The notes under the pieces were generated by a model. That model was not told where the DNA came from, made no database searches, and was given only the letters and a program-made list of their open reading frames with translations. Shown here in pieces: positions 1 through 64,000 of a stretch of DNA of 64,000 nt. The translations under genes and the position numbers were made by a program. The stretch comes from Paenibacillus donghaensis (GTDB taxonomy: Bacteria > Bacillota > Bacilli > Paenibacillales > Paenibacillaceae). Positions within the stretch are counted from its first letter, which is position 1. The number at the start of each line of letters is the position of its first letter. The stretch covers positions 1,674,001 to 1,738,000 of the forward strand of contig NZ_CP021780.1 in the NCBI RefSeq assembly GCF_002192415.1. Direction: 5' to 3'.

Positions 1-753
1 TTCATCTGGATGATCAGCACTTCGTTCAAAAGTCCGGCAGATGTCTTCAAATATCCAATTCAGTGGATTCCCGCCAGCCTGAACTGGGAGCACCACATCA
101 AGGTATGGAGCGGCAGCGACAGCTTCGTGACCTATTACCTGAATTCACTCAAAATATCGCTGATCAGCATGGCTGGTGCAGTCTTCCTGTCTGCCTTCGC
201 CGCCTATGGCTTCGCACGGATTCAATTCAAGGGCCGGGAACCGCTATTCCTCGTCTATCTCTCGATGATGATGGTTCCGCCACAGGTGCTGTTTGTGCCC
301 AAATTTCTGATGTTTGAGTGGGCAGGCATCTACAATACCCATTGGGCGTTGATCCTGCCCGGGATGTTCACGATCTTCGGTGTGTTTATGCTGCGCCAGT
401 TCTTCCTCTCTGTACCCGCAGAGATCTCGGAAGCTGCCTTCATCGACGGAGCCGGGCACTTCCGCATTTTCTTCCGGCTGGTGCTGCCGCTGGCGAAGCC
501 CGCCCTGGCTACCCTGGCGATCATTGACTTCTCCTGGCACTGGAATGATTACGAGAATGCGCTCGTCTTCCTGCTGGACAAAGACCTCTACACCGTGCCG
601 CTGGGCCTGCAGAATTTCATTCTGGAGAACAATGTCGATTATAACGGCATGATGGCAGCGGCCACGGCGGGTATTATCCCGATGATCCTGGTCTTCCTGA
701 TCGGCCAGCGCTACATCATCCAGGGTGTGGCCGGGAGCGCGGTGAAGGGGTAG
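1..753 (+). CDS. Carbohydrate ABC transporter permease (MalG-like), 5' end outside window
   Basis: This is an inner-membrane permease subunit of a sugar-uptake ABC transporter of the MalG/binding-protein-dependent family. The frame is already open at base 1 (Phe-Ile-Trp-Met-Ile-Ser-Thr-Ser-Phe-Lys). That sequence is the usual end of the first membrane helix in this family, so the ATG at position 10 is internal and the gene begins upstream of the window. The remainder shows several hydrophobic helices and the EAA loop (EAAFIDGAGHFRIFF followed by LVLPLAKPAL), which contacts the ATPase, and ends with the charged tail common in MalG relatives. The partner permease and binding protein would be expected just upstream. 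The substrate cannot be deduced from this subunit. No clear terminator follows the stop. Confidence 0.9.
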   Translation, partial: FIWMISTSFKSPADVFKYPIQWIPASLNWEHHIKVWSGSDSFVTYYLNSLKISLISMAGAVFLSAFAAYGFARIQFKGREPLFLVYLSMMMVPPQVLFVPKFLMFEWAGIYNTHWALILPGMFTIFGVFMLRQFFLSVPAEISEAAFIDGAGHFRIFFRLVLPLAKPALATLAIIDFSWHWNDYENALVFLLDKDLYTVPLGLQNFILENNVDYNGMMAAATAGIIPMILVFLIGQRYIIQGVAGSAVKG

Positions 754-911
754 ATTCGCCAATACTTCCGCTGATCTTGCCCGACCGTGCGTTTTGATCT
801 TGCGAACGCTGTGGTTCTCCGGTAGATTTCAATATAGAAACGTGCCCAAGCGGCACAAGCAGGCACTTCGCCACTTGAGGCGAAGTCGCCGCTACTGGAG
901 GAGGCGGAAGC

Positions 912-2075
912 ATGGACAAGGTAATGAGCCGCGAAGTGGCGGTTCCGCTGCTGCAGCGGATGATTGAGACGGACACCTGCAATCCGCCCGGCAATGAACA
1001 TGCATTGTCGCTGCTGCTGCAGGAGTTCCTGCACGGACACGGGATGGACAGCGAAGCGGTACTGCTGGATGCCGGCCGCAGCAATCTGGAGGCAGTGCTG
1101 CGGGGGAGCGGACGCCGGAAGCTGATGTTCTGCGGCCATCTGGACACCGTCTCGGCCTGGACGCAGACGGCAGGCCGTTATCCGCCGCATGGCGCAGTGA
1201 TTGAAGGGTCGCGGCTGTATGGCCGGGGCGCGGCCGATATGAAAAGCGGGCTGGCCGCCATGCTGCTCGCGATGGTCTCGCTGCGCCAGGAGGGCATCCG
1301 CCTGGACGGCGACCTGCTGTGGCTGGCCACCGCGGGCGAAGAGGTGGACAGCTGCGGAGCGCGCCTGTATGCAGAGCAGCACAGCCTTGCCGGACTCGAC
1401 GGCATCGTCATTGCCGAGCCGACGGCAAGCCGGGTGGCCGTCGGGCACAAGGGCGCCTTGTGGCTGCGGATTTCCTTGCATGGGCGCAGCGCCCATGGCT
1501 CCATGCCGCAGCTGGGGGTCAATGCCGTTGAAGGCATGGTAGCGGTGATTACGCTGCTGCACCGGCATGCCCTGAAGTGGCAGGCCCAGGACGCTGTGCT
1601 GGGCGCCAGCAGCCTGTCGGTGAACCACATCGCAGGCGGCATCCAGACGAATGTGGTCCCGGATCATTGCATCATTGATGTGGACATCCGCACCGTGCCT
1701 CCGCTGGAGCATGCCCGGCTGTTTGCCGAGATTGAACAGGAGCTGGCGATGATTACCCAGCTGCATGCCGGTTACCACTACAGCGTAGAGTTGCTGCTGG
1801 ACCGAAGCTCCGTATACAGTGATCCCGCTGGGCGGCTCATCCAGACGGCGCTTGCGATCACGGGTGAATCTGCCGAGGCGGCTCGCGGCGTGTCCTACTA
1901 CACCGATGGCTCGGTGCTGCACCACGGGGGCAAGCTGCCGGTGCTGATCTATGGTCCCGGCGAACCGGCCCAGGCCCATCAGGCTGATGAATGGGTCGAC
2001 ATTGAAGCCTATCTGGCTTCGATCCGCTTCTACCGCGAGCTGGCGCTGCGGTTCCTGGGAACGGTGGACGTATAA
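912..2075 (+). CDS. M20-family metallopeptidase / deacylase (ArgE/DapE-like)
   Basis: A 387-residue cytosolic zinc-dependent amidohydrolase of the M20 family (acetylornithine deacetylase, succinyl-diaminopimelate desuccinylase, carboxypeptidase G2 type). Visible metal and catalytic motifs are GHLDTV near residue 77, GRGAADMKSG near 105 and AGEEVD near 140, where the Glu-Glu pair supplies the general base. A glycine-rich HGRSAHGSMP segment near residue 195 belongs to the dimerisation lid. The length is normal for the family. The start is supported by GGAGGAGG a few bases upstream of the ATG. The 158-base gap before it holds two small hairpins (about 842-856 and 865-886) without a T run. The exact substrate is not predictable; a lone M20 gene outside an arginine or lysine operon is usually a peptide or acyl-amino-acid hydrolase. 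Confidence 0.9.
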   Translation: MDKVMSREVAVPLLQRMIETDTCNPPGNEHALSLLLQEFLHGHGMDSEAVLLDAGRSNLEAVLRGSGRRKLMFCGHLDTVSAWTQTAGRYPPHGAVIEGSRLYGRGAADMKSGLAAMLLAMVSLRQEGIRLDGDLLWLATAGEEVDSCGARLYAEQHSLAGLDGIVIAEPTASRVAVGHKGALWLRISLHGRSAHGSMPQLGVNAVEGMVAVITLLHRHALKWQAQDAVLGASSLSVNHIAGGIQTNVVPDHCIIDVDIRTVPPLEHARLFAEIEQELAMITQLHAGYHYSVELLLDRSSVYSDPAGRLIQTALAITGESAEAARGVSYYTDGSVLHHGGKLPVLIYGPGEPAQAHQADEWVDIEAYLASIRFYRELALRFLGTVDV

Positions 2076-2124
2076 TATTGAGCGTGCGCGTGGACATGAT
2101 TAGACGCGGAGTTACCACTCCACC

Positions 2125-2150
2125 AATTTAGTTGCGAAAATGCACCTAAT
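2125..2150 (+). repeat. Dispersed intergenic motif, copy 1
   Basis: Contains AATTTAGTTGCGAAAATGCA followed by CCTAAT. It shares the pattern TTTAGTTGC-(A/G)-N-TT/AA-(C)GCATCTAATT with copies at 2591-2620 and, inverted, 6288-6316. Confidence 0.5.
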
Positions 2151-2190
2151 AGCTGATTTTTTCCGTTTAGGAAGAAATAGATGCGAAAAG

Positions 2191-2490
2191 GGTTACTACT
2201 TAGGACCCTGCGACACTCCAAGCCCTTGAACTAGGTAACCTGCATTCTAGCGGACCATATAGCCCCTATTTCCTCTTATCTGCGATCTTTTGACGTCTTA
2301 CGGACCGTATAGCCCCTAAGTCGTCAAAACAGGCTCTAAAGCGAGGGTTTTCTGTGATATAGAGGCTCCTGGGTCCGTTAATCCTGCAAAACGGCCTATG
2401 TACAGCAAATAGAGGCTCCTGAGTCCGCAACCATCTGAAATCGAAGCGAGGGTTACGAGCGAAGAGGGCTAGGGGACCTAAGTAGTAACC
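2191..2490. repeat. ~300-bp imperfect palindrome with 14-bp perfect terminal inverted repeats
   Basis: The ends match exactly as inverted repeats: GGTTACTACTTAGG at 2191-2204 and CCTAAGTAGTAACC at 2477-2490. Inside, the left arm carries two copies of a GCGGACC...TAGCCCCTA motif (about 2250-2270 and 2300-2320). The right arm carries two inverted relatives (TAGAGGCTCCTGGGTCCG about 2361-2378 and TAGAGGCTCCTGAGTCCG about 2411-2428). The whole unit can therefore fold into one long imperfect hairpin. It has no coding sequence and looks like a miniature inverted-repeat type element or a degenerate structured intergenic repeat. Target-site duplications were not obvious. Confidence 0.6.
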
Positions 2491-2590
2491 GAAAAGGCAT
2501 CTAATCTGGGCGTTTAAACGTATCAGGCCCGATTTACCCGAGATTAGCTGCAGGTTCACACTTATTCGTCTCCTGATTGGAGTTTCAGCT

Positions 2591-2620
2591 GAATTTTGTT
2601 GCAGTTCCGCATCTAATTAC
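2591..2620 (+). repeat. Dispersed intergenic motif, copy 2
   Basis: The core GTTGCAGTTCCGCATCTAAT closely matches the reverse complement of the copy at 6288-6316 (GTTGCAGTTTCGCATCTATT). Confidence 0.5.
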
Positions 2621-2685
2621 TCCGAAGGTTCCAAAGTGGCTAGCTGCTGGAGGATTGGAAGTAACTTTTATCTTATTATATATAG

Positions 2686-2749
2686 AAAAAAGCCGTCATC
2701 CCGCTCAGCTGTGTATTCCTGCACACTTGAGCGTAAGATGACGGCTTTT
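2686..2749 (-). terminator. Rho-independent terminator of the ABC exporter gene
   Basis: A long stem pairs AAAAAGCCGTCAT (2687-2699) with ATGACGGCTTTT (2738-2749), with further pairing of GCTCA/TGAGC inside. On the minus strand it ends in a T run just past the stop of the gene at 2782-4497. The A-rich left arm lets it work from the plus side too. Confidence 0.85.
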
Positions 2750-2781
2750 GCTATGAATAAGGACTGCTTCTTATCAGCGAA

Positions 2782-4497
2782 TCAGTTATTGTACTGGGCC
2801 TGATACAAGCGGCTGTACGTGCCTCCGGCGTTCACCAGGTCCTCGTGGCGGCCCTCCTCGGAAATGCCGTCCTCGTTGACGACGACGATGCGGTCGGCAT
2901 TCTTGATCGTGGTCAGCCGGTGGGCAATGACCAGGGTCGTGCGGCCCACCGACAGGGCGGCCAGCGATTCCTGAATCGCCGCCTCCGTTTCGGTATCAAG
3001 CGCCGAGGTGGCTTCGTCCAGAATCAGAATCGGCGGATTCTTCAGGAACATCCGGGCAATCGCGAGGCGCTGCTTCTGGCCGCCGGACAGCTTCACGCCG
3101 CGTTCCCCGATCACCGTATCCATACCGTCCGGCAGGCTGAGGATCAATTCCTCCAGGTGGGCGCGGCGGGCTGCTTCCCAGATTTCGGGCAGCTCTGCCT
3201 CCAGCTTGCCGTATGCGATGTTCTCGCGGATCGTGCCGGAGAACAGGAACACATCCTGCTGCACAATTCCGATCTGCTTGCGCAGGTCAGCCAGCTTCAT
3301 ATCACGGATATCGATCCCGTCGATGGTGATTGCGCCCCCGGTGACATCATAGAACCTTGGCAGCAGGCTGCAGATGGTGGTTTTGCCTGCGCCCGAAGGT
3401 CCGACAAAAGCCACCGTCTCCCCCGAGTTCACCGTCAGGCTGATCTCGCTGAGCACCTCCCGGTTCGGCTCGTAGCCGAAGGACACCTGGTTGAAGCGGA
3501 TATCCCCGTGCAACGCCTGTACATCCACTGCGTCAGGTTTATCGCTGATATCCGGTTCGGTATCTATAATTTCCAGATAACGTCTGAAGCCGGCGATCCC
3601 TTTGGGATAGCTCTCAATAACGGAATTGATTTTGTCAATCGGGCGGAAGAACACATTGGACAGCAGAATGAACGCGACGAATTCGCCGATCTCAATCTTC
3701 CCCTGAATGAAGAACCACGCGCCGCTGACCATCACCAGTACAGTAACCAGACGGGTCATCATGTAGCTGATCGAAGAGCTGCGAGCCATCAGCTTGTACG
3801 CCAGCAATTTCGTCTCACGGAACTTCTGGTTGTCGACCGCGAACAATTCTTTTTCATAAGCTTCATTGGCAAAAGACTGCACCACACGGATTCCGCCTAC
3901 ATTGTCTTCGATCCGGGCATTGAAGCTGCCCACGTTGCCGAACAGCCGGTGATAGGTGGAGGTCATGCTGCGTCCGAAGTAAATAATCAGCCAGCCCATT
4001 AGCGGCACCACGATGAAGGTAATGATCGCCAGCTCCAGATTGATCTGCGCCATCAGCACAAAAGCGCCGACGAGAGTCATGATCGCTATGAACACATCCT
4101 CAGGACCATGATGCGCTACCTCGCCGATATCATTGAGATCATTCGTGATCCGTCCGATCAGATGACCGGTTTTGTTATTGTCGAAGAAACGGAAGGAGAG
4201 CTTTTGAATGTGATCGAACATTTTTTTGCGCATATCCGTCTCGATGTTGATACCCAGCATATGCCCCCAATAGGTAACGACGTACTGCATGACTGTGTTG
4301 AGCGCATAGATCGCCAGCAGGGCGACACAGGCAATCAGGATCAGCGGCCAGTCCTGGCCCGGCAGCAGATCATCTATAAATTTGTTCACGGCGACCGGAA
4401 ATGCCAGCTCCAGCAGCCCTGCACCCACAGCACAGGTGAAATCCAGAATAAACAGCTTTCGGTAAGGACGGTAATAGGAGAAGAAACGACGCAGCAT
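2782..4497 (-). CDS. ABC exporter, fused membrane and ATPase domains (MsbA/BmrA-like)
   Basis: A 571-residue half-transporter that would work as a dimer in the cytoplasmic membrane to export drugs, lipids or peptides. Residues about 1-310 form a six-helix exporter domain. Residues about 330-571 are the ATPase: Walker A GPSGAGKTT near 367, Q-loop VQQDVFLFSG near 411, signature LSGGQKQR near 472, Walker B ILILDEATSALD near 492 and an H-loop His in VIAHRLTTIK near 523. All catalytic positions are intact and the length is typical. The ribosome site is weak (AAAAGAGTG). A Fur-box-like palindrome lies 55 bases upstream of the start, which could make it iron-responsive. The gene stands alone, so the substrate is open. 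Confidence 0.92.
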   Translation of the reverse strand: MLRRFFSYYRPYRKLFILDFTCAVGAGLLELAFPVAVNKFIDDLLPGQDWPLILIACVALLAIYALNTVMQYVVTYWGHMLGINIETDMRKKMFDHIQKLSFRFFDNNKTGHLIGRITNDLNDIGEVAHHGPEDVFIAIMTLVGAFVLMAQINLELAIITFIVVPLMGWLIIYFGRSMTSTYHRLFGNVGSFNARIEDNVGGIRVVQSFANEAYEKELFAVDNQKFRETKLLAYKLMARSSSISYMMTRLVTVLVMVSGAWFFIQGKIEIGEFVAFILLSNVFFRPIDKINSVIESYPKGIAGFRRYLEIIDTEPDISDKPDAVDVQALHGDIRFNQVSFGYEPNREVLSEISLTVNSGETVAFVGPSGAGKTTICSLLPRFYDVTGGAITIDGIDIRDMKLADLRKQIGIVQQDVFLFSGTIRENIAYGKLEAELPEIWEAARRAHLEELILSLPDGMDTVIGERGVKLSGGQKQRLAIARMFLKNPPILILDEATSALDTETEAAIQESLAALSVGRTTLVIAHRLTTIKNADRIVVVNEDGISEEGRHEDLVNAGGTYSRLYQAQYNN

Positions 4498-4551
4498 CTA
4501 GTGTTCACTCTTTTCTGATGGATTAGTAGGCAGTGTGTATTCCTTCGTAAA

Positions 4552-4566
4552 TGAGATTGATTCTCA
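4552..4566 (-). promoter_or_regulatory. Candidate Fur-box-like operator upstream of the ABC exporter
   Basis: TGAGATTGATTCTCA resembles the 7-1-7 Fur box TGATAATnATTATCA at 12 of 14 defined positions. It lies upstream of the exporter at 2782-4497 (minus strand) and about 130 bases in front of the small gene at 4699. A single site seen by eye; the assignment is tentative. Confidence 0.35.
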
Positions 4567-4698
4567 AATAGCCTTCTCTTAAGGATACTAAAGATGGTTC
4601 CGGGATTTGTCAATCCTGTTTTATTGCCGGGATACCCAGACGCTGGCGGGCGTAGTCACATATATTATCTTGTACTCAACCATAAAGGAGGAATTACA

Positions 4699-4800
4699 AT
4701 GGGCGAATATGCTGGAGGACATGGCGGCTTCACTTCGACTAGTGCGATCCTGGTTCTGTTCATCTTGCTGGTAATTATCTCTAAAGCGCTCTGGGTTTAA
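4699..4800 (+). CDS. YjcZ-family small sporulation-associated protein
   Basis: A 33-residue protein with a Gly/His-rich N-terminus (GEYAGGHGGF) followed by one hydrophobic helix (AILVLFILLVIISKALWV). This is the layout of the YjcZ family of tiny membrane proteins widespread in Bacillus and Paenibacillus and often linked to sporulation. AAGGAGG ends eight bases upstream of the ATG, and a strong terminator follows at 4827-4857, so the gene is a complete monocistronic unit. The molecular function of the family is not established. Confidence 0.8.
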   Translation: MGEYAGGHGGFTSTSAILVLFILLVIISKALWV

Positions 4801-4826
4801 TTCATCTGTTATCTCTAAAAAGATTC

Positions 4827-4857
4827 CTGCCGGCCACCGGGGCTGGCAGTTTTTTTG
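4827..4857 (+). terminator. Rho-independent terminator after the YjcZ-like gene
   Basis: Stem CTGCCGGCC / GGGCTGGCAG with a small loop (4827-4849), followed by eight T residues (4850-4857). Confidence 0.85.
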
Positions 4858-4988
4858 CGTATACATCAAGTGGGCGGTTGGGCGGTTGCACCTGCTCCTT
4901 GATCTCGCTCGCAGAAGGGGGAGCCGCGGCACAGCATGTGTTCTGTTGGACGTGTAGGAGGTTGGGGGGCGTAATATAGAGGGAAAAG

Positions 4989-5004
4989 CCTGCAAAAGTG
5001 CAGG
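4989..5004. repeat. Palindrome CCTGCA-AAAG-TGCAGG
   Basis: Perfect 6-bp arms around a 4-base loop, with the pairing extended by AAAG/CTTT on the outside. Its exact reverse complement occurs at 5151-5166. Confidence 0.6.
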
Positions 5005-5038
5005 CTTTGACAACGGCTGGCCGCCGTACCCATCAATA

Positions 5039-5054
5039 CCTGCAATTGTGCAGG
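5039..5054. repeat. Palindrome CCTGCA-ATTG-TGCAGG
   Basis: Same 6-bp arms as the neighbouring copies, with a different loop. Confidence 0.6.
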
Positions 5055-5150
5055 TATTTAGATGCCTATGTTACATTTAAGAACATTACTCCGAATAAAG
5101 ATGTATATTTGCAGGAATTTAGTCATTTCAGGCCTTTTCTGGCTGAAAAA

Positions 5151-5166
5151 CCTGCACTTTTGCAGG
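5151..5166. repeat. Palindrome CCTGCA-CTTT-TGCAGG
   Basis: Identical to the reverse complement of the palindrome at 4989-5004, i.e. the same element in opposite orientation. Confidence 0.6.
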
Positions 5167-5439
5167 TTTGCTCTTACTGAGGGTCAGGAAGGATCGACTT
5201 ACCGGGGTACGCCGGTGTCGTACCCGCGCCTGCTACGCGTCGGTCGGTCGCTGCGGCGTACTCGTTCCCCTGGCGTGCCTACGCACGCGCTCACGCACCG
5301 GCTCTGCGCGTCCACACGCCGGCTCAAGCGCCCATACCGGCTTCATGCGGCCTAAGCGCCGGCTCCCGCCGCCGCGAACGGCCTCACGCTCCGCGCGCCT
5401 CACACACCTACGCTCCACGCGCCAACGCTCCCGCGCGCC

Positions 5440-6198
5440 TCACCGCTTAAACGCCGCTACCCGGATTCTCCGGTAGTCCAGCACCCAGCGGTCCTCGCGG
5501 TACAGCGCCGGCTTCAGCTCCTGTTCCATGGAGCTGAGCACATTCGAGCGTTCTGACGGCGTCAGCACGCTCAGGATGCCGTTGGCGAAGGTATCCAGCC
5601 AACGGCGAAGACCCTCCGCACCACCCGCGAGCGGAGTCGGGCGGTCGTAGCAGAGCGCCAGCTCGACGGTCAGCCCATGCTGCTCCAGCAGCGAGGCGTA
5701 TTGACCGATGCTGGGGAAATACCAGGGCAGCCGCCGCTTGCCGCCGCAGCCGGCTGACGCAAAAGCCGGCTGCGGCGCGCCGCTGACCGATGCGATGTTG
5801 CCCTGACCGCCGAACTCGGCGATCAGGCGCCCGCCCGGGCGCAGGCTGGCCGAGATGGAGGCGGCCGCGCCGCCGGCATCGCTCAGCCAGTGCAAGGCGG
5901 CATTGCTGAAGACCGCATCCGCCGGCTCCTCGGCCCGGTAGGTCTGGCCGTCGGCCAGGATGAACCGGAACTGCGGATATTTGCTGCGCGCCGCCTCGAG
6001 CATCTCGGCTGAAGCGTCGATTCCGCTCACCACTGCGCCCCGGGCGGCAATGGCCGCCGCCAGATCACCGCTGCCGCAGCCCCAGTCAATCACATGCTCC
6101 TCTGGCTGCGGGTCCAGCAGCTCGACGAGAGACTCCCCGTAACGCGACACAAATGCCATATCCTTATCATAAGTGCTTGTATTCCATAACTGATCCAT
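5440..6198 (-). CDS. Class I SAM-dependent methyltransferase (trans-aconitate methyltransferase-like)
   Basis: A 252-residue cytosolic methyltransferase with the Rossmann SAM-binding signature VIDWGCGSGDLAAAIAARGA near residue 36, the acidic residue of motif II in GIDASAEML near 58 and SNAALHWLSD near 95. The last is the hallmark of the trans-aconitate / malonyl-ACP methyltransferase group. AAAGGAG sits upstream of the ATG. It stands alone between intergenic repeat regions and is very GC-rich. The substrate is not predictable; BioC-like and small-acid methyltransferases share this layout, but no biotin genes are adjacent. Confidence 0.85.
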   Translation of the reverse strand: MDQLWNTSTYDKDMAFVSRYGESLVELLDPQPEEHVIDWGCGSGDLAAAIAARGAVVSGIDASAEMLEAARSKYPQFRFILADGQTYRAEEPADAVFSNAALHWLSDAGGAAASISASLRPGGRLIAEFGGQGNIASVSGAPQPAFASAGCGGKRRLPWYFPSIGQYASLLEQHGLTVELALCYDRPTPLAGGAEGLRRWLDTFANGILSVLTPSERSNVLSSMEQELKPALYREDRWVLDYRRIRVAAFKR

Positions 6199-6455
6199 AA
6201 GCAGACTCCTTTCGTGGACATCCTATGATTAGTTACAACTTAGGTGGTCCCGACGCGCAACTAGAATGTTACCTGGAACGTTTCGAGCAAATAGATGCGA
6301 AACTGCAACTAAATTCAGTCGGACCGCGAGAAATCAGGCGAATAACGCGAATCTAAGTCTTCGATGGTTCTCATCATACCGTGGCCGGAGTAACAGTAAC
6401 ATCCTATGTATCTATGTTGTACCACATAGCCTCCTTATAAGTGAAATATATAGAG
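6199..6455. other. Intergenic region with dispersed repeat copies
   Basis: About 257 bases. The segment 6231-6250 (AGTTACAACTTAGGTGGTCC) resembles the end of the 2191-2490 palindrome, and 6288-6316 is an inverted copy of the dispersed motif seen at 2125 and 2591. No gene seen. Confidence 0.5.
6288..6316 (-). repeat. Dispersed intergenic motif, copy 3 (inverted)
   Basis: The core AATAGATGCGAAACTGCAAC, followed by TAAATT, is the reverse complement of the motif at 2591-2620 with few changes. It shares AATTTAGTTGC with 2125-2150. Confidence 0.5.
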
Positions 6456-7076
6456 TTAATAGAGTTTATTGATAACGCCTATAAGACTAACCAGACTGAA
6501 GCCGATAAAAATTAACGCTGAAATCACATTCATCCGGTGAATAAAAGCGGGGGATACCTTGCGGCTTAGCCAGTTGACCGTTAGAGTCAGCAGCAGCCAC
6601 CAGCTGGAGGAGCCGAGCGCGATCCCGGACGGCAGCAGCAGGGAACTGCCGCTCGCATGGCCCAGCGAGGCTGCCAGCGCCAGAAAGGTCAGCACCGTGG
6701 CCGGGTTCGCCAGTGTCAGCAGCAGGGCGGACAGGAAGTTGAAGTTGCGCCAGGAACGGCGCTCCTCCTGTTCACCGTCTCTACCCTGCAGCAGTCCTTT
6801 AACGCCCAGGCAGCCCAGAAAAAGACTGCCCAGCAGCTGTAGCGGCAAGGCATAGGCGGCGGTGAAATCACTCACCAGCCTGAGCCCGGATACAGATACG
6901 AAGGCATAGAAGGCATCAGCCGCAGCGATGCCAAGGCCAGTGGCCAGTCCGGCCCGGAAGCCCTGCCGCAGGGTACGGTTCATGCAGAGCAGGGACATCG
7001 GACCTACCGGGGCAGCAAGCAGCAGGCCAAAGCCATACCCGCTCGCGAGCACGGACCACATCACAGTCTGGCTCAT
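6456..7076 (-). CDS. LysE/RhtB-family amino-acid exporter
   Basis: A 206-residue, very hydrophobic membrane protein with about six predicted helices. Near its N-terminus is GFGLLLAAPVGPMSLLCMNR, the PxGP-type signature of LysE translocators, and it has the usual family length. Such proteins export amino acids or related metabolites from the cytoplasm. Its ATG overlaps the TGA of the upstream Lrp-type regulator by four bases (ATGA), so the two are translationally coupled. This regulator-exporter pairing is the classic LysG/LysE-like arrangement, with an amino acid as the likely inducer. Which amino acid is not visible. Confidence 0.9.
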   Translation of the reverse strand: MSQTVMWSVLASGYGFGLLLAAPVGPMSLLCMNRTLRQGFRAGLATGLGIAAADAFYAFVSVSGLRLVSDFTAAYALPLQLLGSLFLGCLGVKGLLQGRDGEQEERRSWRNFNFLSALLLTLANPATVLTFLALAASLGHASGSSLLLPSGIALGSSSWWLLLTLTVNWLSRKVSPAFIHRMNVISALIFIGFSLVSLIGVINKLY

Positions 7077-7531
7077 TCGACAGGAGGGTGGGGCAGGTTC
7101 GGAGTCTCTTTAAGCGTGTCCAGCACAATGGTTGTCCGGGTTCGTACAATGCCGTCCAGCTCTTTCAGCTGGCTGCTGAGAATCCGCTCCAGATCGCGTG
7201 TCCCCCTGCAGCGAACCTTCAGCAGATAATCATCTTCACCTGCGGTGTGATGGCATTCCTGAATCTCCGGCAGTGACATCACCAGTGCAAGGAAGGCCTC
7301 ACGGTGTTTCGGGCGCTCCAGGGAGACAGCCACCAGCGCGGTCAGCCCGTAGCCTGCGGATTCGGCATTGATCAGCGCCGTGTAGCCCTTGATTACTCCT
7401 TGTTCTTCCAGCCGCCGTACCCGGTCCGCCGCCGCCGGGGAAGACAGGCCCAGCAGCCCCGCAAGCTCTGCCCAGGTCATTCTGCCATTGTCCATCAGCG
7501 CTACTATTATTTTGGAATCCAATGCATCCAA
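7073..7531 (-). CDS. Lrp/AsnC-family transcriptional regulator
   Basis: About 152 residues: an N-terminal winged helix-turn-helix (LDSKIIVALMDNGRMTWAE, then SSPAAADRVRRLEEQGVI), followed by the RAM ligand-binding domain with ECHHTAGEDDYLLKVR near residue 95. I prefer the TTG start at 7531 because GAAGGTG lies about seven bases upstream and the protein then starts at the family's usual LDxLD segment. An ATG at 7552 and a TTG at 7567 are in frame but have no clear ribosome site. The gene is directly upstream of, and overlaps by four bases, the LysE-type exporter. It most likely controls that exporter and itself in response to an amino acid. Confidence 0.88.
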   Translation of the reverse strand: MDALDSKIIVALMDNGRMTWAELAGLLGLSSPAAADRVRRLEEQGVIKGYTALINAESAGYGLTALVAVSLERPKHREAFLALVMSLPEIQECHHTAGEDDYLLKVRCRGTRDLERILSSQLKELDGIVRTRTTIVLDTLKETPNLPHPPVE

Positions 7532-7567
7532 GATACTACACCTTCTTATCATTAGTTTTAAAGCCAA

Positions 7568-7804
7568 AATACCTTATTATGATAAATTTAACAAGTACAT
7601 ATTTATCATTCACCTACAGGTCCAAACAACCAAAAACTCCGGGGCCTTTAGCCGCGGAGCTGATCATTCGGTATATGTGTTTGCCCAGAAAAGGTTCGGG
7701 AGAACAGATGGAAGCTTAAACTATGCTTGATAAAATAATAGTTGATTAATTCCTACAAAGAGTGTATAGTCTTAAGGGTAGCGATTAATTTGCTATTATA
7801 ATAT
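7568..7804. other. AT-rich intergenic region before the tRNA
   Basis: Holds the divergent start of the Lrp-type gene and the promoter of tRNA-Leu. G+C falls sharply here compared with the genes to the left. No gene seen. Confidence 0.5.
7742..7770 (+). promoter_or_regulatory. Probable sigma-A promoter of tRNA-Leu
   Basis: TTGATT (7742-7747), a 17-base spacer and TATAGT (7765-7770), placing the transcript start some 28 bases before the tRNA. A nearer TATAAT at 7797 lies too close to the tRNA 5' end to be its -10 box. Confidence 0.5.
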
Positions 7805-7888
7805 GCGGTCATGGCGGAATTGGCAGACGCGCTGGCTTCAGGTGCCAGTGGTAGCAATATCGTGGAGGTTCGAGTCCTCTTGACCGCA
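7805..7888 (+). tRNA. tRNA-Leu(CAG)
   Basis: The acceptor stem pairs GCGGTCA (7805-7811) with TGACCGC (7881-7887), followed by discriminator A. The anticodon stem-loop is CTGGC-TTCAGGT-GCCAG, giving anticodon CAG. A long variable arm and the T-arm GGAGGTTCGAGTCCTC are present, typical of a type II leucine tRNA. The CCA end is not encoded. A hairpin terminator follows at once. The AT-rich biosynthetic cluster begins right after this gene. Confidence 0.95.
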
Positions 7889-7899
7889 TCAATAACAAA

Positions 7900-7943
7900 C
7901 GACAAAAAGGGTTTCAGCCTTCGGGCTGAAGTCCTTTTTGTCG
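7900..7943 (+). terminator. Rho-independent terminator after tRNA-Leu
   Basis: A very long stem: CGACAAAAAGG...TTTCAGCC, a TTCG tetraloop, then GGCTGAA...CCTTTTTGTCG. The A and T tracts make it likely bidirectional. Confidence 0.9.
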
Positions 7944-7993
7944 TTCTAACTAGTGAATACTCATTACTCTTTCAGACTCCCCAAAAATATTGG

Positions 7994-8023
7994 TTTACAT
8001 ATTTGCTTCTATTATTATATACT
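7994..8023 (+). promoter_or_regulatory. Candidate promoter of the biosynthetic operon
   Basis: TTTACA (7994-7999), 18-base spacer, TATACT (8018-8023), in the AT-rich stretch about 70 bases upstream of the first gene at 8096. No further promoter or terminator is evident between the genes up to 54,398. Confidence 0.4.
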
Positions 8024-8095
8024 TTCTATAAAGTTACATTAAAATACAAATAAAACCAAACCATAAGCAGATTTAACTAGTCTGGAGTTGACAAT

Positions 8096-8809
8096 ATGCG
8101 TCAGGTTAAATTATTTTGTTTGCCTTATGGAGGAGGTTCGGCATATTCCTATCTAAAATGGAAAAGTGAACTTGCAGATGTTGTTCAATTATGTCCGGTT
8201 GAGCTTACGGGAAGAGGAAAGCGTTTTTCCGAGCCGTATTACAACAGTATCGAAGAGGCAGTGGATGATGTATACAAGAGCATTAAACCTGATCTTAATC
8301 AAACGCCCTATGCTATTTTCGGACACAGCATGGGGAGTATTATTTTGTATGAACTGTATTTTAAAATTATGGAAATGAACCATAAGGCACCCGTCCATCT
8401 CTTTATATCAGGAAGAAAGGCTCCTGAAATACCAGATTATGAAATCACTTATAATTTGCCGGAATTGGAGTTCACTAATAAAGTGATGCAGTATGAGGGA
8501 ACTCCAAGGGAAATATTTGATAACAAAGAGCTGGCAGACATCTTTATTCCCTTGCTGAGGGCAGATTTCAAAATTGTACAGACCTATCAGTACAAGCCCA
8601 CAGGCAGAAAAATGGATACGAACGTAACAGTGATGTACGGCAAGGATGACATTTATACATATGGTGATACCGGTTCTTGGAAGAAGCATGTCAACGGCAG
8701 CTGTGAATTCCATGTATTCAATGGTGGGCACTTTTTTATACATAATGATAAACATAAGGTGGTTGAAGTTATTAATACAGCTTTGTTGAATAGTTTCTTT
8801 GCTCGCTGA
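8096..8809 (+). CDS. Type II thioesterase (SrfAD/GrsT-like)
   Basis: A 237-residue alpha/beta hydrolase that removes wrong acyl groups from carrier proteins of PKS/NRPS lines. It begins with the family start LFCLPYGGGSAYSYLKW, has the nucleophile elbow GHSMGS with Ser near residue 84, an Asp near 185 in YGKDDIYT, and the catalytic His in NGGHFFIHND near residue 214. Its length is standard. It is the first gene of the biosynthetic operon, 14 bases ahead of the acyl ligase gene, and is preceded by TGGAG before the ATG. The role is proofreading rather than product release, since the large NRPS carries its own terminal thioesterase. Confidence 0.92.
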   Translation: MRQVKLFCLPYGGGSAYSYLKWKSELADVVQLCPVELTGRGKRFSEPYYNSIEEAVDDVYKSIKPDLNQTPYAIFGHSMGSIILYELYFKIMEMNHKAPVHLFISGRKAPEIPDYEITYNLPELEFTNKVMQYEGTPREIFDNKELADIFIPLLRADFKIVQTYQYKPTGRKMDTNVTVMYGKDDIYTYGDTGSWKKHVNGSCEFHVFNGGHFFIHNDKHKVVEVINTALLNSFFAR

Positions 8810-8823
8810 CGAAGGAGGATAAC

Positions 8824-11418
8824 ATGACAAGGTTTCGTACTTTGGTTGAAGCCATCCGGGAAAGAAGCAGTGAAGTCAGCATAGGTATTACGTTTATTGC
8901 CGGAGATGATGAGGAAACGTTCGTTTCGTACAAAGACCTTTATGAGAAGGCAGCTTTAATTCTGGGTGTGCTCCAGGCCAATGGAGTTCAGTCAGGAGAT
9001 GAACTGGTTCTACAGATTGAGGATCAAATCGATTTTGTAACTTTTTTTTGGGCATGTATTCTTGGTAGAATAATTCCCGTTCCGGTTACGATAGGCAATA
9101 ATGATGAACACAGAAATAAAGTTTTTCAGATTATGAAAATATTAAACAACCCCTTTCTGGCAACAAGCAAGCGGCAACTGGCATACTTAGAGAAATATGC
9201 AGAGTCCAACGACTTAAATGGGGAGTTGCATGGAATAAATGCTAAAACCTTGCTTGTGGATCAAATGCAACCGGTTTCCCAAGCGGGGCAGATCGAGCCT
9301 CTGGAAGATTTTGAAATCGTATTCATCCAATTCTCGTCTGGATCAACAGGAGAACCCAAAGGCGTCATACTGACTCACGATAACTTACTTGCGAACATCT
9401 ACGCCTCCATCAAATGTTCAGGAACAAGCAGACAAGACTCTATGCTGACCTGGATGCCCCTAACCCACGATATGGGAATGATCGGTTCCCATATGCTTCC
9501 TTTGGTAGCAGGTATCAACCAATATCTCATACCAACTTCCTTATTTATCAGAAGGCCTACCCTGTGGCTGAAAAAAACTTCTGAGCATCAAGCAACAATC
9601 TTATCATCCCCTAATTTTGGATTTAGGTATTTGTTATCGTTTTACAAGCCTGAAAGCAATTACGACTGGGATCTATCCCATGTCAAGATTATATACAATG
9701 GTGCTGAGCCTATTTCTACTGAATTGTGTCATGAATTTCTGGATCAGATGTCCAGATATGGTCTTAAGGAAACCGTTATTTTTCCCGTTTACGGACTTGC
9801 GGAAGCATCGGTCGCTGTCTCCTTTCCCGTTCCAGGCGAAGAGTTGAAGGAAGTGAATCTCGACCGCCGTAATTTGAATGTTCTTGATATGATCCGAAAT
9901 GTCGATCCCAAGGATGCCGATTGCATCACTTTGGTGGAAGTAGGCTCTCCTGTGGACGACTGTTTACTGCGAATATGCGATACCCAAGATAATGTGCTCA
10001 ATGAAAAAACAGTTGGGGAGATTCAAATTAGCGGAAGAAATGTGACCAGCGGCTATTACAGGAATCAGGAAGCGACGGACCGTATATTGACCGGGGACGG
10101 ATGGTTGAGAACAGGGGATTTAGGATTCTTACAGAATGGAAAACTCGTTATAACCGGAAGATTAAAGGACATTATTTTCATCAATGGGCAGAATTATTAT
10201 CCTTATGATATAGAAAGAATCGTAGAACAGATAGATGGAGCGAAATATGGTGGGGTGGCTGCATGCGGAGTGTTTGATGCAGAGCAGCAGAAGGAAGAAA
10301 TCGTCGTGTTTGTAATTCATAAAAAGAAGCTAGAAGAGTTCCTTGATATGTATGCGGACGTGAAAAAATGGGTTGGTAGACAGCTGGGTGTGGAGGTGAA
10401 AGACGTTATTCCCTTGCGCAGGCTTCCGAAAACCACCAGCGGGAAAATTCAGCGGTATAAGCTCGCAGATGAATATAGCATGGGTCTGTTCAACGATATT
10501 TCACTAGAATTGAAGCAGTTGGCCAATCGGAGTATTGAGCAGGCGCAGGATCATCTTCCGGTTAATGGGATCGAACACAAACTGCTCCAGATATGGTCCT
10601 GTGTGCTGCAAGTTGAAGCTGATCAAATCAGTGTGAATGATAATTTCTTCGAGATTGGAGGGAACTCCACTCTTATGGTTCAGATGATATCCTACATTGA
10701 TGCTGATTATCCTGGGACTATAAATATCACGGACCCATTTGAGACACCAACAATCAAAGGGCTGGCAGAACATATTGATAGCGCTTCCCGAAAGCAGGAG
10801 CCTTCCCAATCCATAACATTGCTGGAGCTGCCCGAAACCTTTTTTGTAGATAACAATGCTTCTTACCTTCAGAGCCCTATTCAAGAATACAGCTTTGTGA
10901 TGGAAGAACAACACTATAGTATGTTGCGGGACATTTCAGCGAATGAAGCTATTGGTGTCCAAGATGTATTAGTGCTGTTGTTTGCCTTTGCGGTTTCACA
11001 AATAGCCGGAGTTCAGTCAGTTCCCCTTCAGGTCCTGCATGATGAGGGAAGAATTTATCCTGTCACAGTTGATTTTAGTCAAACTATGGATTTTTCCCGA
11101 TTACTGCAAGAGGTGCTTCACATCCGAAAGGGTGGTTCCGGCAGCGGCAGGAGCATCCATGCGTTTGCGGATGCCCGGATACTAAAGAGTGAAAGATCAG
11201 TGTTGGCGCTTGTTTATTCGAGAAGCAATCTGAACTCCAATCTGAACTTAATGGAGATTTTCGATATCACAGGCAGGATCGATGAGTACGAGGATACGCT
11301 TACTTTTATTTGTGAGTACAACGCGTTAAGACTGAGCAAGGAAGGCATGGGTAGAGTCGTTAGCCAGTACCAGAAATTAATAGAAACCCTTATTAGCCAG
11401 TATGTACTTAGGAGGTAG
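8824..11418 (+). CDS. Loading acyl-AMP ligase (FAAL / PksJ-type) with ACP and a degenerate C-domain lobe
   Basis: An 864-residue starter protein. Residues about 1-560 form an acyl-AMP ligase: A3 loop FSSGSTGEPKGV near 175, TWMPLTHDMGMIG near 210, VYGLAEAS near 323, TGDLGF near 435 and a catalytic Lys in KTTSGKIQRYK near 545. The sequence style is that of fatty acyl-AMP ligases and the loading ligases of PksJ/BaeJ type. Residues about 575-655 are a carrier protein with phosphopantetheine Ser in EIGGNSTLM (Asn replaces the common Asp). The last about 200 residues look like the C-terminal lobe of a condensation-type domain (IYPVTVDFSQTMDF) without the HHxxxDG lobe. The start is supported by AAGGAGG. 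It should activate a carboxylic acid with ATP and pass it to its ACP for the first KS. The acid may be a fatty acid or a short branched acid. Confidence 0.88.
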   Translation: MTRFRTLVEAIRERSSEVSIGITFIAGDDEETFVSYKDLYEKAALILGVLQANGVQSGDELVLQIEDQIDFVTFFWACILGRIIPVPVTIGNNDEHRNKVFQIMKILNNPFLATSKRQLAYLEKYAESNDLNGELHGINAKTLLVDQMQPVSQAGQIEPLEDFEIVFIQFSSGSTGEPKGVILTHDNLLANIYASIKCSGTSRQDSMLTWMPLTHDMGMIGSHMLPLVAGINQYLIPTSLFIRRPTLWLKKTSEHQATILSSPNFGFRYLLSFYKPESNYDWDLSHVKIIYNGAEPISTELCHEFLDQMSRYGLKETVIFPVYGLAEASVAVSFPVPGEELKEVNLDRRNLNVLDMIRNVDPKDADCITLVEVGSPVDDCLLRICDTQDNVLNEKTVGEIQISGRNVTSGYYRNQEATDRILTGDGWLRTGDLGFLQNGKLVITGRLKDIIFINGQNYYPYDIERIVEQIDGAKYGGVAACGVFDAEQQKEEIVVFVIHKKKLEEFLDMYADVKKWVGRQLGVEVKDVIPLRRLPKTTSGKIQRYKLADEYSMGLFNDISLELKQLANRSIEQAQDHLPVNGIEHKLLQIWSCVLQVEADQISVNDNFFEIGGNSTLMVQMISYIDADYPGTINITDPFETPTIKGLAEHIDSASRKQEPSQSITLLELPETFFVDNNASYLQSPIQEYSFVMEEQHYSMLRDISANEAIGVQDVLVLLFAFAVSQIAGVQSVPLQVLHDEGRIYPVTVDFSQTMDFSRLLQEVLHIRKGGSGSGRSIHAFADARILKSERSVLALVYSRSNLNSNLNLMEIFDITGRIDEYEDTLTFICEYNALRLSKEGMGRVVSQYQKLIETLISQYVLRR

Positions 11419-11422
11419 ACAG

Positions 11423-12712
11423 ATGGCTGTCAGAACCGCTTTTTTATTTCCGGGGCAGGGCTCTCAATACGTCGGAATGGGAAATGCTTTATTTCTTGAA
11501 TCAGCTGTAGCCAGACAAATATTCGAAGAAGCCAATGATGTGCTGGGTTTTGATGTTGCAAAGCTATGCTTTAAGGGGGATTTGACGGAACTGACAGATA
11601 CCTATAACGCTCAGCCAGCAATTCTTACTGTAAGTATGGCAGCTTTCCGGACCTTGATGGCGGAAACACCGATTAAGCCGTTTATACTTGCCGGACACAG
11701 CCTCGGAGAAATTTCGGCTTTGGTTGCCAGTGGCGCAATCCGCTTTCAAGATGGTTTACGCCTTGTAAGAAGAAGAGGTTATCTGATGAGAGAAGCTAGT
11801 ATTTCCGCTCCTGGGTCGATGGCGGCCATAAGCGGTATGCCATTAGAAATGATTGAGAAGAAATGTGCGGAATATTCGAATCATGATCAAATCCTTGTTC
11901 TGTCCAACATCAATTCACCGGATCAGATCGTGATATCGGGAGATACAAGAATGGTGACCAAGGCTTGCGAACTTCTCACTGAAGAAGGAGCATATGCGAC
12001 ACTTTTAAACGTAAGCGCTGCCTTCCACAGTCCGTTGATGAAACAAGCCTCCTGTGAGTTTGCTGCGGAGTTGAACAGAATTCAGTTCAGTGAACTGAAA
12101 TGGCCGGTATTATCCAACGTAACGGCACTCCCTTATAGATCCTATCATGATATTGCGGATTATCTTACAAGGCAGATGGTCAGTACGGTGATGTGGAGCA
12201 AGTCCATGCAGTACCTTAAGTACAATCAAGTGGAAGCAGCCATCGAAATGGAGCCCAGAAACGTGCTGAGAAACTTGATGAAATGGAATGAACCCCAGAT
12301 TAAGACCTATTCCTACAAAGGTGTAGAGAGCATGGATCTTATGGAGGAATTACTTAATGCATGGAAGACAACGGAGCCTGAAGCAACGACTAGTACTCAC
12401 AGCTTAGTGGAGCGCTGTCTGGCAATCGCAATCTGCACAAGAAACCGGAATTGGAGCGAGGGGGAGTACAGATTAGGTGTTGTAGAGCCCTATCGGCAGG
12501 TGAAGCTTATGCAGGACAAGATAGAGAGTGAGAACAGACAGCCTGCTTATGATGAAATGGTTCAGGCCATCCAAATGCTAAAATCCGTTTTTGTAACTAA
12601 AAAAGCACCTATTGACGAGCAAACGGAAAGATTACAGCAATTGTTCAGGGAGTCGGGGACGTCAGCAATGTTCTCCACTGAAGCGATCTTGCATAAAGGG
12701 CTCTTCCAATAA
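11423..12712 (+). CDS. Stand-alone malonyl-CoA:ACP acyltransferase (trans-AT) with C-terminal extension
   Basis: A 429-residue trans-acting acyltransferase that should load malonyl units onto the AT-less PKS modules downstream. It has FLFPGQGSQYVGMG near the start, the catalytic GHSLGE near residue 90, the substrate-pocket segment AAFHSPLM near 200 (the His-Ser pair usual for malonyl-specific ATs) and SNVTALPY near 230. The FabD-like core ends near residue 300. About 130 further residues (from about 305) have no domain I recognise and may serve protein contact. I start it at 11423 because AGGAGG (11410-11415) stands eight bases ahead of this ATG and the FabD start AVRTAFLFPG follows. An upstream in-frame ATG at 11402 overlaps the previous gene. 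No reductase or second AT is present in the cluster. Confidence 0.92.
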   Translation: MAVRTAFLFPGQGSQYVGMGNALFLESAVARQIFEEANDVLGFDVAKLCFKGDLTELTDTYNAQPAILTVSMAAFRTLMAETPIKPFILAGHSLGEISALVASGAIRFQDGLRLVRRRGYLMREASISAPGSMAAISGMPLEMIEKKCAEYSNHDQILVLSNINSPDQIVISGDTRMVTKACELLTEEGAYATLLNVSAAFHSPLMKQASCEFAAELNRIQFSELKWPVLSNVTALPYRSYHDIADYLTRQMVSTVMWSKSMQYLKYNQVEAAIEMEPRNVLRNLMKWNEPQIKTYSYKGVESMDLMEELLNAWKTTEPEATTSTHSLVERCLAIAICTRNRNWSEGEYRLGVVEPYRQVKLMQDKIESENRQPAYDEMVQAIQMLKSVFVTKKAPIDEQTERLQQLFRESGTSAMFSTEAILHKGLFQ

Positions 12713-12731
12713 ACCATAGACGGGTGATGTT

Positions 12732-15700
12732 ATGGGATTTAATCTCTCGGAATTAAGTCTTGTCCAGTCAAATGAAACGCCTCTTATTAATGGGCATAGG
12801 GGGATAGGTGATGAAGACGCTCATAATACGGATATTGCCATTATCGGAATGTCTGTTAATTTCCCCGGAGCCAAGGATTGTGACGCATACTGGAATAATA
12901 TCAAGAACGGCAAAGACCTGATAACAGAATTTCCTGAAACCAGACGCGCGGAGATTGATAAATATTTGTCCGTGAACCCTAATGCTCTGGAGGGATATGA
13001 ATACTTTCAAGCGGCATTTCTTGATGAAGTGGATACATTCGACTACCGCTTTTTCCGGCTTACTCCGGCGGAAGCCAGCCTGATGAGTCCGGTTCAACGT
13101 CTATTTCTTCAGACTGCTTACACAACAATAGAGGATGCAGGTTATGCAGGAAGTAAGATTATTGGCAGCAAAACCGGCGTTTTTGTCGGATATATCGGTG
13201 ATACGGTCGGAAATACATATGAGGATATTTTAGCCAGCAGTAGCGATGCCCTGAATCCAGGCATTTTTACAGGGAATCTGTCATCCATGATTCCCAGCAG
13301 AATCTCGTATTACCTTGATTTGAAAGGCCCCAGTCTGGTTGTTGATACAGCTTGCTCCTCCTCTCTGGTTGCTGTGCATCTGGCATGCCAATCGATCAGG
13401 AATGGAGAATGTGACACGGCTCTTGTTGGTGGAATTAAGCTGTTTCTGGTTCCAGTTAAGAATAAGGTGAAGCTTGGCCTGGATTCTCCGACTTACCGTT
13501 CCAAGGCCTTTGACGACAGCTCCGACGGAATCGGCGTTGGCGAAGGTTCAGCGGCGGTAATGTTGAAGCCGTTGAGTAAGGCGTTAAGGGATCGGGATCA
13601 CATATACGCGGTAATTAAAGGAAGCGCTATAAATCAGGATGGGAACTCCATTGGTATAACCGCTCCTAACGTGGCAGAGCAGGCAAATGTAATTGCTAAG
13701 GCATGGAATAATGCCAGAATCAACCCGGAGACTCTGTCTTATATTGAGGCCCATGGAACAGGGACCAGAATCGGTGACCCCATTGAGATCGAAGGAATTA
13801 AGAAAGCCTTTGAGCGCTTCACAAACAAGAAACAGTTCTGTGCGATTGGTTCAGTGAAATCCAATATAGGACATTTAAACGAGGCAGCCGGTATCGCTGG
13901 ACTTATTAAGCTTGCCCTTTGCTTGAAGCATGGGGAAATACCGCCAACCCTTCACCTCAACCGGCCGAACCGGAGAATCGAGTTTGAAGATTCTCCAGTG
14001 TATGTGCAGGATAAATGGACGAAATGGGACTTCGGAGGAGAACAGAGAAGGGCAGGTATCAGCTCCTTCGGCTTTAGTGGAACGAATTGCCATATGGTGT
14101 TGGAGCAGTCCCCGGAAGTTGAAGCAGGCCCTGAAGCGTACAGAGGGGGACCGAGCGTACTGACTCTATCCTCAAAGTCAAGAGGCTCGTTGGAAAGGCT
14201 GCTTCTCGATTATCGAACATTTTTAAGTGAGAACCCTGCAATCTGTATGAAGAATCTATGTTACACAGCGAACACGGGCAGGGATCATTTTAATTACCGC
14301 TTGGCTATCATTGCCACTGAACTGAAGGAGCTTAAGAATTCCATAGAGAGTTTATGTGCTTCGGGCTTAGACGGATTGCTGCAAGAGAATATATACTTCA
14401 ACCAATTTACAATAGTTAACCGAACGAAGGGTGCACTCAGAGACGGAGACCTTACGGAAGAGCAATTGGAAGGTAAGAACTGCCTGGCCAGGTTTAAGAT
14501 GAAAGAATATGTAAGCAGCGGCAAGGGAAATAAAGGACTTTTCCAAGAAATATGCAGCTTGTATGCAAGCGGTGCAACGATTGATTGGAATCTTCTATAC
14601 GATAAAGAAAAACTTAGAACAGTCAGCCTGCCTACTTATTCCTTTGACAGGGAACGATGCTGGTGTAGCATTGCCGATCAACCCATAGACGGTTCTCAGC
14701 CAGAAAGCGGGAATCCCTTCTTTACGATGGCGTGGGAACCTAATGCGTTGGTGAAGGGCAACGGCACAGCAGTCTCCAAACAAATAATCTTGTTCAAAAA
14801 TACTACCAGCAGTTATGAATCGATCGAAGAACAGCTTCGAGGAACAGGGAATCTTGTCATTTCAGTAACTATTGGCAAGTCCTTTGAGCGGATCAACACC
14901 AGCAGTTATGTAATCGACAACTCGGAAGAAGGTTTTGCACGCTTATTCTGGAATGTCTCTCCTGATCTCCCCGTTCATATCGTCCATTTGTTAGCTGCTG
15001 GGCTTGAAGCAGAAGCTCAAAATCTCAATGAATTGGATCGTAATCTGGAGTTGGGAGTTTATAACGTTTTTTATTTGGCGAAGGCGCTAAAGCATCTGGA
15101 AACGTCAGATCCAATTCGTGTTGATCTTATTGCCGGGAGGGCCGGCAAAGTCGCAGCGCAAGACGATCTGGTTATACCCGAGAACGGAACAATGATAGGA
15201 TTGGCCAAAGTAATCAATCGTGAATTCCCGCAAGTCTCGTGCAGAACTATTGATGTTGACGATACCTTCACTGTGGAGCAGTTGCTTGACGAACTCAGTT
15301 GCGAGAATAATGAAGGGCAGGTTGCTTATCGAAACGGTGTCAGGTATGCAGAATACCTGCAATCTCTTCAGCTTGAAGCCACCACTCATTCGAATGTTGA
15401 GATTAAAGAAAATGGCACGTATCTCATCAGCGGTGGATTAAGCGGGATTGGTTATGAAGTTGCGAAATATTTAACTGCAGCGGCGAAGGTTCATCTCATT
15501 TTAATGAACCGTACATCCATACCGGAACGGGAGAAGTGGGATGAATTAATAGTAAGCAATGCGGATCATAAGCTCACCGGAGGAATCGCTGCAATCCGGA
15601 GTTTGGAGGCTGCAGGTTCCACCGTGGAGTACCTTCGCGCAGATGTTTCCAATTTGCAACATATGGAGCAAGCTATTGATCGTATCAGCGCAAAGTACGG

Positions 15701-18700
15701 CAAGATTGATGGAATTATTCATAGTGCGGGCGTCACAGACGATTGTCTTATTGCCAATCAAACCAAAGAGGGCTTTGATGCCATTTTACGTCCGAAGGTT
15801 CATGGAACGTGGCTTCTACATCATTTAACAAGCAAGGAAAAACTTGATTTCTTTGTTATGTTTTCTTCAGTATCATCCATAATCGCAGCACCAGGGCAAG
15901 GGGATTATGCTGCAGCGAACGCATATTTGGATTCCTTTTGCGATTATCGGAGGATAAACGGAAAGCCTGCTCTTACTATTAATTGGGTAGCTTGGAAAGA
16001 GACCGGTATGGCTTTGCAGACAGGATTCACAATGGATACGATTTTCAAGGCTTTATCGACCAAGAAAGGGATGAATGGTTTCGAGAAGGTGTTTGCACGC
16101 GATCTTTCACGGGTTCTGATCGGGGAACTTAACTTCGATAACCATATGGCGGCAGCCCTACTGAAGAATACGTCATTCAGCCTATCGGAAGAACTGAGGT
16201 CAAAGCTTACACAGTTAAACGGCCGCAAGCGTCCAGTCAAACATGAGGCTGCGTCCATGGGAACAAAAGTAAAGCTTAAGGGTAAGCTTACGAATCAATA
16301 CAGTTCCATCGAACAGAAGGTTGCTGAAATATGCATGAACGTCCTTGGCTATAAGGAAATCGATGTTTATGATAATTTTTTTGACTTGGGCGCAGATTCG
16401 ATATCATTAACTCAAATGTTCCAAGCGTTGGATAAGCAATTCGTAGGCAGGTTAAGTCTGACTAAAGTGTTTGCATATCCGAGCATCTCAGAGCTGGCCC
16501 AATATTTAAGTGAGCAGGACCCTACATATGGTGCCGGCGTACCGGCTCAGAAGTTGGAGAGCACCGATGACAGAGACAGCGGAGTTGCAATTATTGGAAT
16601 CGGAGCCAATATGCCCACCGGTACAGATTTGGACGTATTCTGGGAACATCTACGTAGCGGCAAGGATATGATCGGTCCGATACCTGATAACAGAAAAAAA
16701 GACATTGATGCCTACCTCCAGTTCCTGGGGAAGGAAGCCGGAGAAGCGGATTTCATGGAAGCAGCATATCTGGACGATATCGATATGTTCGATTATAAAT
16801 TTTTCAAGCTGTCTCCGAAAGAAGCTTCACTGATGGATCCTAACCAACGGAAGTTTTTGCAGACAGCGTGGGCAGCAATAGAAGATGCGGGCTATGGCGG
16901 GCATCAACTAAAGAATACCCAAACAGGAGTTTTTGTCGGATTCTCCAACCATCCGCTTAACAGTTATATCGATCTTATTGCAGAAACCAGTCCTGAGGAT
17001 CTTACCGTTGCACTGGCGGGAAACCTGACATCCATTATTCCTAGCAGGGTCTCCTATCTTCTTGATCTTAAAGGGCCGAGCATCTTGGTGGATACTGCAT
17101 GTTCTTCATCCTTGGTGGCTGTCCATATGGCTTGCCAGAGCCTCCTGAGCGGGGAATGCAACACGGCCCTGGTGGGAGGGGTGAAGATAAATATTATCCC
17201 TCTGGCTAACGAGTTGAAGATCGGTATTGAATCCTCGACTGCCAGAACGAGAGCCTTCGATGACGATTCAGACGGTACTGGGATCGGAGAAGGAGTAATC
17301 TGTATTGTTCTTAAGCCTTTAAGCAGGGCTTTGAACGATCACGACCATATTTATGGCGTCATTAAGGGCAGTGCCGTCAATCAGGATGGAGCCTCTGTTG
17401 GAATTACTGCACCTAACGTAAAGGCACAAACGGAAGTAATCCTTCAGGCCTGGAAGAATTCGAAGATTGATCCGGCCACGCTATCTTACATCGAAGCGCA
17501 TGGAACAGGTACAAAGCTGGGAGATCCGATCGAAATAGAAGCGGTTAATGAAGCTTTCAGGCAGTACACAGACAAGAAGAACTTCTGTGCGGTCAGCACG
17601 GTAAAGTCTAATATGGGGCATCTGTATGAGGCTGCAGGATTGGCGGGATTGGTGAAAGCTGTTATGTCGTTACAGCATAGAACACTGGCTCCTTCGATTC
17701 ATTATTCTCAACCGAACCAAGCCATTAACTTTGCTGACTCCGCCTTGTTTATCAATAACAGGCTGAAACAATGGGAGGTTGATAGTGTTCCCAGAAGATG
17801 CGGAATAAGCTCTTTCGGATTCAGTGGCACAAACTGTCATGTCGTTCTTGAAGAAGCACCGGTAATCACCGCAACAGATATTAAGACGAATAGTCAGCCC
17901 CAAATCATTACGCTGACAGCGAAAACGGAAACCGCCTTGCTTGAACTGATGCGCAGCTATGAGAATTTTCTGGACAAGCCCGATCCCGTTCGCCTGAATG
18001 ATGTGTGCAAAACTGTGAATACAGGGAGAGTACATCACCCCTATCGCTTGGCTTTCATAGTAAAAGATACCAAAGAGCTGCTTTACAACATAAAGGCAGT
18101 TCTCCGTAAGGGATTGTATGAAGAAATGGAGCAAGCCGTATTCTACGGGAAACATAGCCTGCTGCAGGATAAAGCCTTCAGAGATTCTCTTTCGTTAGAA
18201 GCTGGCTTGCTGGTTGAACAACTGGAGAAAGTCCCTATGTTCAATGAGGAGGGACTGGAGCTTTTATGCACTCATTATGTACAGGGAGCCGAAGTGGATT
18301 GGGATGCCCTCTATGGAGAAGGCTTTGAGGCAAGGCGAATCAGCCTGCCCACCTATCCATTTGATCAACAGAGGTGCTGGATTAACGTTGAATCCCTTGA
18401 GCCGCGTTCTTCAAAGAGTTCGGGGAAGGCAATTCATCCCTTACTGGAACATGTGCTGGCAGATACCTGGGATCAGATTATATATACAACGGATTTCAGT
18501 CCGAAAAAGCATTTCGTGTTGCATGATCATATGATTATGGGAAGCTACGTGCTGCCAGGAACCACCTATATTGAGATGATCGTTCAAGCTGGGAAACGAC
18601 TGGTTCCCGATGCGGAAGTTGTCATTAAAGACATCAGCTTCTATAAACCGCTTGTCATGCTGGATGAGGATGAGAAGCGTCAGATTCAAACCATTGTAAA

Positions 18701-21209
18701 ATATAAAGAGGATCAATATGAATTTACTATAGTAAGCAGAGAAGAAGGCGGCGGCCATGTATCGTTCAAACAATGGACCAAACATGCAGAAGGGAGATTT
18801 AGCACCCATCATGACTCCGCCACGGGTTCCTATGATATAGGAGCACTTAAGGACCAATGTAATTCGAGAGTTCTTCCTATCAACCAGAATGAGCTTTCCA
18901 AAGGTTTTATAGAGTTTGGTCCAAGGTGGCTTACTTTTCATAAGTTGTGGATAGGCAGGACTACAGCCCTTGCCAAGCTGTCTCTCCCTGACGAGTTTTT
19001 GCTTGATCTGGACACCTATTATATACACCCTTGCATGCTTGATATGGCTGTGGCTGCTTACTGCTTTACCTTTGAGAAGCGGTATCTTCCCTTGTCTTAT
19101 AAGCAAATCAAGCTATATGGAAGAATGCCATCTAATTTCTACAGCTATATTAAACAGATCCGTACAGGTATAAATGATGAGGTTGTCAGCTTTGATATTG
19201 ACCTGATGGATGGGAACGGCCAGGTCTTTGCGAATATTACAGACTTCTCACTTAAAAAAGTTCATGAATTCAAAACACTGGTCAGGGATAACATCATGAC
19301 ATCGGTTAAGTGGAATGTTGAAGCTCTTGTCCACAAGGAGCTTCCTGCACCTACAGGACTTACCTTGATTCTGAGGGATCAAGATGCTGCGAGTATTAGA
19401 CTTGCGGGGAGAATCAAAGCTATAGGCGGAGACGTTGTAGAGGCCGAACTAGGGGCTGTCTACGAGCAAGCAGATAGCCTCCTCTATCGTATAACAGGCT
19501 CTAAAACGGACTACGACCGTCTAATCCAAGAGCTCAAGGGAAGAAGGCTGTCGCGGATCGTTCATCTGCTGACCGCTGGAGAAGCTTCTGAAATCAAATC
19601 CATAGGCGAATTGGATGAATCCCTGCATAGAGGGCTGTTCAGTGTGTACTACCTGCTGCAGAGCCTGGTGAGCAACGGGTTGAAAGATCATATGGCCCTT
19701 GTCTTCATAACCCGAAATGCCTGTGAAGTGACAGGGGATGAAAGAGTACTGAACCCGGAACATGCCGCGACCTCAGGATTGTGCAAGGTCATTGCCAAGG
19801 AACACTCAGGAATTCGTTGCAAGTTTATTGACTTGGACGCCGAAACAAGCGATGACGTTCTTCTTCATGAGGCTCTTTCAGACTCATCCGATCCGAATGG
19901 AGTTCATATCGCCCTGAGAGCCAACGAGCGTTATTTCCCACAAGTTGAACTGCTGAATATCGAGGACCTGCCGAATCAAGCGGTCGAATTCAAGGAAGAA
20001 GGCGTGTATGTCATTACCGGAGGCTCTGGTGGACTTGGACTTGTAATTGCGAAGCATCTGGCATCCAAAAAGCCGATGAAGCTGGCATTGATCGGACGTA
20101 TGGATATTCCACAGCGCCAGGAGTGGACGGAATTGATTGCTTTTCAGAACGGCAGCAAGCAGGCCCGCCTGGTGGAAAGAATCCTTGAAATTGAGTCTAT
20201 GGGTTCTAAGGTACTGTATTGCAGCGCCGATATATCCAGCTACGAACAGACTCGGATTGCTATGGATAAGATAAGAGCGGAATGGGGCCAGATTCATGGT
20301 GTTATTCACGCTGCCGGGTTAGCGGGCAGGGGATATATATTTATGAAAGAGGAAGCCGAACTGCAGAAGGTCATCGGACCTAAGATTCATGGAACACTCA
20401 ACTTGGATTTGCTGACGGTCCAGGATGACCTTGATTTTATGGTTTTCTTTTCCTCTGTGGCGTCCATACTGGCTTATCCGGGGCAAGGCGATTACACGGC
20501 GGCTAACGCCTTTCTGAATGCTTATTCCGAATGGAGAAACAAGCAAGGACGTAATACGGTTTCTATCAATTGGTCGGCATGGAGGGAAACCGGAATGGCT
20601 GTAGACTACGGTGTCGATATAGATACGATGTTTAAGTCCATCTCCAATGCTGAGGCGCTGTCTGCTTTTGATGAGGTGCTTAACAAGAAGCTGTCAACCG
20701 TTATCATCGGGCAACTGGATACAGAGCATATAGCCGAAACAAACGGAAGAGGAATTGTATCCGCCAGTCTGCTGTCCAAGGTTCAAAAAAGATTGAAGCG
20801 AGTCGGACTGAAGCCTGGCATAACCCATGAGAATCCCCAAATAAGTATTATCGATAAGGATATCGGGGATCTCGATGAAATCCAAATTCAATTAGCGGAG
20901 ATATGGGCCAAGGTATTGGGCATGAGAGAAATTAATTTATACGAAGGTTTTTATGAGATGGGCGGAGACTCTATTCTTGCGACTAAGCTATTCAAAGAAT
21001 TGGACCGGGAGTTTCCCGGAATGCTTGATATAGCGGATATTTTTTCCTATTCATCAGTAAGTCAGCTTGCGGCCTACCTAAAGCAACAAATATACACCCG
21101 GAGCAGTGCCAAGGTTGAGCCAATTGAGGACGTGCTGGATAAGCTGATAAAAGGTGAGATTTCCATTAATGATGCAGACGCAGTTATGAGAACCGGAGGT
21201 ACAACCTAG
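12732..21209 (+). CDS. Trans-AT polyketide synthase, two modules (KS-KR-ACP, KS-DH-KR-ACP)
   Basis: A 2,825-residue PKS without AT domains. Module 1: KS (residues about 34-460, Cys208, His341, His381), an AT-docking remnant ending LPTYSFDRERCW, KR (NADPH loop GGLSGIG near 901, active Tyr in GDYAAANA), ACP (Ser about 1223 in LGADSISL). Module 2: KS (from about 1285, Cys1457), docking remnant LPTYPFDQQRCW, DH with HMIMGSYVLP (His1933) and HPCMLD (Asp2104), KR (GGSGGLG near 2430), ACP (Ser about 2747 in MGGDSILA). KR1 has DD after HSAGVT, suggesting the B-type (D-hydroxy) outcome. Predicted work: add one malonate and reduce to a beta-hydroxy, then a second and reduce to an enoyl. The C-terminal EDVLDKLIKGEI segment looks like a docking helix for the next protein, whose start lies one base after this stop. 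Confidence 0.93.
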   Translation: MGFNLSELSLVQSNETPLINGHRGIGDEDAHNTDIAIIGMSVNFPGAKDCDAYWNNIKNGKDLITEFPETRRAEIDKYLSVNPNALEGYEYFQAAFLDEVDTFDYRFFRLTPAEASLMSPVQRLFLQTAYTTIEDAGYAGSKIIGSKTGVFVGYIGDTVGNTYEDILASSSDALNPGIFTGNLSSMIPSRISYYLDLKGPSLVVDTACSSSLVAVHLACQSIRNGECDTALVGGIKLFLVPVKNKVKLGLDSPTYRSKAFDDSSDGIGVGEGSAAVMLKPLSKALRDRDHIYAVIKGSAINQDGNSIGITAPNVAEQANVIAKAWNNARINPETLSYIEAHGTGTRIGDPIEIEGIKKAFERFTNKKQFCAIGSVKSNIGHLNEAAGIAGLIKLALCLKHGEIPPTLHLNRPNRRIEFEDSPVYVQDKWTKWDFGGEQRRAGISSFGFSGTNCHMVLEQSPEVEAGPEAYRGGPSVLTLSSKSRGSLERLLLDYRTFLSENPAICMKNLCYTANTGRDHFNYRLAIIATELKELKNSIESLCASGLDGLLQENIYFNQFTIVNRTKGALRDGDLTEEQLEGKNCLARFKMKEYVSSGKGNKGLFQEICSLYASGATIDWNLLYDKEKLRTVSLPTYSFDRERCWCSIADQPIDGSQPESGNPFFTMAWEPNALVKGNGTAVSKQIILFKNTTSSYESIEEQLRGTGNLVISVTIGKSFERINTSSYVIDNSEEGFARLFWNVSPDLPVHIVHLLAAGLEAEAQNLNELDRNLELGVYNVFYLAKALKHLETSDPIRVDLIAGRAGKVAAQDDLVIPENGTMIGLAKVINREFPQVSCRTIDVDDTFTVEQLLDELSCENNEGQVAYRNGVRYAEYLQSLQLEATTHSNVEIKENGTYLISGGLSGIGYEVAKYLTAAAKVHLILMNRTSIPEREKWDELIVSNADHKLTGGIAAIRSLEAAGSTVEYLRADVSNLQHMEQAIDRISAKYGKIDGIIHSAGVTDDCLIANQTKEGFDAILRPKVHGTWLLHHLTSKEKLDFFVMFSSVSSIIAAPGQGDYAAANAYLDSFCDYRRINGKPALTINWVAWKETGMALQTGFTMDTIFKALSTKKGMNGFEKVFARDLSRVLIGELNFDNHMAAALLKNTSFSLSEELRSKLTQLNGRKRPVKHEAASMGTKVKLKGKLTNQYSSIEQKVAEICMNVLGYKEIDVYDNFFDLGADSISLTQMFQALDKQFVGRLSLTKVFAYPSISELAQYLSEQDPTYGAGVPAQKLESTDDRDSGVAIIGIGANMPTGTDLDVFWEHLRSGKDMIGPIPDNRKKDIDAYLQFLGKEAGEADFMEAAYLDDIDMFDYKFFKLSPKEASLMDPNQRKFLQTAWAAIEDAGYGGHQLKNTQTGVFVGFSNHPLNSYIDLIAETSPEDLTVALAGNLTSIIPSRVSYLLDLKGPSILVDTACSSSLVAVHMACQSLLSGECNTALVGGVKINIIPLANELKIGIESSTARTRAFDDDSDGTGIGEGVICIVLKPLSRALNDHDHIYGVIKGSAVNQDGASVGITAPNVKAQTEVILQAWKNSKIDPATLSYIEAHGTGTKLGDPIEIEAVNEAFRQYTDKKNFCAVSTVKSNMGHLYEAAGLAGLVKAVMSLQHRTLAPSIHYSQPNQAINFADSALFINNRLKQWEVDSVPRRCGISSFGFSGTNCHVVLEEAPVITATDIKTNSQPQIITLTAKTETALLELMRSYENFLDKPDPVRLNDVCKTVNTGRVHHPYRLAFIVKDTKELLYNIKAVLRKGLYEEMEQAVFYGKHSLLQDKAFRDSLSLEAGLLVEQLEKVPMFNEEGLELLCTHYVQGAEVDWDALYGEGFEARRISLPTYPFDQQRCWINVESLEPRSSKSSGKAIHPLLEHVLADTWDQIIYTTDFSPKKHFVLHDHMIMGSYVLPGTTYIEMIVQAGKRLVPDAEVVIKDISFYKPLVMLDEDEKRQIQTIVKYKEDQYEFTIVSREEGGGHVSFKQWTKHAEGRFSTHHDSATGSYDIGALKDQCNSRVLPINQNELSKGFIEFGPRWLTFHKLWIGRTTALAKLSLPDEFLLDLDTYYIHPCMLDMAVAAYCFTFEKRYLPLSYKQIKLYGRMPSNFYSYIKQIRTGINDEVVSFDIDLMDGNGQVFANITDFSLKKVHEFKTLVRDNIMTSVKWNVEALVHKELPAPTGLTLILRDQDAASIRLAGRIKAIGGDVVEAELGAVYEQADSLLYRITGSKTDYDRLIQELKGRRLSRIVHLLTAGEASEIKSIGELDESLHRGLFSVYYLLQSLVSNGLKDHMALVFITRNACEVTGDERVLNPEHAATSGLCKVIAKEHSGIRCKFIDLDAETSDDVLLHEALSDSSDPNGVHIALRANERYFPQVELLNIEDLPNQAVEFKEEGVYVITGGSGGLGLVIAKHLASKKPMKLALIGRMDIPQRQEWTELIAFQNGSKQARLVERILEIESMGSKVLYCSADISSYEQTRIAMDKIRAEWGQIHGVIHAAGLAGRGYIFMKEEAELQKVIGPKIHGTLNLDLLTVQDDLDFMVFFSSVASILAYPGQGDYTAANAFLNAYSEWRNKQGRNTVSINWSAWRETGMAVDYGVDIDTMFKSISNAEALSAFDEVLNKKLSTVIIGQLDTEHIAETNGRGIVSASLLSKVQKRLKRVGLKPGITHENPQISIIDKDIGDLDEIQIQLAEIWAKVLGMREINLYEGFYEMGGDSILATKLFKELDREFPGMLDIADIFSYSSVSQLAAYLKQQIYTRSSAKVEPIEDVLDKLIKGEISINDADAVMRTGGTT

Positions 21210-21210
21210 C

Positions 21211-24200
21211 ATGGAGCGCATAAAGAAATACATTTATGAGCAGGTCATCTCACAGAAGCTGTCCAAGACAGACGCTGCGGTAATGCTGAAGGAATTATAC
21301 GAAACAACCGCTCCTCAGTCGGAGAGCATGGAGAGCTCGGAGGACATTGCGATCATAGGAATGGATTGCAGGCTTCCGCAGGCTAATAATGTGCAGCAAT
21401 ATTGGGATCAGTTGATACAGGGGCATGATTGTACAGAAATTATTCCAGAGAAGCGGAGAGAGGAATTAGGACGTTTTTTGAAGCTTCAGGAGAACTCAGG
21501 GGAAGAAGGATTGCTAAAGCAAGGTTATCTGGAAGATATATCAGGCTTCGATGCAGCTTTTTTTAATATTTCACCGGCTGAGGCCTCGACAATGGACCCT
21601 ATACAGAGATTGTTTTTGATGGTGGTCTGGGGAGCTTTGGAAGATGCAGGGGTAAATTTCTCCAAGCTTAATGGCTCAAAGACTGGGGTATTTGTGGGCA
21701 AAGCACATTTAAACGAACCCCTCTATAAAGACTTTATTGAGGAATTTGACATGATCGCCTTCAATGGCTCTGCTACTGGGATATTAGCCAGTCGAATCTC
21801 CTATATCCTGAATCTCAACGGTCCGAGCCTTGTAGTGGATACCGCCTGCTCCTCCGGTCTGGTTGCCCTTCATCTGGCTTGCCGGGCACTCTTGAACAAC
21901 GAATGTGAGACTGCAGTGGCTGGCGGGGTCCGGATCATGCTGATGCCGTTGCAAGAGAATAAACTGTCGGCTTTAGAGTCCCCTGACCATACACTAAGAC
22001 CATTTGACAGCATGTCTAACGGTACGGTTTGGGGTGAAGGTATCACTGCCGTTGTTCTGAAACCGCTCTCCAAAGCTATAAGGGACAGGGATCATGTATA
22101 CGCCGTTATCAAAGGGAGTGCGATCAATAATGACGGTGCTTCGAACGGTATCTCTGCGCCGAATGCGATTGCCCAGGAGAACCTAATTGCAGATTTATGG
22201 GATAGATTGAAGATCAATCCGGAGTCGATCTCTTATATTGAAGCCCATGGGACAGGTACGCCGCTTGGCGATCCGGTTGAAATTAAAGGTATAACCAATG
22301 CTTACAGGAGATACACCAATAAGAAGCAATTTTGTCCGATTGGCACGGTTAAAGGGAACTTGGGGCATTTGGTTGCTGCCTCTGGTCTGGCAGGCCTGAT
22401 CAAGGTAGTGCTGGCCATGAAACATAACAAGATTCCACCGACTATCCATTTTAACAATCCCAATCCATATATTAATTTTGTTGAATCGCCGGTTTTCTTT
22501 AATGACAGGATGCTGGATTGGAAGTCCGATCAAGGTCCCCTGCGGGCAAGCGTAAGCTCGTTTGGGATAAGTGGAACCAATGCTTATGTCATTGTAGATG
22601 AGTATGTGGAGGATAGCGTAAAGCAGTCAGTTAATATAAATAAACCGTTTATCTTTACATGCTCAGCAAAAAGCGATGCGGCATTATTGCAATACATTCG
22701 TAAATACAGCGAGTGCCTTGGCGAGTTTGAGGATGAGCGGATAGGTGATGTCTGCTTCACAGCCAACACCGGCAGAGTTCATCAGGATTACCGGCTTGCC
22801 ATGGTTGCAACCGGTATCCATGATCTGCGGAACAGGCTTCAGCTTATCATTAGAGATGGGTTAGAGAAGGCTTGGGATCACTGCGCTTATTATGGAAATT
22901 GTAAGCCCGTTTCCGTTGCCATGCATAAGTCGGAACCCGGAATGGTTGCCAAGTCAGCGATTCGGACCCATGACGAACTGTCTGTAACTAAAGCCCGCAG
23001 CTATGTTGAAGGCGGACAGCGCGACCGTGAGTTATTGGATGATCTGTGCCAAATGTACAGTGAAGGTGCTAGTGTACCTTGGGACAGTCTGTTCAGTGAC
23101 TCCAGTACACGAAAGGTCGCGCTGCCGACCTATCCTTTTGAATGTAAGCCATATTGGGCAAAAAGCAACACTGCCGTCCTAAGAGAAAAGATTCAAGATC
23201 AGGAGCATCCGCTGGTGGGAAGATTGTACCTGCGGACCATTAATCAGGACATTTATGTAAACGAAATAAGCCCTGCTGACACCTGGGTGCTGAAAGAACA
23301 TAAAGTAGCAGGCCATTATATCATGCCGGGTACAGCTTTTATCGAAATGGCGATGTATGTTGGCAAGGTGCATTATGGCTTACAGCAGTTGGAGCTAATG
23401 GATATCGCGGTCATCTCTCCTCTGATGGTAAAGGAAGGGGAAAGTAAGAAAATCCAAACTATCGTGAAACATGAAGATGGCTTGCTGAATTTTGTTATCG
23501 CAGGAGAAGAGGCAGATGTGGACGGCACCGGTTGCTGGTTTACACAATATGTCCAGGGCAAGATCCAGCCACTAGTAAATCAGCCGGAAACAGTCTTGGA
23601 TGCAGGTGTATTCTCAGCGCATTGTACACAATCTGTCGGCAAAATTAATCCTAATGAATACACGAAAGGCTTTATTGAATTCGGAAGCAGATGGAGGGAC
23701 TGTGCAGCACTTATAACAGGAAAGGATAACGCTGTTGCAGAACTGCATTTGCCTAAGGAATATCAAGAGGACTTGAAGCAGTATTTCCTTCACCCGGCAC
23801 TCTTGGATCTGTCGCTCAATGCCCTGGCTTTGACTGTGGACGAGAAGTATCTGCCTTTTGCCTACAAAAGTATGAAGATCTATGGACCAACACCTTCAAC
23901 GTTTACCAGTTATATTACCGCTGCGGATAACGGATTGCATTCCGACTCTCATGGCATGAAGAGCTATGAGGTTATTATGAGGGATAAGACAGGCAAAGTT
24001 TTTGCCGAAGTGAACGGATACAGCATTAAGAAGGCAAACCTGTTAAAGAGTGATGATTCCTTCCATACCATAAAGTGGGTTCCTGCTGAAGTTGCTGCAA
24101 GTTCCTTCATTACTCCAAAGAAAGCCTTGGTCCTGAAGGATCAGTTAGGTATTTCCGAGGATCTGATACACCAGCTGACCAGCCAAGGTTGTGAGGTGGT

Positions 24201-27200
24201 TGAAATAAGCGTAGGTTCTTCCTATCGGAAGATAGACGAGTATCACTATGAAGTGGCAGCTAAGGAAGAGGATTATGTCTCACTGTTGAGAGACGCCAAG
24301 GTGGACGGGTTAACCCATATTATTCATATGGCCTCCCTCAGTGAGGAGCAGGAGATACAAGATACAGAAGGGTTGCGTGCTGTTCTTGACCAGGGCTTGC
24401 ACAGTTTGTTCTTCCTAACCAAGCATCTTGTCCGTTGTATCCGAAGTCAGACGCTATCAGTCTATCTGGTGTCCCGCAATGTATATTCGATAACCGGTAA
24501 AGAGCATAAGCTACAGCCCTATCATGCCTCGTTCTTCGGACTGGGTAAGGTAATCTCCAATGAGTATCCGATTCTACGCTGCAGATGCATTGACATGGGT
24601 GATAGCATGACTGGTACGGAACTGGCCGAAGCATTGAATCATTCCCTTGTGGGCGGAGGAGCGGTTGCATTCCGGGATGGCATTCCTTATATGGAAGAAA
24701 TTCAGGCCTTGAATCTCGATTCTATACCTGATCAAAGCATAGAAATCGGAGGAGAAGGCGTTTATATCATTACGGGCGGCACTGGTGGAATCGGTATGGA
24801 GATATGCAAGTACCTGGCCTCCAGGGGACCCGTTAATCTTGCACTGATTAGCCGTACTCCTCTACCGGAAATAGAACGATGGGATGCGAGCATTTTGTCT
24901 GGGGAAGAGAGAAGGCTAGGTAAGACGCTGAAGCAATTGGCTGTTCTCAGAAGTGCAGGCGCTGAAATAGTTAGTTACAGTGCAGATGCAGCTGATTATG
25001 AACAAATGACTTTTGTCTTGGCAGATTTAAGGCGTAAATTCGGTCGGATTCGAGGTGTGATCCACAGCGCAGGCGTTGCAGGACAAGGCCTCTTATTGGA
25101 TAAAGACTTCCATACCTTTCATAGCGTGATTCATCCCAAAATATACGGTGCATGGGTGTTAAGCCACTTAACAGAACATGATGAACTAGACATGTTCGTG
25201 TTATTCTCTTCTATCGCTTCATTGGTTGCGTATCCCGGACAGGGCGACTATACGGCAGCAAACGCATTTCTCGATGCATTCTCTGACTACTCCAATCAGC
25301 GAGGCAGAAGGATGCTTGTGATTAACTGGCCGGCATGGGGAGAAACCGGTATGGCTGTTAATTACAATTCCAATGTGGATATGTTGTTCAAGGCGATTTC
25401 TACCCAAGACGCGGTCCAGGCGTTTGACAAAGTGCTTCAAAAGCAGGTAGGTAGAGTCATCATAGGAGAGTTAGATTACGGTAGTGACATGATAGACAGA
25501 GTTCCGGTTGGGTTCTCTGAAGGTTTGAAAGCCAAGCTTAGAAGGGTGCGGTTGCTGAGCCAAAAGGTCGATTCTAGCAGTGTTGACGTTGAGGTTCAAG
25601 GGCGGAGCGACGGAGAATATACCGCCACCGAGCTGCTGGTTTCCAAGGTATGGGGGGAGGTATTAGGGTTCCAGACCATTAATATATATGACAGTTTTTA
25701 TGATCTGGGCGGTGATTCTGTATTTGCTATGAAACTGGTCAATAGTCTTAGCAAACAACTGAATATGAACATAGGCATTGTGGATGTGTTCAACTACCAA
25801 ACAGTTAACGAACTTTCCGAATATGTGGACCGCGAAGGGGTGAATAGAGGAGAAGGGCCGGATACGAATGAGACAGGTATTATCAAACATGTTGAAGCTA
25901 AAGATTTCTATTCGATAACTGCACAGCAAAAGGGCATATACCTTCACTATCAGAGATTGCCCAGGAATACCAGCTATAACACGCCGATTGCTCTGGATAT
26001 CCACGGGCATCTGGATGTAGAGCTATTCGAAAGAATGATTATACAGTTAATAAAACGTCATGAAGTGTTAAGAACGTCCTTCAGTATGAACGATGGAATG
26101 CCGGTATTCCGCGTTCATGAAGAAGCCGATTTTAAGATGGGGCATTCCGAAGCACCAAGGCAAGACATCAAGGAGATCATGAGAAACTTCGTCAAGCCGT
26201 TCAGCCTCGAAGAGCCTCCACTGCTCCGCGTGGAAACCGTAAAGCTTGGCTCAGAACGCTACCTTCTGCTGCTGGATATCCACCATATCCTAGCAGACCG
26301 TGCATCGGTTGGCATTCTATTGAATGAATTCTTTCAGTTATTGGACCACAAGCCACTCTCAGAACCAGGTATGCAATATAGCGATTACGCCCAATGGCAG
26401 GCTGCCTTGTATTCCTCTGAAAAAGTAAAAAAATCCGAGTTGTTTTGGCTCAATATGTTCAAAGGGGAGATTCCTCTCCTTAATCTGCCTACGGATTTCC
26501 CAAGACCTTCAGTACCGTCGTATGAAGGGGATAGCATCAGGCTAGTGTTGGATGAGAACCTGTGTGCTTCGCTCTATAAGGCTGCTTTGGAAGCCGGAAC
26601 AACAATTAACATGGTATTAACTGCAGCATTTTATGTTCTGCTCAGCAAATTCACCCTGCAAAAAGATATAATTATCGGCTGTAATGTTCTTGGTAGAACC
26701 CATGTGGATATTCAACAAACCATGGGAATGTTCGTTAACACCCTTCCGATTAGAAGCTGTATATATGGGGATCAGACATTTAAAGATTATTTAAATGAAG
26801 TGAAGAGGATAAGCTTGTCAGCTTATGACCATCAGAACTATCCGTTGGAGAGCTTGTTGGATAAGTTGCATTTCACCCGGGTTTACAACAGGAATCCGTT
26901 GTTTGATGTCTGCTTCAATATGATGAATATTTCAGACCGTATTGATCCTGCCAAGCAGCTCTCAATCCAGGGACTTGTCATCAAAACCGTGGAATATGTA
27001 AGCACAACCTCAAAATTCGATATGACACTGATTGCGGCTACTGCTGACCATAAGCTTGATATGGTTCTGGAATATAAGACAAGTTTGTACAAACGAAGCA
27101 CCATTGAGGATTTCCTCAGTTATTATCATAAAATTCTGCAGGCCGTTTCCTGCAATCTAAATCTAACGATTAATGAATTGTCTTTTTCAGATCAATTAAT

Positions 27201-27246
27201 GGCTGTGAAGCAAGAAACGGACGATGTCGGGGACTTTGCTTTTTAG
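21211..27246 (+). CDS. Hybrid PKS-NRPS: KS-DH-KR-ACP-C
   Basis: A 2,011-residue bridge protein. N-terminal helices (ERIKKYIYEQVISQKLS) match a docking element. KS residues about 44-470 with Cys213 in DTACSSGL and His in EAHGTGT and GNLGH. No AT; the linker ends LPTYPFECKPYW. DH with HKVAGHYIMP (His697) and HPALLDLSLN, KR with GGTGGIG near 1185 and Tyr in GDYTAANA, ACP with Ser1503 in LGGDSVFA. A condensation domain (about 1567-2000) ends the protein; its motif reads HHILADR (His1691-Arg1697), keeping the catalytic second His and the Asp but with Arg in place of the usual Gly. It should add a third malonate, reduce it to an enoyl (a diene with module 2) and join the acyl chain to the Ser held by the next protein. 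The module is thus split over two proteins. Confidence 0.93.
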   Translation: MERIKKYIYEQVISQKLSKTDAAVMLKELYETTAPQSESMESSEDIAIIGMDCRLPQANNVQQYWDQLIQGHDCTEIIPEKRREELGRFLKLQENSGEEGLLKQGYLEDISGFDAAFFNISPAEASTMDPIQRLFLMVVWGALEDAGVNFSKLNGSKTGVFVGKAHLNEPLYKDFIEEFDMIAFNGSATGILASRISYILNLNGPSLVVDTACSSGLVALHLACRALLNNECETAVAGGVRIMLMPLQENKLSALESPDHTLRPFDSMSNGTVWGEGITAVVLKPLSKAIRDRDHVYAVIKGSAINNDGASNGISAPNAIAQENLIADLWDRLKINPESISYIEAHGTGTPLGDPVEIKGITNAYRRYTNKKQFCPIGTVKGNLGHLVAASGLAGLIKVVLAMKHNKIPPTIHFNNPNPYINFVESPVFFNDRMLDWKSDQGPLRASVSSFGISGTNAYVIVDEYVEDSVKQSVNINKPFIFTCSAKSDAALLQYIRKYSECLGEFEDERIGDVCFTANTGRVHQDYRLAMVATGIHDLRNRLQLIIRDGLEKAWDHCAYYGNCKPVSVAMHKSEPGMVAKSAIRTHDELSVTKARSYVEGGQRDRELLDDLCQMYSEGASVPWDSLFSDSSTRKVALPTYPFECKPYWAKSNTAVLREKIQDQEHPLVGRLYLRTINQDIYVNEISPADTWVLKEHKVAGHYIMPGTAFIEMAMYVGKVHYGLQQLELMDIAVISPLMVKEGESKKIQTIVKHEDGLLNFVIAGEEADVDGTGCWFTQYVQGKIQPLVNQPETVLDAGVFSAHCTQSVGKINPNEYTKGFIEFGSRWRDCAALITGKDNAVAELHLPKEYQEDLKQYFLHPALLDLSLNALALTVDEKYLPFAYKSMKIYGPTPSTFTSYITAADNGLHSDSHGMKSYEVIMRDKTGKVFAEVNGYSIKKANLLKSDDSFHTIKWVPAEVAASSFITPKKALVLKDQLGISEDLIHQLTSQGCEVVEISVGSSYRKIDEYHYEVAAKEEDYVSLLRDAKVDGLTHIIHMASLSEEQEIQDTEGLRAVLDQGLHSLFFLTKHLVRCIRSQTLSVYLVSRNVYSITGKEHKLQPYHASFFGLGKVISNEYPILRCRCIDMGDSMTGTELAEALNHSLVGGGAVAFRDGIPYMEEIQALNLDSIPDQSIEIGGEGVYIITGGTGGIGMEICKYLASRGPVNLALISRTPLPEIERWDASILSGEERRLGKTLKQLAVLRSAGAEIVSYSADAADYEQMTFVLADLRRKFGRIRGVIHSAGVAGQGLLLDKDFHTFHSVIHPKIYGAWVLSHLTEHDELDMFVLFSSIASLVAYPGQGDYTAANAFLDAFSDYSNQRGRRMLVINWPAWGETGMAVNYNSNVDMLFKAISTQDAVQAFDKVLQKQVGRVIIGELDYGSDMIDRVPVGFSEGLKAKLRRVRLLSQKVDSSSVDVEVQGRSDGEYTATELLVSKVWGEVLGFQTINIYDSFYDLGGDSVFAMKLVNSLSKQLNMNIGIVDVFNYQTVNELSEYVDREGVNRGEGPDTNETGIIKHVEAKDFYSITAQQKGIYLHYQRLPRNTSYNTPIALDIHGHLDVELFERMIIQLIKRHEVLRTSFSMNDGMPVFRVHEEADFKMGHSEAPRQDIKEIMRNFVKPFSLEEPPLLRVETVKLGSERYLLLLDIHHILADRASVGILLNEFFQLLDHKPLSEPGMQYSDYAQWQAALYSSEKVKKSELFWLNMFKGEIPLLNLPTDFPRPSVPSYEGDSIRLVLDENLCASLYKAALEAGTTINMVLTAAFYVLLSKFTLQKDIIIGCNVLGRTHVDIQQTMGMFVNTLPIRSCIYGDQTFKDYLNEVKRISLSAYDHQNYPLESLLDKLHFTRVYNRNPLFDVCFNMMNISDRIDPAKQLSIQGLVIKTVEYVSTTSKFDMTLIAATADHKLDMVLEYKTSLYKRSTIEDFLSYYHKILQAVSCNLNLTINELSFSDQLMAVKQETDDVGDFAF

Positions 27247-27278
27247 GTTGTCTGTTAAACCAGCAAGGGGGTCTTTAC

Positions 27279-30200
27279 ATGAAACTATTGCGTAAAGTAA
27301 TGACGGCAAGTGACGAATTCTCCGGTGAGAAACAATATTGGGAACAGCAGCTGGCGGAGGATTTTGAAACAGGCGCTTTTCCTTATGATTATATTCAACA
27401 GCAGGAGGGAGAACTCCGGTATGAGACGTTCAACTTCCAGCTGGGCCAAGCAACTTCTTCCAAATTAATTACGATCAGCAACCATTCACACAAACGGCTG
27501 TTTGTTATCCTGCTGGCAGCCGTAAGATGTCTTCATTATAAGTATACCGCTGCTGAATTAGTATCCATCGGCACATCTATCTATAGGCAGGGCATGGATG
27601 CGGAGTTTGTTAACACAAGGCTGCCACTTATAGATCAAATCGATGGGCAATGGTTGTTTAAAGACTATCTGCTTAAGGTTAGAGAGACGATTCAGAATGC
27701 CTATCAGAATGCAAATTATCCAGTGGAATACTTGCTGGAGAATCTGAAAGGCGGCTGTTCCGAATTGTTTGATACCTCGGTGCTGCTGCTTAATATTCAT
27801 GACAGAAGTTATATCGGGGATGCGAATTCAAACCTTATATTCGCCTTTCTTGAAGATGAGGGATCAATTACCTGTCAGTTGGAATACAATGGTCACTTGT
27901 ACAAAAATCAGACGATCCAACGTCTTAGCGAGCATATGCTCCGTCTTTTTGAGGCGATTTCCGATAACATTCAAATCCGTATTGCAGATCTGGATCTACT
28001 ATCTTTGGAAGAGAAACAGCAAATTCTGGTGGAATTTAATTTAACTGAAGCCAGCTACCGGAAAGAGATAACAATTCACAGCCTGTTCGAGGAGCAGGTT
28101 GAGCTTACACCGGACCATATTGCTGTAGTTTCCGGCAATGAAGCCGTGTCTTACAAGGAATTGAACAACAGGGCTAATCAATTAGCGCGCATGTTGCGCA
28201 GCAAGGGTGTGGGGCCGGATCATATTGTGGCCATCATGGTCGAACGTTCGATCCACATGATCGTCGGGATCTTTGCCATTTTGAAGGCAGGTGGCGCTTA
28301 TTTGCCGATAGACCCTAATTATCCTGCCGAGCGAAAGCAATACATATTATCAGACAGCCGGGCGAATCTGCTGCTTGCTTACCGGGCTGGGTCTATACCT
28401 GCCGACTTTCAGGGCGAAGTGATCCAGCTTGAAGACCTGTCTTTATCCGGAATGGGAGAACAAAATCTGGGCCCGTTCAATAATTCCACAGATCTGTGTT
28501 ACCTGATTTATACTTCCGGTTCGACGGGAAGGCCAAAAGGTACGATGATTGAGCACCATTCCGTTATTAACCGGTTAAATTGGATGCAGAAGCAATATCC
28601 ATTAACGGAGACTGACGTTATTCTGCAGAAGACTCCGTTTACTTTCGATGTTTCGGTGTGGGAATTGTTCTGGTGGTCTTTTACAGGTTCAAGTGTATGC
28701 ATGCTCCAACCGGATGGGGAGAAAGATCCGTCCATCATCGCTGACACAATCAGCAAGCATAAAATAACGACAGCACATTTTGTCCCGTCCATGCTTTCTC
28801 CGTTTTTGGAATATGTGGAAAGCCATACCTGTGTGGATAAACTGAATACGTTAAGACAGGTGTTTGCAAGCGGAGAGGCTCTAAACTTTGTCCAGGTCCA
28901 GAGGTTCAACCAGTTGTGGAATGCATCCTTGGCAATCAAGCTGCATAATCTTTACGGTCCTACAGAAGCGTGTATTGACGTCTCTTATTTTGATTGCTCA
29001 GAGAGCACCTTGTACACCAGAGTACCCATTGGCAAGCCCATTGATAATACGAGGCTTTACGTCATGAACGGTTTGAAGCTTCAACCGGTAGGGCTTCCCG
29101 GAGAACTATGTATCTCCGGTGATGGACTGGCAAGGGGGTATCTGAATCGCCCTGAACTGACGAAGGAGAAGTTTATTCCGAATCCATTTCTTGACGGGGA
29201 GAGACTGTACAGGACAGGAGATTTGGTGAAATGGCTGCCAGACGGAAATCTTGAGTATGTGGGCCGAATGGATGATCAGGTTAAGATACGGGGAAACAGA
29301 ATTGAACTCGCAGAAATAGAAGCGGTCCTTCTGAAAGTACCACAGATCAAGGAAGCAGCTGTTGTCGTCAGAGAGGATAAAGATTCCACCAAGTCATTAT
29401 GCGCCTATTTCACAGCGCCGGTTCAACTAACAGCAATGGAGTTGAGAGGTTCCCTTGAAGTGATGCTGCCTGACTATATGATTCCTTCCTATTTCGTGCA
29501 ATTGAACAAGCTACCGGTTAACAACAACGGTAAGCTGGACCGCAAAGCACTGCCGGAGCTGGAATCCTATATCGTTACAGGTGGGATTTATGAGGCTCCC
29601 CGGAATGCTATAGAACAACAGCTTGTTCAAGCCTGGGTCCAAGTCCTTAGAATGGAGAAGATCGGAATCAATGATAGTTTTCTTGCTTTAGGTGGAGATT
29701 CCATAAAAGCAATGAAGATGATGTCGATTCTACACGACTATCATCTGAAGCTGGAAATGAAGGATTTGTTTCAATACCCAACAATTAAAGAATTAAGCTC
29801 CTATATTACAATCCCGATGAGAACTATAGATCAAGGTCCGGTGGAAGGTATCGTGAAGCTTACCCCTATACAAAGATGGTTCTTTGCACGGCAATCGGCA
29901 AATAAGAGTCACTTTAACCAATCCCTTCTTCTTTACCGGAAAGAGGGAATTGACGTTGAAGCAGCTGAACAAGCAATGAAACAATTGCTCCGGCATCATG
30001 ATGCGCTCCGTATGACCTATACATATGAAACTGGAAGATGGCAGCAATATAACAAAAAATTCGACGAAGATCTAATGACGCTGAAAACCATTGATCTCTG
30101 CGGGCATACCGATTACCCGTCTGAAATGAATGAAGAAGCTCACGGAGTCCAATCTGGGCTATCGATTCAGAATGGGCTGTTAGTGAAGCTATGTTTATTT

Positions 30201-33200
30201 AGAACAGACATTGGGGATTTCCTGCTCATCGTTATTCACCATCTGGTGGTTGACGGTGTTTCCTGGAGAATCATCCTTGAGGATTTCGCTTCCGGTTATG
30301 AACAATTTCTGCAGCAACAGGAGATTAAGCTTCCAAGTAAAACAGATTCTTATCAGGAATGGTCATCTTCTCTGGAAAAGTACGCACATAGTGAGGAGCT
30401 TGAGAAGGAAGCAGCTTATTGGGAGAGTGTAATAGGTTTCAGCGGTACTCAGCTGCCTAAAGATGGAATTCCAATAAGCAACTTTCAGTCGGATCAGAGT
30501 TCCGTTGCTGTCCAACTGAGCCGACCTGAAACGGACAAGCTGTTTAGAACGGCGCAACGAACATACGGGTTGGAATACAACGATGTTTTACTAACTGCTC
30601 TAGGGCTTGCCTTAAGGGATTGGACAGGGGACTGCCATTCGCTCATTGATCTGGAGGGCCACGGAAGAGAACAAGTTTGTGAGACCACGGAGATTTCAAG
30701 AACAGTCGGATGGTTTACGTCATTATTTCCTGTTCTCTTGCAGGTATCAGAGGATGGGGACATCGAAAAGAGCCTGTCAGCTGTTAAGATTATGTTGAAG
30801 CAAGTGCCGAACAGAGGCATTGGATATGGCATTCTGAAATATTTGAGCCCTGAATCTGAATCGGGATTAAGATTTGATGCCAAGCCGGATATTTGCTTTA
30901 ATTTCTTCGGGCAGCTTGACACGGAGCTGCATTCAAGTGGATTCAGCATCTCGGATCTGCCGGCCGGACAACTGATTGATCCTGAAGCCAAGCGGTTGTA
31001 TGCCCTTGATATGAACGCTGTCATATTGGAAGGCCAACTGAAGTTGCTTGTAGGCTACAACAGGGCGGAATTCACTCAGATAACCATTGAGCATTTTGCA
31101 GATCATATCATCAGTTATCTGAAGAGAATTTCCGATCATTGTGAAGCCGTGCAAGAGCTCTCTGCCGCACAGGGAGAGTTGGAGAATGAAGGTTCTGCCT
31201 CCATTTACCACAGGGCTGTGCTTAACCCTGAGGATATCGGCATACCTTTTCCTTTAACGGATGTTCAGATGGCCTATTTGATGGGTAGGGATACTCACTT
31301 CGAAATGGGTGGCATTTCAACACATTCCTATATGGAAATTGAAACGAAGCTCGATATCAAACGGCTGGAGCGCAGCCTCCAGAAAACAATCCAGAGACAT
31401 CCCATGCTCCGGGCAGTAATACATCCTGACGGCCAGCAGCAGATTCTTGAATCAGTTCCGGATTATGTAATACAAGTGAAGGATATCAGCGGTCTTCATA
31501 CAGACATCCAGCACGAGTGCATGGTGGAAGAACGGGAGCGCATGTCCCATTATATATTTAAGACGGATGAATGGCCATTGTTTGAACTGAAGGCTTATAA
31601 GCTCTCCGAGGATAGGAGTTATCTTTTTTTTGGACGTGATTTATTAATTGCCGATGCAGCGAGCATGCAGATCATCGGCAAGGATCTCATTGAATGGTAT
31701 ATCAATCCTGAGGCTGAACTGAAACAGTTGGAGTTCACCTTTCGGGATTACATTCTGGCCCATAGTGCATTCAAGAATTCCGAAGCCTATGCCATAGACA
31801 GAAAATACTGGCTCGACAAGCTTGAACATTTTCCCCAGGCGCCTGAGTTGCCAATGAAAAAACTAGCGGAGGCCTTCGAACCGCATTTCACAAGGTTCAG
31901 CAGCAGCATCACTAAGTCTGATTGGGACAAGCTGAAGGCAAAATCCAGACAGCATAATATTACTCCATCCGCATTGATCTGTACGGCTTACGCACGAGTG
32001 TTATCGTATTGGAGCAATCAGTCTGATCTAGCTGTCAATCTTACCGTATTCAACCGTTACCCCTTTCACATGGAGGTTAATGAGCTTGTCGGCGATTTCA
32101 CATCCGTTGTGTTGCTTGGGATGGAGCTTAACCCAGCGCACTCCTTCTGGGATAGCGCCAGGTATGTACAATCTATATTAATGGAAGCTCTAGAGCACAG
32201 GAATTATGACGGGATTGAATTGATCAGAGAATTCTCCAGATACAACAATCTTGGTACCAAAGCAGCAATGCCTATCGTATTCACAAGCTTATTGTTTGGC
32301 GATATGAATGGAAATGCGGATCACTTCAAGCAACTTGGCGAATTGAAGCTTGGGATTGGTCAAACGTCGCAGGTCTTCATCGATAATCAGGCCATGGAGC
32401 TCGATGGGAATCTTGAACTGTGGTTTGAGTTTGTGGATGAGCTGTTTGAGAGCAATGTGATTAAGTCCATTTTTGACCAGTACACCGGCGTATTGATGGG
32501 TTTGATAAATTCGGATGCTGAGTACAAGTTATGTCCGCCTGAATCTGATAAGGATCTCATTCTAACCTACAATCGCACAGCAGAGAATATAGAGCCGGAT
32601 ACATTGAACGGAATGTTTGCCAAACAAGTGGCCTTGACGCCTGACCAGATTGCTGTGATCTCGGGGGAGGTCAGCTTGACTTATCACGAACTGCATAGAA
32701 GAAGCAATAAGGTAGCGAATTATTTGAAACGCCAGGGAATTGGGAGGGACGACCGGATTGGCTTGTTAGCTGAACGTTGTATTCCTGCAATTGTGAATAT
32801 GCTGGGAATTTTGAAGACCGGAGCGGCTTATGTACCCATCGACCCTGAGTATCCTGAAGAACGCAAGAATTATATCCGAACCAACAGCGGCTGCAGAGCC
32901 ATACTGGGGCCAGAACTGTATGCAGATCACAACCTTGCAGTTGAAAGTGCTGAGTTTAATTCAGTTCATCATACGAAGGATATAGCTTACATCATATACA
33001 CTTCAGGAAGTACCGGAAAACCCAAAGGTGTTGTCATTTCCCACGCTGCTGTCTCCAATACTATATTGGACATGAACCGCAAATTTGCGGTTACGGAAAG
33101 AGATACTTTTATAGGACTTTCTTCTATGTGTTTTGATCTCTCGGTTTATGATGTGTTTGGAGCATTGAGTACCGGAGCAACTCTTGTCATGGTTTCCGAT

Positions 33201-36200
33201 CAGAGAGATACCGGCTTACTGTGGGATATGATGGATAGACATGATATTACGATCTGGAATTCCGTACCGGCAATCATGGATATGATGGTGGACAATCTGG
33301 AAGAACCCCTGGGAAGTACAGGGTTAAGGCTCGTACTTCTTAGCGGAGACCGGATTTCTCTGACCTTGCCAGGCAGGATCAAAACTGTTTTTGCGAATGC
33401 AGAGGTTGTTAGCCTTGGGGGGGCAACAGAGGTATCGATATGGTCGATTTATTACCCGATTAAGCAGGTGAGTGATGCTTGGAGAACTATACCATACGGC
33501 ATGCCGCTAGCGAACCAGAGCTTGTATGTACTGAATTTTACTATGGAGCTGTGTCCGGTTGGTGTACCGGGAGAGCTGTATATTGGCGGAGTTGGACTTG
33601 CTGAAGGATATGATAATGACAAGGACAAAACCAGACATGCGTTTATTCCTCATCCTGCACTGGGCAGCTTGTATCGTACAGGTGATTATGGAATGCTTCA
33701 CCGTGAAGGCTGGATCGAATTCCTCGGCAGACAGGATAATCAGGTTAAAATAAATGGCTATCGGATCGAATGCGATGAAATTGAGCGTAGTCTTATCAAA
33801 CATCCAGCCGTAAAACAAGCAGCAGTAATCGACCGTATGGATGCGCACGGCCATAAGTATTTATGCACATACTACAGTGCGAACACATCGCTTGGATCAT
33901 CCGAGCTAAAGCTGCATTTAGCTAAAGAACTTCCTCAATATATGATTCCTTCCAGTTATGTGTGGATGAATCGGATTCCGCTTACACCCAATGGCAAGGT
34001 TGATCGGAGATCTCTTCCAGAGCCTGAGGCACAGGATTATACGGATACTCAATATATTTCCCCAAGGAATGCAACAGAAGCTGAAGTTGCGGACATAGCT
34101 AAGGATTTACTCGGTTTGGAGAAGGTTAGCGTAACAGATAACTTCTTTGAGCTTGGTGGGGATTCCCTTCAGGCCCAGAACTTTATCAACAGAATCAATC
34201 GTAAGATGGGTGTGAGAATTCCTATTGTTACTCTCTTTAGAGAGCCGACTATCGAACAGATTAGTGAAACAATCCTGAATGGGAACCCAAGCCTCAAGGT
34301 TGTGGAGGCTGCCCCAACGACTCATGAGGCATCGGAAATGACATATTATTGGTCACCGGTAGCTCATTGGAGCCGCAGTGAACATGCAATCGACATTGAA
34401 ATGTATTCATATCAGGGGATTGCCTTAGATTTATTCCCAACACTGTATTTCATCGCGCAGAAAGGAACCACAGTTAACGAAATTCTGCAGGAGTTCTCTG
34501 ACTTGCATCCCGGAGATATCCGGAAATTCTTGAACGAATTGATTCAAAAGCGGGTGCTTGTGGACAAGATGCTGTCTTATCATGAAGTTTCGTATGTGCA
34601 GAGCAAATTTTTTAAGAATCCGTATGGAGAAGAATTGCTCTATGATGACGCAGCGTACCATGATTTCAAAGTCAAGCAATTGAACAGGGGCATTTCCAAA
34701 ACCGGAGCGAACAAAATTTTGCTTCATAGAACCTATGAATTGCCTTCATACATGAGTGAAAGACGTTCATACAGAGTATTTGATGAGAGCAGGAATATTC
34801 CTTTTGCGGATTTTTCCCAGATGCTGTCTGTATTTATGCAGCAGCGGGTTCAAGGGGAGATCACCTATTATTACGCCAGTGCCGGAGGACTCTATTCAAT
34901 TGATATCTTCGTTTATGTGAAGAAGAACAGGATTGAGGGAGTGAAGATGGGATTGTATTACTACAGTCCAATCGACAACAGCCTGCAGATTGTCAATGAT
35001 CAGGATGAACTACCTGTAGATACCCACTATCACACTAATAAGGCGATCTATAAATCCTCTGCATTCTCAATATTTATGATCTATAACGCGGGTGTGAACA
35101 TGCCTAAGTATGGATCCTTGGGTTATTTCTATGGCTGTATCGATACAGGAATCATGGTATCTTCACTGACACAGTCCGCTGAATTAGTAGATATCGGGTT
35201 ATGTTCGATAGGCGACCTGGATTTCAAGAAGATAGAGAAGCTGTTCTCCTTGAATGAGAATCAAACCTTTCTTCACACGATTGAAGGAGGGTTGAAGCCT
35301 GCATCCAAGGCAACACTGATACCGTATCAACAAGAGCTTTATCCGTTATCCTCGGCCCAGAAACGATTGTTTCTGTTGCAGTTTATGCAGCCGCAGAGTA
35401 TAGGATATAATATCCAGGATATCAAGATTATAGATGGGAAGCTTGATCTGGACAGAATCGAAGATACATTTGTGAGGCTGATAGATCGGCATGAGTCACT
35501 TCGCACTTCCTTTGAGACAGTTGATGGAGAGCCGATGCAGAGAATATGGCCATCGGTCGGCTTCAAAGTGGATTACTTTGAAGCAATGGACCAGGATTTG
35601 AATGGGTTGGTCAAGCAAATGGTCAAGCCCTTTGACTTGAACAGAGCGCCGTTGTTCCGGGTAGGGATTGTTTGCATCGGCAAAGACCGGCACATGCTTT
35701 TTCTGGATGTCCATCACATCATCTCAGATGGTACTTCGGCAGGCATCTTGATGAAGGATTTTCTCGCGCTTTTCTCGGGTACTGAACTACCGGAGCTGAA
35801 AATCCAGTATAAAGATTACTCCGTCTGGCACAACACATTTATACAGTCGGACGAGGTTGGACAGCAGGAGGAATTCTGGCTGAATTGCTTCTCAGGCACC
35901 CTACCTGTGCTGAATTTGCCGACAGATTATAAGAGGCCAGAAATGCAAAGTTATGAGGGAAATGTGGTCAAATTCAATGTGGACGAATGGGGAACGCAGA
36001 ATCTAAAGGGATTAGCGGCTGAAACAGGCTCCACCCTGTACATAGTCCTGCTTGCCGCCTTTTATATTCTGCTCTCCAAATATTCGGTCCAGGAAGATAT
36101 TATCGTAGGAACACCGATCGCGGGTCGGCTTCATAGTGATTTCGAGGACACCATAGGAATGTTCTCTAACATGATAGCGCTAAGAAACTATCCAGAGGGT

Positions 36201-36662
36201 CACAAGACATTCTCGGAGTTTCTGGAAGAGGTCAAGCAGAACTCATTACTTGCCTATGAGAATCAGAGTTACCCCTTCGAGGAGCTTGTCAATAAGCTGG
36301 GAATCAAAAGAGATGTGAGCAGAAACCCATTATTCAATACCGTATTTGTCCTTCAGAACGCTTACATCCCGCCTTTGCAGTACGATAACTTCAAAATAAT
36401 GGATTTTGCTTACAAGGACAGATCCGCTCTGTTCGACATCCTGCTCGAAGCCTATGAGCAATCCGGGCAACTATTCTTCAATTTCTACTATTGTGTGCAA
36501 TTGTTCACAGAGGATTCGGTCAATAGGATGGCGCAGGATTATTTGAAAATCGTTGCGAGCATCATGGGAAATCAAGACAGGAAACTCTCCGAGATTGAAA
36601 TTCTGGATACTAGCTTTAAAAAAACTTCCGCATTAAAGCAAAATATCAGCTTCAATTTCTAA
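27279..36662 (+). CDS. NRPS: partial C - A(Ser)-T-E - Cyc-A(Cys)-T-Ox - C
   Basis: A 3,127-residue NRPS. Residues 1-255 are only the C-terminal lobe of a C domain. A1 (about 265-760; Asp457) reads by hand as DVWHFSLIDK, a serine code; T has Ser808; E (about 855-1290) has HHLVVDGVSW, EGHGRE and RTVGWFTSLFPV, so D-Ser is expected. Next comes a heterocyclization domain (about 1325-1750) with the DxxxxDxxS motif DLLIADAAS (Asp1454). A2 reads DLYNLSLIWK, the cysteine code, then T (Ser in LGGDSLQA near 2295). Residues about 2356-2675 are a SagB-like FMN oxidase (SERRSYRVF near 2493), which would turn the thiazoline into a thiazole. A C domain (about 2687-3110, HHIISDG) ends the chain and serves the first Thr of the next protein. 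The start is preceded by AAGGGGG. Confidence 0.93.
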   Translation: MKLLRKVMTASDEFSGEKQYWEQQLAEDFETGAFPYDYIQQQEGELRYETFNFQLGQATSSKLITISNHSHKRLFVILLAAVRCLHYKYTAAELVSIGTSIYRQGMDAEFVNTRLPLIDQIDGQWLFKDYLLKVRETIQNAYQNANYPVEYLLENLKGGCSELFDTSVLLLNIHDRSYIGDANSNLIFAFLEDEGSITCQLEYNGHLYKNQTIQRLSEHMLRLFEAISDNIQIRIADLDLLSLEEKQQILVEFNLTEASYRKEITIHSLFEEQVELTPDHIAVVSGNEAVSYKELNNRANQLARMLRSKGVGPDHIVAIMVERSIHMIVGIFAILKAGGAYLPIDPNYPAERKQYILSDSRANLLLAYRAGSIPADFQGEVIQLEDLSLSGMGEQNLGPFNNSTDLCYLIYTSGSTGRPKGTMIEHHSVINRLNWMQKQYPLTETDVILQKTPFTFDVSVWELFWWSFTGSSVCMLQPDGEKDPSIIADTISKHKITTAHFVPSMLSPFLEYVESHTCVDKLNTLRQVFASGEALNFVQVQRFNQLWNASLAIKLHNLYGPTEACIDVSYFDCSESTLYTRVPIGKPIDNTRLYVMNGLKLQPVGLPGELCISGDGLARGYLNRPELTKEKFIPNPFLDGERLYRTGDLVKWLPDGNLEYVGRMDDQVKIRGNRIELAEIEAVLLKVPQIKEAAVVVREDKDSTKSLCAYFTAPVQLTAMELRGSLEVMLPDYMIPSYFVQLNKLPVNNNGKLDRKALPELESYIVTGGIYEAPRNAIEQQLVQAWVQVLRMEKIGINDSFLALGGDSIKAMKMMSILHDYHLKLEMKDLFQYPTIKELSSYITIPMRTIDQGPVEGIVKLTPIQRWFFARQSANKSHFNQSLLLYRKEGIDVEAAEQAMKQLLRHHDALRMTYTYETGRWQQYNKKFDEDLMTLKTIDLCGHTDYPSEMNEEAHGVQSGLSIQNGLLVKLCLFRTDIGDFLLIVIHHLVVDGVSWRIILEDFASGYEQFLQQQEIKLPSKTDSYQEWSSSLEKYAHSEELEKEAAYWESVIGFSGTQLPKDGIPISNFQSDQSSVAVQLSRPETDKLFRTAQRTYGLEYNDVLLTALGLALRDWTGDCHSLIDLEGHGREQVCETTEISRTVGWFTSLFPVLLQVSEDGDIEKSLSAVKIMLKQVPNRGIGYGILKYLSPESESGLRFDAKPDICFNFFGQLDTELHSSGFSISDLPAGQLIDPEAKRLYALDMNAVILEGQLKLLVGYNRAEFTQITIEHFADHIISYLKRISDHCEAVQELSAAQGELENEGSASIYHRAVLNPEDIGIPFPLTDVQMAYLMGRDTHFEMGGISTHSYMEIETKLDIKRLERSLQKTIQRHPMLRAVIHPDGQQQILESVPDYVIQVKDISGLHTDIQHECMVEERERMSHYIFKTDEWPLFELKAYKLSEDRSYLFFGRDLLIADAASMQIIGKDLIEWYINPEAELKQLEFTFRDYILAHSAFKNSEAYAIDRKYWLDKLEHFPQAPELPMKKLAEAFEPHFTRFSSSITKSDWDKLKAKSRQHNITPSALICTAYARVLSYWSNQSDLAVNLTVFNRYPFHMEVNELVGDFTSVVLLGMELNPAHSFWDSARYVQSILMEALEHRNYDGIELIREFSRYNNLGTKAAMPIVFTSLLFGDMNGNADHFKQLGELKLGIGQTSQVFIDNQAMELDGNLELWFEFVDELFESNVIKSIFDQYTGVLMGLINSDAEYKLCPPESDKDLILTYNRTAENIEPDTLNGMFAKQVALTPDQIAVISGEVSLTYHELHRRSNKVANYLKRQGIGRDDRIGLLAERCIPAIVNMLGILKTGAAYVPIDPEYPEERKNYIRTNSGCRAILGPELYADHNLAVESAEFNSVHHTKDIAYIIYTSGSTGKPKGVVISHAAVSNTILDMNRKFAVTERDTFIGLSSMCFDLSVYDVFGALSTGATLVMVSDQRDTGLLWDMMDRHDITIWNSVPAIMDMMVDNLEEPLGSTGLRLVLLSGDRISLTLPGRIKTVFANAEVVSLGGATEVSIWSIYYPIKQVSDAWRTIPYGMPLANQSLYVLNFTMELCPVGVPGELYIGGVGLAEGYDNDKDKTRHAFIPHPALGSLYRTGDYGMLHREGWIEFLGRQDNQVKINGYRIECDEIERSLIKHPAVKQAAVIDRMDAHGHKYLCTYYSANTSLGSSELKLHLAKELPQYMIPSSYVWMNRIPLTPNGKVDRRSLPEPEAQDYTDTQYISPRNATEAEVADIAKDLLGLEKVSVTDNFFELGGDSLQAQNFINRINRKMGVRIPIVTLFREPTIEQISETILNGNPSLKVVEAAPTTHEASEMTYYWSPVAHWSRSEHAIDIEMYSYQGIALDLFPTLYFIAQKGTTVNEILQEFSDLHPGDIRKFLNELIQKRVLVDKMLSYHEVSYVQSKFFKNPYGEELLYDDAAYHDFKVKQLNRGISKTGANKILLHRTYELPSYMSERRSYRVFDESRNIPFADFSQMLSVFMQQRVQGEITYYYASAGGLYSIDIFVYVKKNRIEGVKMGLYYYSPIDNSLQIVNDQDELPVDTHYHTNKAIYKSSAFSIFMIYNAGVNMPKYGSLGYFYGCIDTGIMVSSLTQSAELVDIGLCSIGDLDFKKIEKLFSLNENQTFLHTIEGGLKPASKATLIPYQQELYPLSSAQKRLFLLQFMQPQSIGYNIQDIKIIDGKLDLDRIEDTFVRLIDRHESLRTSFETVDGEPMQRIWPSVGFKVDYFEAMDQDLNGLVKQMVKPFDLNRAPLFRVGIVCIGKDRHMLFLDVHHIISDGTSAGILMKDFLALFSGTELPELKIQYKDYSVWHNTFIQSDEVGQQEEFWLNCFSGTLPVLNLPTDYKRPEMQSYEGNVVKFNVDEWGTQNLKGLAAETGSTLYIVLLAAFYILLSKYSVQEDIIVGTPIAGRLHSDFEDTIGMFSNMIALRNYPEGHKTFSEFLEEVKQNSLLAYENQSYPFEELVNKLGIKRDVSRNPLFNTVFVLQNAYIPPLQYDNFKIMDFAYKDRSALFDILLEAYEQSGQLFFNFYYCVQLFTEDSVNRMAQDYLKIVASIMGNQDRKLSEIEILDTSFKKTSALKQNISFNF

Positions 36663-36684
36663 TAGGGAGGAGCACGAATACTAG

Positions 36685-39600
36685 ATGGATAAAGTGACCA
36701 GAAATATTGTGATGTCCAGCGAAGCCTATCAGACAGAGAGACATTATTGGATGAACAAACTGCAAGGAGATTTGGTTATGGCAGGGATTCCTGCCGATAG
36801 CCTGTGTTCAAGCATAGAATCCAAGGGTAGTTCAAGCTTCACAAGAGAAATTTCAGGTGGGGATTTCGAGCGAATCATGAAAATAGGCAACAGCTCGGAG
36901 CTGGGAGTCTATCTGATTCTACTGACTGCCTTGAAGAGTCTCTTCGTGATTTACAATAACCATGAAGATGTGTTGGTTGGAATGCCCGTCTTCAAAGCAG
37001 ACCCGCTAGAAAGCCGAATGAATCGTCTGCTTCCCCTAAGAAGCCATTTGAGTAGAAATTTCACCTTAAAGGAATTATTGAATGATGTGAACCACGTCGT
37101 GATGGAAGCGGACGAGCATAAGCATTTCCCGATGGACGGTGTAGCAGAGCTGTTGGCGATCCAAACAGCGGATGGTTTGTTTCCGGAATTTAGAACGGTC
37201 GTGTTGCTCGACGGTTTTCATGATTCTATTAACGCCTGCAATAACAGTGCGGAACTGGTCGTTTCCTTCTATATAGGCGACAGTAGTATTGCTGTAAAGA
37301 TGGAATACAGGATTCCTAAGCTGAATGAGAGCAAGGTGTCGGCATTTGCCGAGCATTTCTTCAATCTGCTGCACAATTGGATCGAAAGTCCAGAGACTAG
37401 GCTATGTGAGATAGAATACTTGTCATTGGAAGAAAAGAACAAACTATTATTTGCGTGGAATGATACGGATGCTGAGTACTGCGGGGACAAGACGCTACAT
37501 CAGCTCTTTGAAGAGCAAGCGGACCGGACACCGCATCATATCGCCATCCAATACCAAAACAAAAGGGTTACCTACAAACAACTGGATGAACAGGCCAATG
37601 TATATGCCAATTACTTGCTTCAGGAGCATGATCTTACTCCGGGTACCTTGGTAGGGGTTATGCTCGATAAGTCGGATGAGCTTATAGCCGTCACACTCGG
37701 TATCTTGAAAGCCGGAGGAGCTTATGTCCCGATGGATCCGGAATACCCTGAAGAGCGTCTGAAGATGATTATTGAGGATGCTGGGATGCATCTGATTATT
37801 TCCGGCAAGAGATACATTAAGACCCTAAATAAGCTCCAGTGGGAGTGTAACAATTTCAAAGCCTTCTTATGTGTTGACACTCATAATGTTATGCAGGAAG
37901 AAGAAAATGAAAAAAATGAACTAATGGGCGAAGAGGTGTGGAAGTACGTCGGTTTGAATGCGAAGGACGATATTGAAGGCGGAGCCTGGACAAGCAGCTA
38001 CACGGGAGGGAATCTGTCAAAAGAAGACATGGAAGAGTACACGAATAATATTGAATGCAAGCTTAAGCCGTATTTGAATTCGACTACAAGAGTTTTGGAG
38101 ATCGGATGCGCTTCGGGTCTTAGTATGTATCCACTGGCACCGCAGGTCGGTTGGTATTACGGTACGGATCTGTCCGAGGTCATTATAGGCAAGAACAGGG
38201 AGCGAGTACAGAAGGAGGGTATTGGCAATATCAAGCTGGCATGTATTCCCGCCCATGACATCGATAAACTGGAAGAAGCAGATTTCGACGTAGTGATTCT
38301 AAACAGTGTCGTTCAATGCTTCCATGGACACAATTACTTCAAGAATGTAATTTCAAAATGTCTCGGCATGCTTCGCAACCAGGGGATACTGTTTATCGGT
38401 GATGTTATGGATCAGGAGCGTAAAGCAGATTTGCTGAAATCTCTTGTGGAGTTTAAACAAGCTCATGAGGACAAGAACTACAGAACGAAGACAGACTGGT
38501 CTGTGGAGCTTTTTCTATCTCCAGGTTTTTTTGAAGATTTGAGAGCCGATTTCACGGAAATAACCGCTATTCAGATTTCTGACAAGATCCACACGATAAC
38601 TAATGAACTGACTGCATTCCGATATGACGCCATTATCCATGTTGACAAGTCTGGAACATCACAAACGCTCCAACCGAAGCTTAAGCTTCAACACGGGCTT
38701 CAAGAGCTGAACCGATATCGAAATGACCGGTTTCATTCTCAGGTCAGCCCGAACAGTCTTGCCTATATTATTTATACATCCGGTACTACCGGGAAACCGA
38801 AAGGAGCTATGATTGAACACCGCAACGTGGTAAGGCTTATGTCTAACAGCAGAATGCCCTTTGAATTTAACGAAGAGGATGTTTGGACTATGTTCCACTC
38901 CTACTCTTTTGATTTCTCGGTATGGGAAATGTATGGTGCTTTATTATACGGCGGCAAGCTAATCGTGATTCCGAAACCAATCGCACAGGATACAAGCGGT
39001 TTCTTGACTTTGTTGAAGCAAAACAAAGTTACGGTATTGAATCAAACTCCCTCTGCATTCTACAGATTGATCGAGCAAGATTTGGAGTCTGGCGGAAGCG
39101 GGCTTAACCTGCGCTACGTTATATTCGGCGGTGAAGCACTGAGACCGGGAGTGCTGTCTGACTGGCAGAGGAAATACAGTCATACTAAGCTGATCAATAT
39201 GTACGGGATCACAGAAACCACAGTGCATGCAACGTATAAGGAGATTGGCCTCTCTGAAATTCAAACGAACTGCAGCAACATCGGCAAGCCGATCCCTACT
39301 TTAAAGGCTTACGTCATGAGTGACAACATGAGATTACTTCCAGCAGGTATAGTAGGGGAACTCTGTATAGGCGGGGATGGTGTGTGTAGAGGATACTTGA
39401 ACAGGCCTGCCCAGACCCTGGATAAATTTGTTGACAACCCGTATCAACCCGGTCAGCGTCTTTACAGGTCCGGCGACTTGGCCAAGCTGCTCCCTAACGG
39501 GGAATTAGAGTACTGTGGAAGAATGGATCAGCAGGTCAAAATTCGTGGACACCGGATTGAACTTAGCGAAGTAGAGCATATTCTGCACATGCATGAAGAA

Positions 39601-42600
39601 ATTAAAGAAGCCGTAGTCGTGGCCCATTCGGACAACCACCAAGAGAATATGTTATGTGCTTATTATGTTTCGGAAATACCTTTAACAGTTCATGATTTGA
39701 AGCTATATCTCTCTACAATGCTGCCCGAGTATGCGATTCCTTCGTACTTTGTTCAGATGGACTATATCCCCTTAACCTATAACGGAAAAGTGAACAAGAG
39801 GGGGTTGCCGAATCCGCTGAACAATATCAATACAGGGATCGAGTATCTGGGAGCAACGAATGAAACCGAAGAGACATTAATAGAGGTATGGAAGCAAGTT
39901 CTGAAGGTTGATACAATCGGGATTCTGGACAATTTCTTTGAATTAGGCGGTCATTCCCTAAAAGCAACTATTCTTATTTCTATGATCCACAAAGTGTTTG
40001 ATGTTGAAGTGCCGCTTGCTGCTATCTTCAAGAATCAGACGCTTAAGGAGCTGGCAGTATTCATTGAACTCAGCAAAAAGAGCCGGTTCGCAGCTATTGA
40101 GCAGGCGGAGAAGAAGGATAGCTACGAATTATCTGCTGCTCAGAAGAGGCTGTATGTGTTAAGTCAATTGGACCAGGGGGGAGTGGGCTATAATATTCCT
40201 GTGGTTATGACGATTGAGGGCACGCTGGACAGTGAACTGCTGAAATCTTGCATCGAGGGGATCGTTGGCAGACATGAAGTATTTAGGACGTCTTTCATAT
40301 TGGCGGATGGAGAACCTGTCCAGAGAATTCATACCGATACGCTAGTGGACATTCAAACTTTCTCATCTTCAGAGGATCGGGTGGAATCAATTATCCGTGA
40401 TTTTATCCAGCCGTTTGATCTAACGGTAGCACCGCTTCTTAGGGTCGGGCTTATTGAAGTATGTGAACAAAAATACATTCTCATATTTGATATGCATCAT
40501 ATTATTGCAGATGGAACTTCAATAGGAATACTTATGAGAGATTTCGTGAGTGCCTATGAAGGCAGCGCAAGTCAGTCGTTGCGGATTCAATATAAAGACT
40601 ATTCGGAGTGGCAGAATAATTGGTTCCGGTCAGAGGCTTTTCAGAGACAGGAACAATATTGGATGCAGCAATTTTTAGGTGAATTGCCTCTGCTTAATAT
40701 GCCTGTGGATTATCCGCGTCCTTCAGTTCAGAGCTATGCGGGAGATGCGGTTACATTCGGGTTGTCGAAGGAACTGACTCAGCAGCTGAATGAATTGGCA
40801 TCTGAATCAGGGGCTACCGTGTATATGATTCTGCTTGCAGCCTACAATATTCTTCTGCACAAATACACTGGACAAGAGGACATCATCGTTGGCTCTCCGG
40901 TAGCAGGACGGCAACATACCGATGTGCAGCACATGGTGGGAATGTTCGTGAATACTCTGGCGATAAGGAGCTTTCCTCGAGCAGGCCAAACGTTCAAACA
41001 GTTTCTGGAAGATGTGAAGCTTACATCACTTGATGCATTGGACAACCAGGATTATCCCTTTGAAGAACTGGTGGATAGACTGAACCTGAGCAGGGATCTG
41101 AGCAGGAATCCGTTATTCGACACCGTATTCTCCATGCTCAACATGGATGCTGCAGATGTAGAAATCGAAGGCCTAACATTTAAGCCTTATGAATTTGAGT
41201 ACAAAATATCCAAGTTTGATCTGACCCTGCAAGCTGTAGAAGCAAAGGAAACGGGGTTAATAGAATTCCGTTTAGAGTACAACACAGATCTGTTTGCAAG
41301 AGAGAAAATGGATAGATTAGCCGTACATCTTGTCTACATTATCAAACAGCTTGTTAAGAACCCTGATGCCCGGCTTAGAGACATCGAATTGGCTACAGTA
41401 GAGGAACAGCAACAGATCCTATCTGTTTTTAATAACACTGGCATGGATTACCCGGCAGACCATACCATTCATGAGTTGTTCATGAGACAAGTCAATCAAA
41501 CGCCTGATAATACTGCCCTGGTCTATGATAACCGCACGATGAGCTATAAGGAGTTGAATGACAAGTCCAATCAGGTGGCTGCAATTCTCAGGGGAAAAGG
41601 TGTAAGGACTGATTATATTGTTGCGTTAATAGCCGAGCCATCTTTTGAAATGATCATTGGTATGCTCGGTATCTTGAAGGCGGGCGGAGCCTATCTGCCC
41701 ATTGACCCTGATTATCCTGTTGAAAGAACAAGCTATATGCTTCAGGACAGCGATTGTTGTCTTCTTCTTGGCAACAGCCATTTAGTGAAGCCTTATGAGA
41801 ATCTTGCAGCAGTTGTTTGCCTAGATGACCCGATCATTGAGACAGTAGACGTTTCCGATGTTGGTTTGGATAATGCACCACAGGATCTGGCTTATGTGAT
41901 CTATACGTCAGGCTCTACAGGAAATCCGAAAGGGGTTATGGTCGAGCATCGGGCGTTGGTTAATTTATGTTCTTGGCATATCGCTTATTATGCTGTGACA
42001 AGTACTGACCGAAGCACTAAATATGCCGGATTCGGATTCGATGCTTCTGTGTGGGAGATATTTCCGTATTTAATTTCCGGATCAGCTATTTATATCATAA
42101 CTAAAGAAATTAGGCTTGATGTAGAACAACTAAACAGCTTCATGGAAGAACACGGTATTACCATCAGCTTCTTGCCTACACCTATCTGCGAGCAGTTCTT
42201 GAGGCTGGACAATAAATCCTTGAAGAAACTTCTTACAGGCGGTGATTATTTAAAATATGTGAAGAAGAAGAGCTACGAGCTCTTCAACAACTATGGTCCG
42301 ACCGAAAATACGGTTGTAGCGACCAGTTTCAAAATTACAGAAGAATCAGAGAAAATCCCTGTGGGGAAGCCCATCAGCAACTGTCAAGCACTTATATTAG
42401 ACAGCTGTAACAACCTTCTGCCCATTGGAGTGTCCGGTGAGTTGTGCATTTCCGGCACAGGTTTGGCTCGGGGATACGTGTGCAATGCCCCGCTGACAGA
42501 AGAGAAGTTTGTGCCCCATCCCTTTTTCCAGGGAGAACGAATGTACAGAACAGGTGACCTTGCCCGGTGGCTGCCCGATGGAAATATTGAATTTCTCGGA

Positions 42601-45600
42601 AGAATAGACCGCCAGGTGAAAATAAGAGGCCATCGGATTGAATTAGGTGAAGTGGAAGCTCAGCTTCTGCGTCATCCATCAGTTATTCAGACTGCTGTAA
42701 CGGACAAGACTGATTCCAACGGGCATAAGGTATTATGTGCATACATTGTTTCGAATGAAGTCATGACAACCTCTGAACTGAGAACATTCTTAAGTGGCTC
42801 TCTTCCGGAATATGAGATTCCCTCCTATTTCATCACTGTGAAGGAGATTGCGCTCACAAGCAATGGAAAAGTAAACAGGGATGTATTGCCGGAACCCAAG
42901 GAAATGATGGATACAGGAACAGAATACATTGAGGCCCGAGATGACGTTGAAGAACGTTTGAAGGCAATTTGGCATGAACTTTTAGGTGTGGAGACTATTA
43001 GCATTAAGGATAACTTCTTTGAATTGGGCGGCCATTCCTTAAAAGCTACCAGCCTGGTGTCGAGGATAGCCAAAGAATTCAATGTACATCTTCCAATCAA
43101 AGAAGTATTCAGCAACCAGACCCTGGAGAACTTGGCGGTTGCCATTAAAGAAGCGAAACGGGCTGTTTTTCACTCAATTGTTCCGGCACAGGATAAAGAA
43201 TTCTATCCGGTTTCGGCAGCCCAGAAACGGATATTCATTCTCAGCCAATTCAACAGTGAAGACTTGTTATACAACGTTCCAGGAACGCTCCTGATTGAAG
43301 GCGCCGTGAATCGGGAGCGAGTGGAACACGCTGTCAAGACATTGGTCAACAGACATGAAGCGTTCCGGACATCATTCGCGGTGGTTAACGGAGAACCTGT
43401 TCAAAAAGTACAACATGAAGCTGTCATAGAAATCCGTTTCCTGAAATCCACTGAGCAGCAGGTTGAGCAGCTCATCACAAGCTTCATCCAGCCTTTTAAT
43501 TTAAGTCAGGCACCATTGCTGCGGGTTGGACTTGTGAGACTGTGCCATGACAGACATGTCCTGGTGTTCGACATGCACCACATCATCGCCGATGGAACCT
43601 CAATGGATATTCTCGTCCGAGAGTTCCTAAGCCTGTACCAAGCTCAGACACTGCCACCACTCCGCATTCATTATAAGGATTACTCAGATTGGCAGAACAG
43701 TTATCTCGCATCTGATGCACTCAGGAAGCTGAGAGCATACTGGAAGCAAATGTTTACGGATGACGTCCCTGTTCTTAATATGCCTACTGACTACCCGCGT
43801 CCAGCTGTCCAAAGCTTTGAGGGCGATACCATTGGACTGGAGTTGAGACCGAATTTGGTCGCAAAGCTGAGCACCCTGACAATGGGGACGGGGACGACTC
43901 TTTATATGGTGTTGCTTGCTGCTTACAATGTGATATTGGCGAAATATACCGGACAGGAAGACATTGTTGTCGGATCTCCGATTGCCGGCAGGCCCCATGC
44001 CGATTTGGAGAACATTGTCGGCATGTTTGTTAATACGCTTGCCTTGAGAAACTATCCGAATAATGGAAAAACCTTTAAGCAGTTTCTCATGGAGGTGAAG
44101 GACAGCTCATTACAAGCTTATGAGAATCAGGATTACCCGTTTGATGAGCTTGTTGATATGTTGAGTGTGAGAAGAGACTTAAGCAGAAACCCACTCTTCG
44201 ATGTCATGTTTGCGATGCAGAGCGTTGACGTATACAGCACTGAACTTGATGGCGTCAGCATGAAGCCTTTCCCTGTGAACTTCAATGTCGCCAAATTCGA
44301 CTTGACCTTAAATGTGCTTGAGACAAACGGTCGCATCCGGTTGACGATGGAATACTGCACTAAGCTGTTCAAACGGGAGACAGTAGAGAGACTGCTACAC
44401 CACTATGAGTATATCCTTGATCAGGTTACGGAGAATGCATCTATCCGGCTCGAAGAGCTGGAGCTTCTGACCTTGGCCGATAGGAATCAACTGCTGCTGG
44501 ATTGCAGAAAGCCTTGGGCCTGGGGTAACGGCAATAAGACGATCTGTCAATTGTTTGAGGAACAAGCGGCAAGAACGCCGGATCATATTGCCCTGGTCTT
44601 TGAGAATCAAACTATGACTTATCGGGAGCTGAATGAGAAAGCTAACGCATTAGCCAGAGGTTTGATCGGGCATGGGATACACTCCGAGGATATTGTTGCT
44701 ATCCTTGTTGAACGCTCTCTGGATATGATGATCAGTATCATGGGAGTTCTGAAGTCAGGCGGAGCTTATCTTCCCATTGATCCCAACTATCCAGCGGACC
44801 GGATCAGCTATACCTTGGAGGACAGCTGCGCCAAACTGATTCTCACGCACAAAAATCTGCATCATGGGCTGGCCTATCCAGTGGATGTTCTTTATGTTGA
44901 TGAATGTGAAACCTATCATTGGGACACAACCAATACCCATATTATGGGCAAGACTGAGAACCTTGCTTATGTTATCTATACCTCAGGGACTACAGGACGG
45001 CCAAAGGGAGCAATGATCGAGGATAGAAATGTGGTACAGCTGGTGATGGAGAACAATGAGCTGTTCCATTTTGGCGAAAAGGATACCTGGACCTTATTCC
45101 ATTCTTACAGTTTTGATTTTTCCGTATGGGAAATGTACGGAGCTTTATTGTATGGAGGCAAGCTTGTTATTGTGCCTAAGTTCACCGCGCAGGATACTAA
45201 AGAGTTCTTGGATCTGTTAATCAAAGAGAAGGTGACGGTACTGAATCAGACACCTTCCGCATTCTATCGGTTAATGGAAGAGGAACTGAAGAGGACGGCG
45301 GCTGAACTCCAATTGCGCTGTGTGATTTTTGGGGGGGAAGCCTTAAAGGCCGGTCTCTTGAAAGAATGGAGCGACAGGTACTCCAACACGAAACTAATTA
45401 ATATGTACGGTATTACGGAGACAACAGTGTTCGTGACGCATAAAGAAATAACTAAAGAGGATATATCCTCTACCCGAAATAATATCGGACGACCATTGCC
45501 TACCTACACAGCTTATATAGTAGACAGCAACTTGAGGCTCCAACCAAGGGGAGTTGCAGGAGAATTGCTGGTAGGCGGCAAAGGCGTGGGACGAGGCTAC

Positions 45601-48600
45601 CTTAACCGTGGAGAACTGACCTCGCTAAAATTCATTGAGAACCCTTTTGAGCCGGGAGAAATGCTATATCGCTCTGGTGATATTGTCAGGCTGATTGCTG
45701 AAGGGGAACTGGAGTACCTGGGAAGAATCGACCATCAGGTGAAGATCAGAGGTTATCGAATTGAGCTGGGGGAAATTGAATCCCGACTTATTCAGCATGA
45801 GGCCATCAGCGAGGTTATACTCCTTCCATGGGAAGATAGTATGAATGGCGATTACTTATGTGCCTATATCGTAAGCGCCTGTGAGCTTTCGGTTGCTGAA
45901 TTAAGAGCGTTTCTGGGGGCTGGTGTACCTGACTACATGATTCCTTCCTATTTCATCCGGATGGAGGAGCTTCCGCTAACGTCTAACGGCAAAGTAGATC
46001 GCAATAAGCTGCCGCAGCCTGTGGGGAATATGTTGTCATCCGGCTCTTATGTTGCTCCTGCTAACGATTCCGAAGCTAAGCTGGCTGAAATTTGGCAGGA
46101 TATTCTGGATATTGAACATGTAGGCGTGACCGATAATTTCTTCGAGCTGGGTGGCCATTCACTGAAGGCAACCATCATCATGTTCAGGATTACACAGGAA
46201 TTCCATGTTCAGGTGCCACTTAGGGAGTTCTTCAACAAGCAGATCGTTCGTGAGCTCTCCATGCTAATCGAAAGCCTGAAAACAAGCAGTTATCGGTCTA
46301 TTCAGCCAGTGGAGCAAAAGGAATATTATCCTATGTCTTCTGCGCAAAAAAGATTGTATATTCTCGATCAAATGGAAGATATTAGGACTAGCTATAACAT
46401 TCCTGCGGCAATGATCATCGAAGGTGAATTGGACAATGACAGGTTTGCAGAAGCCATTCAGGTCTTGATCAAGAGGCATGAAGCGTTCAGAACCGCCTTC
46501 ATTCTGGTCGATAATCAGCCCCGGCAAATAATTGTTCCGTATGAAGATTTCGATATTGTATCGTTTGATTGTGGTGAGCATGATATGAATAAAGCCGTAT
46601 TAAGCTTTATTCAGCCGTTTGATCTAACGAAACCCCCGTTAGTAAGAGTTGGTTTGGCGAAGCTCGCAAGGAACAAACATATAGTTCTTTTTGATATGCA
46701 CCATATTATCTCGGATGGCACATCCCTGGGTATCATCATGTCCGATTTCCTTGCTTCTTACGAGGGCGGTATGTTGTCGGAGCTGAAGGTGCAATACAAG
46801 GATTTTGCAGAATGGCAGAATAACCAAGCGCATTCAGATGGCTTTAAAAAGCAGGAAAAATATTGGTTGCGCAGATTCTCCGATGAGCTGCCTGTTCTCA
46901 GAATGCCGACGGATTTCATCCGGCCTGTCAAGCAAAGCTTTGAGGGGGGCTCCATTTCATTTGATGTTTCTGCAATATTGACAGAGAGGCTGAATGCCTT
47001 GGCAGTAGAGACCGGAGCCACATTATATATGGTGCTTCTCGCAGTGTTTAATGTATTGCTGTCCAAATATTCAGGCCAAGAGGATATTATCGTCGGTTCA
47101 CCGATAGCAGGACGGTCCCATAGTGATCTGTATAATGTTGTGGGTATGTTCGTCAATACCCTTGCCATGAGGAACTATCCGCAAGGTGAGAGGACATTCC
47201 TACAATTCCTTGAGGAAGTAAAGGAGAACTCGCTGCAAGCCTATGAGAATCAAGATTATCAATTCGAAGAGCTGATAGACAATCTGAATTTAGAAAGGGA
47301 TATGAGCAGAAATCCGTTGTTTGATGTAGCTTTTGTATTACAGAATACGGATATGAAGGGACTGAAATCCGCTAGTCTCCAGGCATCCCTGTATAAATTT
47401 GAGAACATAACGGCTAAATTCGATATTTGGTTATGTGCTGTAGAGAACGATAGTAACCTGGAATTTATCATGGAGTATAGCTCTAAACTTTATAAGAGAG
47501 AAACCATAGAAAGAATGTCCAGACGGTTTATTAGTATTCTTCAACAAATTGTTACCGATAGGAACAGTAAGATTAATGAACTTGAGATGGTTACGAATGA
47601 AGAGATGCAGACAGTACTCCATGAGTTTAACAATGATGTTCCGGCCTATATCAAGGAGAGTACGATCCACCGGTTATTCGAAGAGCAGGTAGACCGGACG
47701 CCTGACCGCATTGCCGTAGTATTTGAAGGGAAAAGAGTGAGTTACGGCGAGCTTGACAGACGTGCAAACCGGTACGCCAACTACTTGAACAAAACCCATG
47801 GAATCGGACCAGATTCACTCGTTGGCGTGATGCTTGAGAAGACAGATGAGCTGATTGCCGTCACCCTAGGCATTTTAAAATCCGGAGGGGCGTATATTCC
47901 TATTGATCCGGAAGCACCGGAAGAAAGAATTAAATCCATTATTGAAGATGCAGGGTTAGCTTTGCTGATCTCTAGCAAGAAGAACATAAGGACGTTAAAC
48001 AGGCTGCAGTGGGAAACCGAATGCCTACGTACATTTCTATGCGTTGATTCCACAGAGGTTCATAGTGAGAAGGAAGCGGAGAAAAACGATTTGATGCGTG
48101 AAGAAGTATGGAGGGTTGTTGGGCTAAATGCCAGTAATGATATTGAAGGCGGGGCTTGGACGAACAGTTATACAGGAAACAATCTGAGTGAAATGGAAAT
48201 GGAGGAGTATTCCGACAATATCTATCAGAAGCTTAAGCCGTGTCTGAGGAAGGACACAAGAGTGTTAGAGATTGGATGCGCTTCCGGTTTGAGTATGTAC
48301 AGAATCGCTCCAGAAGTTGGTTTATATTATGGGACCGACTTGTCTCAAGTAATTATCGAGAGAAATAAAGGTCGGGTTGCCGCCACAGGACTGAACAACA
48401 TCAAGCTCTCCTGTCTGCCTGCCCATGATATCAATCAAATCGAAGAACGGGATTTCGATATTATTATCATCAACTCCGTTGTCCAATGTTTTCATGGTCA
48501 TAACTATCTGAGGGATATCATAAACAAATCTATCAAGCTTATGAAACGTTCTGGCATACTTTTTATCGGCGATATCATGGACCAGGATAGTAAAGATGAA

Positions 48601-50994
48601 CTTATTCGATCCATGTTGGAGTTCAAGCGCAGCTACCCAAATAGCAATTACAGGACCAAAACCGATTGGTCAGTGGAGTTGTTCTTATCCAGAGCCTTCT
48701 TTGAAGATCTGCAAACTGACATCATAAGCATCCAGGAGATCAGATTCTCGGATAAGATCCACACGATCAAGAATGAGTTAACCCAATACCGTTATGATGT
48801 TATGATCCTGGTCGATAACAATCCAGCACACGTAAACAGGGGAAGAAGCAAGCACAAAAATCAACATGGATTCAATGATGTTGCTCTATATGATTGCGAA
48901 CGCATTCAAGCCAAGGCAATGCAAAATAATCTGGCCTACGTCATTTACACATCTGGTACAACAGGAAAACCGAAGGGGGCGATGATAGAGCATCAGAATG
49001 TGGTACAGCTTCTAAAGCATGACAACATGCGGTTTAACTTCAATGAAAATGATGTCTGGACCCTGTTCCACTCGTATTGTTTTGATTTTTCCGTGTGGGA
49101 GATGTATGGCGCGCTCTTGTACGGTGGCAAGCTTGTCGTCGTCCCCAAAGCTGTGGCACAGGATACTAAGGAGTTCCTATTGCTTATACAGGAAGAGAAG
49201 GTAACAGTGTTGAACCAGACGCCTTCCGCATTTTATCGATTAATGAATGAGGAAGCAAAGTTGTCTGAGGCGGAGCTGTGTTTGAGATATTTGATCTTCG
49301 GAGGCGAAGCTTTACAGGCCGGCATGTTGAAAAAATGGAAGGAACGTTATCCTCTTACCAAGCTAATTAATATGTATGGCATCACGGAGACAACGGTTCA
49401 TGTTACGTACAAAGAAATCACGGATCAGGAAATTGAATCCGGCCGAAGCAATATTGGAAGACCCTTGCCCACAGTGACTGCTTATGTCATGAATGATGCC
49501 CTGAAGCTTCAACCCGTCGGTATTCCCGGGGAATTATGTGTGGGAGGAACAGGTGTCTCACGGGGGTACTTAAACAGAGCGGAATTAACTTACAGCAAGT
49601 TTATTCAGAATCCGTACAAGCCGGGTGAAAGACTCTATAGGTCTGGAGATATTGTAAGGCTGCTGCCTGACGGTGATTTGGAGTATTTGGGCAGAAAGGA
49701 CCAGCAGGTGAAGATTCGGGGATACCGAATCGAGCGGGGAGAGATCGAGGCGTATCTGATCCAACATGAATCAATCAGCGAGGCCGTGGTAGTCGACCGA
49801 CAAGATTCTAGTGGGGATATCTACTTATGTGCTTACCTGATCTCGGATAAGGAGTTGACTGTATTAGAAATTAGGGAGTTTTTGTCCAAAGAGTTGAACG
49901 ATTACGCTATTCCTTCTTACTTTGTGAGACTGGATACGATTCCGTTAACAGCAAACGGCAAATTGAACAGGAAGGAATTTCCTGATCCCGTAATTAACCT
50001 AAATACAGGTGTTCAATATGTGGAGCCTGCAAGCGAGACGGAAATGGAGCTGGCGGCCATATGGCGAGATGTACTTGAGATTGTAAGTGTAGGCACTAAT
50101 GATAATTTCTTCGAGCTGGGCGGACATTCGTTAAAGGCTGTACAAGTGATATCACTGATCATGGAACGGCTGAGCCTTCAACTGAAAGTAACTGATATAT
50201 TCGCCAACCCAACCCTGAAGGAACTGGCAGATTATGTAGATCATTTAAGATACTACAGCGGAAAGTTGCCTATTGAGAAGTCCATGCTGCTCTTAAATGA
50301 GAAGAAGGATCGGCATATTTTTGCCTTTCCTCCGATTATTGGATATTCCATAGGGTTTCATCGTCTGGCACGAATAATTGACACCCATTCTTTCTATAGC
50401 TTTGATTATATTGAAAATAAAGGAAATTTAGAAATTTATGTGGAATTAATAATGAGTATTCAGCAAGAAGGCCCGTACGTGCTGTTAGGCTACTCAGCCG
50501 GAGGAAATCTGGCATATGAGGTTGCACGTAGACTTGAAGAGAAAGGACAATGCGTATCGGATATCATTCTAATGGATTCTTACATTGAAAAGCATGAGGA
50601 ATTCTCCATGACCCATGGAGTTGTCGATGAGATGGTCTCTAAGTTTCTCTTGGATTACAGTGTTCAGAATAGCAGCAATATCAACATTGATCAGATAGTG
50701 AATGAGGTGCTGAAGCGTTCAGAAGGTTATGCACAATTTTATAACAGCTTAGAGCACGAGGGTGTTGTCCATTCCGAAATCCATGTGGTGAAATCCGACT
50801 CCAGTATCGGAATCGATTTGGAGGGGCAGTGGAACAACTACACCAGCAAGACTGTACAAACTTATCAGGGAACCGGACCGCATGCGGATATGATCTTCGC
50901 CCAATATTCCGATGCCAACGGCCGGTTAATCAAACGGATCTTAAACGAAGCGCTTTTGAGGTCCGGCAAGTTGGAGGAAGCACATGGGAGATAA
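36685..50994 (+). CDS. NRPS: partial C - A(Thr)/MT-T - C-A(Leu)-T - C-A(Thr)-T - C-A(Thr)/MT-T - TE
   Basis: A 4,769-residue terminal NRPS. Residues 1-255 are a condensation-domain C-lobe only. A1 reads DFWNIGMVHK (Thr) and is interrupted between motifs a2 (LKAGGAYVPMDP) and a3 (YTSGTTGKPKG) by a methyltransferase of about 290 residues (VLEIGCASGL near 470). T1 Ser1091. Module 2: C (HHIIADG, His1271), A DAWFLGNVVK (Leu), T Ser2118. Module 3: C, A DFWNIGMVF(K) (Thr-like, Phe where His is usual), T Ser3159. Module 4: C, A DFWNIGMVHK (Thr) again split by an MT (VLEIGCASGL near 3861), T Ser4482. No E domains. The TE (about 4530-4769) has GYSAGG with Ser4604. Adenylation domains 1, 3 and 4 are near copies, and MT-bearing modules 1 and 4 look like a duplication. 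a2-a3 insertions are known mainly for side-chain O- or S-methylation, so O-methyl-Thr is likelier than N-methyl-Thr, but this is inference. Confidence 0.93.
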   Translation: MDKVTRNIVMSSEAYQTERHYWMNKLQGDLVMAGIPADSLCSSIESKGSSSFTREISGGDFERIMKIGNSSELGVYLILLTALKSLFVIYNNHEDVLVGMPVFKADPLESRMNRLLPLRSHLSRNFTLKELLNDVNHVVMEADEHKHFPMDGVAELLAIQTADGLFPEFRTVVLLDGFHDSINACNNSAELVVSFYIGDSSIAVKMEYRIPKLNESKVSAFAEHFFNLLHNWIESPETRLCEIEYLSLEEKNKLLFAWNDTDAEYCGDKTLHQLFEEQADRTPHHIAIQYQNKRVTYKQLDEQANVYANYLLQEHDLTPGTLVGVMLDKSDELIAVTLGILKAGGAYVPMDPEYPEERLKMIIEDAGMHLIISGKRYIKTLNKLQWECNNFKAFLCVDTHNVMQEEENEKNELMGEEVWKYVGLNAKDDIEGGAWTSSYTGGNLSKEDMEEYTNNIECKLKPYLNSTTRVLEIGCASGLSMYPLAPQVGWYYGTDLSEVIIGKNRERVQKEGIGNIKLACIPAHDIDKLEEADFDVVILNSVVQCFHGHNYFKNVISKCLGMLRNQGILFIGDVMDQERKADLLKSLVEFKQAHEDKNYRTKTDWSVELFLSPGFFEDLRADFTEITAIQISDKIHTITNELTAFRYDAIIHVDKSGTSQTLQPKLKLQHGLQELNRYRNDRFHSQVSPNSLAYIIYTSGTTGKPKGAMIEHRNVVRLMSNSRMPFEFNEEDVWTMFHSYSFDFSVWEMYGALLYGGKLIVIPKPIAQDTSGFLTLLKQNKVTVLNQTPSAFYRLIEQDLESGGSGLNLRYVIFGGEALRPGVLSDWQRKYSHTKLINMYGITETTVHATYKEIGLSEIQTNCSNIGKPIPTLKAYVMSDNMRLLPAGIVGELCIGGDGVCRGYLNRPAQTLDKFVDNPYQPGQRLYRSGDLAKLLPNGELEYCGRMDQQVKIRGHRIELSEVEHILHMHEEIKEAVVVAHSDNHQENMLCAYYVSEIPLTVHDLKLYLSTMLPEYAIPSYFVQMDYIPLTYNGKVNKRGLPNPLNNINTGIEYLGATNETEETLIEVWKQVLKVDTIGILDNFFELGGHSLKATILISMIHKVFDVEVPLAAIFKNQTLKELAVFIELSKKSRFAAIEQAEKKDSYELSAAQKRLYVLSQLDQGGVGYNIPVVMTIEGTLDSELLKSCIEGIVGRHEVFRTSFILADGEPVQRIHTDTLVDIQTFSSSEDRVESIIRDFIQPFDLTVAPLLRVGLIEVCEQKYILIFDMHHIIADGTSIGILMRDFVSAYEGSASQSLRIQYKDYSEWQNNWFRSEAFQRQEQYWMQQFLGELPLLNMPVDYPRPSVQSYAGDAVTFGLSKELTQQLNELASESGATVYMILLAAYNILLHKYTGQEDIIVGSPVAGRQHTDVQHMVGMFVNTLAIRSFPRAGQTFKQFLEDVKLTSLDALDNQDYPFEELVDRLNLSRDLSRNPLFDTVFSMLNMDAADVEIEGLTFKPYEFEYKISKFDLTLQAVEAKETGLIEFRLEYNTDLFAREKMDRLAVHLVYIIKQLVKNPDARLRDIELATVEEQQQILSVFNNTGMDYPADHTIHELFMRQVNQTPDNTALVYDNRTMSYKELNDKSNQVAAILRGKGVRTDYIVALIAEPSFEMIIGMLGILKAGGAYLPIDPDYPVERTSYMLQDSDCCLLLGNSHLVKPYENLAAVVCLDDPIIETVDVSDVGLDNAPQDLAYVIYTSGSTGNPKGVMVEHRALVNLCSWHIAYYAVTSTDRSTKYAGFGFDASVWEIFPYLISGSAIYIITKEIRLDVEQLNSFMEEHGITISFLPTPICEQFLRLDNKSLKKLLTGGDYLKYVKKKSYELFNNYGPTENTVVATSFKITEESEKIPVGKPISNCQALILDSCNNLLPIGVSGELCISGTGLARGYVCNAPLTEEKFVPHPFFQGERMYRTGDLARWLPDGNIEFLGRIDRQVKIRGHRIELGEVEAQLLRHPSVIQTAVTDKTDSNGHKVLCAYIVSNEVMTTSELRTFLSGSLPEYEIPSYFITVKEIALTSNGKVNRDVLPEPKEMMDTGTEYIEARDDVEERLKAIWHELLGVETISIKDNFFELGGHSLKATSLVSRIAKEFNVHLPIKEVFSNQTLENLAVAIKEAKRAVFHSIVPAQDKEFYPVSAAQKRIFILSQFNSEDLLYNVPGTLLIEGAVNRERVEHAVKTLVNRHEAFRTSFAVVNGEPVQKVQHEAVIEIRFLKSTEQQVEQLITSFIQPFNLSQAPLLRVGLVRLCHDRHVLVFDMHHIIADGTSMDILVREFLSLYQAQTLPPLRIHYKDYSDWQNSYLASDALRKLRAYWKQMFTDDVPVLNMPTDYPRPAVQSFEGDTIGLELRPNLVAKLSTLTMGTGTTLYMVLLAAYNVILAKYTGQEDIVVGSPIAGRPHADLENIVGMFVNTLALRNYPNNGKTFKQFLMEVKDSSLQAYENQDYPFDELVDMLSVRRDLSRNPLFDVMFAMQSVDVYSTELDGVSMKPFPVNFNVAKFDLTLNVLETNGRIRLTMEYCTKLFKRETVERLLHHYEYILDQVTENASIRLEELELLTLADRNQLLLDCRKPWAWGNGNKTICQLFEEQAARTPDHIALVFENQTMTYRELNEKANALARGLIGHGIHSEDIVAILVERSLDMMISIMGVLKSGGAYLPIDPNYPADRISYTLEDSCAKLILTHKNLHHGLAYPVDVLYVDECETYHWDTTNTHIMGKTENLAYVIYTSGTTGRPKGAMIEDRNVVQLVMENNELFHFGEKDTWTLFHSYSFDFSVWEMYGALLYGGKLVIVPKFTAQDTKEFLDLLIKEKVTVLNQTPSAFYRLMEEELKRTAAELQLRCVIFGGEALKAGLLKEWSDRYSNTKLINMYGITETTVFVTHKEITKEDISSTRNNIGRPLPTYTAYIVDSNLRLQPRGVAGELLVGGKGVGRGYLNRGELTSLKFIENPFEPGEMLYRSGDIVRLIAEGELEYLGRIDHQVKIRGYRIELGEIESRLIQHEAISEVILLPWEDSMNGDYLCAYIVSACELSVAELRAFLGAGVPDYMIPSYFIRMEELPLTSNGKVDRNKLPQPVGNMLSSGSYVAPANDSEAKLAEIWQDILDIEHVGVTDNFFELGGHSLKATIIMFRITQEFHVQVPLREFFNKQIVRELSMLIESLKTSSYRSIQPVEQKEYYPMSSAQKRLYILDQMEDIRTSYNIPAAMIIEGELDNDRFAEAIQVLIKRHEAFRTAFILVDNQPRQIIVPYEDFDIVSFDCGEHDMNKAVLSFIQPFDLTKPPLVRVGLAKLARNKHIVLFDMHHIISDGTSLGIIMSDFLASYEGGMLSELKVQYKDFAEWQNNQAHSDGFKKQEKYWLRRFSDELPVLRMPTDFIRPVKQSFEGGSISFDVSAILTERLNALAVETGATLYMVLLAVFNVLLSKYSGQEDIIVGSPIAGRSHSDLYNVVGMFVNTLAMRNYPQGERTFLQFLEEVKENSLQAYENQDYQFEELIDNLNLERDMSRNPLFDVAFVLQNTDMKGLKSASLQASLYKFENITAKFDIWLCAVENDSNLEFIMEYSSKLYKRETIERMSRRFISILQQIVTDRNSKINELEMVTNEEMQTVLHEFNNDVPAYIKESTIHRLFEEQVDRTPDRIAVVFEGKRVSYGELDRRANRYANYLNKTHGIGPDSLVGVMLEKTDELIAVTLGILKSGGAYIPIDPEAPEERIKSIIEDAGLALLISSKKNIRTLNRLQWETECLRTFLCVDSTEVHSEKEAEKNDLMREEVWRVVGLNASNDIEGGAWTNSYTGNNLSEMEMEEYSDNIYQKLKPCLRKDTRVLEIGCASGLSMYRIAPEVGLYYGTDLSQVIIERNKGRVAATGLNNIKLSCLPAHDINQIEERDFDIIIINSVVQCFHGHNYLRDIINKSIKLMKRSGILFIGDIMDQDSKDELIRSMLEFKRSYPNSNYRTKTDWSVELFLSRAFFEDLQTDIISIQEIRFSDKIHTIKNELTQYRYDVMILVDNNPAHVNRGRSKHKNQHGFNDVALYDCERIQAKAMQNNLAYVIYTSGTTGKPKGAMIEHQNVVQLLKHDNMRFNFNENDVWTLFHSYCFDFSVWEMYGALLYGGKLVVVPKAVAQDTKEFLLLIQEEKVTVLNQTPSAFYRLMNEEAKLSEAELCLRYLIFGGEALQAGMLKKWKERYPLTKLINMYGITETTVHVTYKEITDQEIESGRSNIGRPLPTVTAYVMNDALKLQPVGIPGELCVGGTGVSRGYLNRAELTYSKFIQNPYKPGERLYRSGDIVRLLPDGDLEYLGRKDQQVKIRGYRIERGEIEAYLIQHESISEAVVVDRQDSSGDIYLCAYLISDKELTVLEIREFLSKELNDYAIPSYFVRLDTIPLTANGKLNRKEFPDPVINLNTGVQYVEPASETEMELAAIWRDVLEIVSVGTNDNFFELGGHSLKAVQVISLIMERLSLQLKVTDIFANPTLKELADYVDHLRYYSGKLPIEKSMLLLNEKKDRHIFAFPPIIGYSIGFHRLARIIDTHSFYSFDYIENKGNLEIYVELIMSIQQEGPYVLLGYSAGGNLAYEVARRLEEKGQCVSDIILMDSYIEKHEEFSMTHGVVDEMVSKFLLDYSVQNSSNINIDQIVNEVLKRSEGYAQFYNSLEHEGVVHSEIHVVKSDSSIGIDLEGQWNNYTSKTVQTYQGTGPHADMIFAQYSDANGRLIKRILNEALLRSGKLEEAHGR

Positions 50995-52597
50995 TATCGA
51001 TTGCCTGTTTATCGGACATAACGAGATGAAATTTGAAGAATATGAAAAAATCATTAGAGCTATGAGTGTGAAATCCGGAGCGTATCGTGACCTGAACTTC
51101 AGTTTTATACAGAAAGATGGAAGGTTGTTCAATGCACCTGATTTATTTAACTATTATTATTACGAGAAGGGAGGGAGGAAAGATGACTTTGGCCCATTGA
51201 ACCTGGGCAATTTATTCAGCAACGCGATTGCTTATTTGAGCAGCTACTTGCAGCGAAGAGGTCTAACTACAGATTATGTAAATTCGTTTCAGGTTGACAA
51301 GCAGTTATTGATCGAGAAGCTGAAGAATAATCACATTACAGCCATTGCCATTCCTACGACTCTTTACGTTTCCGGGTTTCCCGTACTTGAAATCATGAAG
51401 CTGATCAAACAATATAATCAGACAGCAAAAGTAATACTGGGAGGTCCGTTTATTGCAAACAATCTGTCGGGCAGCAACGAAACTGCCATCCAGTATATGC
51501 TGAAGTCCATCAATGCTGATTATTACATCAATTCAGCGCAAGGAGAGGAAACCCTATCTAAGGTTGTTGACGCGCTAAAACATAACAAGAATGTGAGCGA
51601 TATCGAGAATGTCTTGTATAAAGACGGCAATGTCTATTCCTCTACATCGTTATCTTTGGAGGACAACAGGCTTGAGGAAAATATGATTAACTGGACCATG
51701 TTTTCCGACAGGCTGGGTAAAAGTGTGAGCGTTCGTACAGCCATATCCTGTCCCTTTTCCTGTTACTTCTGTGAGTATCCCGAAAGAGCGGGGAAATACC
51801 GCTATACAAGCGTGGAGTCGATAGAAAAGGAGCTTAATGCGATCAATGATCTGAAGCGGGTGACAAGTGTCAGTTTTATTGACGATACCTTTAACATACC
51901 GACTAAAAGATTCAAAGACATTCTTCGAATGATGATCAGAAACAAATACCCATTCAAATGGAACTCTTATTTTCGTTGCCAGTTCGCTGACCGGGAAATG
52001 GTAGAACTTATGAAGGAAAGCGGTTGCGAAGGTGTTATTCTGGGTATCGAATCCGGAAGCAATAAAATATTAAAGAATATGAACAAAGCTGCGACAGTGG
52101 AGCAATACAAGCAAGGGATAAGCTTGCTAAATGAATATGGTATCGTTTCAGAAGCTTCTTTTATTATTGGTTTTATCGGAGAAGATCAGGATACGTATCG
52201 TGAAACGGTACAATTTATTGAAGAATGCCGCCCTACGTTCTACCGGCCTCAGGTATGGTATTGTTCGACGCTTGCACCGATATGGGCTAATCGGGATAAG
52301 CATGGAATTAAAGGAGTCGGCTTCGAGTGGACACATCAGACAATGGACTCCAACACAGCATTTCATATGGTGCAGGACATGTTCTTGAACATTAAGAATT
52401 CCTTATGGATTCCCCAGTACAACTTTGATTTCCCGGGTGTGATTGGTCTAATGCAAAGAGGACTTAATCTAAAGCAGATTACCGAGTATATTAACTTGTT
52501 CAACGAAGGAGTTTCAGGAAAGTTGATCAACCCGGATCAAAAGGATATTGGGCCGCATATAATGGACAGGCTGGAGCAGTATTATAGAGAACTCTAG
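50984..52597 (+). CDS. Cobalamin-dependent radical SAM enzyme (PhpK-like methyltransferase family)
   Basis: A 537-residue enzyme. Residues about 1-190 form a cobalamin-binding-type Rossmann domain (VILGGPFIA near 147). Residues about 230-460 form a radical SAM barrel with the cluster motif CPFSCYFC near residue 256 (CxxxCxxC), FIDDTFNIP near 303 and a GIESGSNKILKNMNK segment near 350. This B12-radical-SAM layout resembles the PhpK/TsrM/CysS class, which methylates unreactive carbon or phosphorus centres. Its ATG overlaps the NRPS stop by eleven bases and is preceded by TTGGAGGA, so it is translationally linked to the assembly line and probably tailors its product. Possible targets are a C-H of the peptide or acyl chain, the thiazole, or the methoxy carbon made by the MT domains. 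Which one cannot be told from sequence. Confidence 0.85.
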   Translation: MGDNIDCLFIGHNEMKFEEYEKIIRAMSVKSGAYRDLNFSFIQKDGRLFNAPDLFNYYYYEKGGRKDDFGPLNLGNLFSNAIAYLSSYLQRRGLTTDYVNSFQVDKQLLIEKLKNNHITAIAIPTTLYVSGFPVLEIMKLIKQYNQTAKVILGGPFIANNLSGSNETAIQYMLKSINADYYINSAQGEETLSKVVDALKHNKNVSDIENVLYKDGNVYSSTSLSLEDNRLEENMINWTMFSDRLGKSVSVRTAISCPFSCYFCEYPERAGKYRYTSVESIEKELNAINDLKRVTSVSFIDDTFNIPTKRFKDILRMMIRNKYPFKWNSYFRCQFADREMVELMKESGCEGVILGIESGSNKILKNMNKAATVEQYKQGISLLNEYGIVSEASFIIGFIGEDQDTYRETVQFIEECRPTFYRPQVWYCSTLAPIWANRDKHGIKGVGFEWTHQTMDSNTAFHMVQDMFLNIKNSLWIPQYNFDFPGVIGLMQRGLNLKQITEYINLFNEGVSGKLINPDQKDIGPHIMDRLEQYYREL

Positions 52598-52625
52598 CAG
52601 ACAAATAACCAAGGAGAGTGAGTAC

Positions 52626-53546
52626 ATGCAGAAAGTGATAGACGTCAAAGGCTTGAAGAAAAGCTATGGAGAGCTGGAAGCGGTCAAGGGGGTGGACCTG
52701 GATGTGTATGAAGGGGAATGCTTCGGATTCCTCGGTCCCAACGGTGCGGGCAAAAGCACGACGATCAATATGCTGTGCACCATGCTGAAGCCTTCCGGCG
52801 GCAGCGCGAAGATCGGCGGCTTCGATCTGATGAAGGAGCGGGCTAGTGTGCGCGAAACGATCGGGATTATTTTTCAAGACAATACGCTGGATGAGAAGCT
52901 TACTGCCAAAGAGAATTTAATGCTTCACTGCCGATTCTATAAGGTGCCTGCGCAGGAGCGGATGACCCGGATTGACCGGGTGCTGGAAATGGTTGAACTG
53001 TCGGACCGGAAGAACAGCTTCGTGGGCACGTTCTCGGGCGGGATGAAACGGAGATTGGAGATTGCGCGGGGACTGCTGCACTACCCCAAGGTGCTTTTTC
53101 TGGATGAGCCTACCGTGGGGCTTGATCCGCAGACGCGTGCGCATATTTGGGATTATATACATAAGCTGAGGGAGGAAATTGGGATCACGATCTTTCTTAC
53201 CACGCATTACATGGATGAAGCTGAAATCTGCGATAAAATTGCCATCATTGATGACGGCAGGATTATTGCCCTCGATACACCGGCCGGCTTGAAGGATGGC
53301 GTAGGGGGCGACATTATTGAGATATCTGCAGATAACAACTTGAAAGCGAAGGAAGAGCTGGAGCAGAAATATGGAAGAACGGTGAAGGAACAAGACAGCA
53401 TCCTCATCTTTGAGGTTGAGAAGGGCAATGAATTCATCGCGGAATTCGTGAAGAATGCCGATTTCAGGATCACGAGCATCAATCTTAGAAGACCGACGCT
53501 TAACGATGTTTTTCTGAAACTGACGGGCAAGCAGATCAGAGATTAA
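52626..53546 (+). CDS. ABC transporter ATPase (DrrA-like)
   Basis: A 306-residue cytosolic ATPase of the daunorubicin-resistance type. Walker A GPNGAGKST near residue 38, Q-loop IIFQDNTLDEK near 80, signature FSGGMKRRLEIARG near 138, Walker B VLFLDEPTVGLDP near 158 and an H-loop His in LTTHYMDEAE near 196. The C-terminal about 80 residues are the regulatory tail usual in DrrA proteins. It starts 28 bases after the radical SAM gene with AAGGAGAG as ribosome site and is followed 24 bases later by its permease. Position suggests export of, or self-protection against, the cluster's product. The base composition switches back to GC-rich exactly here, so it may not share the cluster's origin. Confidence 0.92.
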   Translation: MQKVIDVKGLKKSYGELEAVKGVDLDVYEGECFGFLGPNGAGKSTTINMLCTMLKPSGGSAKIGGFDLMKERASVRETIGIIFQDNTLDEKLTAKENLMLHCRFYKVPAQERMTRIDRVLEMVELSDRKNSFVGTFSGGMKRRLEIARGLLHYPKVLFLDEPTVGLDPQTRAHIWDYIHKLREEIGITIFLTTHYMDEAEICDKIAIIDDGRIIALDTPAGLKDGVGGDIIEISADNNLKAKEELEQKYGRTVKEQDSILIFEVEKGNEFIAEFVKNADFRITSINLRRPTLNDVFLKLTGKQIRD

Positions 53547-53570
53547 CTTACTACTAGGAGGCTGAATCTA

Positions 53571-54398
53571 ATGGAAGCTGTGTATGGCTTATGGCAGAGA
53601 GCATTAATTAAGTTTATCCGTGACAAGTTTACCATCGTCAGTGCATTTGCTTTGCCCTTCCTGTTTCTGGTTGTGTTCGGAAGCGGGATGAGCGGTGCGA
53701 TCAAATCGATGCTGATCGGGGCGAATGCACCACAGGAATTGGCGAAGTTTGATTTCATAGAGTTTATGTTTCCCGGCATTGTATCGATGGCCATCTTTAC
53801 GGCATCCATGTTCTCCGGCTTCACCTTAATTCAGGACCGTCAGTTCGGTTATATGAAGGAAGTGCTGGTGTCCCCGGTGTCACGGGTATCCGTCGCCTTG
53901 GGAACCATTCTGGGGTGCTCGACCTCTGCGTTAATTCAAGGGCTGCTGATGCTTGTATTTGTGCCTTTTATAGGCATGTCGCTAAGCCTCGATATTGTCG
54001 TTAAGCTGCTGCTTGCGATGCTGCTTGTCTCCTTCACGCTTTCATCTATCAGTATTCTGCTGGGCTCCTTCTTTAAGAATATTCAAGGCTATCAAATGGT
54101 GGTGCAAGTCGTGCTGTATCCGATGTTCTTCTTGTCCGGGGCCTTCTTTCCTCTGAACGGGATTCCGCGGTGGATGGAAGTGATTGTGAAGCTCAATCCC
54201 ATGACCTATGTTGTGGACTTCATCAAACGGATTGTACTGGATGCCGAGAATCTAAGCCCTGTGCTGAAGCAGGCGATGGGGCTTAATCTGGAAATATTCA
54301 ACCATCCGGTCACAGCATGGGACGAAACGGTATTGCTGCTGGGCTTGGGGGTACTATTCACGGTGCTTGCCGCCTGGAGCTTCTCTAGGGTGGAATAA
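53571..54398 (+). CDS. ABC-2 type permease (DrrB-like)
   Basis: A 275-residue membrane protein with six predicted helices of the ABC-2 family. The segment DRQFGYMKEVLVSPVSR near residue 87 is the conserved cytoplasmic loop of drug-export permeases, and FLSGAFFPLNGIPRWM near 183 is the family's second signature. It pairs with the ATPase just upstream (24-base gap, AGGAGG ribosome site) to form an exporter. As the last gene before a new promoter at 54434, it probably ends the biosynthetic transcript, although no clear hairpin terminator lies in the 89-base gap. Confidence 0.92.
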   Translation: MEAVYGLWQRALIKFIRDKFTIVSAFALPFLFLVVFGSGMSGAIKSMLIGANAPQELAKFDFIEFMFPGIVSMAIFTASMFSGFTLIQDRQFGYMKEVLVSPVSRVSVALGTILGCSTSALIQGLLMLVFVPFIGMSLSLDIVVKLLLAMLLVSFTLSSISILLGSFFKNIQGYQMVVQVVLYPMFFLSGAFFPLNGIPRWMEVIVKLNPMTYVVDFIKRIVLDAENLSPVLKQAMGLNLEIFNHPVTAWDETVLLLGLGVLFTVLAAWSFSRVE

Positions 54399-54433
54399 TC
54401 CGATATCGCCTCCATTATTTCTCCACAGAATCC

Positions 54434-54464
54434 TTGCTTATGACGCGACGTCACATTGTATATT
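54434..54464 (+). promoter_or_regulatory. MerR-type promoter and operator
   Basis: TTGCTT (54434-54439) and TATATT (54459-54464) are separated by 19 bases, the overlong spacer typical of MerR-activated promoters. Centred in the spacer is the perfect palindrome TGACG-CGA-CGTCA (54441-54453). The MerR-type gene starts 24 bases downstream, so autoregulation is likely. Confidence 0.7.
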
Positions 54465-54487
54465 TATAGCAATGGAGGTGAAGCGTT

Positions 54488-55285
54488 ATGAAGAAGAAGG
54501 AGCTGCTGATGGTAGGCGAGCTGGCCGAGAAGATGGGCATTACGGTCCGCACGCTGCAATATTACGACAAGGAAGGCCTGCTGAGGCCTTCGGCCACCAG
54601 TGTGGGCGGGCGGAGGCTGTATACGCAAAAAGACATGGTGAAGCTGCATCAGATTCTGTCGATGAAATTTCTGGGCTTCTCACTGGCCGAGATTAAGAAT
54701 CAGGTGATCTCTCTGGATACTGCCGCCGAGGTTCTTCAAGTATTGGAGCAGCAAAAGCGGGTGATTGAGCAGCAGATCGTCCATCTGTCCGAAGCGCATA
54801 CGGCGATATCCCTGCTGCAGGCAGAGGTGGGGCAGATGCAGGAGGTTGATTTCAGCAAATACGCGGATATTGTCGCCCTGCTGCGCCAGAAGAATGATGC
54901 GTATTGGGTCGTGAAGCTGTTGGACGACAAGCTGCTGACCCATATCAAGGAGCGTTACACCGGATCACCTGAGCAGGGGGCGGCCTTGTTTGAGCGGTGG
55001 CAGAGGATGTGTGACGACACGCTGTGGCTGCAGGAGCAGGGAGTTGCTCCGGGAAGCGAAGAAGGGCAGCAACTGGTGGCGCAGTGGTGGGCGATGGTGA
55101 TGGATTTCACCGGCGGCGATCTGGAAATGCTGCCTGAGCTGATCAAGTTCGACCGGAACAAGCAGGGCTGGACTGCTGAGATGCAGGCGAAGCAGAATCG
55201 GGCGGATGCTTTTATCGGTGAGGCGCTGCAGATGTATTTGCAGAATCAGGGCATCGGGTTGCCGGAGCTGGAGGCACAGGGATGA
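54488..55285 (+). CDS. MerR-family regulator with TipAS-like effector domain
   Basis: A 265-residue one-component activator. Residues about 1-75 are the MerR winged helix (MVGELAEKMGITVRTLQYYD, then GLLRPS and GGRRLYT). A long dimerisation helix spans about 75-120. Residues about 125-265 are alpha-helical and resemble the TipAS/antibiotic-recognition domain (YTGSPEQGAALFERWQRM, AQWWAMVMDF). TipAL-type regulators sense peptide antibiotics, often thiazole-containing ones, and activate export genes. Here the ATG of the next ABC ATPase overlaps this stop (ATGA), so the target is most likely this operon itself. The ribosome site GGAGGTG lies upstream. Ligand identity is inferred only. Confidence 0.88.
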   Translation: MKKKELLMVGELAEKMGITVRTLQYYDKEGLLRPSATSVGGRRLYTQKDMVKLHQILSMKFLGFSLAEIKNQVISLDTAAEVLQVLEQQKRVIEQQIVHLSEAHTAISLLQAEVGQMQEVDFSKYADIVALLRQKNDAYWVVKLLDDKLLTHIKERYTGSPEQGAALFERWQRMCDDTLWLQEQGVAPGSEEGQQLVAQWWAMVMDFTGGDLEMLPELIKFDRNKQGWTAEMQAKQNRADAFIGEALQMYLQNQGIGLPELEAQG

Positions 55286-56160
55286 ACACAGTACTGCGGG
55301 TAGAAGGCCTTACCAAAAGCTATGGGGACATTACCGTACTGAAAGGGGTCAGCTTCACGGTGGGGCGCGGCGAGATATTCGGCTTGCTTGGAGCCAACGG
55401 AGCCGGCAAATCAACTTTGCTGGAATGTATTGAGCAGCTGCGCAGTATCGATAGCGGAACCATCGCGGTCGAAGGCAGAATCGGCGTCCAACTGCAGTCT
55501 GCATCGCTGCCGCCCAATATAAGGGCTTATGAGGTAGTCACTCTATTTCGCAAGTGGAGCAAGAATAAAGCGGGGACTGGAGAGGCTGAAGCTGGAGAAT
55601 TTGGGCTGGAGGATCTGGGGCGCAAGCCTTATAAGGACATGTCGACGGGTCAAAAAAGAAGGCTGCATCTGGCGCTCGCGGTCATCGGTTCCCCGGATAT
55701 CCTCATTCTGGATGAGCCGACGTCAGGGCTGGATGTGGCGGGCCGCTTATCGCTGCATAGCGTGATCCGCAGGCTGAAGCAGCAGGGCACAACGATTCTG
55801 ATGGCCAGCCATGATATGGCAGAGGTGGAGAGCCTCTGCGACCGGCTGATTATTCTGCGGGATGGCCGGATTGCTTTCTCCGGTACGGCACAGGAGCTGA
55901 CACGGAATGCTGCAGGATTAAGCCGGATCTATCTGCAGACAGAGCGGTCCCTTGCCGGGCAGGCCTTCGAGCAATGCCGCTACGAAGGGGAAAGGCAGGG
56001 CTATTCCTTGTACTCCGCAGGCAATCTGCGGGATGCCTTGCTGGAGCTGCTGACTACGGCTGAACAGCAGGAGCTCGCTGTGCTTGATGTGCGGATTGCC
56101 CATGCCACCCTTGAGCAGCGGTTTATGGAACTGGCATCTGCAGGGGAGGGGGAGCATTGA
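55282..56160 (+). CDS. ABC transporter ATPase
   Basis: A 292-residue ATPase. Walker A GANGAGKST near residue 38, an atypically short segment between Walker A and signature, signature MSTGQKRRLHLA near 119 (Thr for the usual Gly at the second position of SGGQ), Walker B ILILDEPTSGLD near 139 and H-loop His in MASHDMAEVE near 177. It overlaps the MerR stop by four bases and is itself overlapped by the permease start, forming a tight regulator-ATPase-permease operon. It likely powers antibiotic or peptide export under control of the MerR regulator. Confidence 0.9.
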   Translation: MNTVLRVEGLTKSYGDITVLKGVSFTVGRGEIFGLLGANGAGKSTLLECIEQLRSIDSGTIAVEGRIGVQLQSASLPPNIRAYEVVTLFRKWSKNKAGTGEAEAGEFGLEDLGRKPYKDMSTGQKRRLHLALAVIGSPDILILDEPTSGLDVAGRLSLHSVIRRLKQQGTTILMASHDMAEVESLCDRLIILRDGRIAFSGTAQELTRNAAGLSRIYLQTERSLAGQAFEQCRYEGERQGYSLYSAGNLRDALLELLTTAEQQELAVLDVRIAHATLEQRFMELASAGEGEH

Positions 56161-56873
56161 ACGCCTTTGTTTATGGGACACTGCTGCAGTGGAAACTTGA
56201 TCTGAGGAACAGAAACGTGCTGCTCACTTATTATGTGGTTCCACTTATTTTTTTTGGCTTCATGGGCGGGATATTCACTACGATCAATCCCCAGGCCAGG
56301 GATACGCTGATTCCGTCTATGCTTGTGTTTGGGATCACTATGGGGGCGTTGCTGGGCGCACCAGTGCCGCTGGTGGAGGTCTATGGCAGCGGGGTCAGCA
56401 GAGCCTATAAAGTCGGCGGTATCCCCTTGTGGGTAGCTGCGGCCACGAATCTCATCTCTGCGTGTATCCATCTGCTGCTGATGAGTATGGTGATTGTCCT
56501 GCTGGCCGGGCTGGTATTTGGCGCTGTGCTTCCTGACCATCCGCTATGGTTTATAGCGCAGCTGGCTTTTTTTATTCTGATCAGCCTGACGCTGGGTACA
56601 CTTCTCGGCTTGTGCTTTCACAGTGCTTCCAGGCTGACCATGGCATCACAGCTGTTGTTTCTCCCTTCGATTATGCTCTCCGGGATTATGTTCCCTGCCC
56701 GGCTACTGCCTGATGTGCTGCAAGGTGCAGGCTGGCTTCTTCCGGCGAGCTGGGGGTTCGGGCTGCTGCAGCAGAATGGCCATGCCGGCAGTGCGGTGAC
56801 GGCGCTGCTGGCGATTGCAGCCACCGTACTTATATTGTCCTGCTGGCGGCTTGTACGTATGCAGTCTGATTAG
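56157..56873 (+). CDS. ABC-2 type permease
   Basis: A 238-residue membrane protein with six predicted helices and the ABC-2 signature segment LFLPSIMLSGIMFPARLLP near residue 170. The start is TTG inside the overlap TTGA with the ATPase stop; AGGGGGAG precedes it, which supports this unusual start. It forms an exporter with the ATPase upstream. The operon's closeness to the biosynthetic cluster and its TipA-like regulator suggest peptide-antibiotic resistance or export. Confidence 0.88.
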   Translation: MNAFVYGTLLQWKLDLRNRNVLLTYYVVPLIFFGFMGGIFTTINPQARDTLIPSMLVFGITMGALLGAPVPLVEVYGSGVSRAYKVGGIPLWVAAATNLISACIHLLLMSMVIVLLAGLVFGAVLPDHPLWFIAQLAFFILISLTLGTLLGLCFHSASRLTMASQLLFLPSIMLSGIMFPARLLPDVLQGAGWLLPASWGFGLLQQNGHAGSAVTALLAIAATVLILSCWRLVRMQSD

Positions 56874-56971
56874 CCCCTTGCAGGCTTATCTTCAATTCTG
56901 AGGCGCTTTTTCCGAAATAAAGGTATACTGTTTATAGTTTTAGTCCCCATTTTTCGGAGGAGGCGCCACTA

Positions 56972-59680
56972 GTGTCTGAATTTATTTATGAGCATTTGTA
57001 TCGGTTTTCTTCCATCGGCTTTGCGGTGGTTTCCATCCATGATGGGTCCATGGTTCATGCCAATCCTGCACTTTGCAGGATGTTTGGCTACTCGGAGGCG
57101 GAGCTTCAGGAGCTTCGTTATCTGCATGTTGCCGACCCGGAAGGGAAGCATACGGCTGATCATGATTTGATAATGAAATATTTGCAGCAGGAGCCCGGAG
57201 CATCCGTGGACAAAGAGAAACGTTTCGTGTGCAAGGACGGAAGTGTCATCTGGGCGGCTGTGCATGTCTTCCTGATGTTTAAGGAGGGCACCTGCGAGCC
57301 GCTGCATATGATTGTGGAAATGTCCGACATAACGGGCCGCAAGCTGGCCGAGAAGAAACTGCACGATAATCAGCACCTGTACAATCTGATTACGGAGAAC
57401 ACCCCTGATATGATCTTCTTCGGTGAGGCAGACGGGACACTGCATTACGTCTCTCCATCCGTAGAACGGTTGCTGGGCTATTCACCCGATGAGATGATCG
57501 GAACCAAACGCCTGGTATATTACCATGAAGAAGATGTGCCCGAAATGGTGGAGGAGGGCAATTTATACGCTGATAATGAAGTGTTTACGCGCCGAGTTCG
57601 CCATAAGGACGGACATTATCTGTGGATCGAAAGCTCCTTCCAGGTGCTGCGCGGAGAGAATGGCGAGGTGGAGCAGGTGATGACGATTGCCCGCGACGTG
57701 ACGGAACGCCACCGCATGGAAGACCAGCTGCGCGAGAGTGAGAACCGCTATAAGTCTTTATTTGAATATAATCCATCAGCGATCAGCGCAATGAATCTTG
57801 CCGGTATTACACTCTCGGTCAATGCCAGCCTGCTGCAGCTGACCGGCTATTCCCGTGAGAGTCTGCTGTATTCCGACTACCACGAAATTATGGACCCGAA
57901 AGAGCTGGAGACCGTGAATGAGCGGTTCCGGCTTGCTGCAGCTGGGAAAGCACAGACCTTTGAGAGCACACTGATCCACCGGCAGGGGCATGCGGTGGAG
58001 GTAAGTCTTATTTATGTGCCGATAATGGTAAACCATCTGGTGACCGGCGTATTCGGCATTATCAGCGACATTACAGAACACAAGCGCCATCTTCAGCAGA
58101 TTGAAGAGCTTAGCAACGAGCATGCCCTGATTCTAAACTCGGTGTCCGAAGGAATCTTCGGGATGAATCTGGAAGGGGCCACGATGTTCATCAACCCGGC
58201 TGCCGCCAGCATGCTTGGATTCGATCCCGGCGAATGGTCAGTGAGCCGCCAGCTGCAGACTATCCATCAGACCTGGCTGGACCATGACAAGTATACGGGA
58301 ATCCAGAAGACCCTGATGGACGCCCTGCCGGACAATCATTCGTTTGAAGAGCGGGAGGGAGTGTTCTGGAGGCAGGACGGCTCCAGCTTCCTGGTCAAAT
58401 ACCGGCTGACGCCGCTGTTTGACAACGGGGTGCGCAAGGGCACGGTGGTGGTCTTCCGTGATATTACGGAAGAGAAGGATATTGTGCGGGCCAAGGAGTC
58501 AGCGGAGCAGGCGGACCGGGCCAAGTCGGAGTTCCTGGCCATTATGAGCCATGAGCTGCGTACGCCCATGAACGGAATCATCGGCATGACTGATCTGCTG
58601 TCAGGCACGGAGCTGAATGAAGAGCAGCAGTATTATACCCAGATCATCACCAAGAGTGGTGAAGCGCTGCTGCATATTCTGAATGAGGTGCTCGATTTCA
58701 GCAAGATTGAAGCCGGGATGATGACCGTGGAGCAGCAGCTGGTGGACCCGGGTCTGGTGATGCAGAGTGTAGTAGAGCTGTTCTTGCCGAAGCTGGATGA
58801 GAAAGGGATCACCCTAATCAGCGAGCTGGACCCGGCGTTGCCGGCGCTGGTGCTGACCGATGAAGCCAGGCTGCGCCAGATCCTGGTCAATCTGCTGGGC
58901 AATGCCGTTAAGTTCACCGATCAGGGGGAAATCAGCCTGTCTGTGACGCTGGAAACGCCCCCTGGTGCGGCTGAGACGGTCATCAAATTTACGGTCAAGG
59001 ATACCGGAATCGGCATCCCGCTGGCGAGTCAGGGGCTGCTCTTCCAATCCTTCTCCCAACTGCATCCATCCATTAACCGCAAATACGGCGGAACCGGCCT
59101 CGGGCTGGCGATCAGCAAGAAGCTGGCTGAGCTGCTTGGCGGGAGCATTGGCGTGTTCAGCCGTGAAGGGGAAGGTGCGGAGTTCTATTTCACCGTGCAG
59201 GTTGCGCTGCCCGGAGAGGACCGGCTTCCTGAGGCTGCCAGCAAGCAGGAAGCGACAGCCCCAGGCAATAAGCAACCAGACGAATCCTCGGACCAGGGCG
59301 TCTATGGGCCGCTCAGCATTCTGATTGCCGAGGATCATCCGGTGAATCAGCAGCTGCTGCGGGCTTTCCTGAAGAAACGGGGATATACCGCCGATTTGGC
59401 CCTGAACGGAGAAGAAGCGGTGCAAGCCGTATTGTCCCGCTCGTACGATCTCGTGTTTATGGATGTTCAGATGCCGGTGATGGATGGGATAGAGGCTACG
59501 GGAATTATCCGTGAGCAGTTGGGATTGTATCCGGTCATTATCGCTGCCACGGCGTTTGCCAGAAAAGAAGATAAGGAGATGTGCTTGAAGGCCGGCATGC
59601 AGGACTTCATCTCCAAACCGATCCGGATCAGTGAGCTGGACCGGGTGCTGAAGGAATGGTCGGGCCGCATCCGGAGATGA
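56972..59680 (+). CDS. Hybrid sensor histidine kinase with four PAS domains and a receiver
   Basis: A 902-residue signalling protein. No signal peptide or membrane helix is evident, so it is probably cytosolic. Four PAS domains cover about 1-120, 138-255, 262-375 and 385-510. HisKA has MSHELRTPMNGIIG near 527 with the phospho-accepting His. HATPase_c motifs are RLRQILVNLLGNAVKF near 632, DTGIGIP near 673 and GTGLGLAIS near 708. The C-terminal receiver has ILIAEDHPVNQQLL near 785 and phospho-acceptor Asp in FMDVQMPVMDG near 830. The start is GTG with TCGGAGGAGG upstream. There is no response-regulator gene beside it, so its output partner is elsewhere. It abuts the convergent gene at 59681 with no gap. 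Confidence 0.92.
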   Translation: MSEFIYEHLYRFSSIGFAVVSIHDGSMVHANPALCRMFGYSEAELQELRYLHVADPEGKHTADHDLIMKYLQQEPGASVDKEKRFVCKDGSVIWAAVHVFLMFKEGTCEPLHMIVEMSDITGRKLAEKKLHDNQHLYNLITENTPDMIFFGEADGTLHYVSPSVERLLGYSPDEMIGTKRLVYYHEEDVPEMVEEGNLYADNEVFTRRVRHKDGHYLWIESSFQVLRGENGEVEQVMTIARDVTERHRMEDQLRESENRYKSLFEYNPSAISAMNLAGITLSVNASLLQLTGYSRESLLYSDYHEIMDPKELETVNERFRLAAAGKAQTFESTLIHRQGHAVEVSLIYVPIMVNHLVTGVFGIISDITEHKRHLQQIEELSNEHALILNSVSEGIFGMNLEGATMFINPAAASMLGFDPGEWSVSRQLQTIHQTWLDHDKYTGIQKTLMDALPDNHSFEEREGVFWRQDGSSFLVKYRLTPLFDNGVRKGTVVVFRDITEEKDIVRAKESAEQADRAKSEFLAIMSHELRTPMNGIIGMTDLLSGTELNEEQQYYTQIITKSGEALLHILNEVLDFSKIEAGMMTVEQQLVDPGLVMQSVVELFLPKLDEKGITLISELDPALPALVLTDEARLRQILVNLLGNAVKFTDQGEISLSVTLETPPGAAETVIKFTVKDTGIGIPLASQGLLFQSFSQLHPSINRKYGGTGLGLAISKKLAELLGGSIGVFSREGEGAEFYFTVQVALPGEDRLPEAASKQEATAPGNKQPDESSDQGVYGPLSILIAEDHPVNQQLLRAFLKKRGYTADLALNGEEAVQAVLSRSYDLVFMDVQMPVMDGIEATGIIREQLGLYPVIIAATAFARKEDKEMCLKAGMQDFISKPIRISELDRVLKEWSGRIRR

Positions 59681-60394
59681 TTACGGCTGGAGCAGCTGCT
59701 CCAGGCTGGCGGCGGAGTCGGGTTCAGTGTAGAGATAGGGAACTGCCGGCTCCGGAATCGGCAGAATCTTAGCCGCGCTAATCTGCAGCATCTCCCGGCC
59801 TTCATATTGTACAATCTGAAGCTTGCCCCGAACCTCAATCCAGGTGTCGGCGGGCAGGCTTTTTTGCTGTCCCGGATCAACCAGAATGCCCAGCGGGGCC
59901 GCGTCTGCTGTACAGCAATGTACCAGGAAACGGGCGGCGGTGAAGGTGTTGTCCGCGTCCCTAGGCTCATGAGGATACAGGAAGCCGGTAAAGGTAACCT
60001 CCCGGCCTGCCAGCAGCTGCTCATCCGCAGGAAGGAGCGTGAGGCCTTTAGAGGCGGCGGCTGTGCTTAGAAGAGTACGGTCAGGCAACAGGTAGCCCAG
60101 CAGCAGCGGGATGAGAAATAGCGCATATAACGCGGCGCTTCTCCATACAGAACGGGGGAGACGCTGTTCACAGTCGCACAGCGCGCTGCTCCGTCCAGAG
60201 ACGGCCTGCAAGGCCAGGCTGAGTGCCATGGGCACCAGCAGGACCGGGCAGAGCTTCACCCAGCGCGCGAGCTTCGGTGTTACATAATAGAGCAGCGCGT
60301 TATGTTCGGCAAGCTGGGCGATATACAGGGCCAAGGCCAGCAGCAGGACCGACCTGAACAGATAATGAACCCGGATGCTGCGGGAGTTGTTCAT
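59681..60394 (-). CDS. TIGR03943-family protein (YcgQ-like)
   Basis: About 237 residues with two to three N-terminal membrane helices and a soluble C-terminal part holding LLAGREVTFTGFLYPHEP and ARFLVHCCTADAAPLGI. That pattern is typical of the TIGR03943/YcgQ proteins that work with UPF0718 permeases. I start it at 60394 because AGGAGG (minus strand, 60402-60407) lies eight bases ahead of that ATG. The longer frame to 60430 would overlap the upstream permease gene and lacks a ribosome site. The adjacent permease and CobW GTPase place it in a metal (probably zinc) homeostasis set; in Bacillus subtilis and staphylococci such genes are associated with zinc limitation. The biochemical role is unknown. 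Confidence 0.82.
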   Translation of the reverse strand: MNNSRSIRVHYLFRSVLLLALALYIAQLAEHNALLYYVTPKLARWVKLCPVLLVPMALSLALQAVSGRSSALCDCEQRLPRSVWRSAALYALFLIPLLLGYLLPDRTLLSTAAASKGLTLLPADEQLLAGREVTFTGFLYPHEPRDADNTFTAARFLVHCCTADAAPLGILVDPGQQKSLPADTWIEVRGKLQIVQYEGREMLQISAAKILPIPEPAVPYLYTEPDSAASLEQLLQP

Positions 60395-60420
60395 GAACAG
60401 AACCTCCTGGGAGCGGCTGC

Positions 60421-61422
60421 TCACAGCCATGCGGACAATAGCACGGAGCCGATAAATACACCGCTGAAGATAAGGAAAAACAGGTAGAGCGCAAACTTGG
60501 TTTTGAACAGGGACAGCAGCATCAGCGAATTTTTGAAATCAAGCATCGGCCCCAGCACCATGAATGACAGTAGGGATCCTGCCGGAAATTGATGCAGAAA
60601 GGTGGAAGCCACGAAGGCATCCGAAGTCGAGCAGAGGGATAACACAAAGGCAAGTCCCATCATGAACAGATAAGAGCCGAGGGGCTTTGCCCCGATGGCG
60701 GTCAAGCTGCTGTGTGTCATAAATGTCTGGATTCCCGAGGTCAGCAGGCAGCCGATCAGCAAATATTTGCCCATTTCAAAAAACTCGTCCGACGTATGCA
60801 CCAGCACTGCGGCCAGCTTCCCGCCCCTCGCGCTCAGCGGATGGCCCTCGCCTCCCTGCTGCTGCATGGTCAGGCGAAGCGGTGATTTGCGGACGGTGAC
60901 ATAAATGATTAGCCCTGTAATAAACGCGACGGTAAAGGCGAGCCCCATCCGGGCATAGGCCAGCTCGGGGTGGCCGCGCAGCGCGGTTAGGGTTGCCCCG
61001 AATACCACCGGATTGAGGATCGGACCGGACAGAATAAACACAATCGCCACATACACGGGCATGCCCTTGTGGATCAAACGGCGTACAAGCGGAATCATCC
61101 CGCATTCGCATACCGGCAGCAGGATGCCAAGCAGACATGCGAACAGAATGGCAAGCAGCGGCTGCCGCGGAATCCAGCGCGAGATCCAGGCATCGGGCAC
61201 GAATACACGCAACAGCGAAGAGAGTAGTGCTCCCGCCAGCACAAACGGCAGAGCTTCCAGCAGGATGCCGATCAACGCCGTTTTGAACATGACGGCATAA
61301 TCGTTGTTCAGCAGCCTGGCGGCGCCTGAAGCTAAGGGGACGCCGTGGATAACCACCAGTACAAGCAGCAGTGTGGCGGGCAGCAGCAGCGGGAAGAACT
61401 TATTCCTGACCAAAGAGATCAC
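60421..61422 (-). CDS. UPF0718-family permease (YcgR-like)
   Basis: A 333-residue membrane protein with about eight helices. Conserved family features are LEALPFVLAGALLSSLLRVFV near residue 55, with a Cys-containing VCECGMIPLVRRL near 103, SGPILNPVVFGATL near 131 and LCSTSDAFVAS near 260. The CxC and CSTSDAF segments are characteristic of UPF0718/DUF318 permeases and could bind metal. The GTG start at 61422 has AAAGGAG eight bases ahead. It sits between the CobW GTPase and the TIGR03943 gene in the same direction, suggesting one operon for metal handling. The substrate has not been established for the family. Confidence 0.87.
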   Translation of the reverse strand: MISLVRNKFFPLLLPATLLLVLVVIHGVPLASGAARLLNNDYAVMFKTALIGILLEALPFVLAGALLSSLLRVFVPDAWISRWIPRQPLLAILFACLLGILLPVCECGMIPLVRRLIHKGMPVYVAIVFILSGPILNPVVFGATLTALRGHPELAYARMGLAFTVAFITGLIIYVTVRKSPLRLTMQQQGGEGHPLSARGGKLAAVLVHTSDEFFEMGKYLLIGCLLTSGIQTFMTHSSLTAIGAKPLGSYLFMMGLAFVLSLCSTSDAFVASTFLHQFPAGSLLSFMVLGPMLDFKNSLMLLSLFKTKFALYLFFLIFSGVFIGSVLLSAWL

Positions 61423-61449
61423 AGCATGGACTCCTTTCTGCAGCGTGCA

Positions 61450-62472
61450 CTATCCGAACAACGCTTTCCAGCGCACGTCCAGCTGCGCTTCATTCAGGTT
61501 CATGCCGATACAGACCACATAAGGTGCTCCAGGGTAACTGGAATCCTCCCAGTGGGTGCGTTCACCTGCGTACTGCACCAGTTGGACAGCCTCCCGGCCT
61601 TCAATCCGGACATGTCCTTTGGCGCGAAGCAGACTGCTGCCGCATTGGTCGAAGAAGGCTTCCAGGCGATGGCTGTCCAACTGGGCATCTCCCGCCGGAA
61701 AAGTTAAGGTTACAGCCGCAACCTGCGAGAAAGAGGGATCATGTCTCTCCTCGGAAGGGCTGACTGCAGTTGCCGCACGGGCTGTGGCGACAGGGGCCGG
61801 CACAGCACTGGTGAAGGTCTGCGGCGCACGCTGCACCGGAGAACCGACCCTTGCCTTGGGAATAATCCCAGTCAGCAGGGGAGCCAGATTAATCGTGCTG
61901 TAGTGGGTAAACACGATATCAGACCGTGGATTATATTTGCGGATCATCTTTTCGATGCCCCATAGCACCTCCTGCTCGACAAGATCGCTTTTGTTGACAA
62001 TGATTACGTCTCCGGTCGCCAATTGGCTGCGGAGCGTCCGAACCAGCTGTTTGTCGGCAGACAGTCGGCTATTATACTCCAGGGCATGGTAGGCATCCAC
62101 CACGGTCACCGTTGCCCGGTGCGCCATCCAGTCCCGGAGGGAGGGCTGCAGCAGCGTGCCGGTGATTTCTGCCGGATCGGCAACTCCGGTCAACTCAATA
62201 TAGATCACATCCGGCCGCCGTCTCACCAGTACAACGAGCGCCTGCTCCAACTCCTCCTTGCGGCTGCAGCAGATGCAGCCGTCCAGCAGCTTTTGTACAG
62301 CGGTGCCGGTATGCTCCTGAACGATATAGCCGTCCACATCCCGCTGCCCCAGCTCATTCATCACCACTCCCGGGGTGAGCCCCCGCTTCGCACTTTCCTT
62401 CAACAGGGAGAGCAGCAGCGTGGTCTTGCCGCTCCCCAGAAATCCGCTGATGATAATTACCGGTATTCTCAT
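61450..62472 (-). CDS. CobW/COG0523-family GTPase, first copy
   Basis: A 340-residue metal-chaperone type GTPase. P-loop GFLGSGKTT near residue 9, the CxCC metal-binding motif GCICC near 66, Walker B-like VIYIELTGVADPAEI near 93 and the guanine-specificity motif NKSD near 156, followed by the C-terminal CobW_C domain (about 250-340) with a divergent, shortened linker. I start at the ATG 62472, which has AGGAG eight bases upstream; a GTG at 62481 is too close to that site. It heads the operon with the UPF0718 permease and TIGR03943 protein. These GTPases deliver metal, often zinc, to client proteins. It is not a close copy of the second CobW gene at 62838. Confidence 0.88.
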   Translation of the reverse strand: MRIPVIIISGFLGSGKTTLLLSLLKESAKRGLTPGVVMNELGQRDVDGYIVQEHTGTAVQKLLDGCICCSRKEELEQALVVLVRRRPDVIYIELTGVADPAEITGTLLQPSLRDWMAHRATVTVVDAYHALEYNSRLSADKQLVRTLRSQLATGDVIIVNKSDLVEQEVLWGIEKMIRKYNPRSDIVFTHYSTINLAPLLTGIIPKARVGSPVQRAPQTFTSAVPAPVATARAATAVSPSEERHDPSFSQVAAVTLTFPAGDAQLDSHRLEAFFDQCGSSLLRAKGHVRIEGREAVQLVQYAGERTHWEDSSYPGAPYVVCIGMNLNEAQLDVRWKALFG

Positions 62473-62583
62473 GTTCTCCACTCCTGTCCGATTCGCTTAT
62501 CCGGCCTGCTCCTGTTGATATAATCTCATCTATACGTAGGTTGTCCGCTCGAAAGACCAGAAAGTTAGTCTGCAAAGGCAAGG

Positions 62584-62613
62584 TTGACAAAGTGAGGGGC
62601 TAAAGAGTAGAAT
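62584..62613 (+). promoter_or_regulatory. Sigma-A promoter of the L33/CobW operon
   Basis: TTGACA (62584-62589), 18-base spacer, TAGAAT (62608-62613). The expected transcript start lies at about 62620, directly at the left edge of the Zur box. Confidence 0.65.
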
Positions 62614-62620
62614 GTGTTAA

Positions 62621-62635
62621 TCGTAATAATTACGA
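62621..62635 (+). promoter_or_regulatory. Zur box
   Basis: TCGTAATAATTACGA is a perfect palindrome that matches the core of the Bacillus Zur operator (TCGTAATnATTACGA), overlapping the expected start of transcription. Binding of zinc-loaded Zur would silence the L33-CobW operon when zinc is plentiful. Confidence 0.88.
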
Positions 62636-62663
62636 ATTAAACACAGAGGAGTTGTGTCCTGAC

Positions 62664-62813
62664 ATGAGAGTTATCGTTACCTTGGCCTGCACCGAGACGG
62701 GCGACCGCAACTATACAACAACCAAGAATAAGAGAAATCATCCGGAAAGGCTGGAGCTGAAGAAATATTGCCCCCGCCTGAGAAGAGTGACCCTGCACCG
62801 AGAAACCCGTTAA
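62664..62813 (+). CDS. rpmG: Ribosomal protein L33, zinc-independent (C-minus) paralogue
   Basis: A 49-residue L33 of the large ribosomal subunit, recognised from [13 protein letters not shown], the central [20 protein letters not shown] and the basic tail. Zinc-type L33 has two CxxC pairs; here the second Cys of each is lost (ACTET and CPRL), so it cannot hold zinc in the usual way. Such C-minus paralogues replace the zinc-bound form during zinc starvation, freeing zinc. The Zur box 29 bases upstream and the CobW GTPase behind it fit this fully. Ribosome site GAGGAG upstream of the ATG. Confidence 0.9.
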
Positions 62814-62837
62814 GCCGCCCTAAGGAGGAGAAAAGAA

Positions 62838-64000
62838 ATGAACAGAATTCCCGTTACTGTGCTCAGCGGTTACCTGGGCTCCGGCAAAACAACAGTGCTG
62901 AATCACATTCTGCACAACAAGGAAGGCCTGCGAGTGGCTGTAATTGTCAATGATATGAGTGAAGTGAATGTAGATGCCAATCTCGTAAAGTCAGGAAATA
63001 CGCTCTCCAGAACCGAAGAGAAGCTGGTGGAGATGTCCAACGGCTGCATCTGCTGTACCCTGCGCGATGACTTGATTGTTGAAGTGCAGAAGCTGGCTGC
63101 CGAAGACCGGTTTGATTATATCCTGATTGAGTCGTCGGGGATCAGCGAGCCTGCTCCGGTTGCCCAGACCTTTACCTATGCCAACCCAGAGCTGGACATT
63201 GACCTGACTGAACTGGCGCGGCTGGATACCCTTGTCACCGTCGTTGACGCCAATCGTTTCTGGCATGATTTCGCTTCAGGCGACAGTCTGCTTGAGCGGG
63301 GCCAGACGGCCGGAGAAGCCGATTTCCGCGATATTGTCGACCTGCTGATCGATCAGATCGAAACCTGCGATGTGCTGCTGCTGAACAAATGCGATCTGGT
63401 GGAGGAGCAGGAGTTAAACAAGCTGGAAGCTGTGCTGCGCAAGCTGCAGCCTGCAGCCAAGATCATCCGCACCGTCAACGGCAGCATCTCTCCCGCAGAG
63501 CTGCTGAATACCGGCCGCTTCGATTTCGAGCGGACCAGCATGTCCCCGGGCTGGATCGCCGAGCTGAACAAGGAAGAGCATATTCCTGAAACTGAGGAAT
63601 ATGGCATCGGTTCTTTTGTGTACCGGCGTAGAATACCGTTCCACCCGCAGCGGCTGGACCAATTCTTACGCGACTGGCCTGAGGAGGTCGTACGGGCCAA
63701 GGGGCTGGTCTGGCTGGCCGCAGACGGGGATCTGGCAGCCACGCTGAGCCAGGCCGGACCTTCGATCCAGTTCGGGGCTGCGGGCTACTGGCTGGCGACA
63801 CTGCCACTAGAGGAGCAGCAGGAAGTGCTGGACAGCGAGCCGGAAGTAAGAGCCAGATGGGACAAGACATGGGGCGACCGGATGAACGAGCTTGTCTATA
63901 TCGGTGTAGGGATGAATCAGGAGGAGATTGAGGCGCGGCTGGACCGCTGTTTGTTGACCTCAGAGGAAATGACCGAGGACTGGACTGCCTATGAGAATCC
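62838..64000 (+). CDS. CobW/YciC-family zinc metallochaperone GTPase, 3' end outside window
   Basis: At least 387 residues, open at the window end and probably only a few residues short of complete, as YciC proteins are about 400 long. P-loop GYLGSGKTT near residue 9, CxCC motif [10 protein letters not shown] near 70, [14 protein letters not shown] near 97, guanine motif NKCD near 181 and the CobW_C domain from about 255 ([17 protein letters not shown]) to VGMNQEEIE near 360. GGAGGAG precedes the ATG. It lies 24 bases after the C-minus L33 gene behind a Zur box, the arrangement expected for a GTPase that supplies zinc to essential enzymes under zinc limitation. Confidence 0.92.

Follow-up and report, generated by a model that had tools for sequence, protein, structure and literature searches.

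The window, by which we mean the whole 64,000-nucleotide stretch of DNA analyzed here, encodes at 8096-52597 an apparently undescribed assembly line whose product would be a fatty thiazole peptide. The line is probably complete and would make an N-acylated thiazole hexapeptide, with F-x-F-COOH tails docking on orphan C-lobes (C-terminal halves of condensation domains) and thereby setting the subunit order PKS2-NRPS1-NRPS2. Beyond this cluster, the sequences give roughly even chances to an undescribed docking class that orders NRPS and PKS-NRPS subunits across an order of spore-formers, in which a tail of the form [hydrophobic]-[Asp/Glu]-F-x-F-COOH would bind an orphan C-lobe of single origin that lacks the loops toward the N-lobe, and in which the same code would bring in stand-alone tailoring enzymes, for example U32-type proteins and PhpK-like B12 radical SAM methyltransferases. 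The cluster is another orphan hybrid line with a predictable and testable product; the junction pattern could outweigh it in importance.

Eight genes encode a trans-AT PKS-NRPS line

The row consists of eight co-directional genes with gaps of -17 to +32 bases. It encodes a type II thioesterase (TEII), a fatty acyl-AMP ligase (FAAL) with an ACP, a trans-AT, three AT-less PKS modules, six NRPS modules with a TE, and a B12 radical SAM enzyme. An earlier note on this DNA had counted seven linked genes, missing the stand-alone type II thioesterase (8096-8809) that heads the row. Its remaining account of the layout was borne out: the gaps of at most about 32 bases and the gene positions by measurement, the starter ligase-ACP, trans-AT, three PKS and six NRPS modules, TE and B12 radical SAM enzyme by domain searches, and the collinear trans-AT PKS-NRPS logic by domain order and A-domain codes. 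Domain calls were made with Pfam, NCBIfam and HMMs built from the window's own sequence. The features are as follows.

8096..8809, +, type II thioesterase (editing); PF00975 131 bits, GHSMG motif
8824..11418, +, fatty acyl-AMP ligase - ACP - weak C-lobe-like domain; PF00501, PF00550
10801..11415, +, weak C-lobe-like domain, C-terminal in the FAAL-ACP protein, ahead of a KS subunit
11402..12712, +, discrete trans-acting malonyl transferase; PF00698, TIGR00128
12732..21209, +, PKS1, KS-KR-ACP-KS-DH-KR-ACP; profile matches
21211..27246, +, PKS2, KS-DH-KR-ACP-C; profile matches
27229..27243, +, PKS2 C-terminal tail GDFAF (F-x-F-COOH)
27279..36662, +, NRPS1, halfC-A(Ser)-PCP-E-Cy-A(Cys)-PCP-Ox-C; profile matches and codes
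27279..28064, +, orphan C-lobe at the NRPS1 N-terminus; Pfam Condensation 185-456 of 456 only
36645..36659, +, NRPS1 C-terminal tail ISFNF (F-x-F-COOH)
36685..50994, +, NRPS2, halfC-A(Thr,MT)-PCP-C-A(Leu)-PCP-C-A(Thr-like)-PCP-C-A(Thr,MT)-PCP-TE; profile matches and codes
36685..37488, +, orphan C-lobe at the NRPS2 N-terminus; Pfam Condensation 187-456 of 456 only, C-lobe HMM 73.1 bits
37912..38754, +, methyltransferase (MT) within the first Thr A domain, lying between A2 and A3; motif map, and an A-domain PDB alignment interrupted by the MT
48082..48924, +, MT within the last Thr A domain, likewise between A2 and A3; profile matches
50287..50991, +, NRPS2 terminal thioesterase domain; PF00975, GYSAG motif
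50984..52597, +, PhpK-family B12-binding radical SAM methyltransferase; TIGR04479 633.0 bits, cut-off 600
52626..54398, +, ABC transporter ATPase and permease, two genes; PF00005, DrrA1-3_C, ABC2_membrane

The top NCBIfam model for the FAAL-ACP protein was a fatty acyl-AMP ligase, at a score under that model's cut-off, and the FAAL supports the fatty acyl start that had been proposed. It matched 128 of 394 family genomes at E <= 1e-120 with a best relative at 54%, so no ortholog was singled out. The discrete AT is of the FabD type (TIGR00128, 287.9 bits against a cut-off of 260.9), and no AT domain lies inside PKS1 or PKS2, PF00698 being absent among the matches of both proteins. Two features of a trans-AT PKS, AT-less modules and a discrete AT in the cluster, were thus found.

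The predicted product is a lipid-linked thiazole peptide

The ten-residue codes of the A domains are DVWHFSLIDK, DLYNLSLIWK and DFWNIGMVHK for modules 1-3 and DAWFLGNVVK, DFWNIGMVFK and DFWNIGMVHK for modules 4-6. Going by adenylation code tables, these read Ser, Cys, Thr, Leu, Thr-like and Thr, in agreement with the order Ser-Cys-Thr-Leu-Thr-Thr suggested before. The D-Ser and the Cys-derived thiazole of that proposal also held: the E domain motifs are intact, and a Cy-A(Cys)-PCP-Ox module is present, in which the Cy motif DxxxxD reads DLLIADAAS, the code is that for Cys and Ox is a Nitroreductase match (2493-2662).

In the proposed route, FAAL would put a fatty acid on the ACP, and the one trans-AT would serve the three AT-less PKS modules, which would add beta-hydroxy and conjugated diene units. 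The six NRPS modules would then supply D-Ser, a Cys turned into thiazole by cyclisation and oxidation, N-methyl-Thr, Leu, Thr and N-methyl-Thr. Release of the product would fall to the TE, and the radical SAM enzyme may put a C-methyl somewhere on it. The predicted product is hydroxy-dienoyl lipid-D-Ser-thiazole-MeThr-Leu-Thr-MeThr.

Described trans-AT PKS-NRPS hybrid lines share AT-less KS modules, a discrete AT, mixed NRPS modules and Cy-A(Cys)-PCP-Ox with the window, but its module order and residue set match no described line noticed in the literature searched. It is very unlikely that the cluster has already been characterised and its product is known. A thiazole lipopeptide of this order was not noticed in the literature searched, and there was no plasmid DNA match to 8096-33000; this supports the earlier note, whose author knew of no described compound with this combination. 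In 100 genus genomes (E <= 1e-15) no relative of the Ox region exceeded 35%, and in 394 family genomes (E <= 1e-60) no relative of the radical SAM gene exceeded 51%. A tblastn search of plasmids and phages returned no close relative, with all records below 60% identity and, among the matches listed, 22-30%.

The inserted methyltransferases are likelier to act on nitrogen

Both MTs are positioned between A2 and A3, the a2/a3 type of interrupted A domain, and the second is 60% identical to the first over 270 columns. The A domains that house their closest relatives are coded for Leu and Asn as well as for Thr. In the MT tree, the 8 Thr-coded rows group together (support 86/80), nested in a 12-row set that adds 4 Leu rows (support 97/89), and there is also one Asn-coded domain among the relatives. 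The MT of pSa001, which we take to be the sandarazol plasmid, is likewise a2/a3. The label a8 of one row, L071, is doubtful: its open frame is just 446 aa, and in the tree it goes with the a2/a3 rows, whereas the remaining 5 of the 6 a8 rows do not.

The earlier note had expected O-methyl-Thr, formed by methylation of the Thr side chain. We regard this as doubtful though worth weighing. Characterised a2/a3 inserts include the side-chain S-methylases TioN and MarQ (PMC8949500 section 3.3; PMC11355689 Table 2), and since the Thr-coded MTs group together, a switch to O-methylation within that group is possible. However, the next relatives sit in four Leu-coded and one Asn-coded A domains, and Leu, which has no side-chain heteroatom, offers only its amine. 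The O-methylating insert of KtzH is of the a8/a9 type, whereas the a2/a3 inserts of the thalassospiramide synthetases (TtcC/TtmB) N-methylate (PMC11355689, the latter in its Table 2). Because of the a2/a3 position, the Leu-coded relatives and the thalassospiramide precedent, N-methyl-Thr appears the likelier reading. TtcC/TtmB, TioN and MarQ all have the MT between A2 and A3, as here, but the window MTs are Thr-coded and both copies lie in one protein, and their closest sequenced kin serve Thr and Leu. N-methyl-Thr and O-methyl-Thr residues have the same calculated mass, 115.063, and thus the MS/MS residue mass suggested earlier cannot by itself tell them apart.

Orphan C-lobes and F-x-F tails co-occur at subunit junctions

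The line is cut twice inside modules, right after a condensation domain, and the orphan lobe that follows retains a normal C-A linker. The lobe of NRPS1 scored 100.8 bits with the C-lobe HMM and -0.6 with the N-lobe HMM. In the lobe tree, a branch with support 97/87 separated all 13 orphan N-terminal lobes from 28 lobes taken from complete C, E and Cy domains, although the orphan group is long-branched and the bootstrap unsettled. In leave-one-out scoring, each of the 13 orphans preferred the model of the other orphans over the complete-C model, by 41-160 bits. A histidine at one column is shared by 12 of 13 orphans, compared to 0 of 21 in the comparison set, and the floor-loop stretch is shorter in orphans, with 28-33 residues against 37-52.

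Among the fetched clusters, F-x-F is the C-terminus of 9 of the 12 genes that precede an orphan-lobe gene by no more than 200 bases, compared to 1 of 395 other ORFs in these same stretches, and that one is a PhpK-like radical SAM gene. Fisher's test gave 2.8e-15 with rows taken as independent and 1e-10 with near copies collapsed. The three remaining upstream genes end in VDL, IRF, and VEFDF followed by seven residues. All nine C-ending subunits with a downstream NRPS subunit precede an orphan-lobe start, and none (0/9) a bare A domain. Conversely, 5 of 14 orphan-lobe subunits have no C-ending subunit upstream: those of G083 and G085 follow a radical SAM gene, that of G050 follows a U32-like gene, and one each in G092 and G280 has nothing within 200 bases. 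In G091, no such tail is present on the C-ending subunit that precedes the radical SAM gene.

Across the genus, an exact F-x-F was found in 12 of 22 upstream genes (7/16 among loci not used before), while the other ten had FGL (three times), VDF, VEF, FDL, VDL, NFD or, in two AT genes, no such tail. In an order sample of 109 genomes, 20 of 23 upstream genes had the exact tail and 23 of 23 a complete C domain. Many of these rows are related rather than independent (G083/G085, G073/G095/G264, G025/G047, G051/G069/G070 and several of the order sample).

The association by itself is no proof of contact, because orphan lobes are defined by the very junctions at which tails tend to occur. One alternative is that lobes and tails are passive leftovers of module fission, the tail being a worn C-A linker on which nothing docks. 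The retained linker would fit this. The C-terminal subdomain alone is reported to restrict A specificity in McyB (PMC11546977), so a lobe could persist for that function only, and the truncated C domain (C*) that opens the starter module of the thermoactinoamide protein ThdA is called probably inactive (PMC7253712). Nevertheless, we consider this unlikely: the orphans cluster with common deletions and a common His, unlike scattered decay products, and an exact C-terminal F-x-F is also present on unrelated proteins, namely the PhpK-like radical SAM enzymes of G083, G085 and G050 and a U32-like protein. Since these tailoring-type relatives share the tail, the orphan lobe may also recruit tailoring enzymes.

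Another possibility is that the tail docks on the downstream A domain or carrier protein. Both features co-occur, and sequence data cannot separate the two partners, but the group-specific changes fall in the lobe and a bare-A start never followed a C-ending subunit in the nine cases above, which makes this option quite unlikely. Docking on the lobe is the reading we favor. If it is true, the last five residues of a protein would reveal subunit order and the recruitment of tailoring enzymes, there would be an explanation for modules whose C and A are split between successive proteins, and assembly-line engineering would gain a very short transplantable tag.

Known docking systems differ in both partners. 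COM domains and the PaxA/PaxB pair likewise order subunits through a C-terminal donor and an N-terminal receptor, the layout proposed here; COM domains have 15-30 residues, and the 19-residue PaxA tail turns helical on a PaxB stretch of about 36 residues (PMC11546977, PMC8251938). In contrast, the F-x-F-COOH end in the window comprises five residues, and the C-lobe, which matches Pfam Condensation 185-456, has about 240. The COM signatures, TPSD ahead of the donor and L(T/S)P(M/L)QEG on the acceptor side (PMC11546977), were absent, by eye, from the window's two tails and orphan-lobe starts. ThdA C* is also an N-terminal truncated condensation domain preceding an A domain, but the half-domains here follow a complete C domain and a tail, at junctions within the line. 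Nothing similar to the F-x-F/orphan-lobe pair appeared in the literature searched, with subscription papers largely outside its scope.

In the beta-hairpin docking domain class, a small beta-hairpin at the N-terminus pairs with a short linear motif. The X domains of glycopeptide antibiotic synthetases are whole condensation-like domains that recruit P450s; the orphan lobe can be likened to such a recruiting platform, although it is half a domain.

The half condensation domains (27279-28064, 36685-37488 and the weak one at 10801-11415) and the F-x-F tails were absent from the earlier note. C-terminal C-lobe-like domains ahead of KS subunits gave significant but weak matches in 6 of 7 cases and not in one (G091_75499). 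On plasmids, 164 records matched the orphan lobe; in the three regions viewed, the matches sit within longer reading frames, so they yielded no named example of an orphan lobe.

The radical SAM enzyme sits among PKS-NRPS relatives

A PhpK-type enzyme would methylate phosphorus, and the window enzyme scores above the family cut-off. The chance that it is a P-methyltransferase with a phosphorus-containing product nonetheless seems negligible, and P-methylation was rejected. PEP mutase (TIGR02320) over the cut-off was found in 0 of 6 genomes with a PhpK-family enzyme, and likewise in 0 of 14 control genomes, so this comparison has no positive control; a phosphonate/phosphinate pathway was accordingly not found alongside the TIGR04479 match. 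G083 has a weak PEP mutase match under the cut-off. Unlike PhpK, the enzyme has a PKS-NRPS cluster setting; 4 of 5 relatives are located in PKS-NRPS or NRPS clusters, and three relatives end in F-x-F-COOH. The radical SAM protein of this genome is without the tail. The junction pattern would give a likely partner module to this PhpK-like group, whose members are otherwise annotated as P-methyltransferases.

Comparison of ten-residue codes gave no amino-acid code common to all radical SAM clusters. A scan of genome contigs with the radical SAM protein returned nine loci with distant radical SAM genes.

Genomic setting

In 4-kb windows, GC content is 42.5-46.5% in the block, 51% at 52-56 kb and 55-57% outside 8-56 kb. 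A site-specific island is unproven because the 3' end of a tRNA-Leu has no second copy elsewhere in the window. Spo0A was found in the genome, which is therefore that of an endospore former. The two ABC transporter genes start 28 bases 3' of the radical SAM gene, and a role in export or self-protection is possible.

Gene block and predicted product

The block at 8096-52597 comprises eight co-directional genes with intergenic gaps of -17 to +32 bases. In order, they encode a type II thioesterase, an ACP-bearing fatty acyl-AMP ligase (FAAL-ACP), a stand-alone AT, two PKS proteins lacking AT domains, two NRPS proteins, and a radical SAM enzyme of the B12-binding type. Four of these are discussed below:

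21211-27246, PKS2
27279-36662, NRPS1
36685-50994, NRPS2
50984-52597, radical SAM enzyme

The anatomy of the line was largely as first described in the earlier note, except that seven genes had been counted and the half condensation domains overlooked. The block has a GC content of 42.5-46.5% in 4-kb windows, compared to 51% at 52-56 kb and 55-57% beyond 8-56 kb, and it begins directly behind a tRNA-Leu gene (7804-7890). From the low GC and this starting point, the block at 8000-52600 looks horizontally acquired. No repeat of the tRNA-Leu end was found within the window. The source genome is a single contig of 8.54 Mb and contains Spo0A and, therefore, belongs to an endospore-forming bacterium. 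A two-gene ABC transporter starts 28 bases after the block's last gene. At 54488-55285, in DNA of host-like GC, a MerR regulator whose antibiotic-recognition domain is of the TipAS type adjoins a second ABC transporter pair.

Domain order was called with HMMs built on the window's own sequences. The loading and PKS proteins read FAAL-ACP; AT; KS-KR-ACP-KS-DH-KR-ACP; and KS-DH-KR-ACP-C. The NRPS proteins read halfC-A-PCP-E-Cy-A-PCP-Ox-C and halfC-A(MT)-PCP-C-A-PCP-C-A-PCP-C-A(MT)-PCP-TE, where halfC is an orphan lobe, the C-terminal half of a condensation domain at a subunit's N-terminus, and MT is a methyltransferase inserted in an A domain. The A domain codes are, in order, DVWHFSLIDK, DLYNLSLIWK, DFWNIGMVHK, DAWFLGNVVK, DFWNIGMVFK, and DFWNIGMVHK, which by standard code tables correspond to Ser, Cys, Thr, Leu, Thr-like, and Thr. 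The E domain carries HHLVVDG and EGHGRE, the Cy domain has the motif DLLIADAAS, and four of the C domains have HHxxxDG; the one in PKS2 reads HHILADR, with the usual Gly replaced by Arg. An Asp (VTDD) is present in KR1 and absent from KR2 and KR3, which, by known rules, would suggest opposite alcohol configurations. The predicted scaffold would run from R-CO through a delta-hydroxy conjugated dienoyl chain to D-Ser, thiazole, MeThr, Leu, Thr, and MeThr. No product of this order was noticed in the literature searched. A weak C-lobe-like domain (10801-11415) closes the FAAL-ACP protein, and similar C-terminal lobes stand before KS subunits in three compared genomes (G083, G085, and G091).

F-x-F tails and orphan condensation lobes

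In the fetched clusters, every C-ending subunit with a downstream NRPS subunit was followed by an orphan-lobe start (9/9) and never by a bare A domain (0/9); one C-ending subunit in genome G050 was omitted from this count as no NRPS subunit lies behind it. A radical SAM gene intervenes at two of these nine junctions. A full-C-starting subunit follows a CP- or E-ending one in all four cases paired, and five of 14 orphan lobes had no C-ending partner.

In the window, PKS2 ends in GDFAF and NRPS1 in ISFNF, each just upstream of an orphan-lobe gene. Across the fetched clusters, 9 of 12 genes lying ≤200 bases upstream of an orphan lobe end in F-x-F (Phe-any-Phe), compared to 1 of 395 other ORFs, a PhpK-like radical SAM protein of G050 (Fisher 2.8e-15 treating rows as independent, 1e-10 once near copies are collapsed). 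The simplest account of these sequences is docking, in which a minimal C-terminal tail would be recognised by the orphan C-lobe of the next subunit. Since the C-A linker is retained, the lobe could also hold the C-A interface; in McyB, the C-terminal subdomain by itself is reported to restrict A specificity.

In G083 and in G085, the radical SAM protein lies upstream of an orphan lobe and ends in VEFDF, and in that of G091 this sequence is followed by seven residues; the radical SAM proteins of the window and G073 do not have it. An F-x-F tail is also found on a U32-peptidase-like protein of G050. Because radical SAM and U32-like proteins bear the tail and adjoin such lobes, the lobe may recruit enzymes as well. 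Orphan-lobe NRPS genes also lie directly downstream of other radical SAM genes at two fetched loci (L034:8849-10057 and L127). A Radical_SAM/UPF0004 protein in G091 ends in VDL and a radical SAM protein of another kind in G066 ends in NFD.

Several docking classes are already known, as are trans-AT PKS-NRPS assembly lines and A domains interrupted at a2/a3, and the starter NRPS of thermoactinoamide has a truncated C domain. The tail-lobe pairing was not seen in the open-licence literature covered.

The tail was examined further using a search model of 13 orphan lobes. In 100 genus genomes, some of them sources of the model, 29 of the 30 matches listed were examined, leaving out the window's own. 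Five were complete C domains and two had no upstream gene in the stretch. Among the remaining 22 listed, 12 had exact F-x-F (7/16 among loci new to the analysis); other ends were FGL (three times), VDF, VEF, FDL, VDL, and NFD, and two AT genes had no such tail. In 109 genomes sampled across the order, 25 of the 30 matches listed were new, of which one was a complete C domain and one had no upstream gene. Exact F-x-F was present in 20 of the remaining 23 listed (the rest FGL, FGL, and VDFF), and the upstream gene had a complete C domain in all 23. These 23 loci span three families, several tails are near-identical, and at least one locus (G206) closely duplicates a first-set cluster. Next to two short AMP-binding ORFs on a Paenibacillus polymyxa plasmid is a protein of 530 codons annotated as condensation domain-containing (L115:8922-10514).

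PhpK-like radical SAM enzyme

Against TIGR04479, the model for PhpK family P-methyltransferases, the enzyme at 50984-52597 scored 633 bits, above the cut-off of 600. A search of 394 family genomes at E ≤ 1e-60 gave five relatives (49, 49, 50, 51, and 35% identity), all of the window's genus. The first four reach 637-663 against TIGR04479 and are located in PKS-NRPS or NRPS clusters; the fifth scores 509 and has, as judged by eye, radical SAM, cysteine synthase-like, and acyl-CoA dehydrogenase-like neighbours. PEP mutase was above cut-off in none of the six radical-SAM-bearing genomes, with a single weak match below it in G083, but the control genomes likewise gave none, so sensitivity is undemonstrated. 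Class B radical SAM methyltransferases act on phosphorus and also on unactivated carbon (PMC7277169). We therefore read the NRPS-associated branch as putative C-methyltransferases. With no PEP mutase above cut-off in the genome, the P-methyltransferase name from NCBIfam is likely an over-annotation by TIGR04479 in NRPS clusters.

Methyltransferases inside A domains

Both MTs in the window sit between A2 and A3. Published inserts at a2/a3 include the S-methylases TioN and MarQ and the N-methylating thalassospiramide inserts, and the Ser O-methylating insert of KtzH is at a8/a9 (PMC11355689; PMC8949500). MT matches at E ≤ 1e-25 occurred in 44 of 394 family genomes, counting the window's own. The host codes of 13 a2/a3 relatives (44-54% identity) are Thr (3), DFWSVGMVHK (3), Leu (4), Asn (1), and others (2); two of the four Leu codes vary by one letter between readings with and without the MT, and with the MT excised all four are DAWFLGNVVK.

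In a tree of 36 MTs, the window's two pair together (support 97/96) and nest in a set of 12 rows (97/89), four with Leu and eight with Thr codes, the eight taking in both MTs of the window and three rows with DFWSVGMVHK, which were counted as Thr-like. Of six rows with an a8/a9 label, five separate from the rest; the sixth, L071, is doubtfully labelled. Because Leu has only its amine to offer, N-methylation is the simplest function to propose for this clade across its Thr and Leu modules. The Thr-coded members form a subgroup (86/80) that may O-methylate instead. The sibling clusters in G073, G095, and G264 (L096-L101), with FAAL-ACP, AT, KS-CP-C, and halfC-A(Leu, MT)-CP, are small and probably tractable models for the putative N-methylation at a2/a3 and for the proposed docking pair. 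A second a2/a3 clade (L073-L085; 11 rows, 100/99) has the Cys-type codes DLYDxSLxWK and one DLYNLSLIWK, and S- or N-methyl-Cys units are possible there.

Follow-up and report, generated by a model that had tools for sequence, protein, structure and literature searches.

A trans-AT PKS-NRPS line in a low-GC island

The window, by which we mean the whole stretch of 64,000 nucleotides that was analysed (a single 8.54 Mb contig, bases 1674001-1738000), carries eight forward-strand genes between 8096 and 52597. Neighbouring genes overlap or lie apart by 32 bases at most, and a DrrA/DrrB-type exporter comes after them (Table 1). A sequence-only reading had described a run of seven genes; the tight spacing held, and the count rose to eight because the run also takes in the type II thioesterase (TEII) gene at 8096. 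The line begins with TEII, a FAAL-ACP protein, a trans-AT, PKS1 (KS-KR-ACP-KS-DH-KR-ACP) and PKSB (KS-DH-KR-ACP-C), continues with NRPSA (half-C-A-PCP-E-Cy-A-PCP-Ox-C) and NRPSB (half-C-A[MT]-PCP-C-A-PCP-C-A-PCP-C-A[MT]-PCP-TE), and ends with a radical SAM gene. Profiles and motifs agreed with that reading on one trans-AT, three PKS modules, six A-PCP units, a TE and a B12 radical SAM gene, and matches to PF00501, FAAL families and PF00550 bore out its starter ligase-ACP. The half-C starts of NRPSA and NRPSB, the C-lobe end of FAAL-ACP and the island setting had been overlooked.

Active-site motifs were found for the KS, DH, E, Cy and TE domains, every KS carrying its Cys/His/His motifs, and the KR, Ox and carrier domains were recognised. 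PKS1 and PKSB lack a PF00698 match and the AT is encoded separately, as in trans-AT PKSs. The FAAL-ACP start is that of a lipopeptide line; FAAL families were the best matches of the ligase, although under their cut-offs, and the FAAL profile scored the BamA acyl ligase at 615 bits. A thiazole module was recognised from a Cy domain, a Cys-specific A domain and a nitroreductase-type oxidase; Cy and Ox flank the second A-PCP unit and the E domain follows the first.

Table 1. Positions of the line and its surroundings within the window.
Feature	Positions	Strand	Evidence
tRNA-Leu	7798-7891 (also given as 7804-7890)		
Island downstream of tRNA-Leu	7892..56890	.	low-GC part about 8-54 kb
Type II thioesterase (TEII)	8096..8809	+	PF00975 131 bits; GHSMG
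Fatty acyl-AMP ligase (FAAL)	8824..10533	+	PF00501 168 bits; NF006624 348 bits (cut-off 600)
ACP of FAAL protein	10540..10803	+	PF00550 44 bits
C-terminal half-C (hCt), C-lobe-like tail of FAAL-ACP	10801..11415	+	
Trans-acting malonyl acyltransferase (AT)	11402..12712	+	PF00698; TIGR00128 fabD 287.9 bits (cut-off 260.9); residues ~300-436 without assignment
PKS1 KS-KR-ACP-KS-DH-KR-ACP	12732..21209	+	domain profiles, motifs
PKSB KS-DH-KR-ACP	21211..25860	+	domain profiles, motifs
Complete C ending PKSB	25873..27219	+	C profile 706 bits, model 2-442 (profile itself contains this C); PF00668 365 bits
PKSB C-terminal tail, proposed docking motif	27214..27243	+	ends VGDFAF
Half-C 1, C-lobe only, NRPSA N-terminus, proposed docking/platform domain	27279..28064	+	
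A(Ser)-PCP-E	28065..31178	+	profiles, motifs, A code
Cy-A(Cys)-PCP-Ox, thiazole-forming	31221..35303	+	PF00881; Cy motif DLLIADAAS; code DLYNLSLIWK
Complete C ending NRPSA	35319..36647	+	C profile 740 bits, model 3-446
NRPSA C-terminal tail	36630..36659	+	ends NISFNF
Half-C 2, C-lobe only, NRPSB N-terminus	36685..37470	+	C profile 174-446 only, 62.7 bits
A(Thr) interrupted by MT (37897-38664) - PCP	37477..40089	+	
C-A(Leu)-PCP	40096..43164	+	
C-A(Thr-like)-PCP	43177..46284	+	code DFWNIGMVFK
C-A(Thr) interrupted by MT (48052-48834) - PCP	46297..50259	+	
Type I thioesterase (TE)	50257..50991	+	PF00975 79.5 bits; GYSAG
B12-binding radical SAM methyltransferase, PhpK family	50984..52597	+	TIGR04479 633 (cut-off 600); CPFSCYFC
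DrrA/DrrB-type ABC exporter	52626..54398	+	TIGR01188 355.7 (cut-off 312.45); TIGR01247 176.3 (below 223.05)

The GC content, taken in 2 kb steps, was 41-47% over 8-54 kb versus 53-60% outside. In six of the seven relatives fetched, tRNA-Leu was followed 0.13-1.2 kb on by sequence matching the window from 56.9-57.4 kb onward, and the seventh (G028) carried 12.3 kb of other DNA after the tRNA. Since the relatives' tRNA adjoins this sequence, about 49 kb comprising the line, the exporter and MerR/ABC genes was inserted behind tRNA-Leu. A Pfam scan of 23 proteins revealed no integrase, no exact repeat of at least the last 14 bases of the tRNA was found elsewhere in the window, and the plasmid search gave no near DNA match.

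Predicted product of the line

The A-domain codes, derived by motif position, read in order DVWHFSLIDK, DLYNLSLIWK, DFWNIGMVHK, DAWFLGNVVK, DFWNIGMVFK and DFWNIGMVHK, of which we take DVWHFSLIDK, DLYNLSLIWK and DFWNIGMVHK to specify Ser, Cys and Thr, respectively. The first nine letters of the fourth code are those of the Leu code printed in the available part of PMC7253712. In the fifth, one of the ten positions departs from the Thr code (F in place of H at 331), which makes its assignment to Thr less sure.

In two A domains a methyltransferase is inserted between motifs A2 and A3. These MTs show a relationship to the interrupted A domain of PDB 5wmm (E 3e-21), a chain that is presumably TioS; an MT within A is common to both, and the A2-A3 position sets the insertions in the window apart. 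As a rule, methyltransferases inserted between A2 and A3 of A domains methylate side chains. The methylated threonines of the sequence-only reading were supported as far as the two A[MT] domains with their Thr codes go, and methylation of the Thr side-chain oxygen would be predicted from the general rule on A2-A3 insertions.

The FAAL would load a fatty acid onto its own ACP, and the trans-AT would supply three malonyl extensions that lead to a 7-hydroxy-2,4-dienoyl chain. The six NRPS modules would next incorporate D-Ser, a Cys that is converted to thiazole by cyclisation and oxidation, Thr(Me), Leu, a Thr-like residue and a second Thr(Me); release by the TE would leave a linear or cyclised chain. 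The chain predicted by collinearity is R-CH(OH)-CH2-CH=CH-CH=CH-CO-D-Ser-thiazole-Thr(Me)-Leu-Thr-like-Thr(Me); domain order, collinearity and most residues agree with those first read, and the fifth A is only Thr-like. No compound matching this chain was found in the literature searched by titles and the beginnings of abstracts. The nearest matches in 100 same-genus genomes were 51% identical for the radical SAM enzyme and 37% for the half-C, which gives no sign of a close copy of the line in that set. We consider it rather probable that this is a cryptic trans-AT PKS-NRPS lipopeptide line, acquired by a Paenibacillus as an island, whose subunits are ordered by the half-C/FxF device described below, and the line itself is a lead toward a new lipopeptide.

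Half-C domains at the C|A junctions

At both C|A splits the upstream protein terminates in a complete C domain, with the tails GDFAF and ISFNF, and a half-C consisting of the C-lobe only starts the next, so that the N-termini of NRPSA and NRPSB are C-lobes placed directly before A. The two half-Cs share 24% identity. Among 41 half-Cs and 75 other C-lobes (NRPSA numbering), I173 was found in 35 versus 5, H174 in 29 versus 2, F188 in 34 versus 4, F190 in 33 versus 3 and Y208 in 38 versus 4. The latch-bearing stretch measured 17-18 residues in half-Cs versus 29-39 in complete C domains and the floor-loop stretch 13-19 versus 21-25, the residues of both having been located by inference from the description in the accessible part of PMC11546977. 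The half-Cs' own residues and these shortened stretches therefore point to a stand-alone domain rather than a lobe awaiting a partner lobe.

In a FastTree of C-lobes, a single split with support 1.0 contained 41 of 41 half-Cs and none of the 75 other rows, two of which repeat the window's C domains. Because the half-Cs had been found with half-C queries, this test leans to monophyly and misses other truncated C domains. The half-C fold was predicted with AF2 as a single chain, and the model is biased to the C-lobe fold because the alignment included C-lobes of full C domains.

The C-lobe-like tail of FAAL-ACP fell outside the half-C split and represents a second half-C type (hCt), which stands after a terminal carrier, in most cases with trans-AT or KS genes next. 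A protein search with the FAAL tail (1774 candidates, E 1e-3) returned no protein other than its own, and no hCt was found after the last PCP of epifadin EfiA (E 1e-3). An F-x-L/F motif is suggestive at the N-terminus of several KS subunits that follow an hCt (GFNL, GFSL, LFDL, LFSL, KFSF); it is variable and absent from others, for example L140, L193 and L194.

Recurrence of the half-C and of the FxF tail

The window half-C found matches in 46 of 100 same-genus genomes, and profile searches of the order (296 genomes) and the phylum (398 genomes) found them in 182 and 23, respectively, all three tallies including full C domains. Classification of 88 loci gave 53 half-Cs and 35 full C domains; with repeats merged and BamB added, 47 distinct half-C places were obtained. 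Nine distant loci (23-39% identity) from a separate scan of genome contigs were left out of the analysis. The 23 proteins from a half-C protein search comprised the window's own, three that start with a half-C (P0124, P0126 and P0127) and 19 with full C domains. A sequencing or frameshift artefact was set aside in view of the 47 places, and complementation of an N-lobe in trans was rejected on the shortened latch and floor-loop stretches and the complete upstream C.

A complete C ends the ORF just upstream at 41 of the 47 half-C places. At the orthologous loci G112 and G114 a tailed radical SAM enzyme takes the place of the full C; in G100 one more gene separates the half-C from the C-ending subunit, which carries GFDF; in G088 a C-like sequence upstream is split over two ORFs; G113 has an untailed C-bearing ORF about 2.4 kb upstream; and in G117 no full C was seen upstream. 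Two junctions outside the counts fit as well, with L137 ending GGIRF and L138 WEFDV and a half-C ORF after each.

The tails of the upstream ORFs were then compared. Grouped at 60% identity, 18 of 18 end hydrophobic-x-hydrophobic and 15 of 18 F-x-F/L/I; at 50% identity the counts were 15 of 15 and 13 of 15. Across complete assembly-line ORF ends, at loci picked by half-C, radical SAM or KS and not by tail, FxF/L/I was found at 39 of 47 full C, 3 of 7 radical SAM and 0 of 54 other ends (E 4, PCP 13, KS 4, KR 5, ACP 9, A 3, TE 1, TEII 1, hCt 6, AT 6, partial C 2), and hydrophobic-x-hydrophobic at 44 of 47, 3 of 7 and 3 of 54, respectively. Three of six full-C ends without a half-C directly after them still end hydrophobic-x-hydrophobic, and FxF occurred within 30 residues around or after the end of one of ten internal C domains. 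The tails could in part be common by descent.

The tail on PhpK-family radical SAM enzymes

A relative of the window radical SAM enzyme was found in 6 of 100 same-genus genomes, its own included. Among the other five, four (G112, G114, G116 and G088) lie in PKS/NRPS clusters with half-Cs, and G027 had no such cluster within the 40 kb read. The G112 and G114 enzymes end EVEFDF directly before a half-C subunit; that of G116, likewise directly before one, carries EFDF seven residues from its end; and that of G088 ends SIDFNF, in the same cluster as a half-C and not directly before it. The window and G027 enzymes have no FxF tail, though the window cluster has half-Cs. In P0127, a radical SAM stretch lies inside an A domain behind the half-C. 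Searched over the phylum at E 1e-100 with at most three candidates scored per genome, the enzyme was found in one of 398 genomes, its own, and no match was found in plasmids at E 1e-40.

Among the best 120 of 1291 radical SAM relatives, 79 end FxF/L/I: 78 of the 96 with at least 545 residues and 1 of the 24 shorter ones. The radical SAM enzyme P0098 (Paenibacillus sp. FSL H8-0048) is tailed, with the same C-terminus as that of G114. That C domains and radical SAM enzymes, which are unrelated to each other, share the tail beside half-Cs is the strongest hint that it is a docking motif; the relatives' PhpK-type methyltransferases would probably use it to reach half-C modules. For a large enzyme family that may carry the wrong name, the shared tail offers a prediction open to test.

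A docking proposal and its alternatives

We propose that the FxF tail and the half-C form a docking pair that orders the subunits. The half-C most likely seats on the A domain like the C-lobe of a whole module and would bind the FxF tail of the upstream C subunit, perhaps as an added beta strand; the more diverged C-lobe at the FAAL-ACP end would mark an ACP|KS split. More broadly, and tentatively, we regard as nearly balanced the possibility that half-Cs serve bacterial assembly lines generally as docking domains. They would be a monophyletic family of C-lobes that bind F-x-F tails, join C-ending subunits to A-starting ones and also recruit PhpK-family B12 radical SAM enzymes as carrier-bound C-methyltransferases (not P-methyltransferases); in their C-terminal form they would pass a chain from its carrier on to trans-AT KS subunits.

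The half-Cs might instead be inert relics of C domains, as has been suggested for the loading-module C* of the thermoactinoamide synthetase, with the subunits meeting in another way. The low mutual identity of the window's two half-Cs would suit such decay, as would the truncated loading-module C called probably inactive in the part of PMC7253712 seen. Conserved residues not in other C-lobes, uniform shortening and a single clade would not be expected of relics, however, and a full C with a conserved tail stands upstream in most cases, across several families, which makes decay improbable. Somewhat less unlikely is that the half-C serves only as a structural platform that holds A in its fold and position in a split module, the upstream C docking via its body on the half-C or on A and the FxF tail being otherwise employed: in complete modules A is contacted by the C-lobe, which modulates A selectivity according to work cited in PMC7253712, as far as that text was available. 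This would leave unexplained why C subunits and radical SAM enzymes share the tail.

The family name of the radical SAM enzyme suggests a phosphinate P-methyltransferase, and its score for TIGR04479 (PhpK P-methyltransferase) exceeds the cut-off. The single PEP mutase family match in the genome reached 26.2 bits, below the cut-off of 31.5, which makes P-methylation unlikely; of the five same-genus relatives, four are located in NRPS/PKS clusters, and we consider this role very improbable. The enzyme shares its sequence family with PhpK, stands in an NRPS context with no phosphonate pathway seen, and lacks the C-terminal FxF/L/I of most of the 120 best relatives. Radical SAM C-methylation of the thiazole or of a residue would be one way in which the product could depart from the collinear reading, besides iteration, skipping or an unusual starter. 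Iterative PKS modules have been proposed for epifadin, a trans-AT NRPS-PKS product of Bacilli (PMC11310079, in the part available). Such a departure is possible, though less likely than not in view of the motifs and recognised domains listed above.

Comparison with known lines and docking systems

Engineering of NRPSs and PKSs is limited by subunit junctions, and a few-residue tail with a compact lobe would give a portable connector. Exchange-unit engineering cuts at the border between N-lobe and C-lobe, with which the half-C boundary coincides. No description of a half-C/FxF docking pair was recognised among the titles, beginnings of abstracts and passages searched.

Partial C domains at protein ends are known from other synthetases, as the available parts of the respective papers describe: ThdA has a truncated, presumably inactive C in a loading module without an upstream partner (PMC7253712), a fungal NRPS cluster has a presumably inactive truncated C* (PMC10212144), and a 133-residue terminal C of palmerolide PalD was taken as a release domain (PMC8739492). 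In those parts, none is described as an inter-subunit docking partner. The SLiM-beta-hairpin pairs (PMC9113145, PMC13324335, in the text accessible) likewise join a short upstream C-terminal motif to a folded downstream N-terminal domain, but in the window the folded partner, some 250 residues long, is a C-lobe that precedes A, and the tail comes after a C instead of a carrier; no small N-terminal beta-hairpin before C or Cy was found, NRPSA and NRPSB starting with C-lobes. COM (helix-hand) docking also orders NRPS subunits and joins E to C (PMC12402864 and PMC11546977, as far as available), whereas both splits in the window join C to A. According to a review (PMC11546977), deletion of COM regions of the bacillomycin D synthetase gave truncated peptides in some strains, whereas two deletion strains still made bacillomycin D, in one case identical to wild type; those regions may or may not overlap the tails or half-Cs.

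The iturinic line BamA-BamB-BamC is similar in its FAAL start, its trans-AT and a C|A split with tail and N-terminal half-C at both junctions, BamA|BamB (tail SIQLNF) and BamB|BamC (tail EIELNF) each having a full C and then a half-C. It differs in that FAAL-ACP-KS is fused there and split with an hCt here, and the window line in turn has three reducing PKS modules, a thiazole and A-inserted MTs. Iturin synthetase has an aminotransferase domain, and none of that type was found in the window line. The bacillomycin D product follows subunit order, which indicates that the full C/half-C junction passes chains. Undescribed within the literature searched, the junction device of the window is a docking variant that also stands in an iturinic synthetase.

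Insertion at tRNA-Leu and its gene content

The DNA carrying the trans-AT PKS-NRPS genes is inserted directly downstream of a tRNA-Leu gene. The same site was found vacant or almost so (0.13–1.2 kb) in six of the seven relatives fetched, and in the seventh (G028, locus L216) it was occupied by 12.3 kb of other DNA. A regulator and transporter genes lie in the insert, and it is possible that they serve in product sensing or export.

Coordinates of the insertion site and of features in the inserted DNA
Feature	Position in window	Remark
tRNA-Leu	7804-7890	insertion site
Inserted DNA (island)	7892-56890	~49 kb in window, behind tRNA-Leu
AT protein, last ~135 residues	12302-12712
MerR regulator with TipAS antibiotic-recognition domain, and ABC pair	54488-56873	within island

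The source genome also holds two more PKS regions, at ~188-247 kb and 2.97-3.02 Mb of its contig (G000:C1), which account for 13 and 5, respectively, of its 29 KS-family matches.

Subunits of related lines

No Pfam match was found for the C-terminal segment of the AT protein; several ATs of related clusters are similar in length to that of the window. KS subunits located behind a C-terminal half-C domain (L136, L140, L141, L175-L194) mostly lack the N-terminal helix pair of PKSB, and their N-terminus is short, often with F-x-L/F and acidic residues.

Half-C-A-PCP proteins of ~897 residues stand behind a C-ending subunit at L028, L031, L032, L034 and L035. Such a protein is common to five same-genus genomes, and in G034 it is surrounded by a PKS-NRPS line. 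In the half-C-A protein P0127 (residues 383-948), a radical SAM stretch interrupts the A domain at about the same place as the methyltransferases in the window's A domains.
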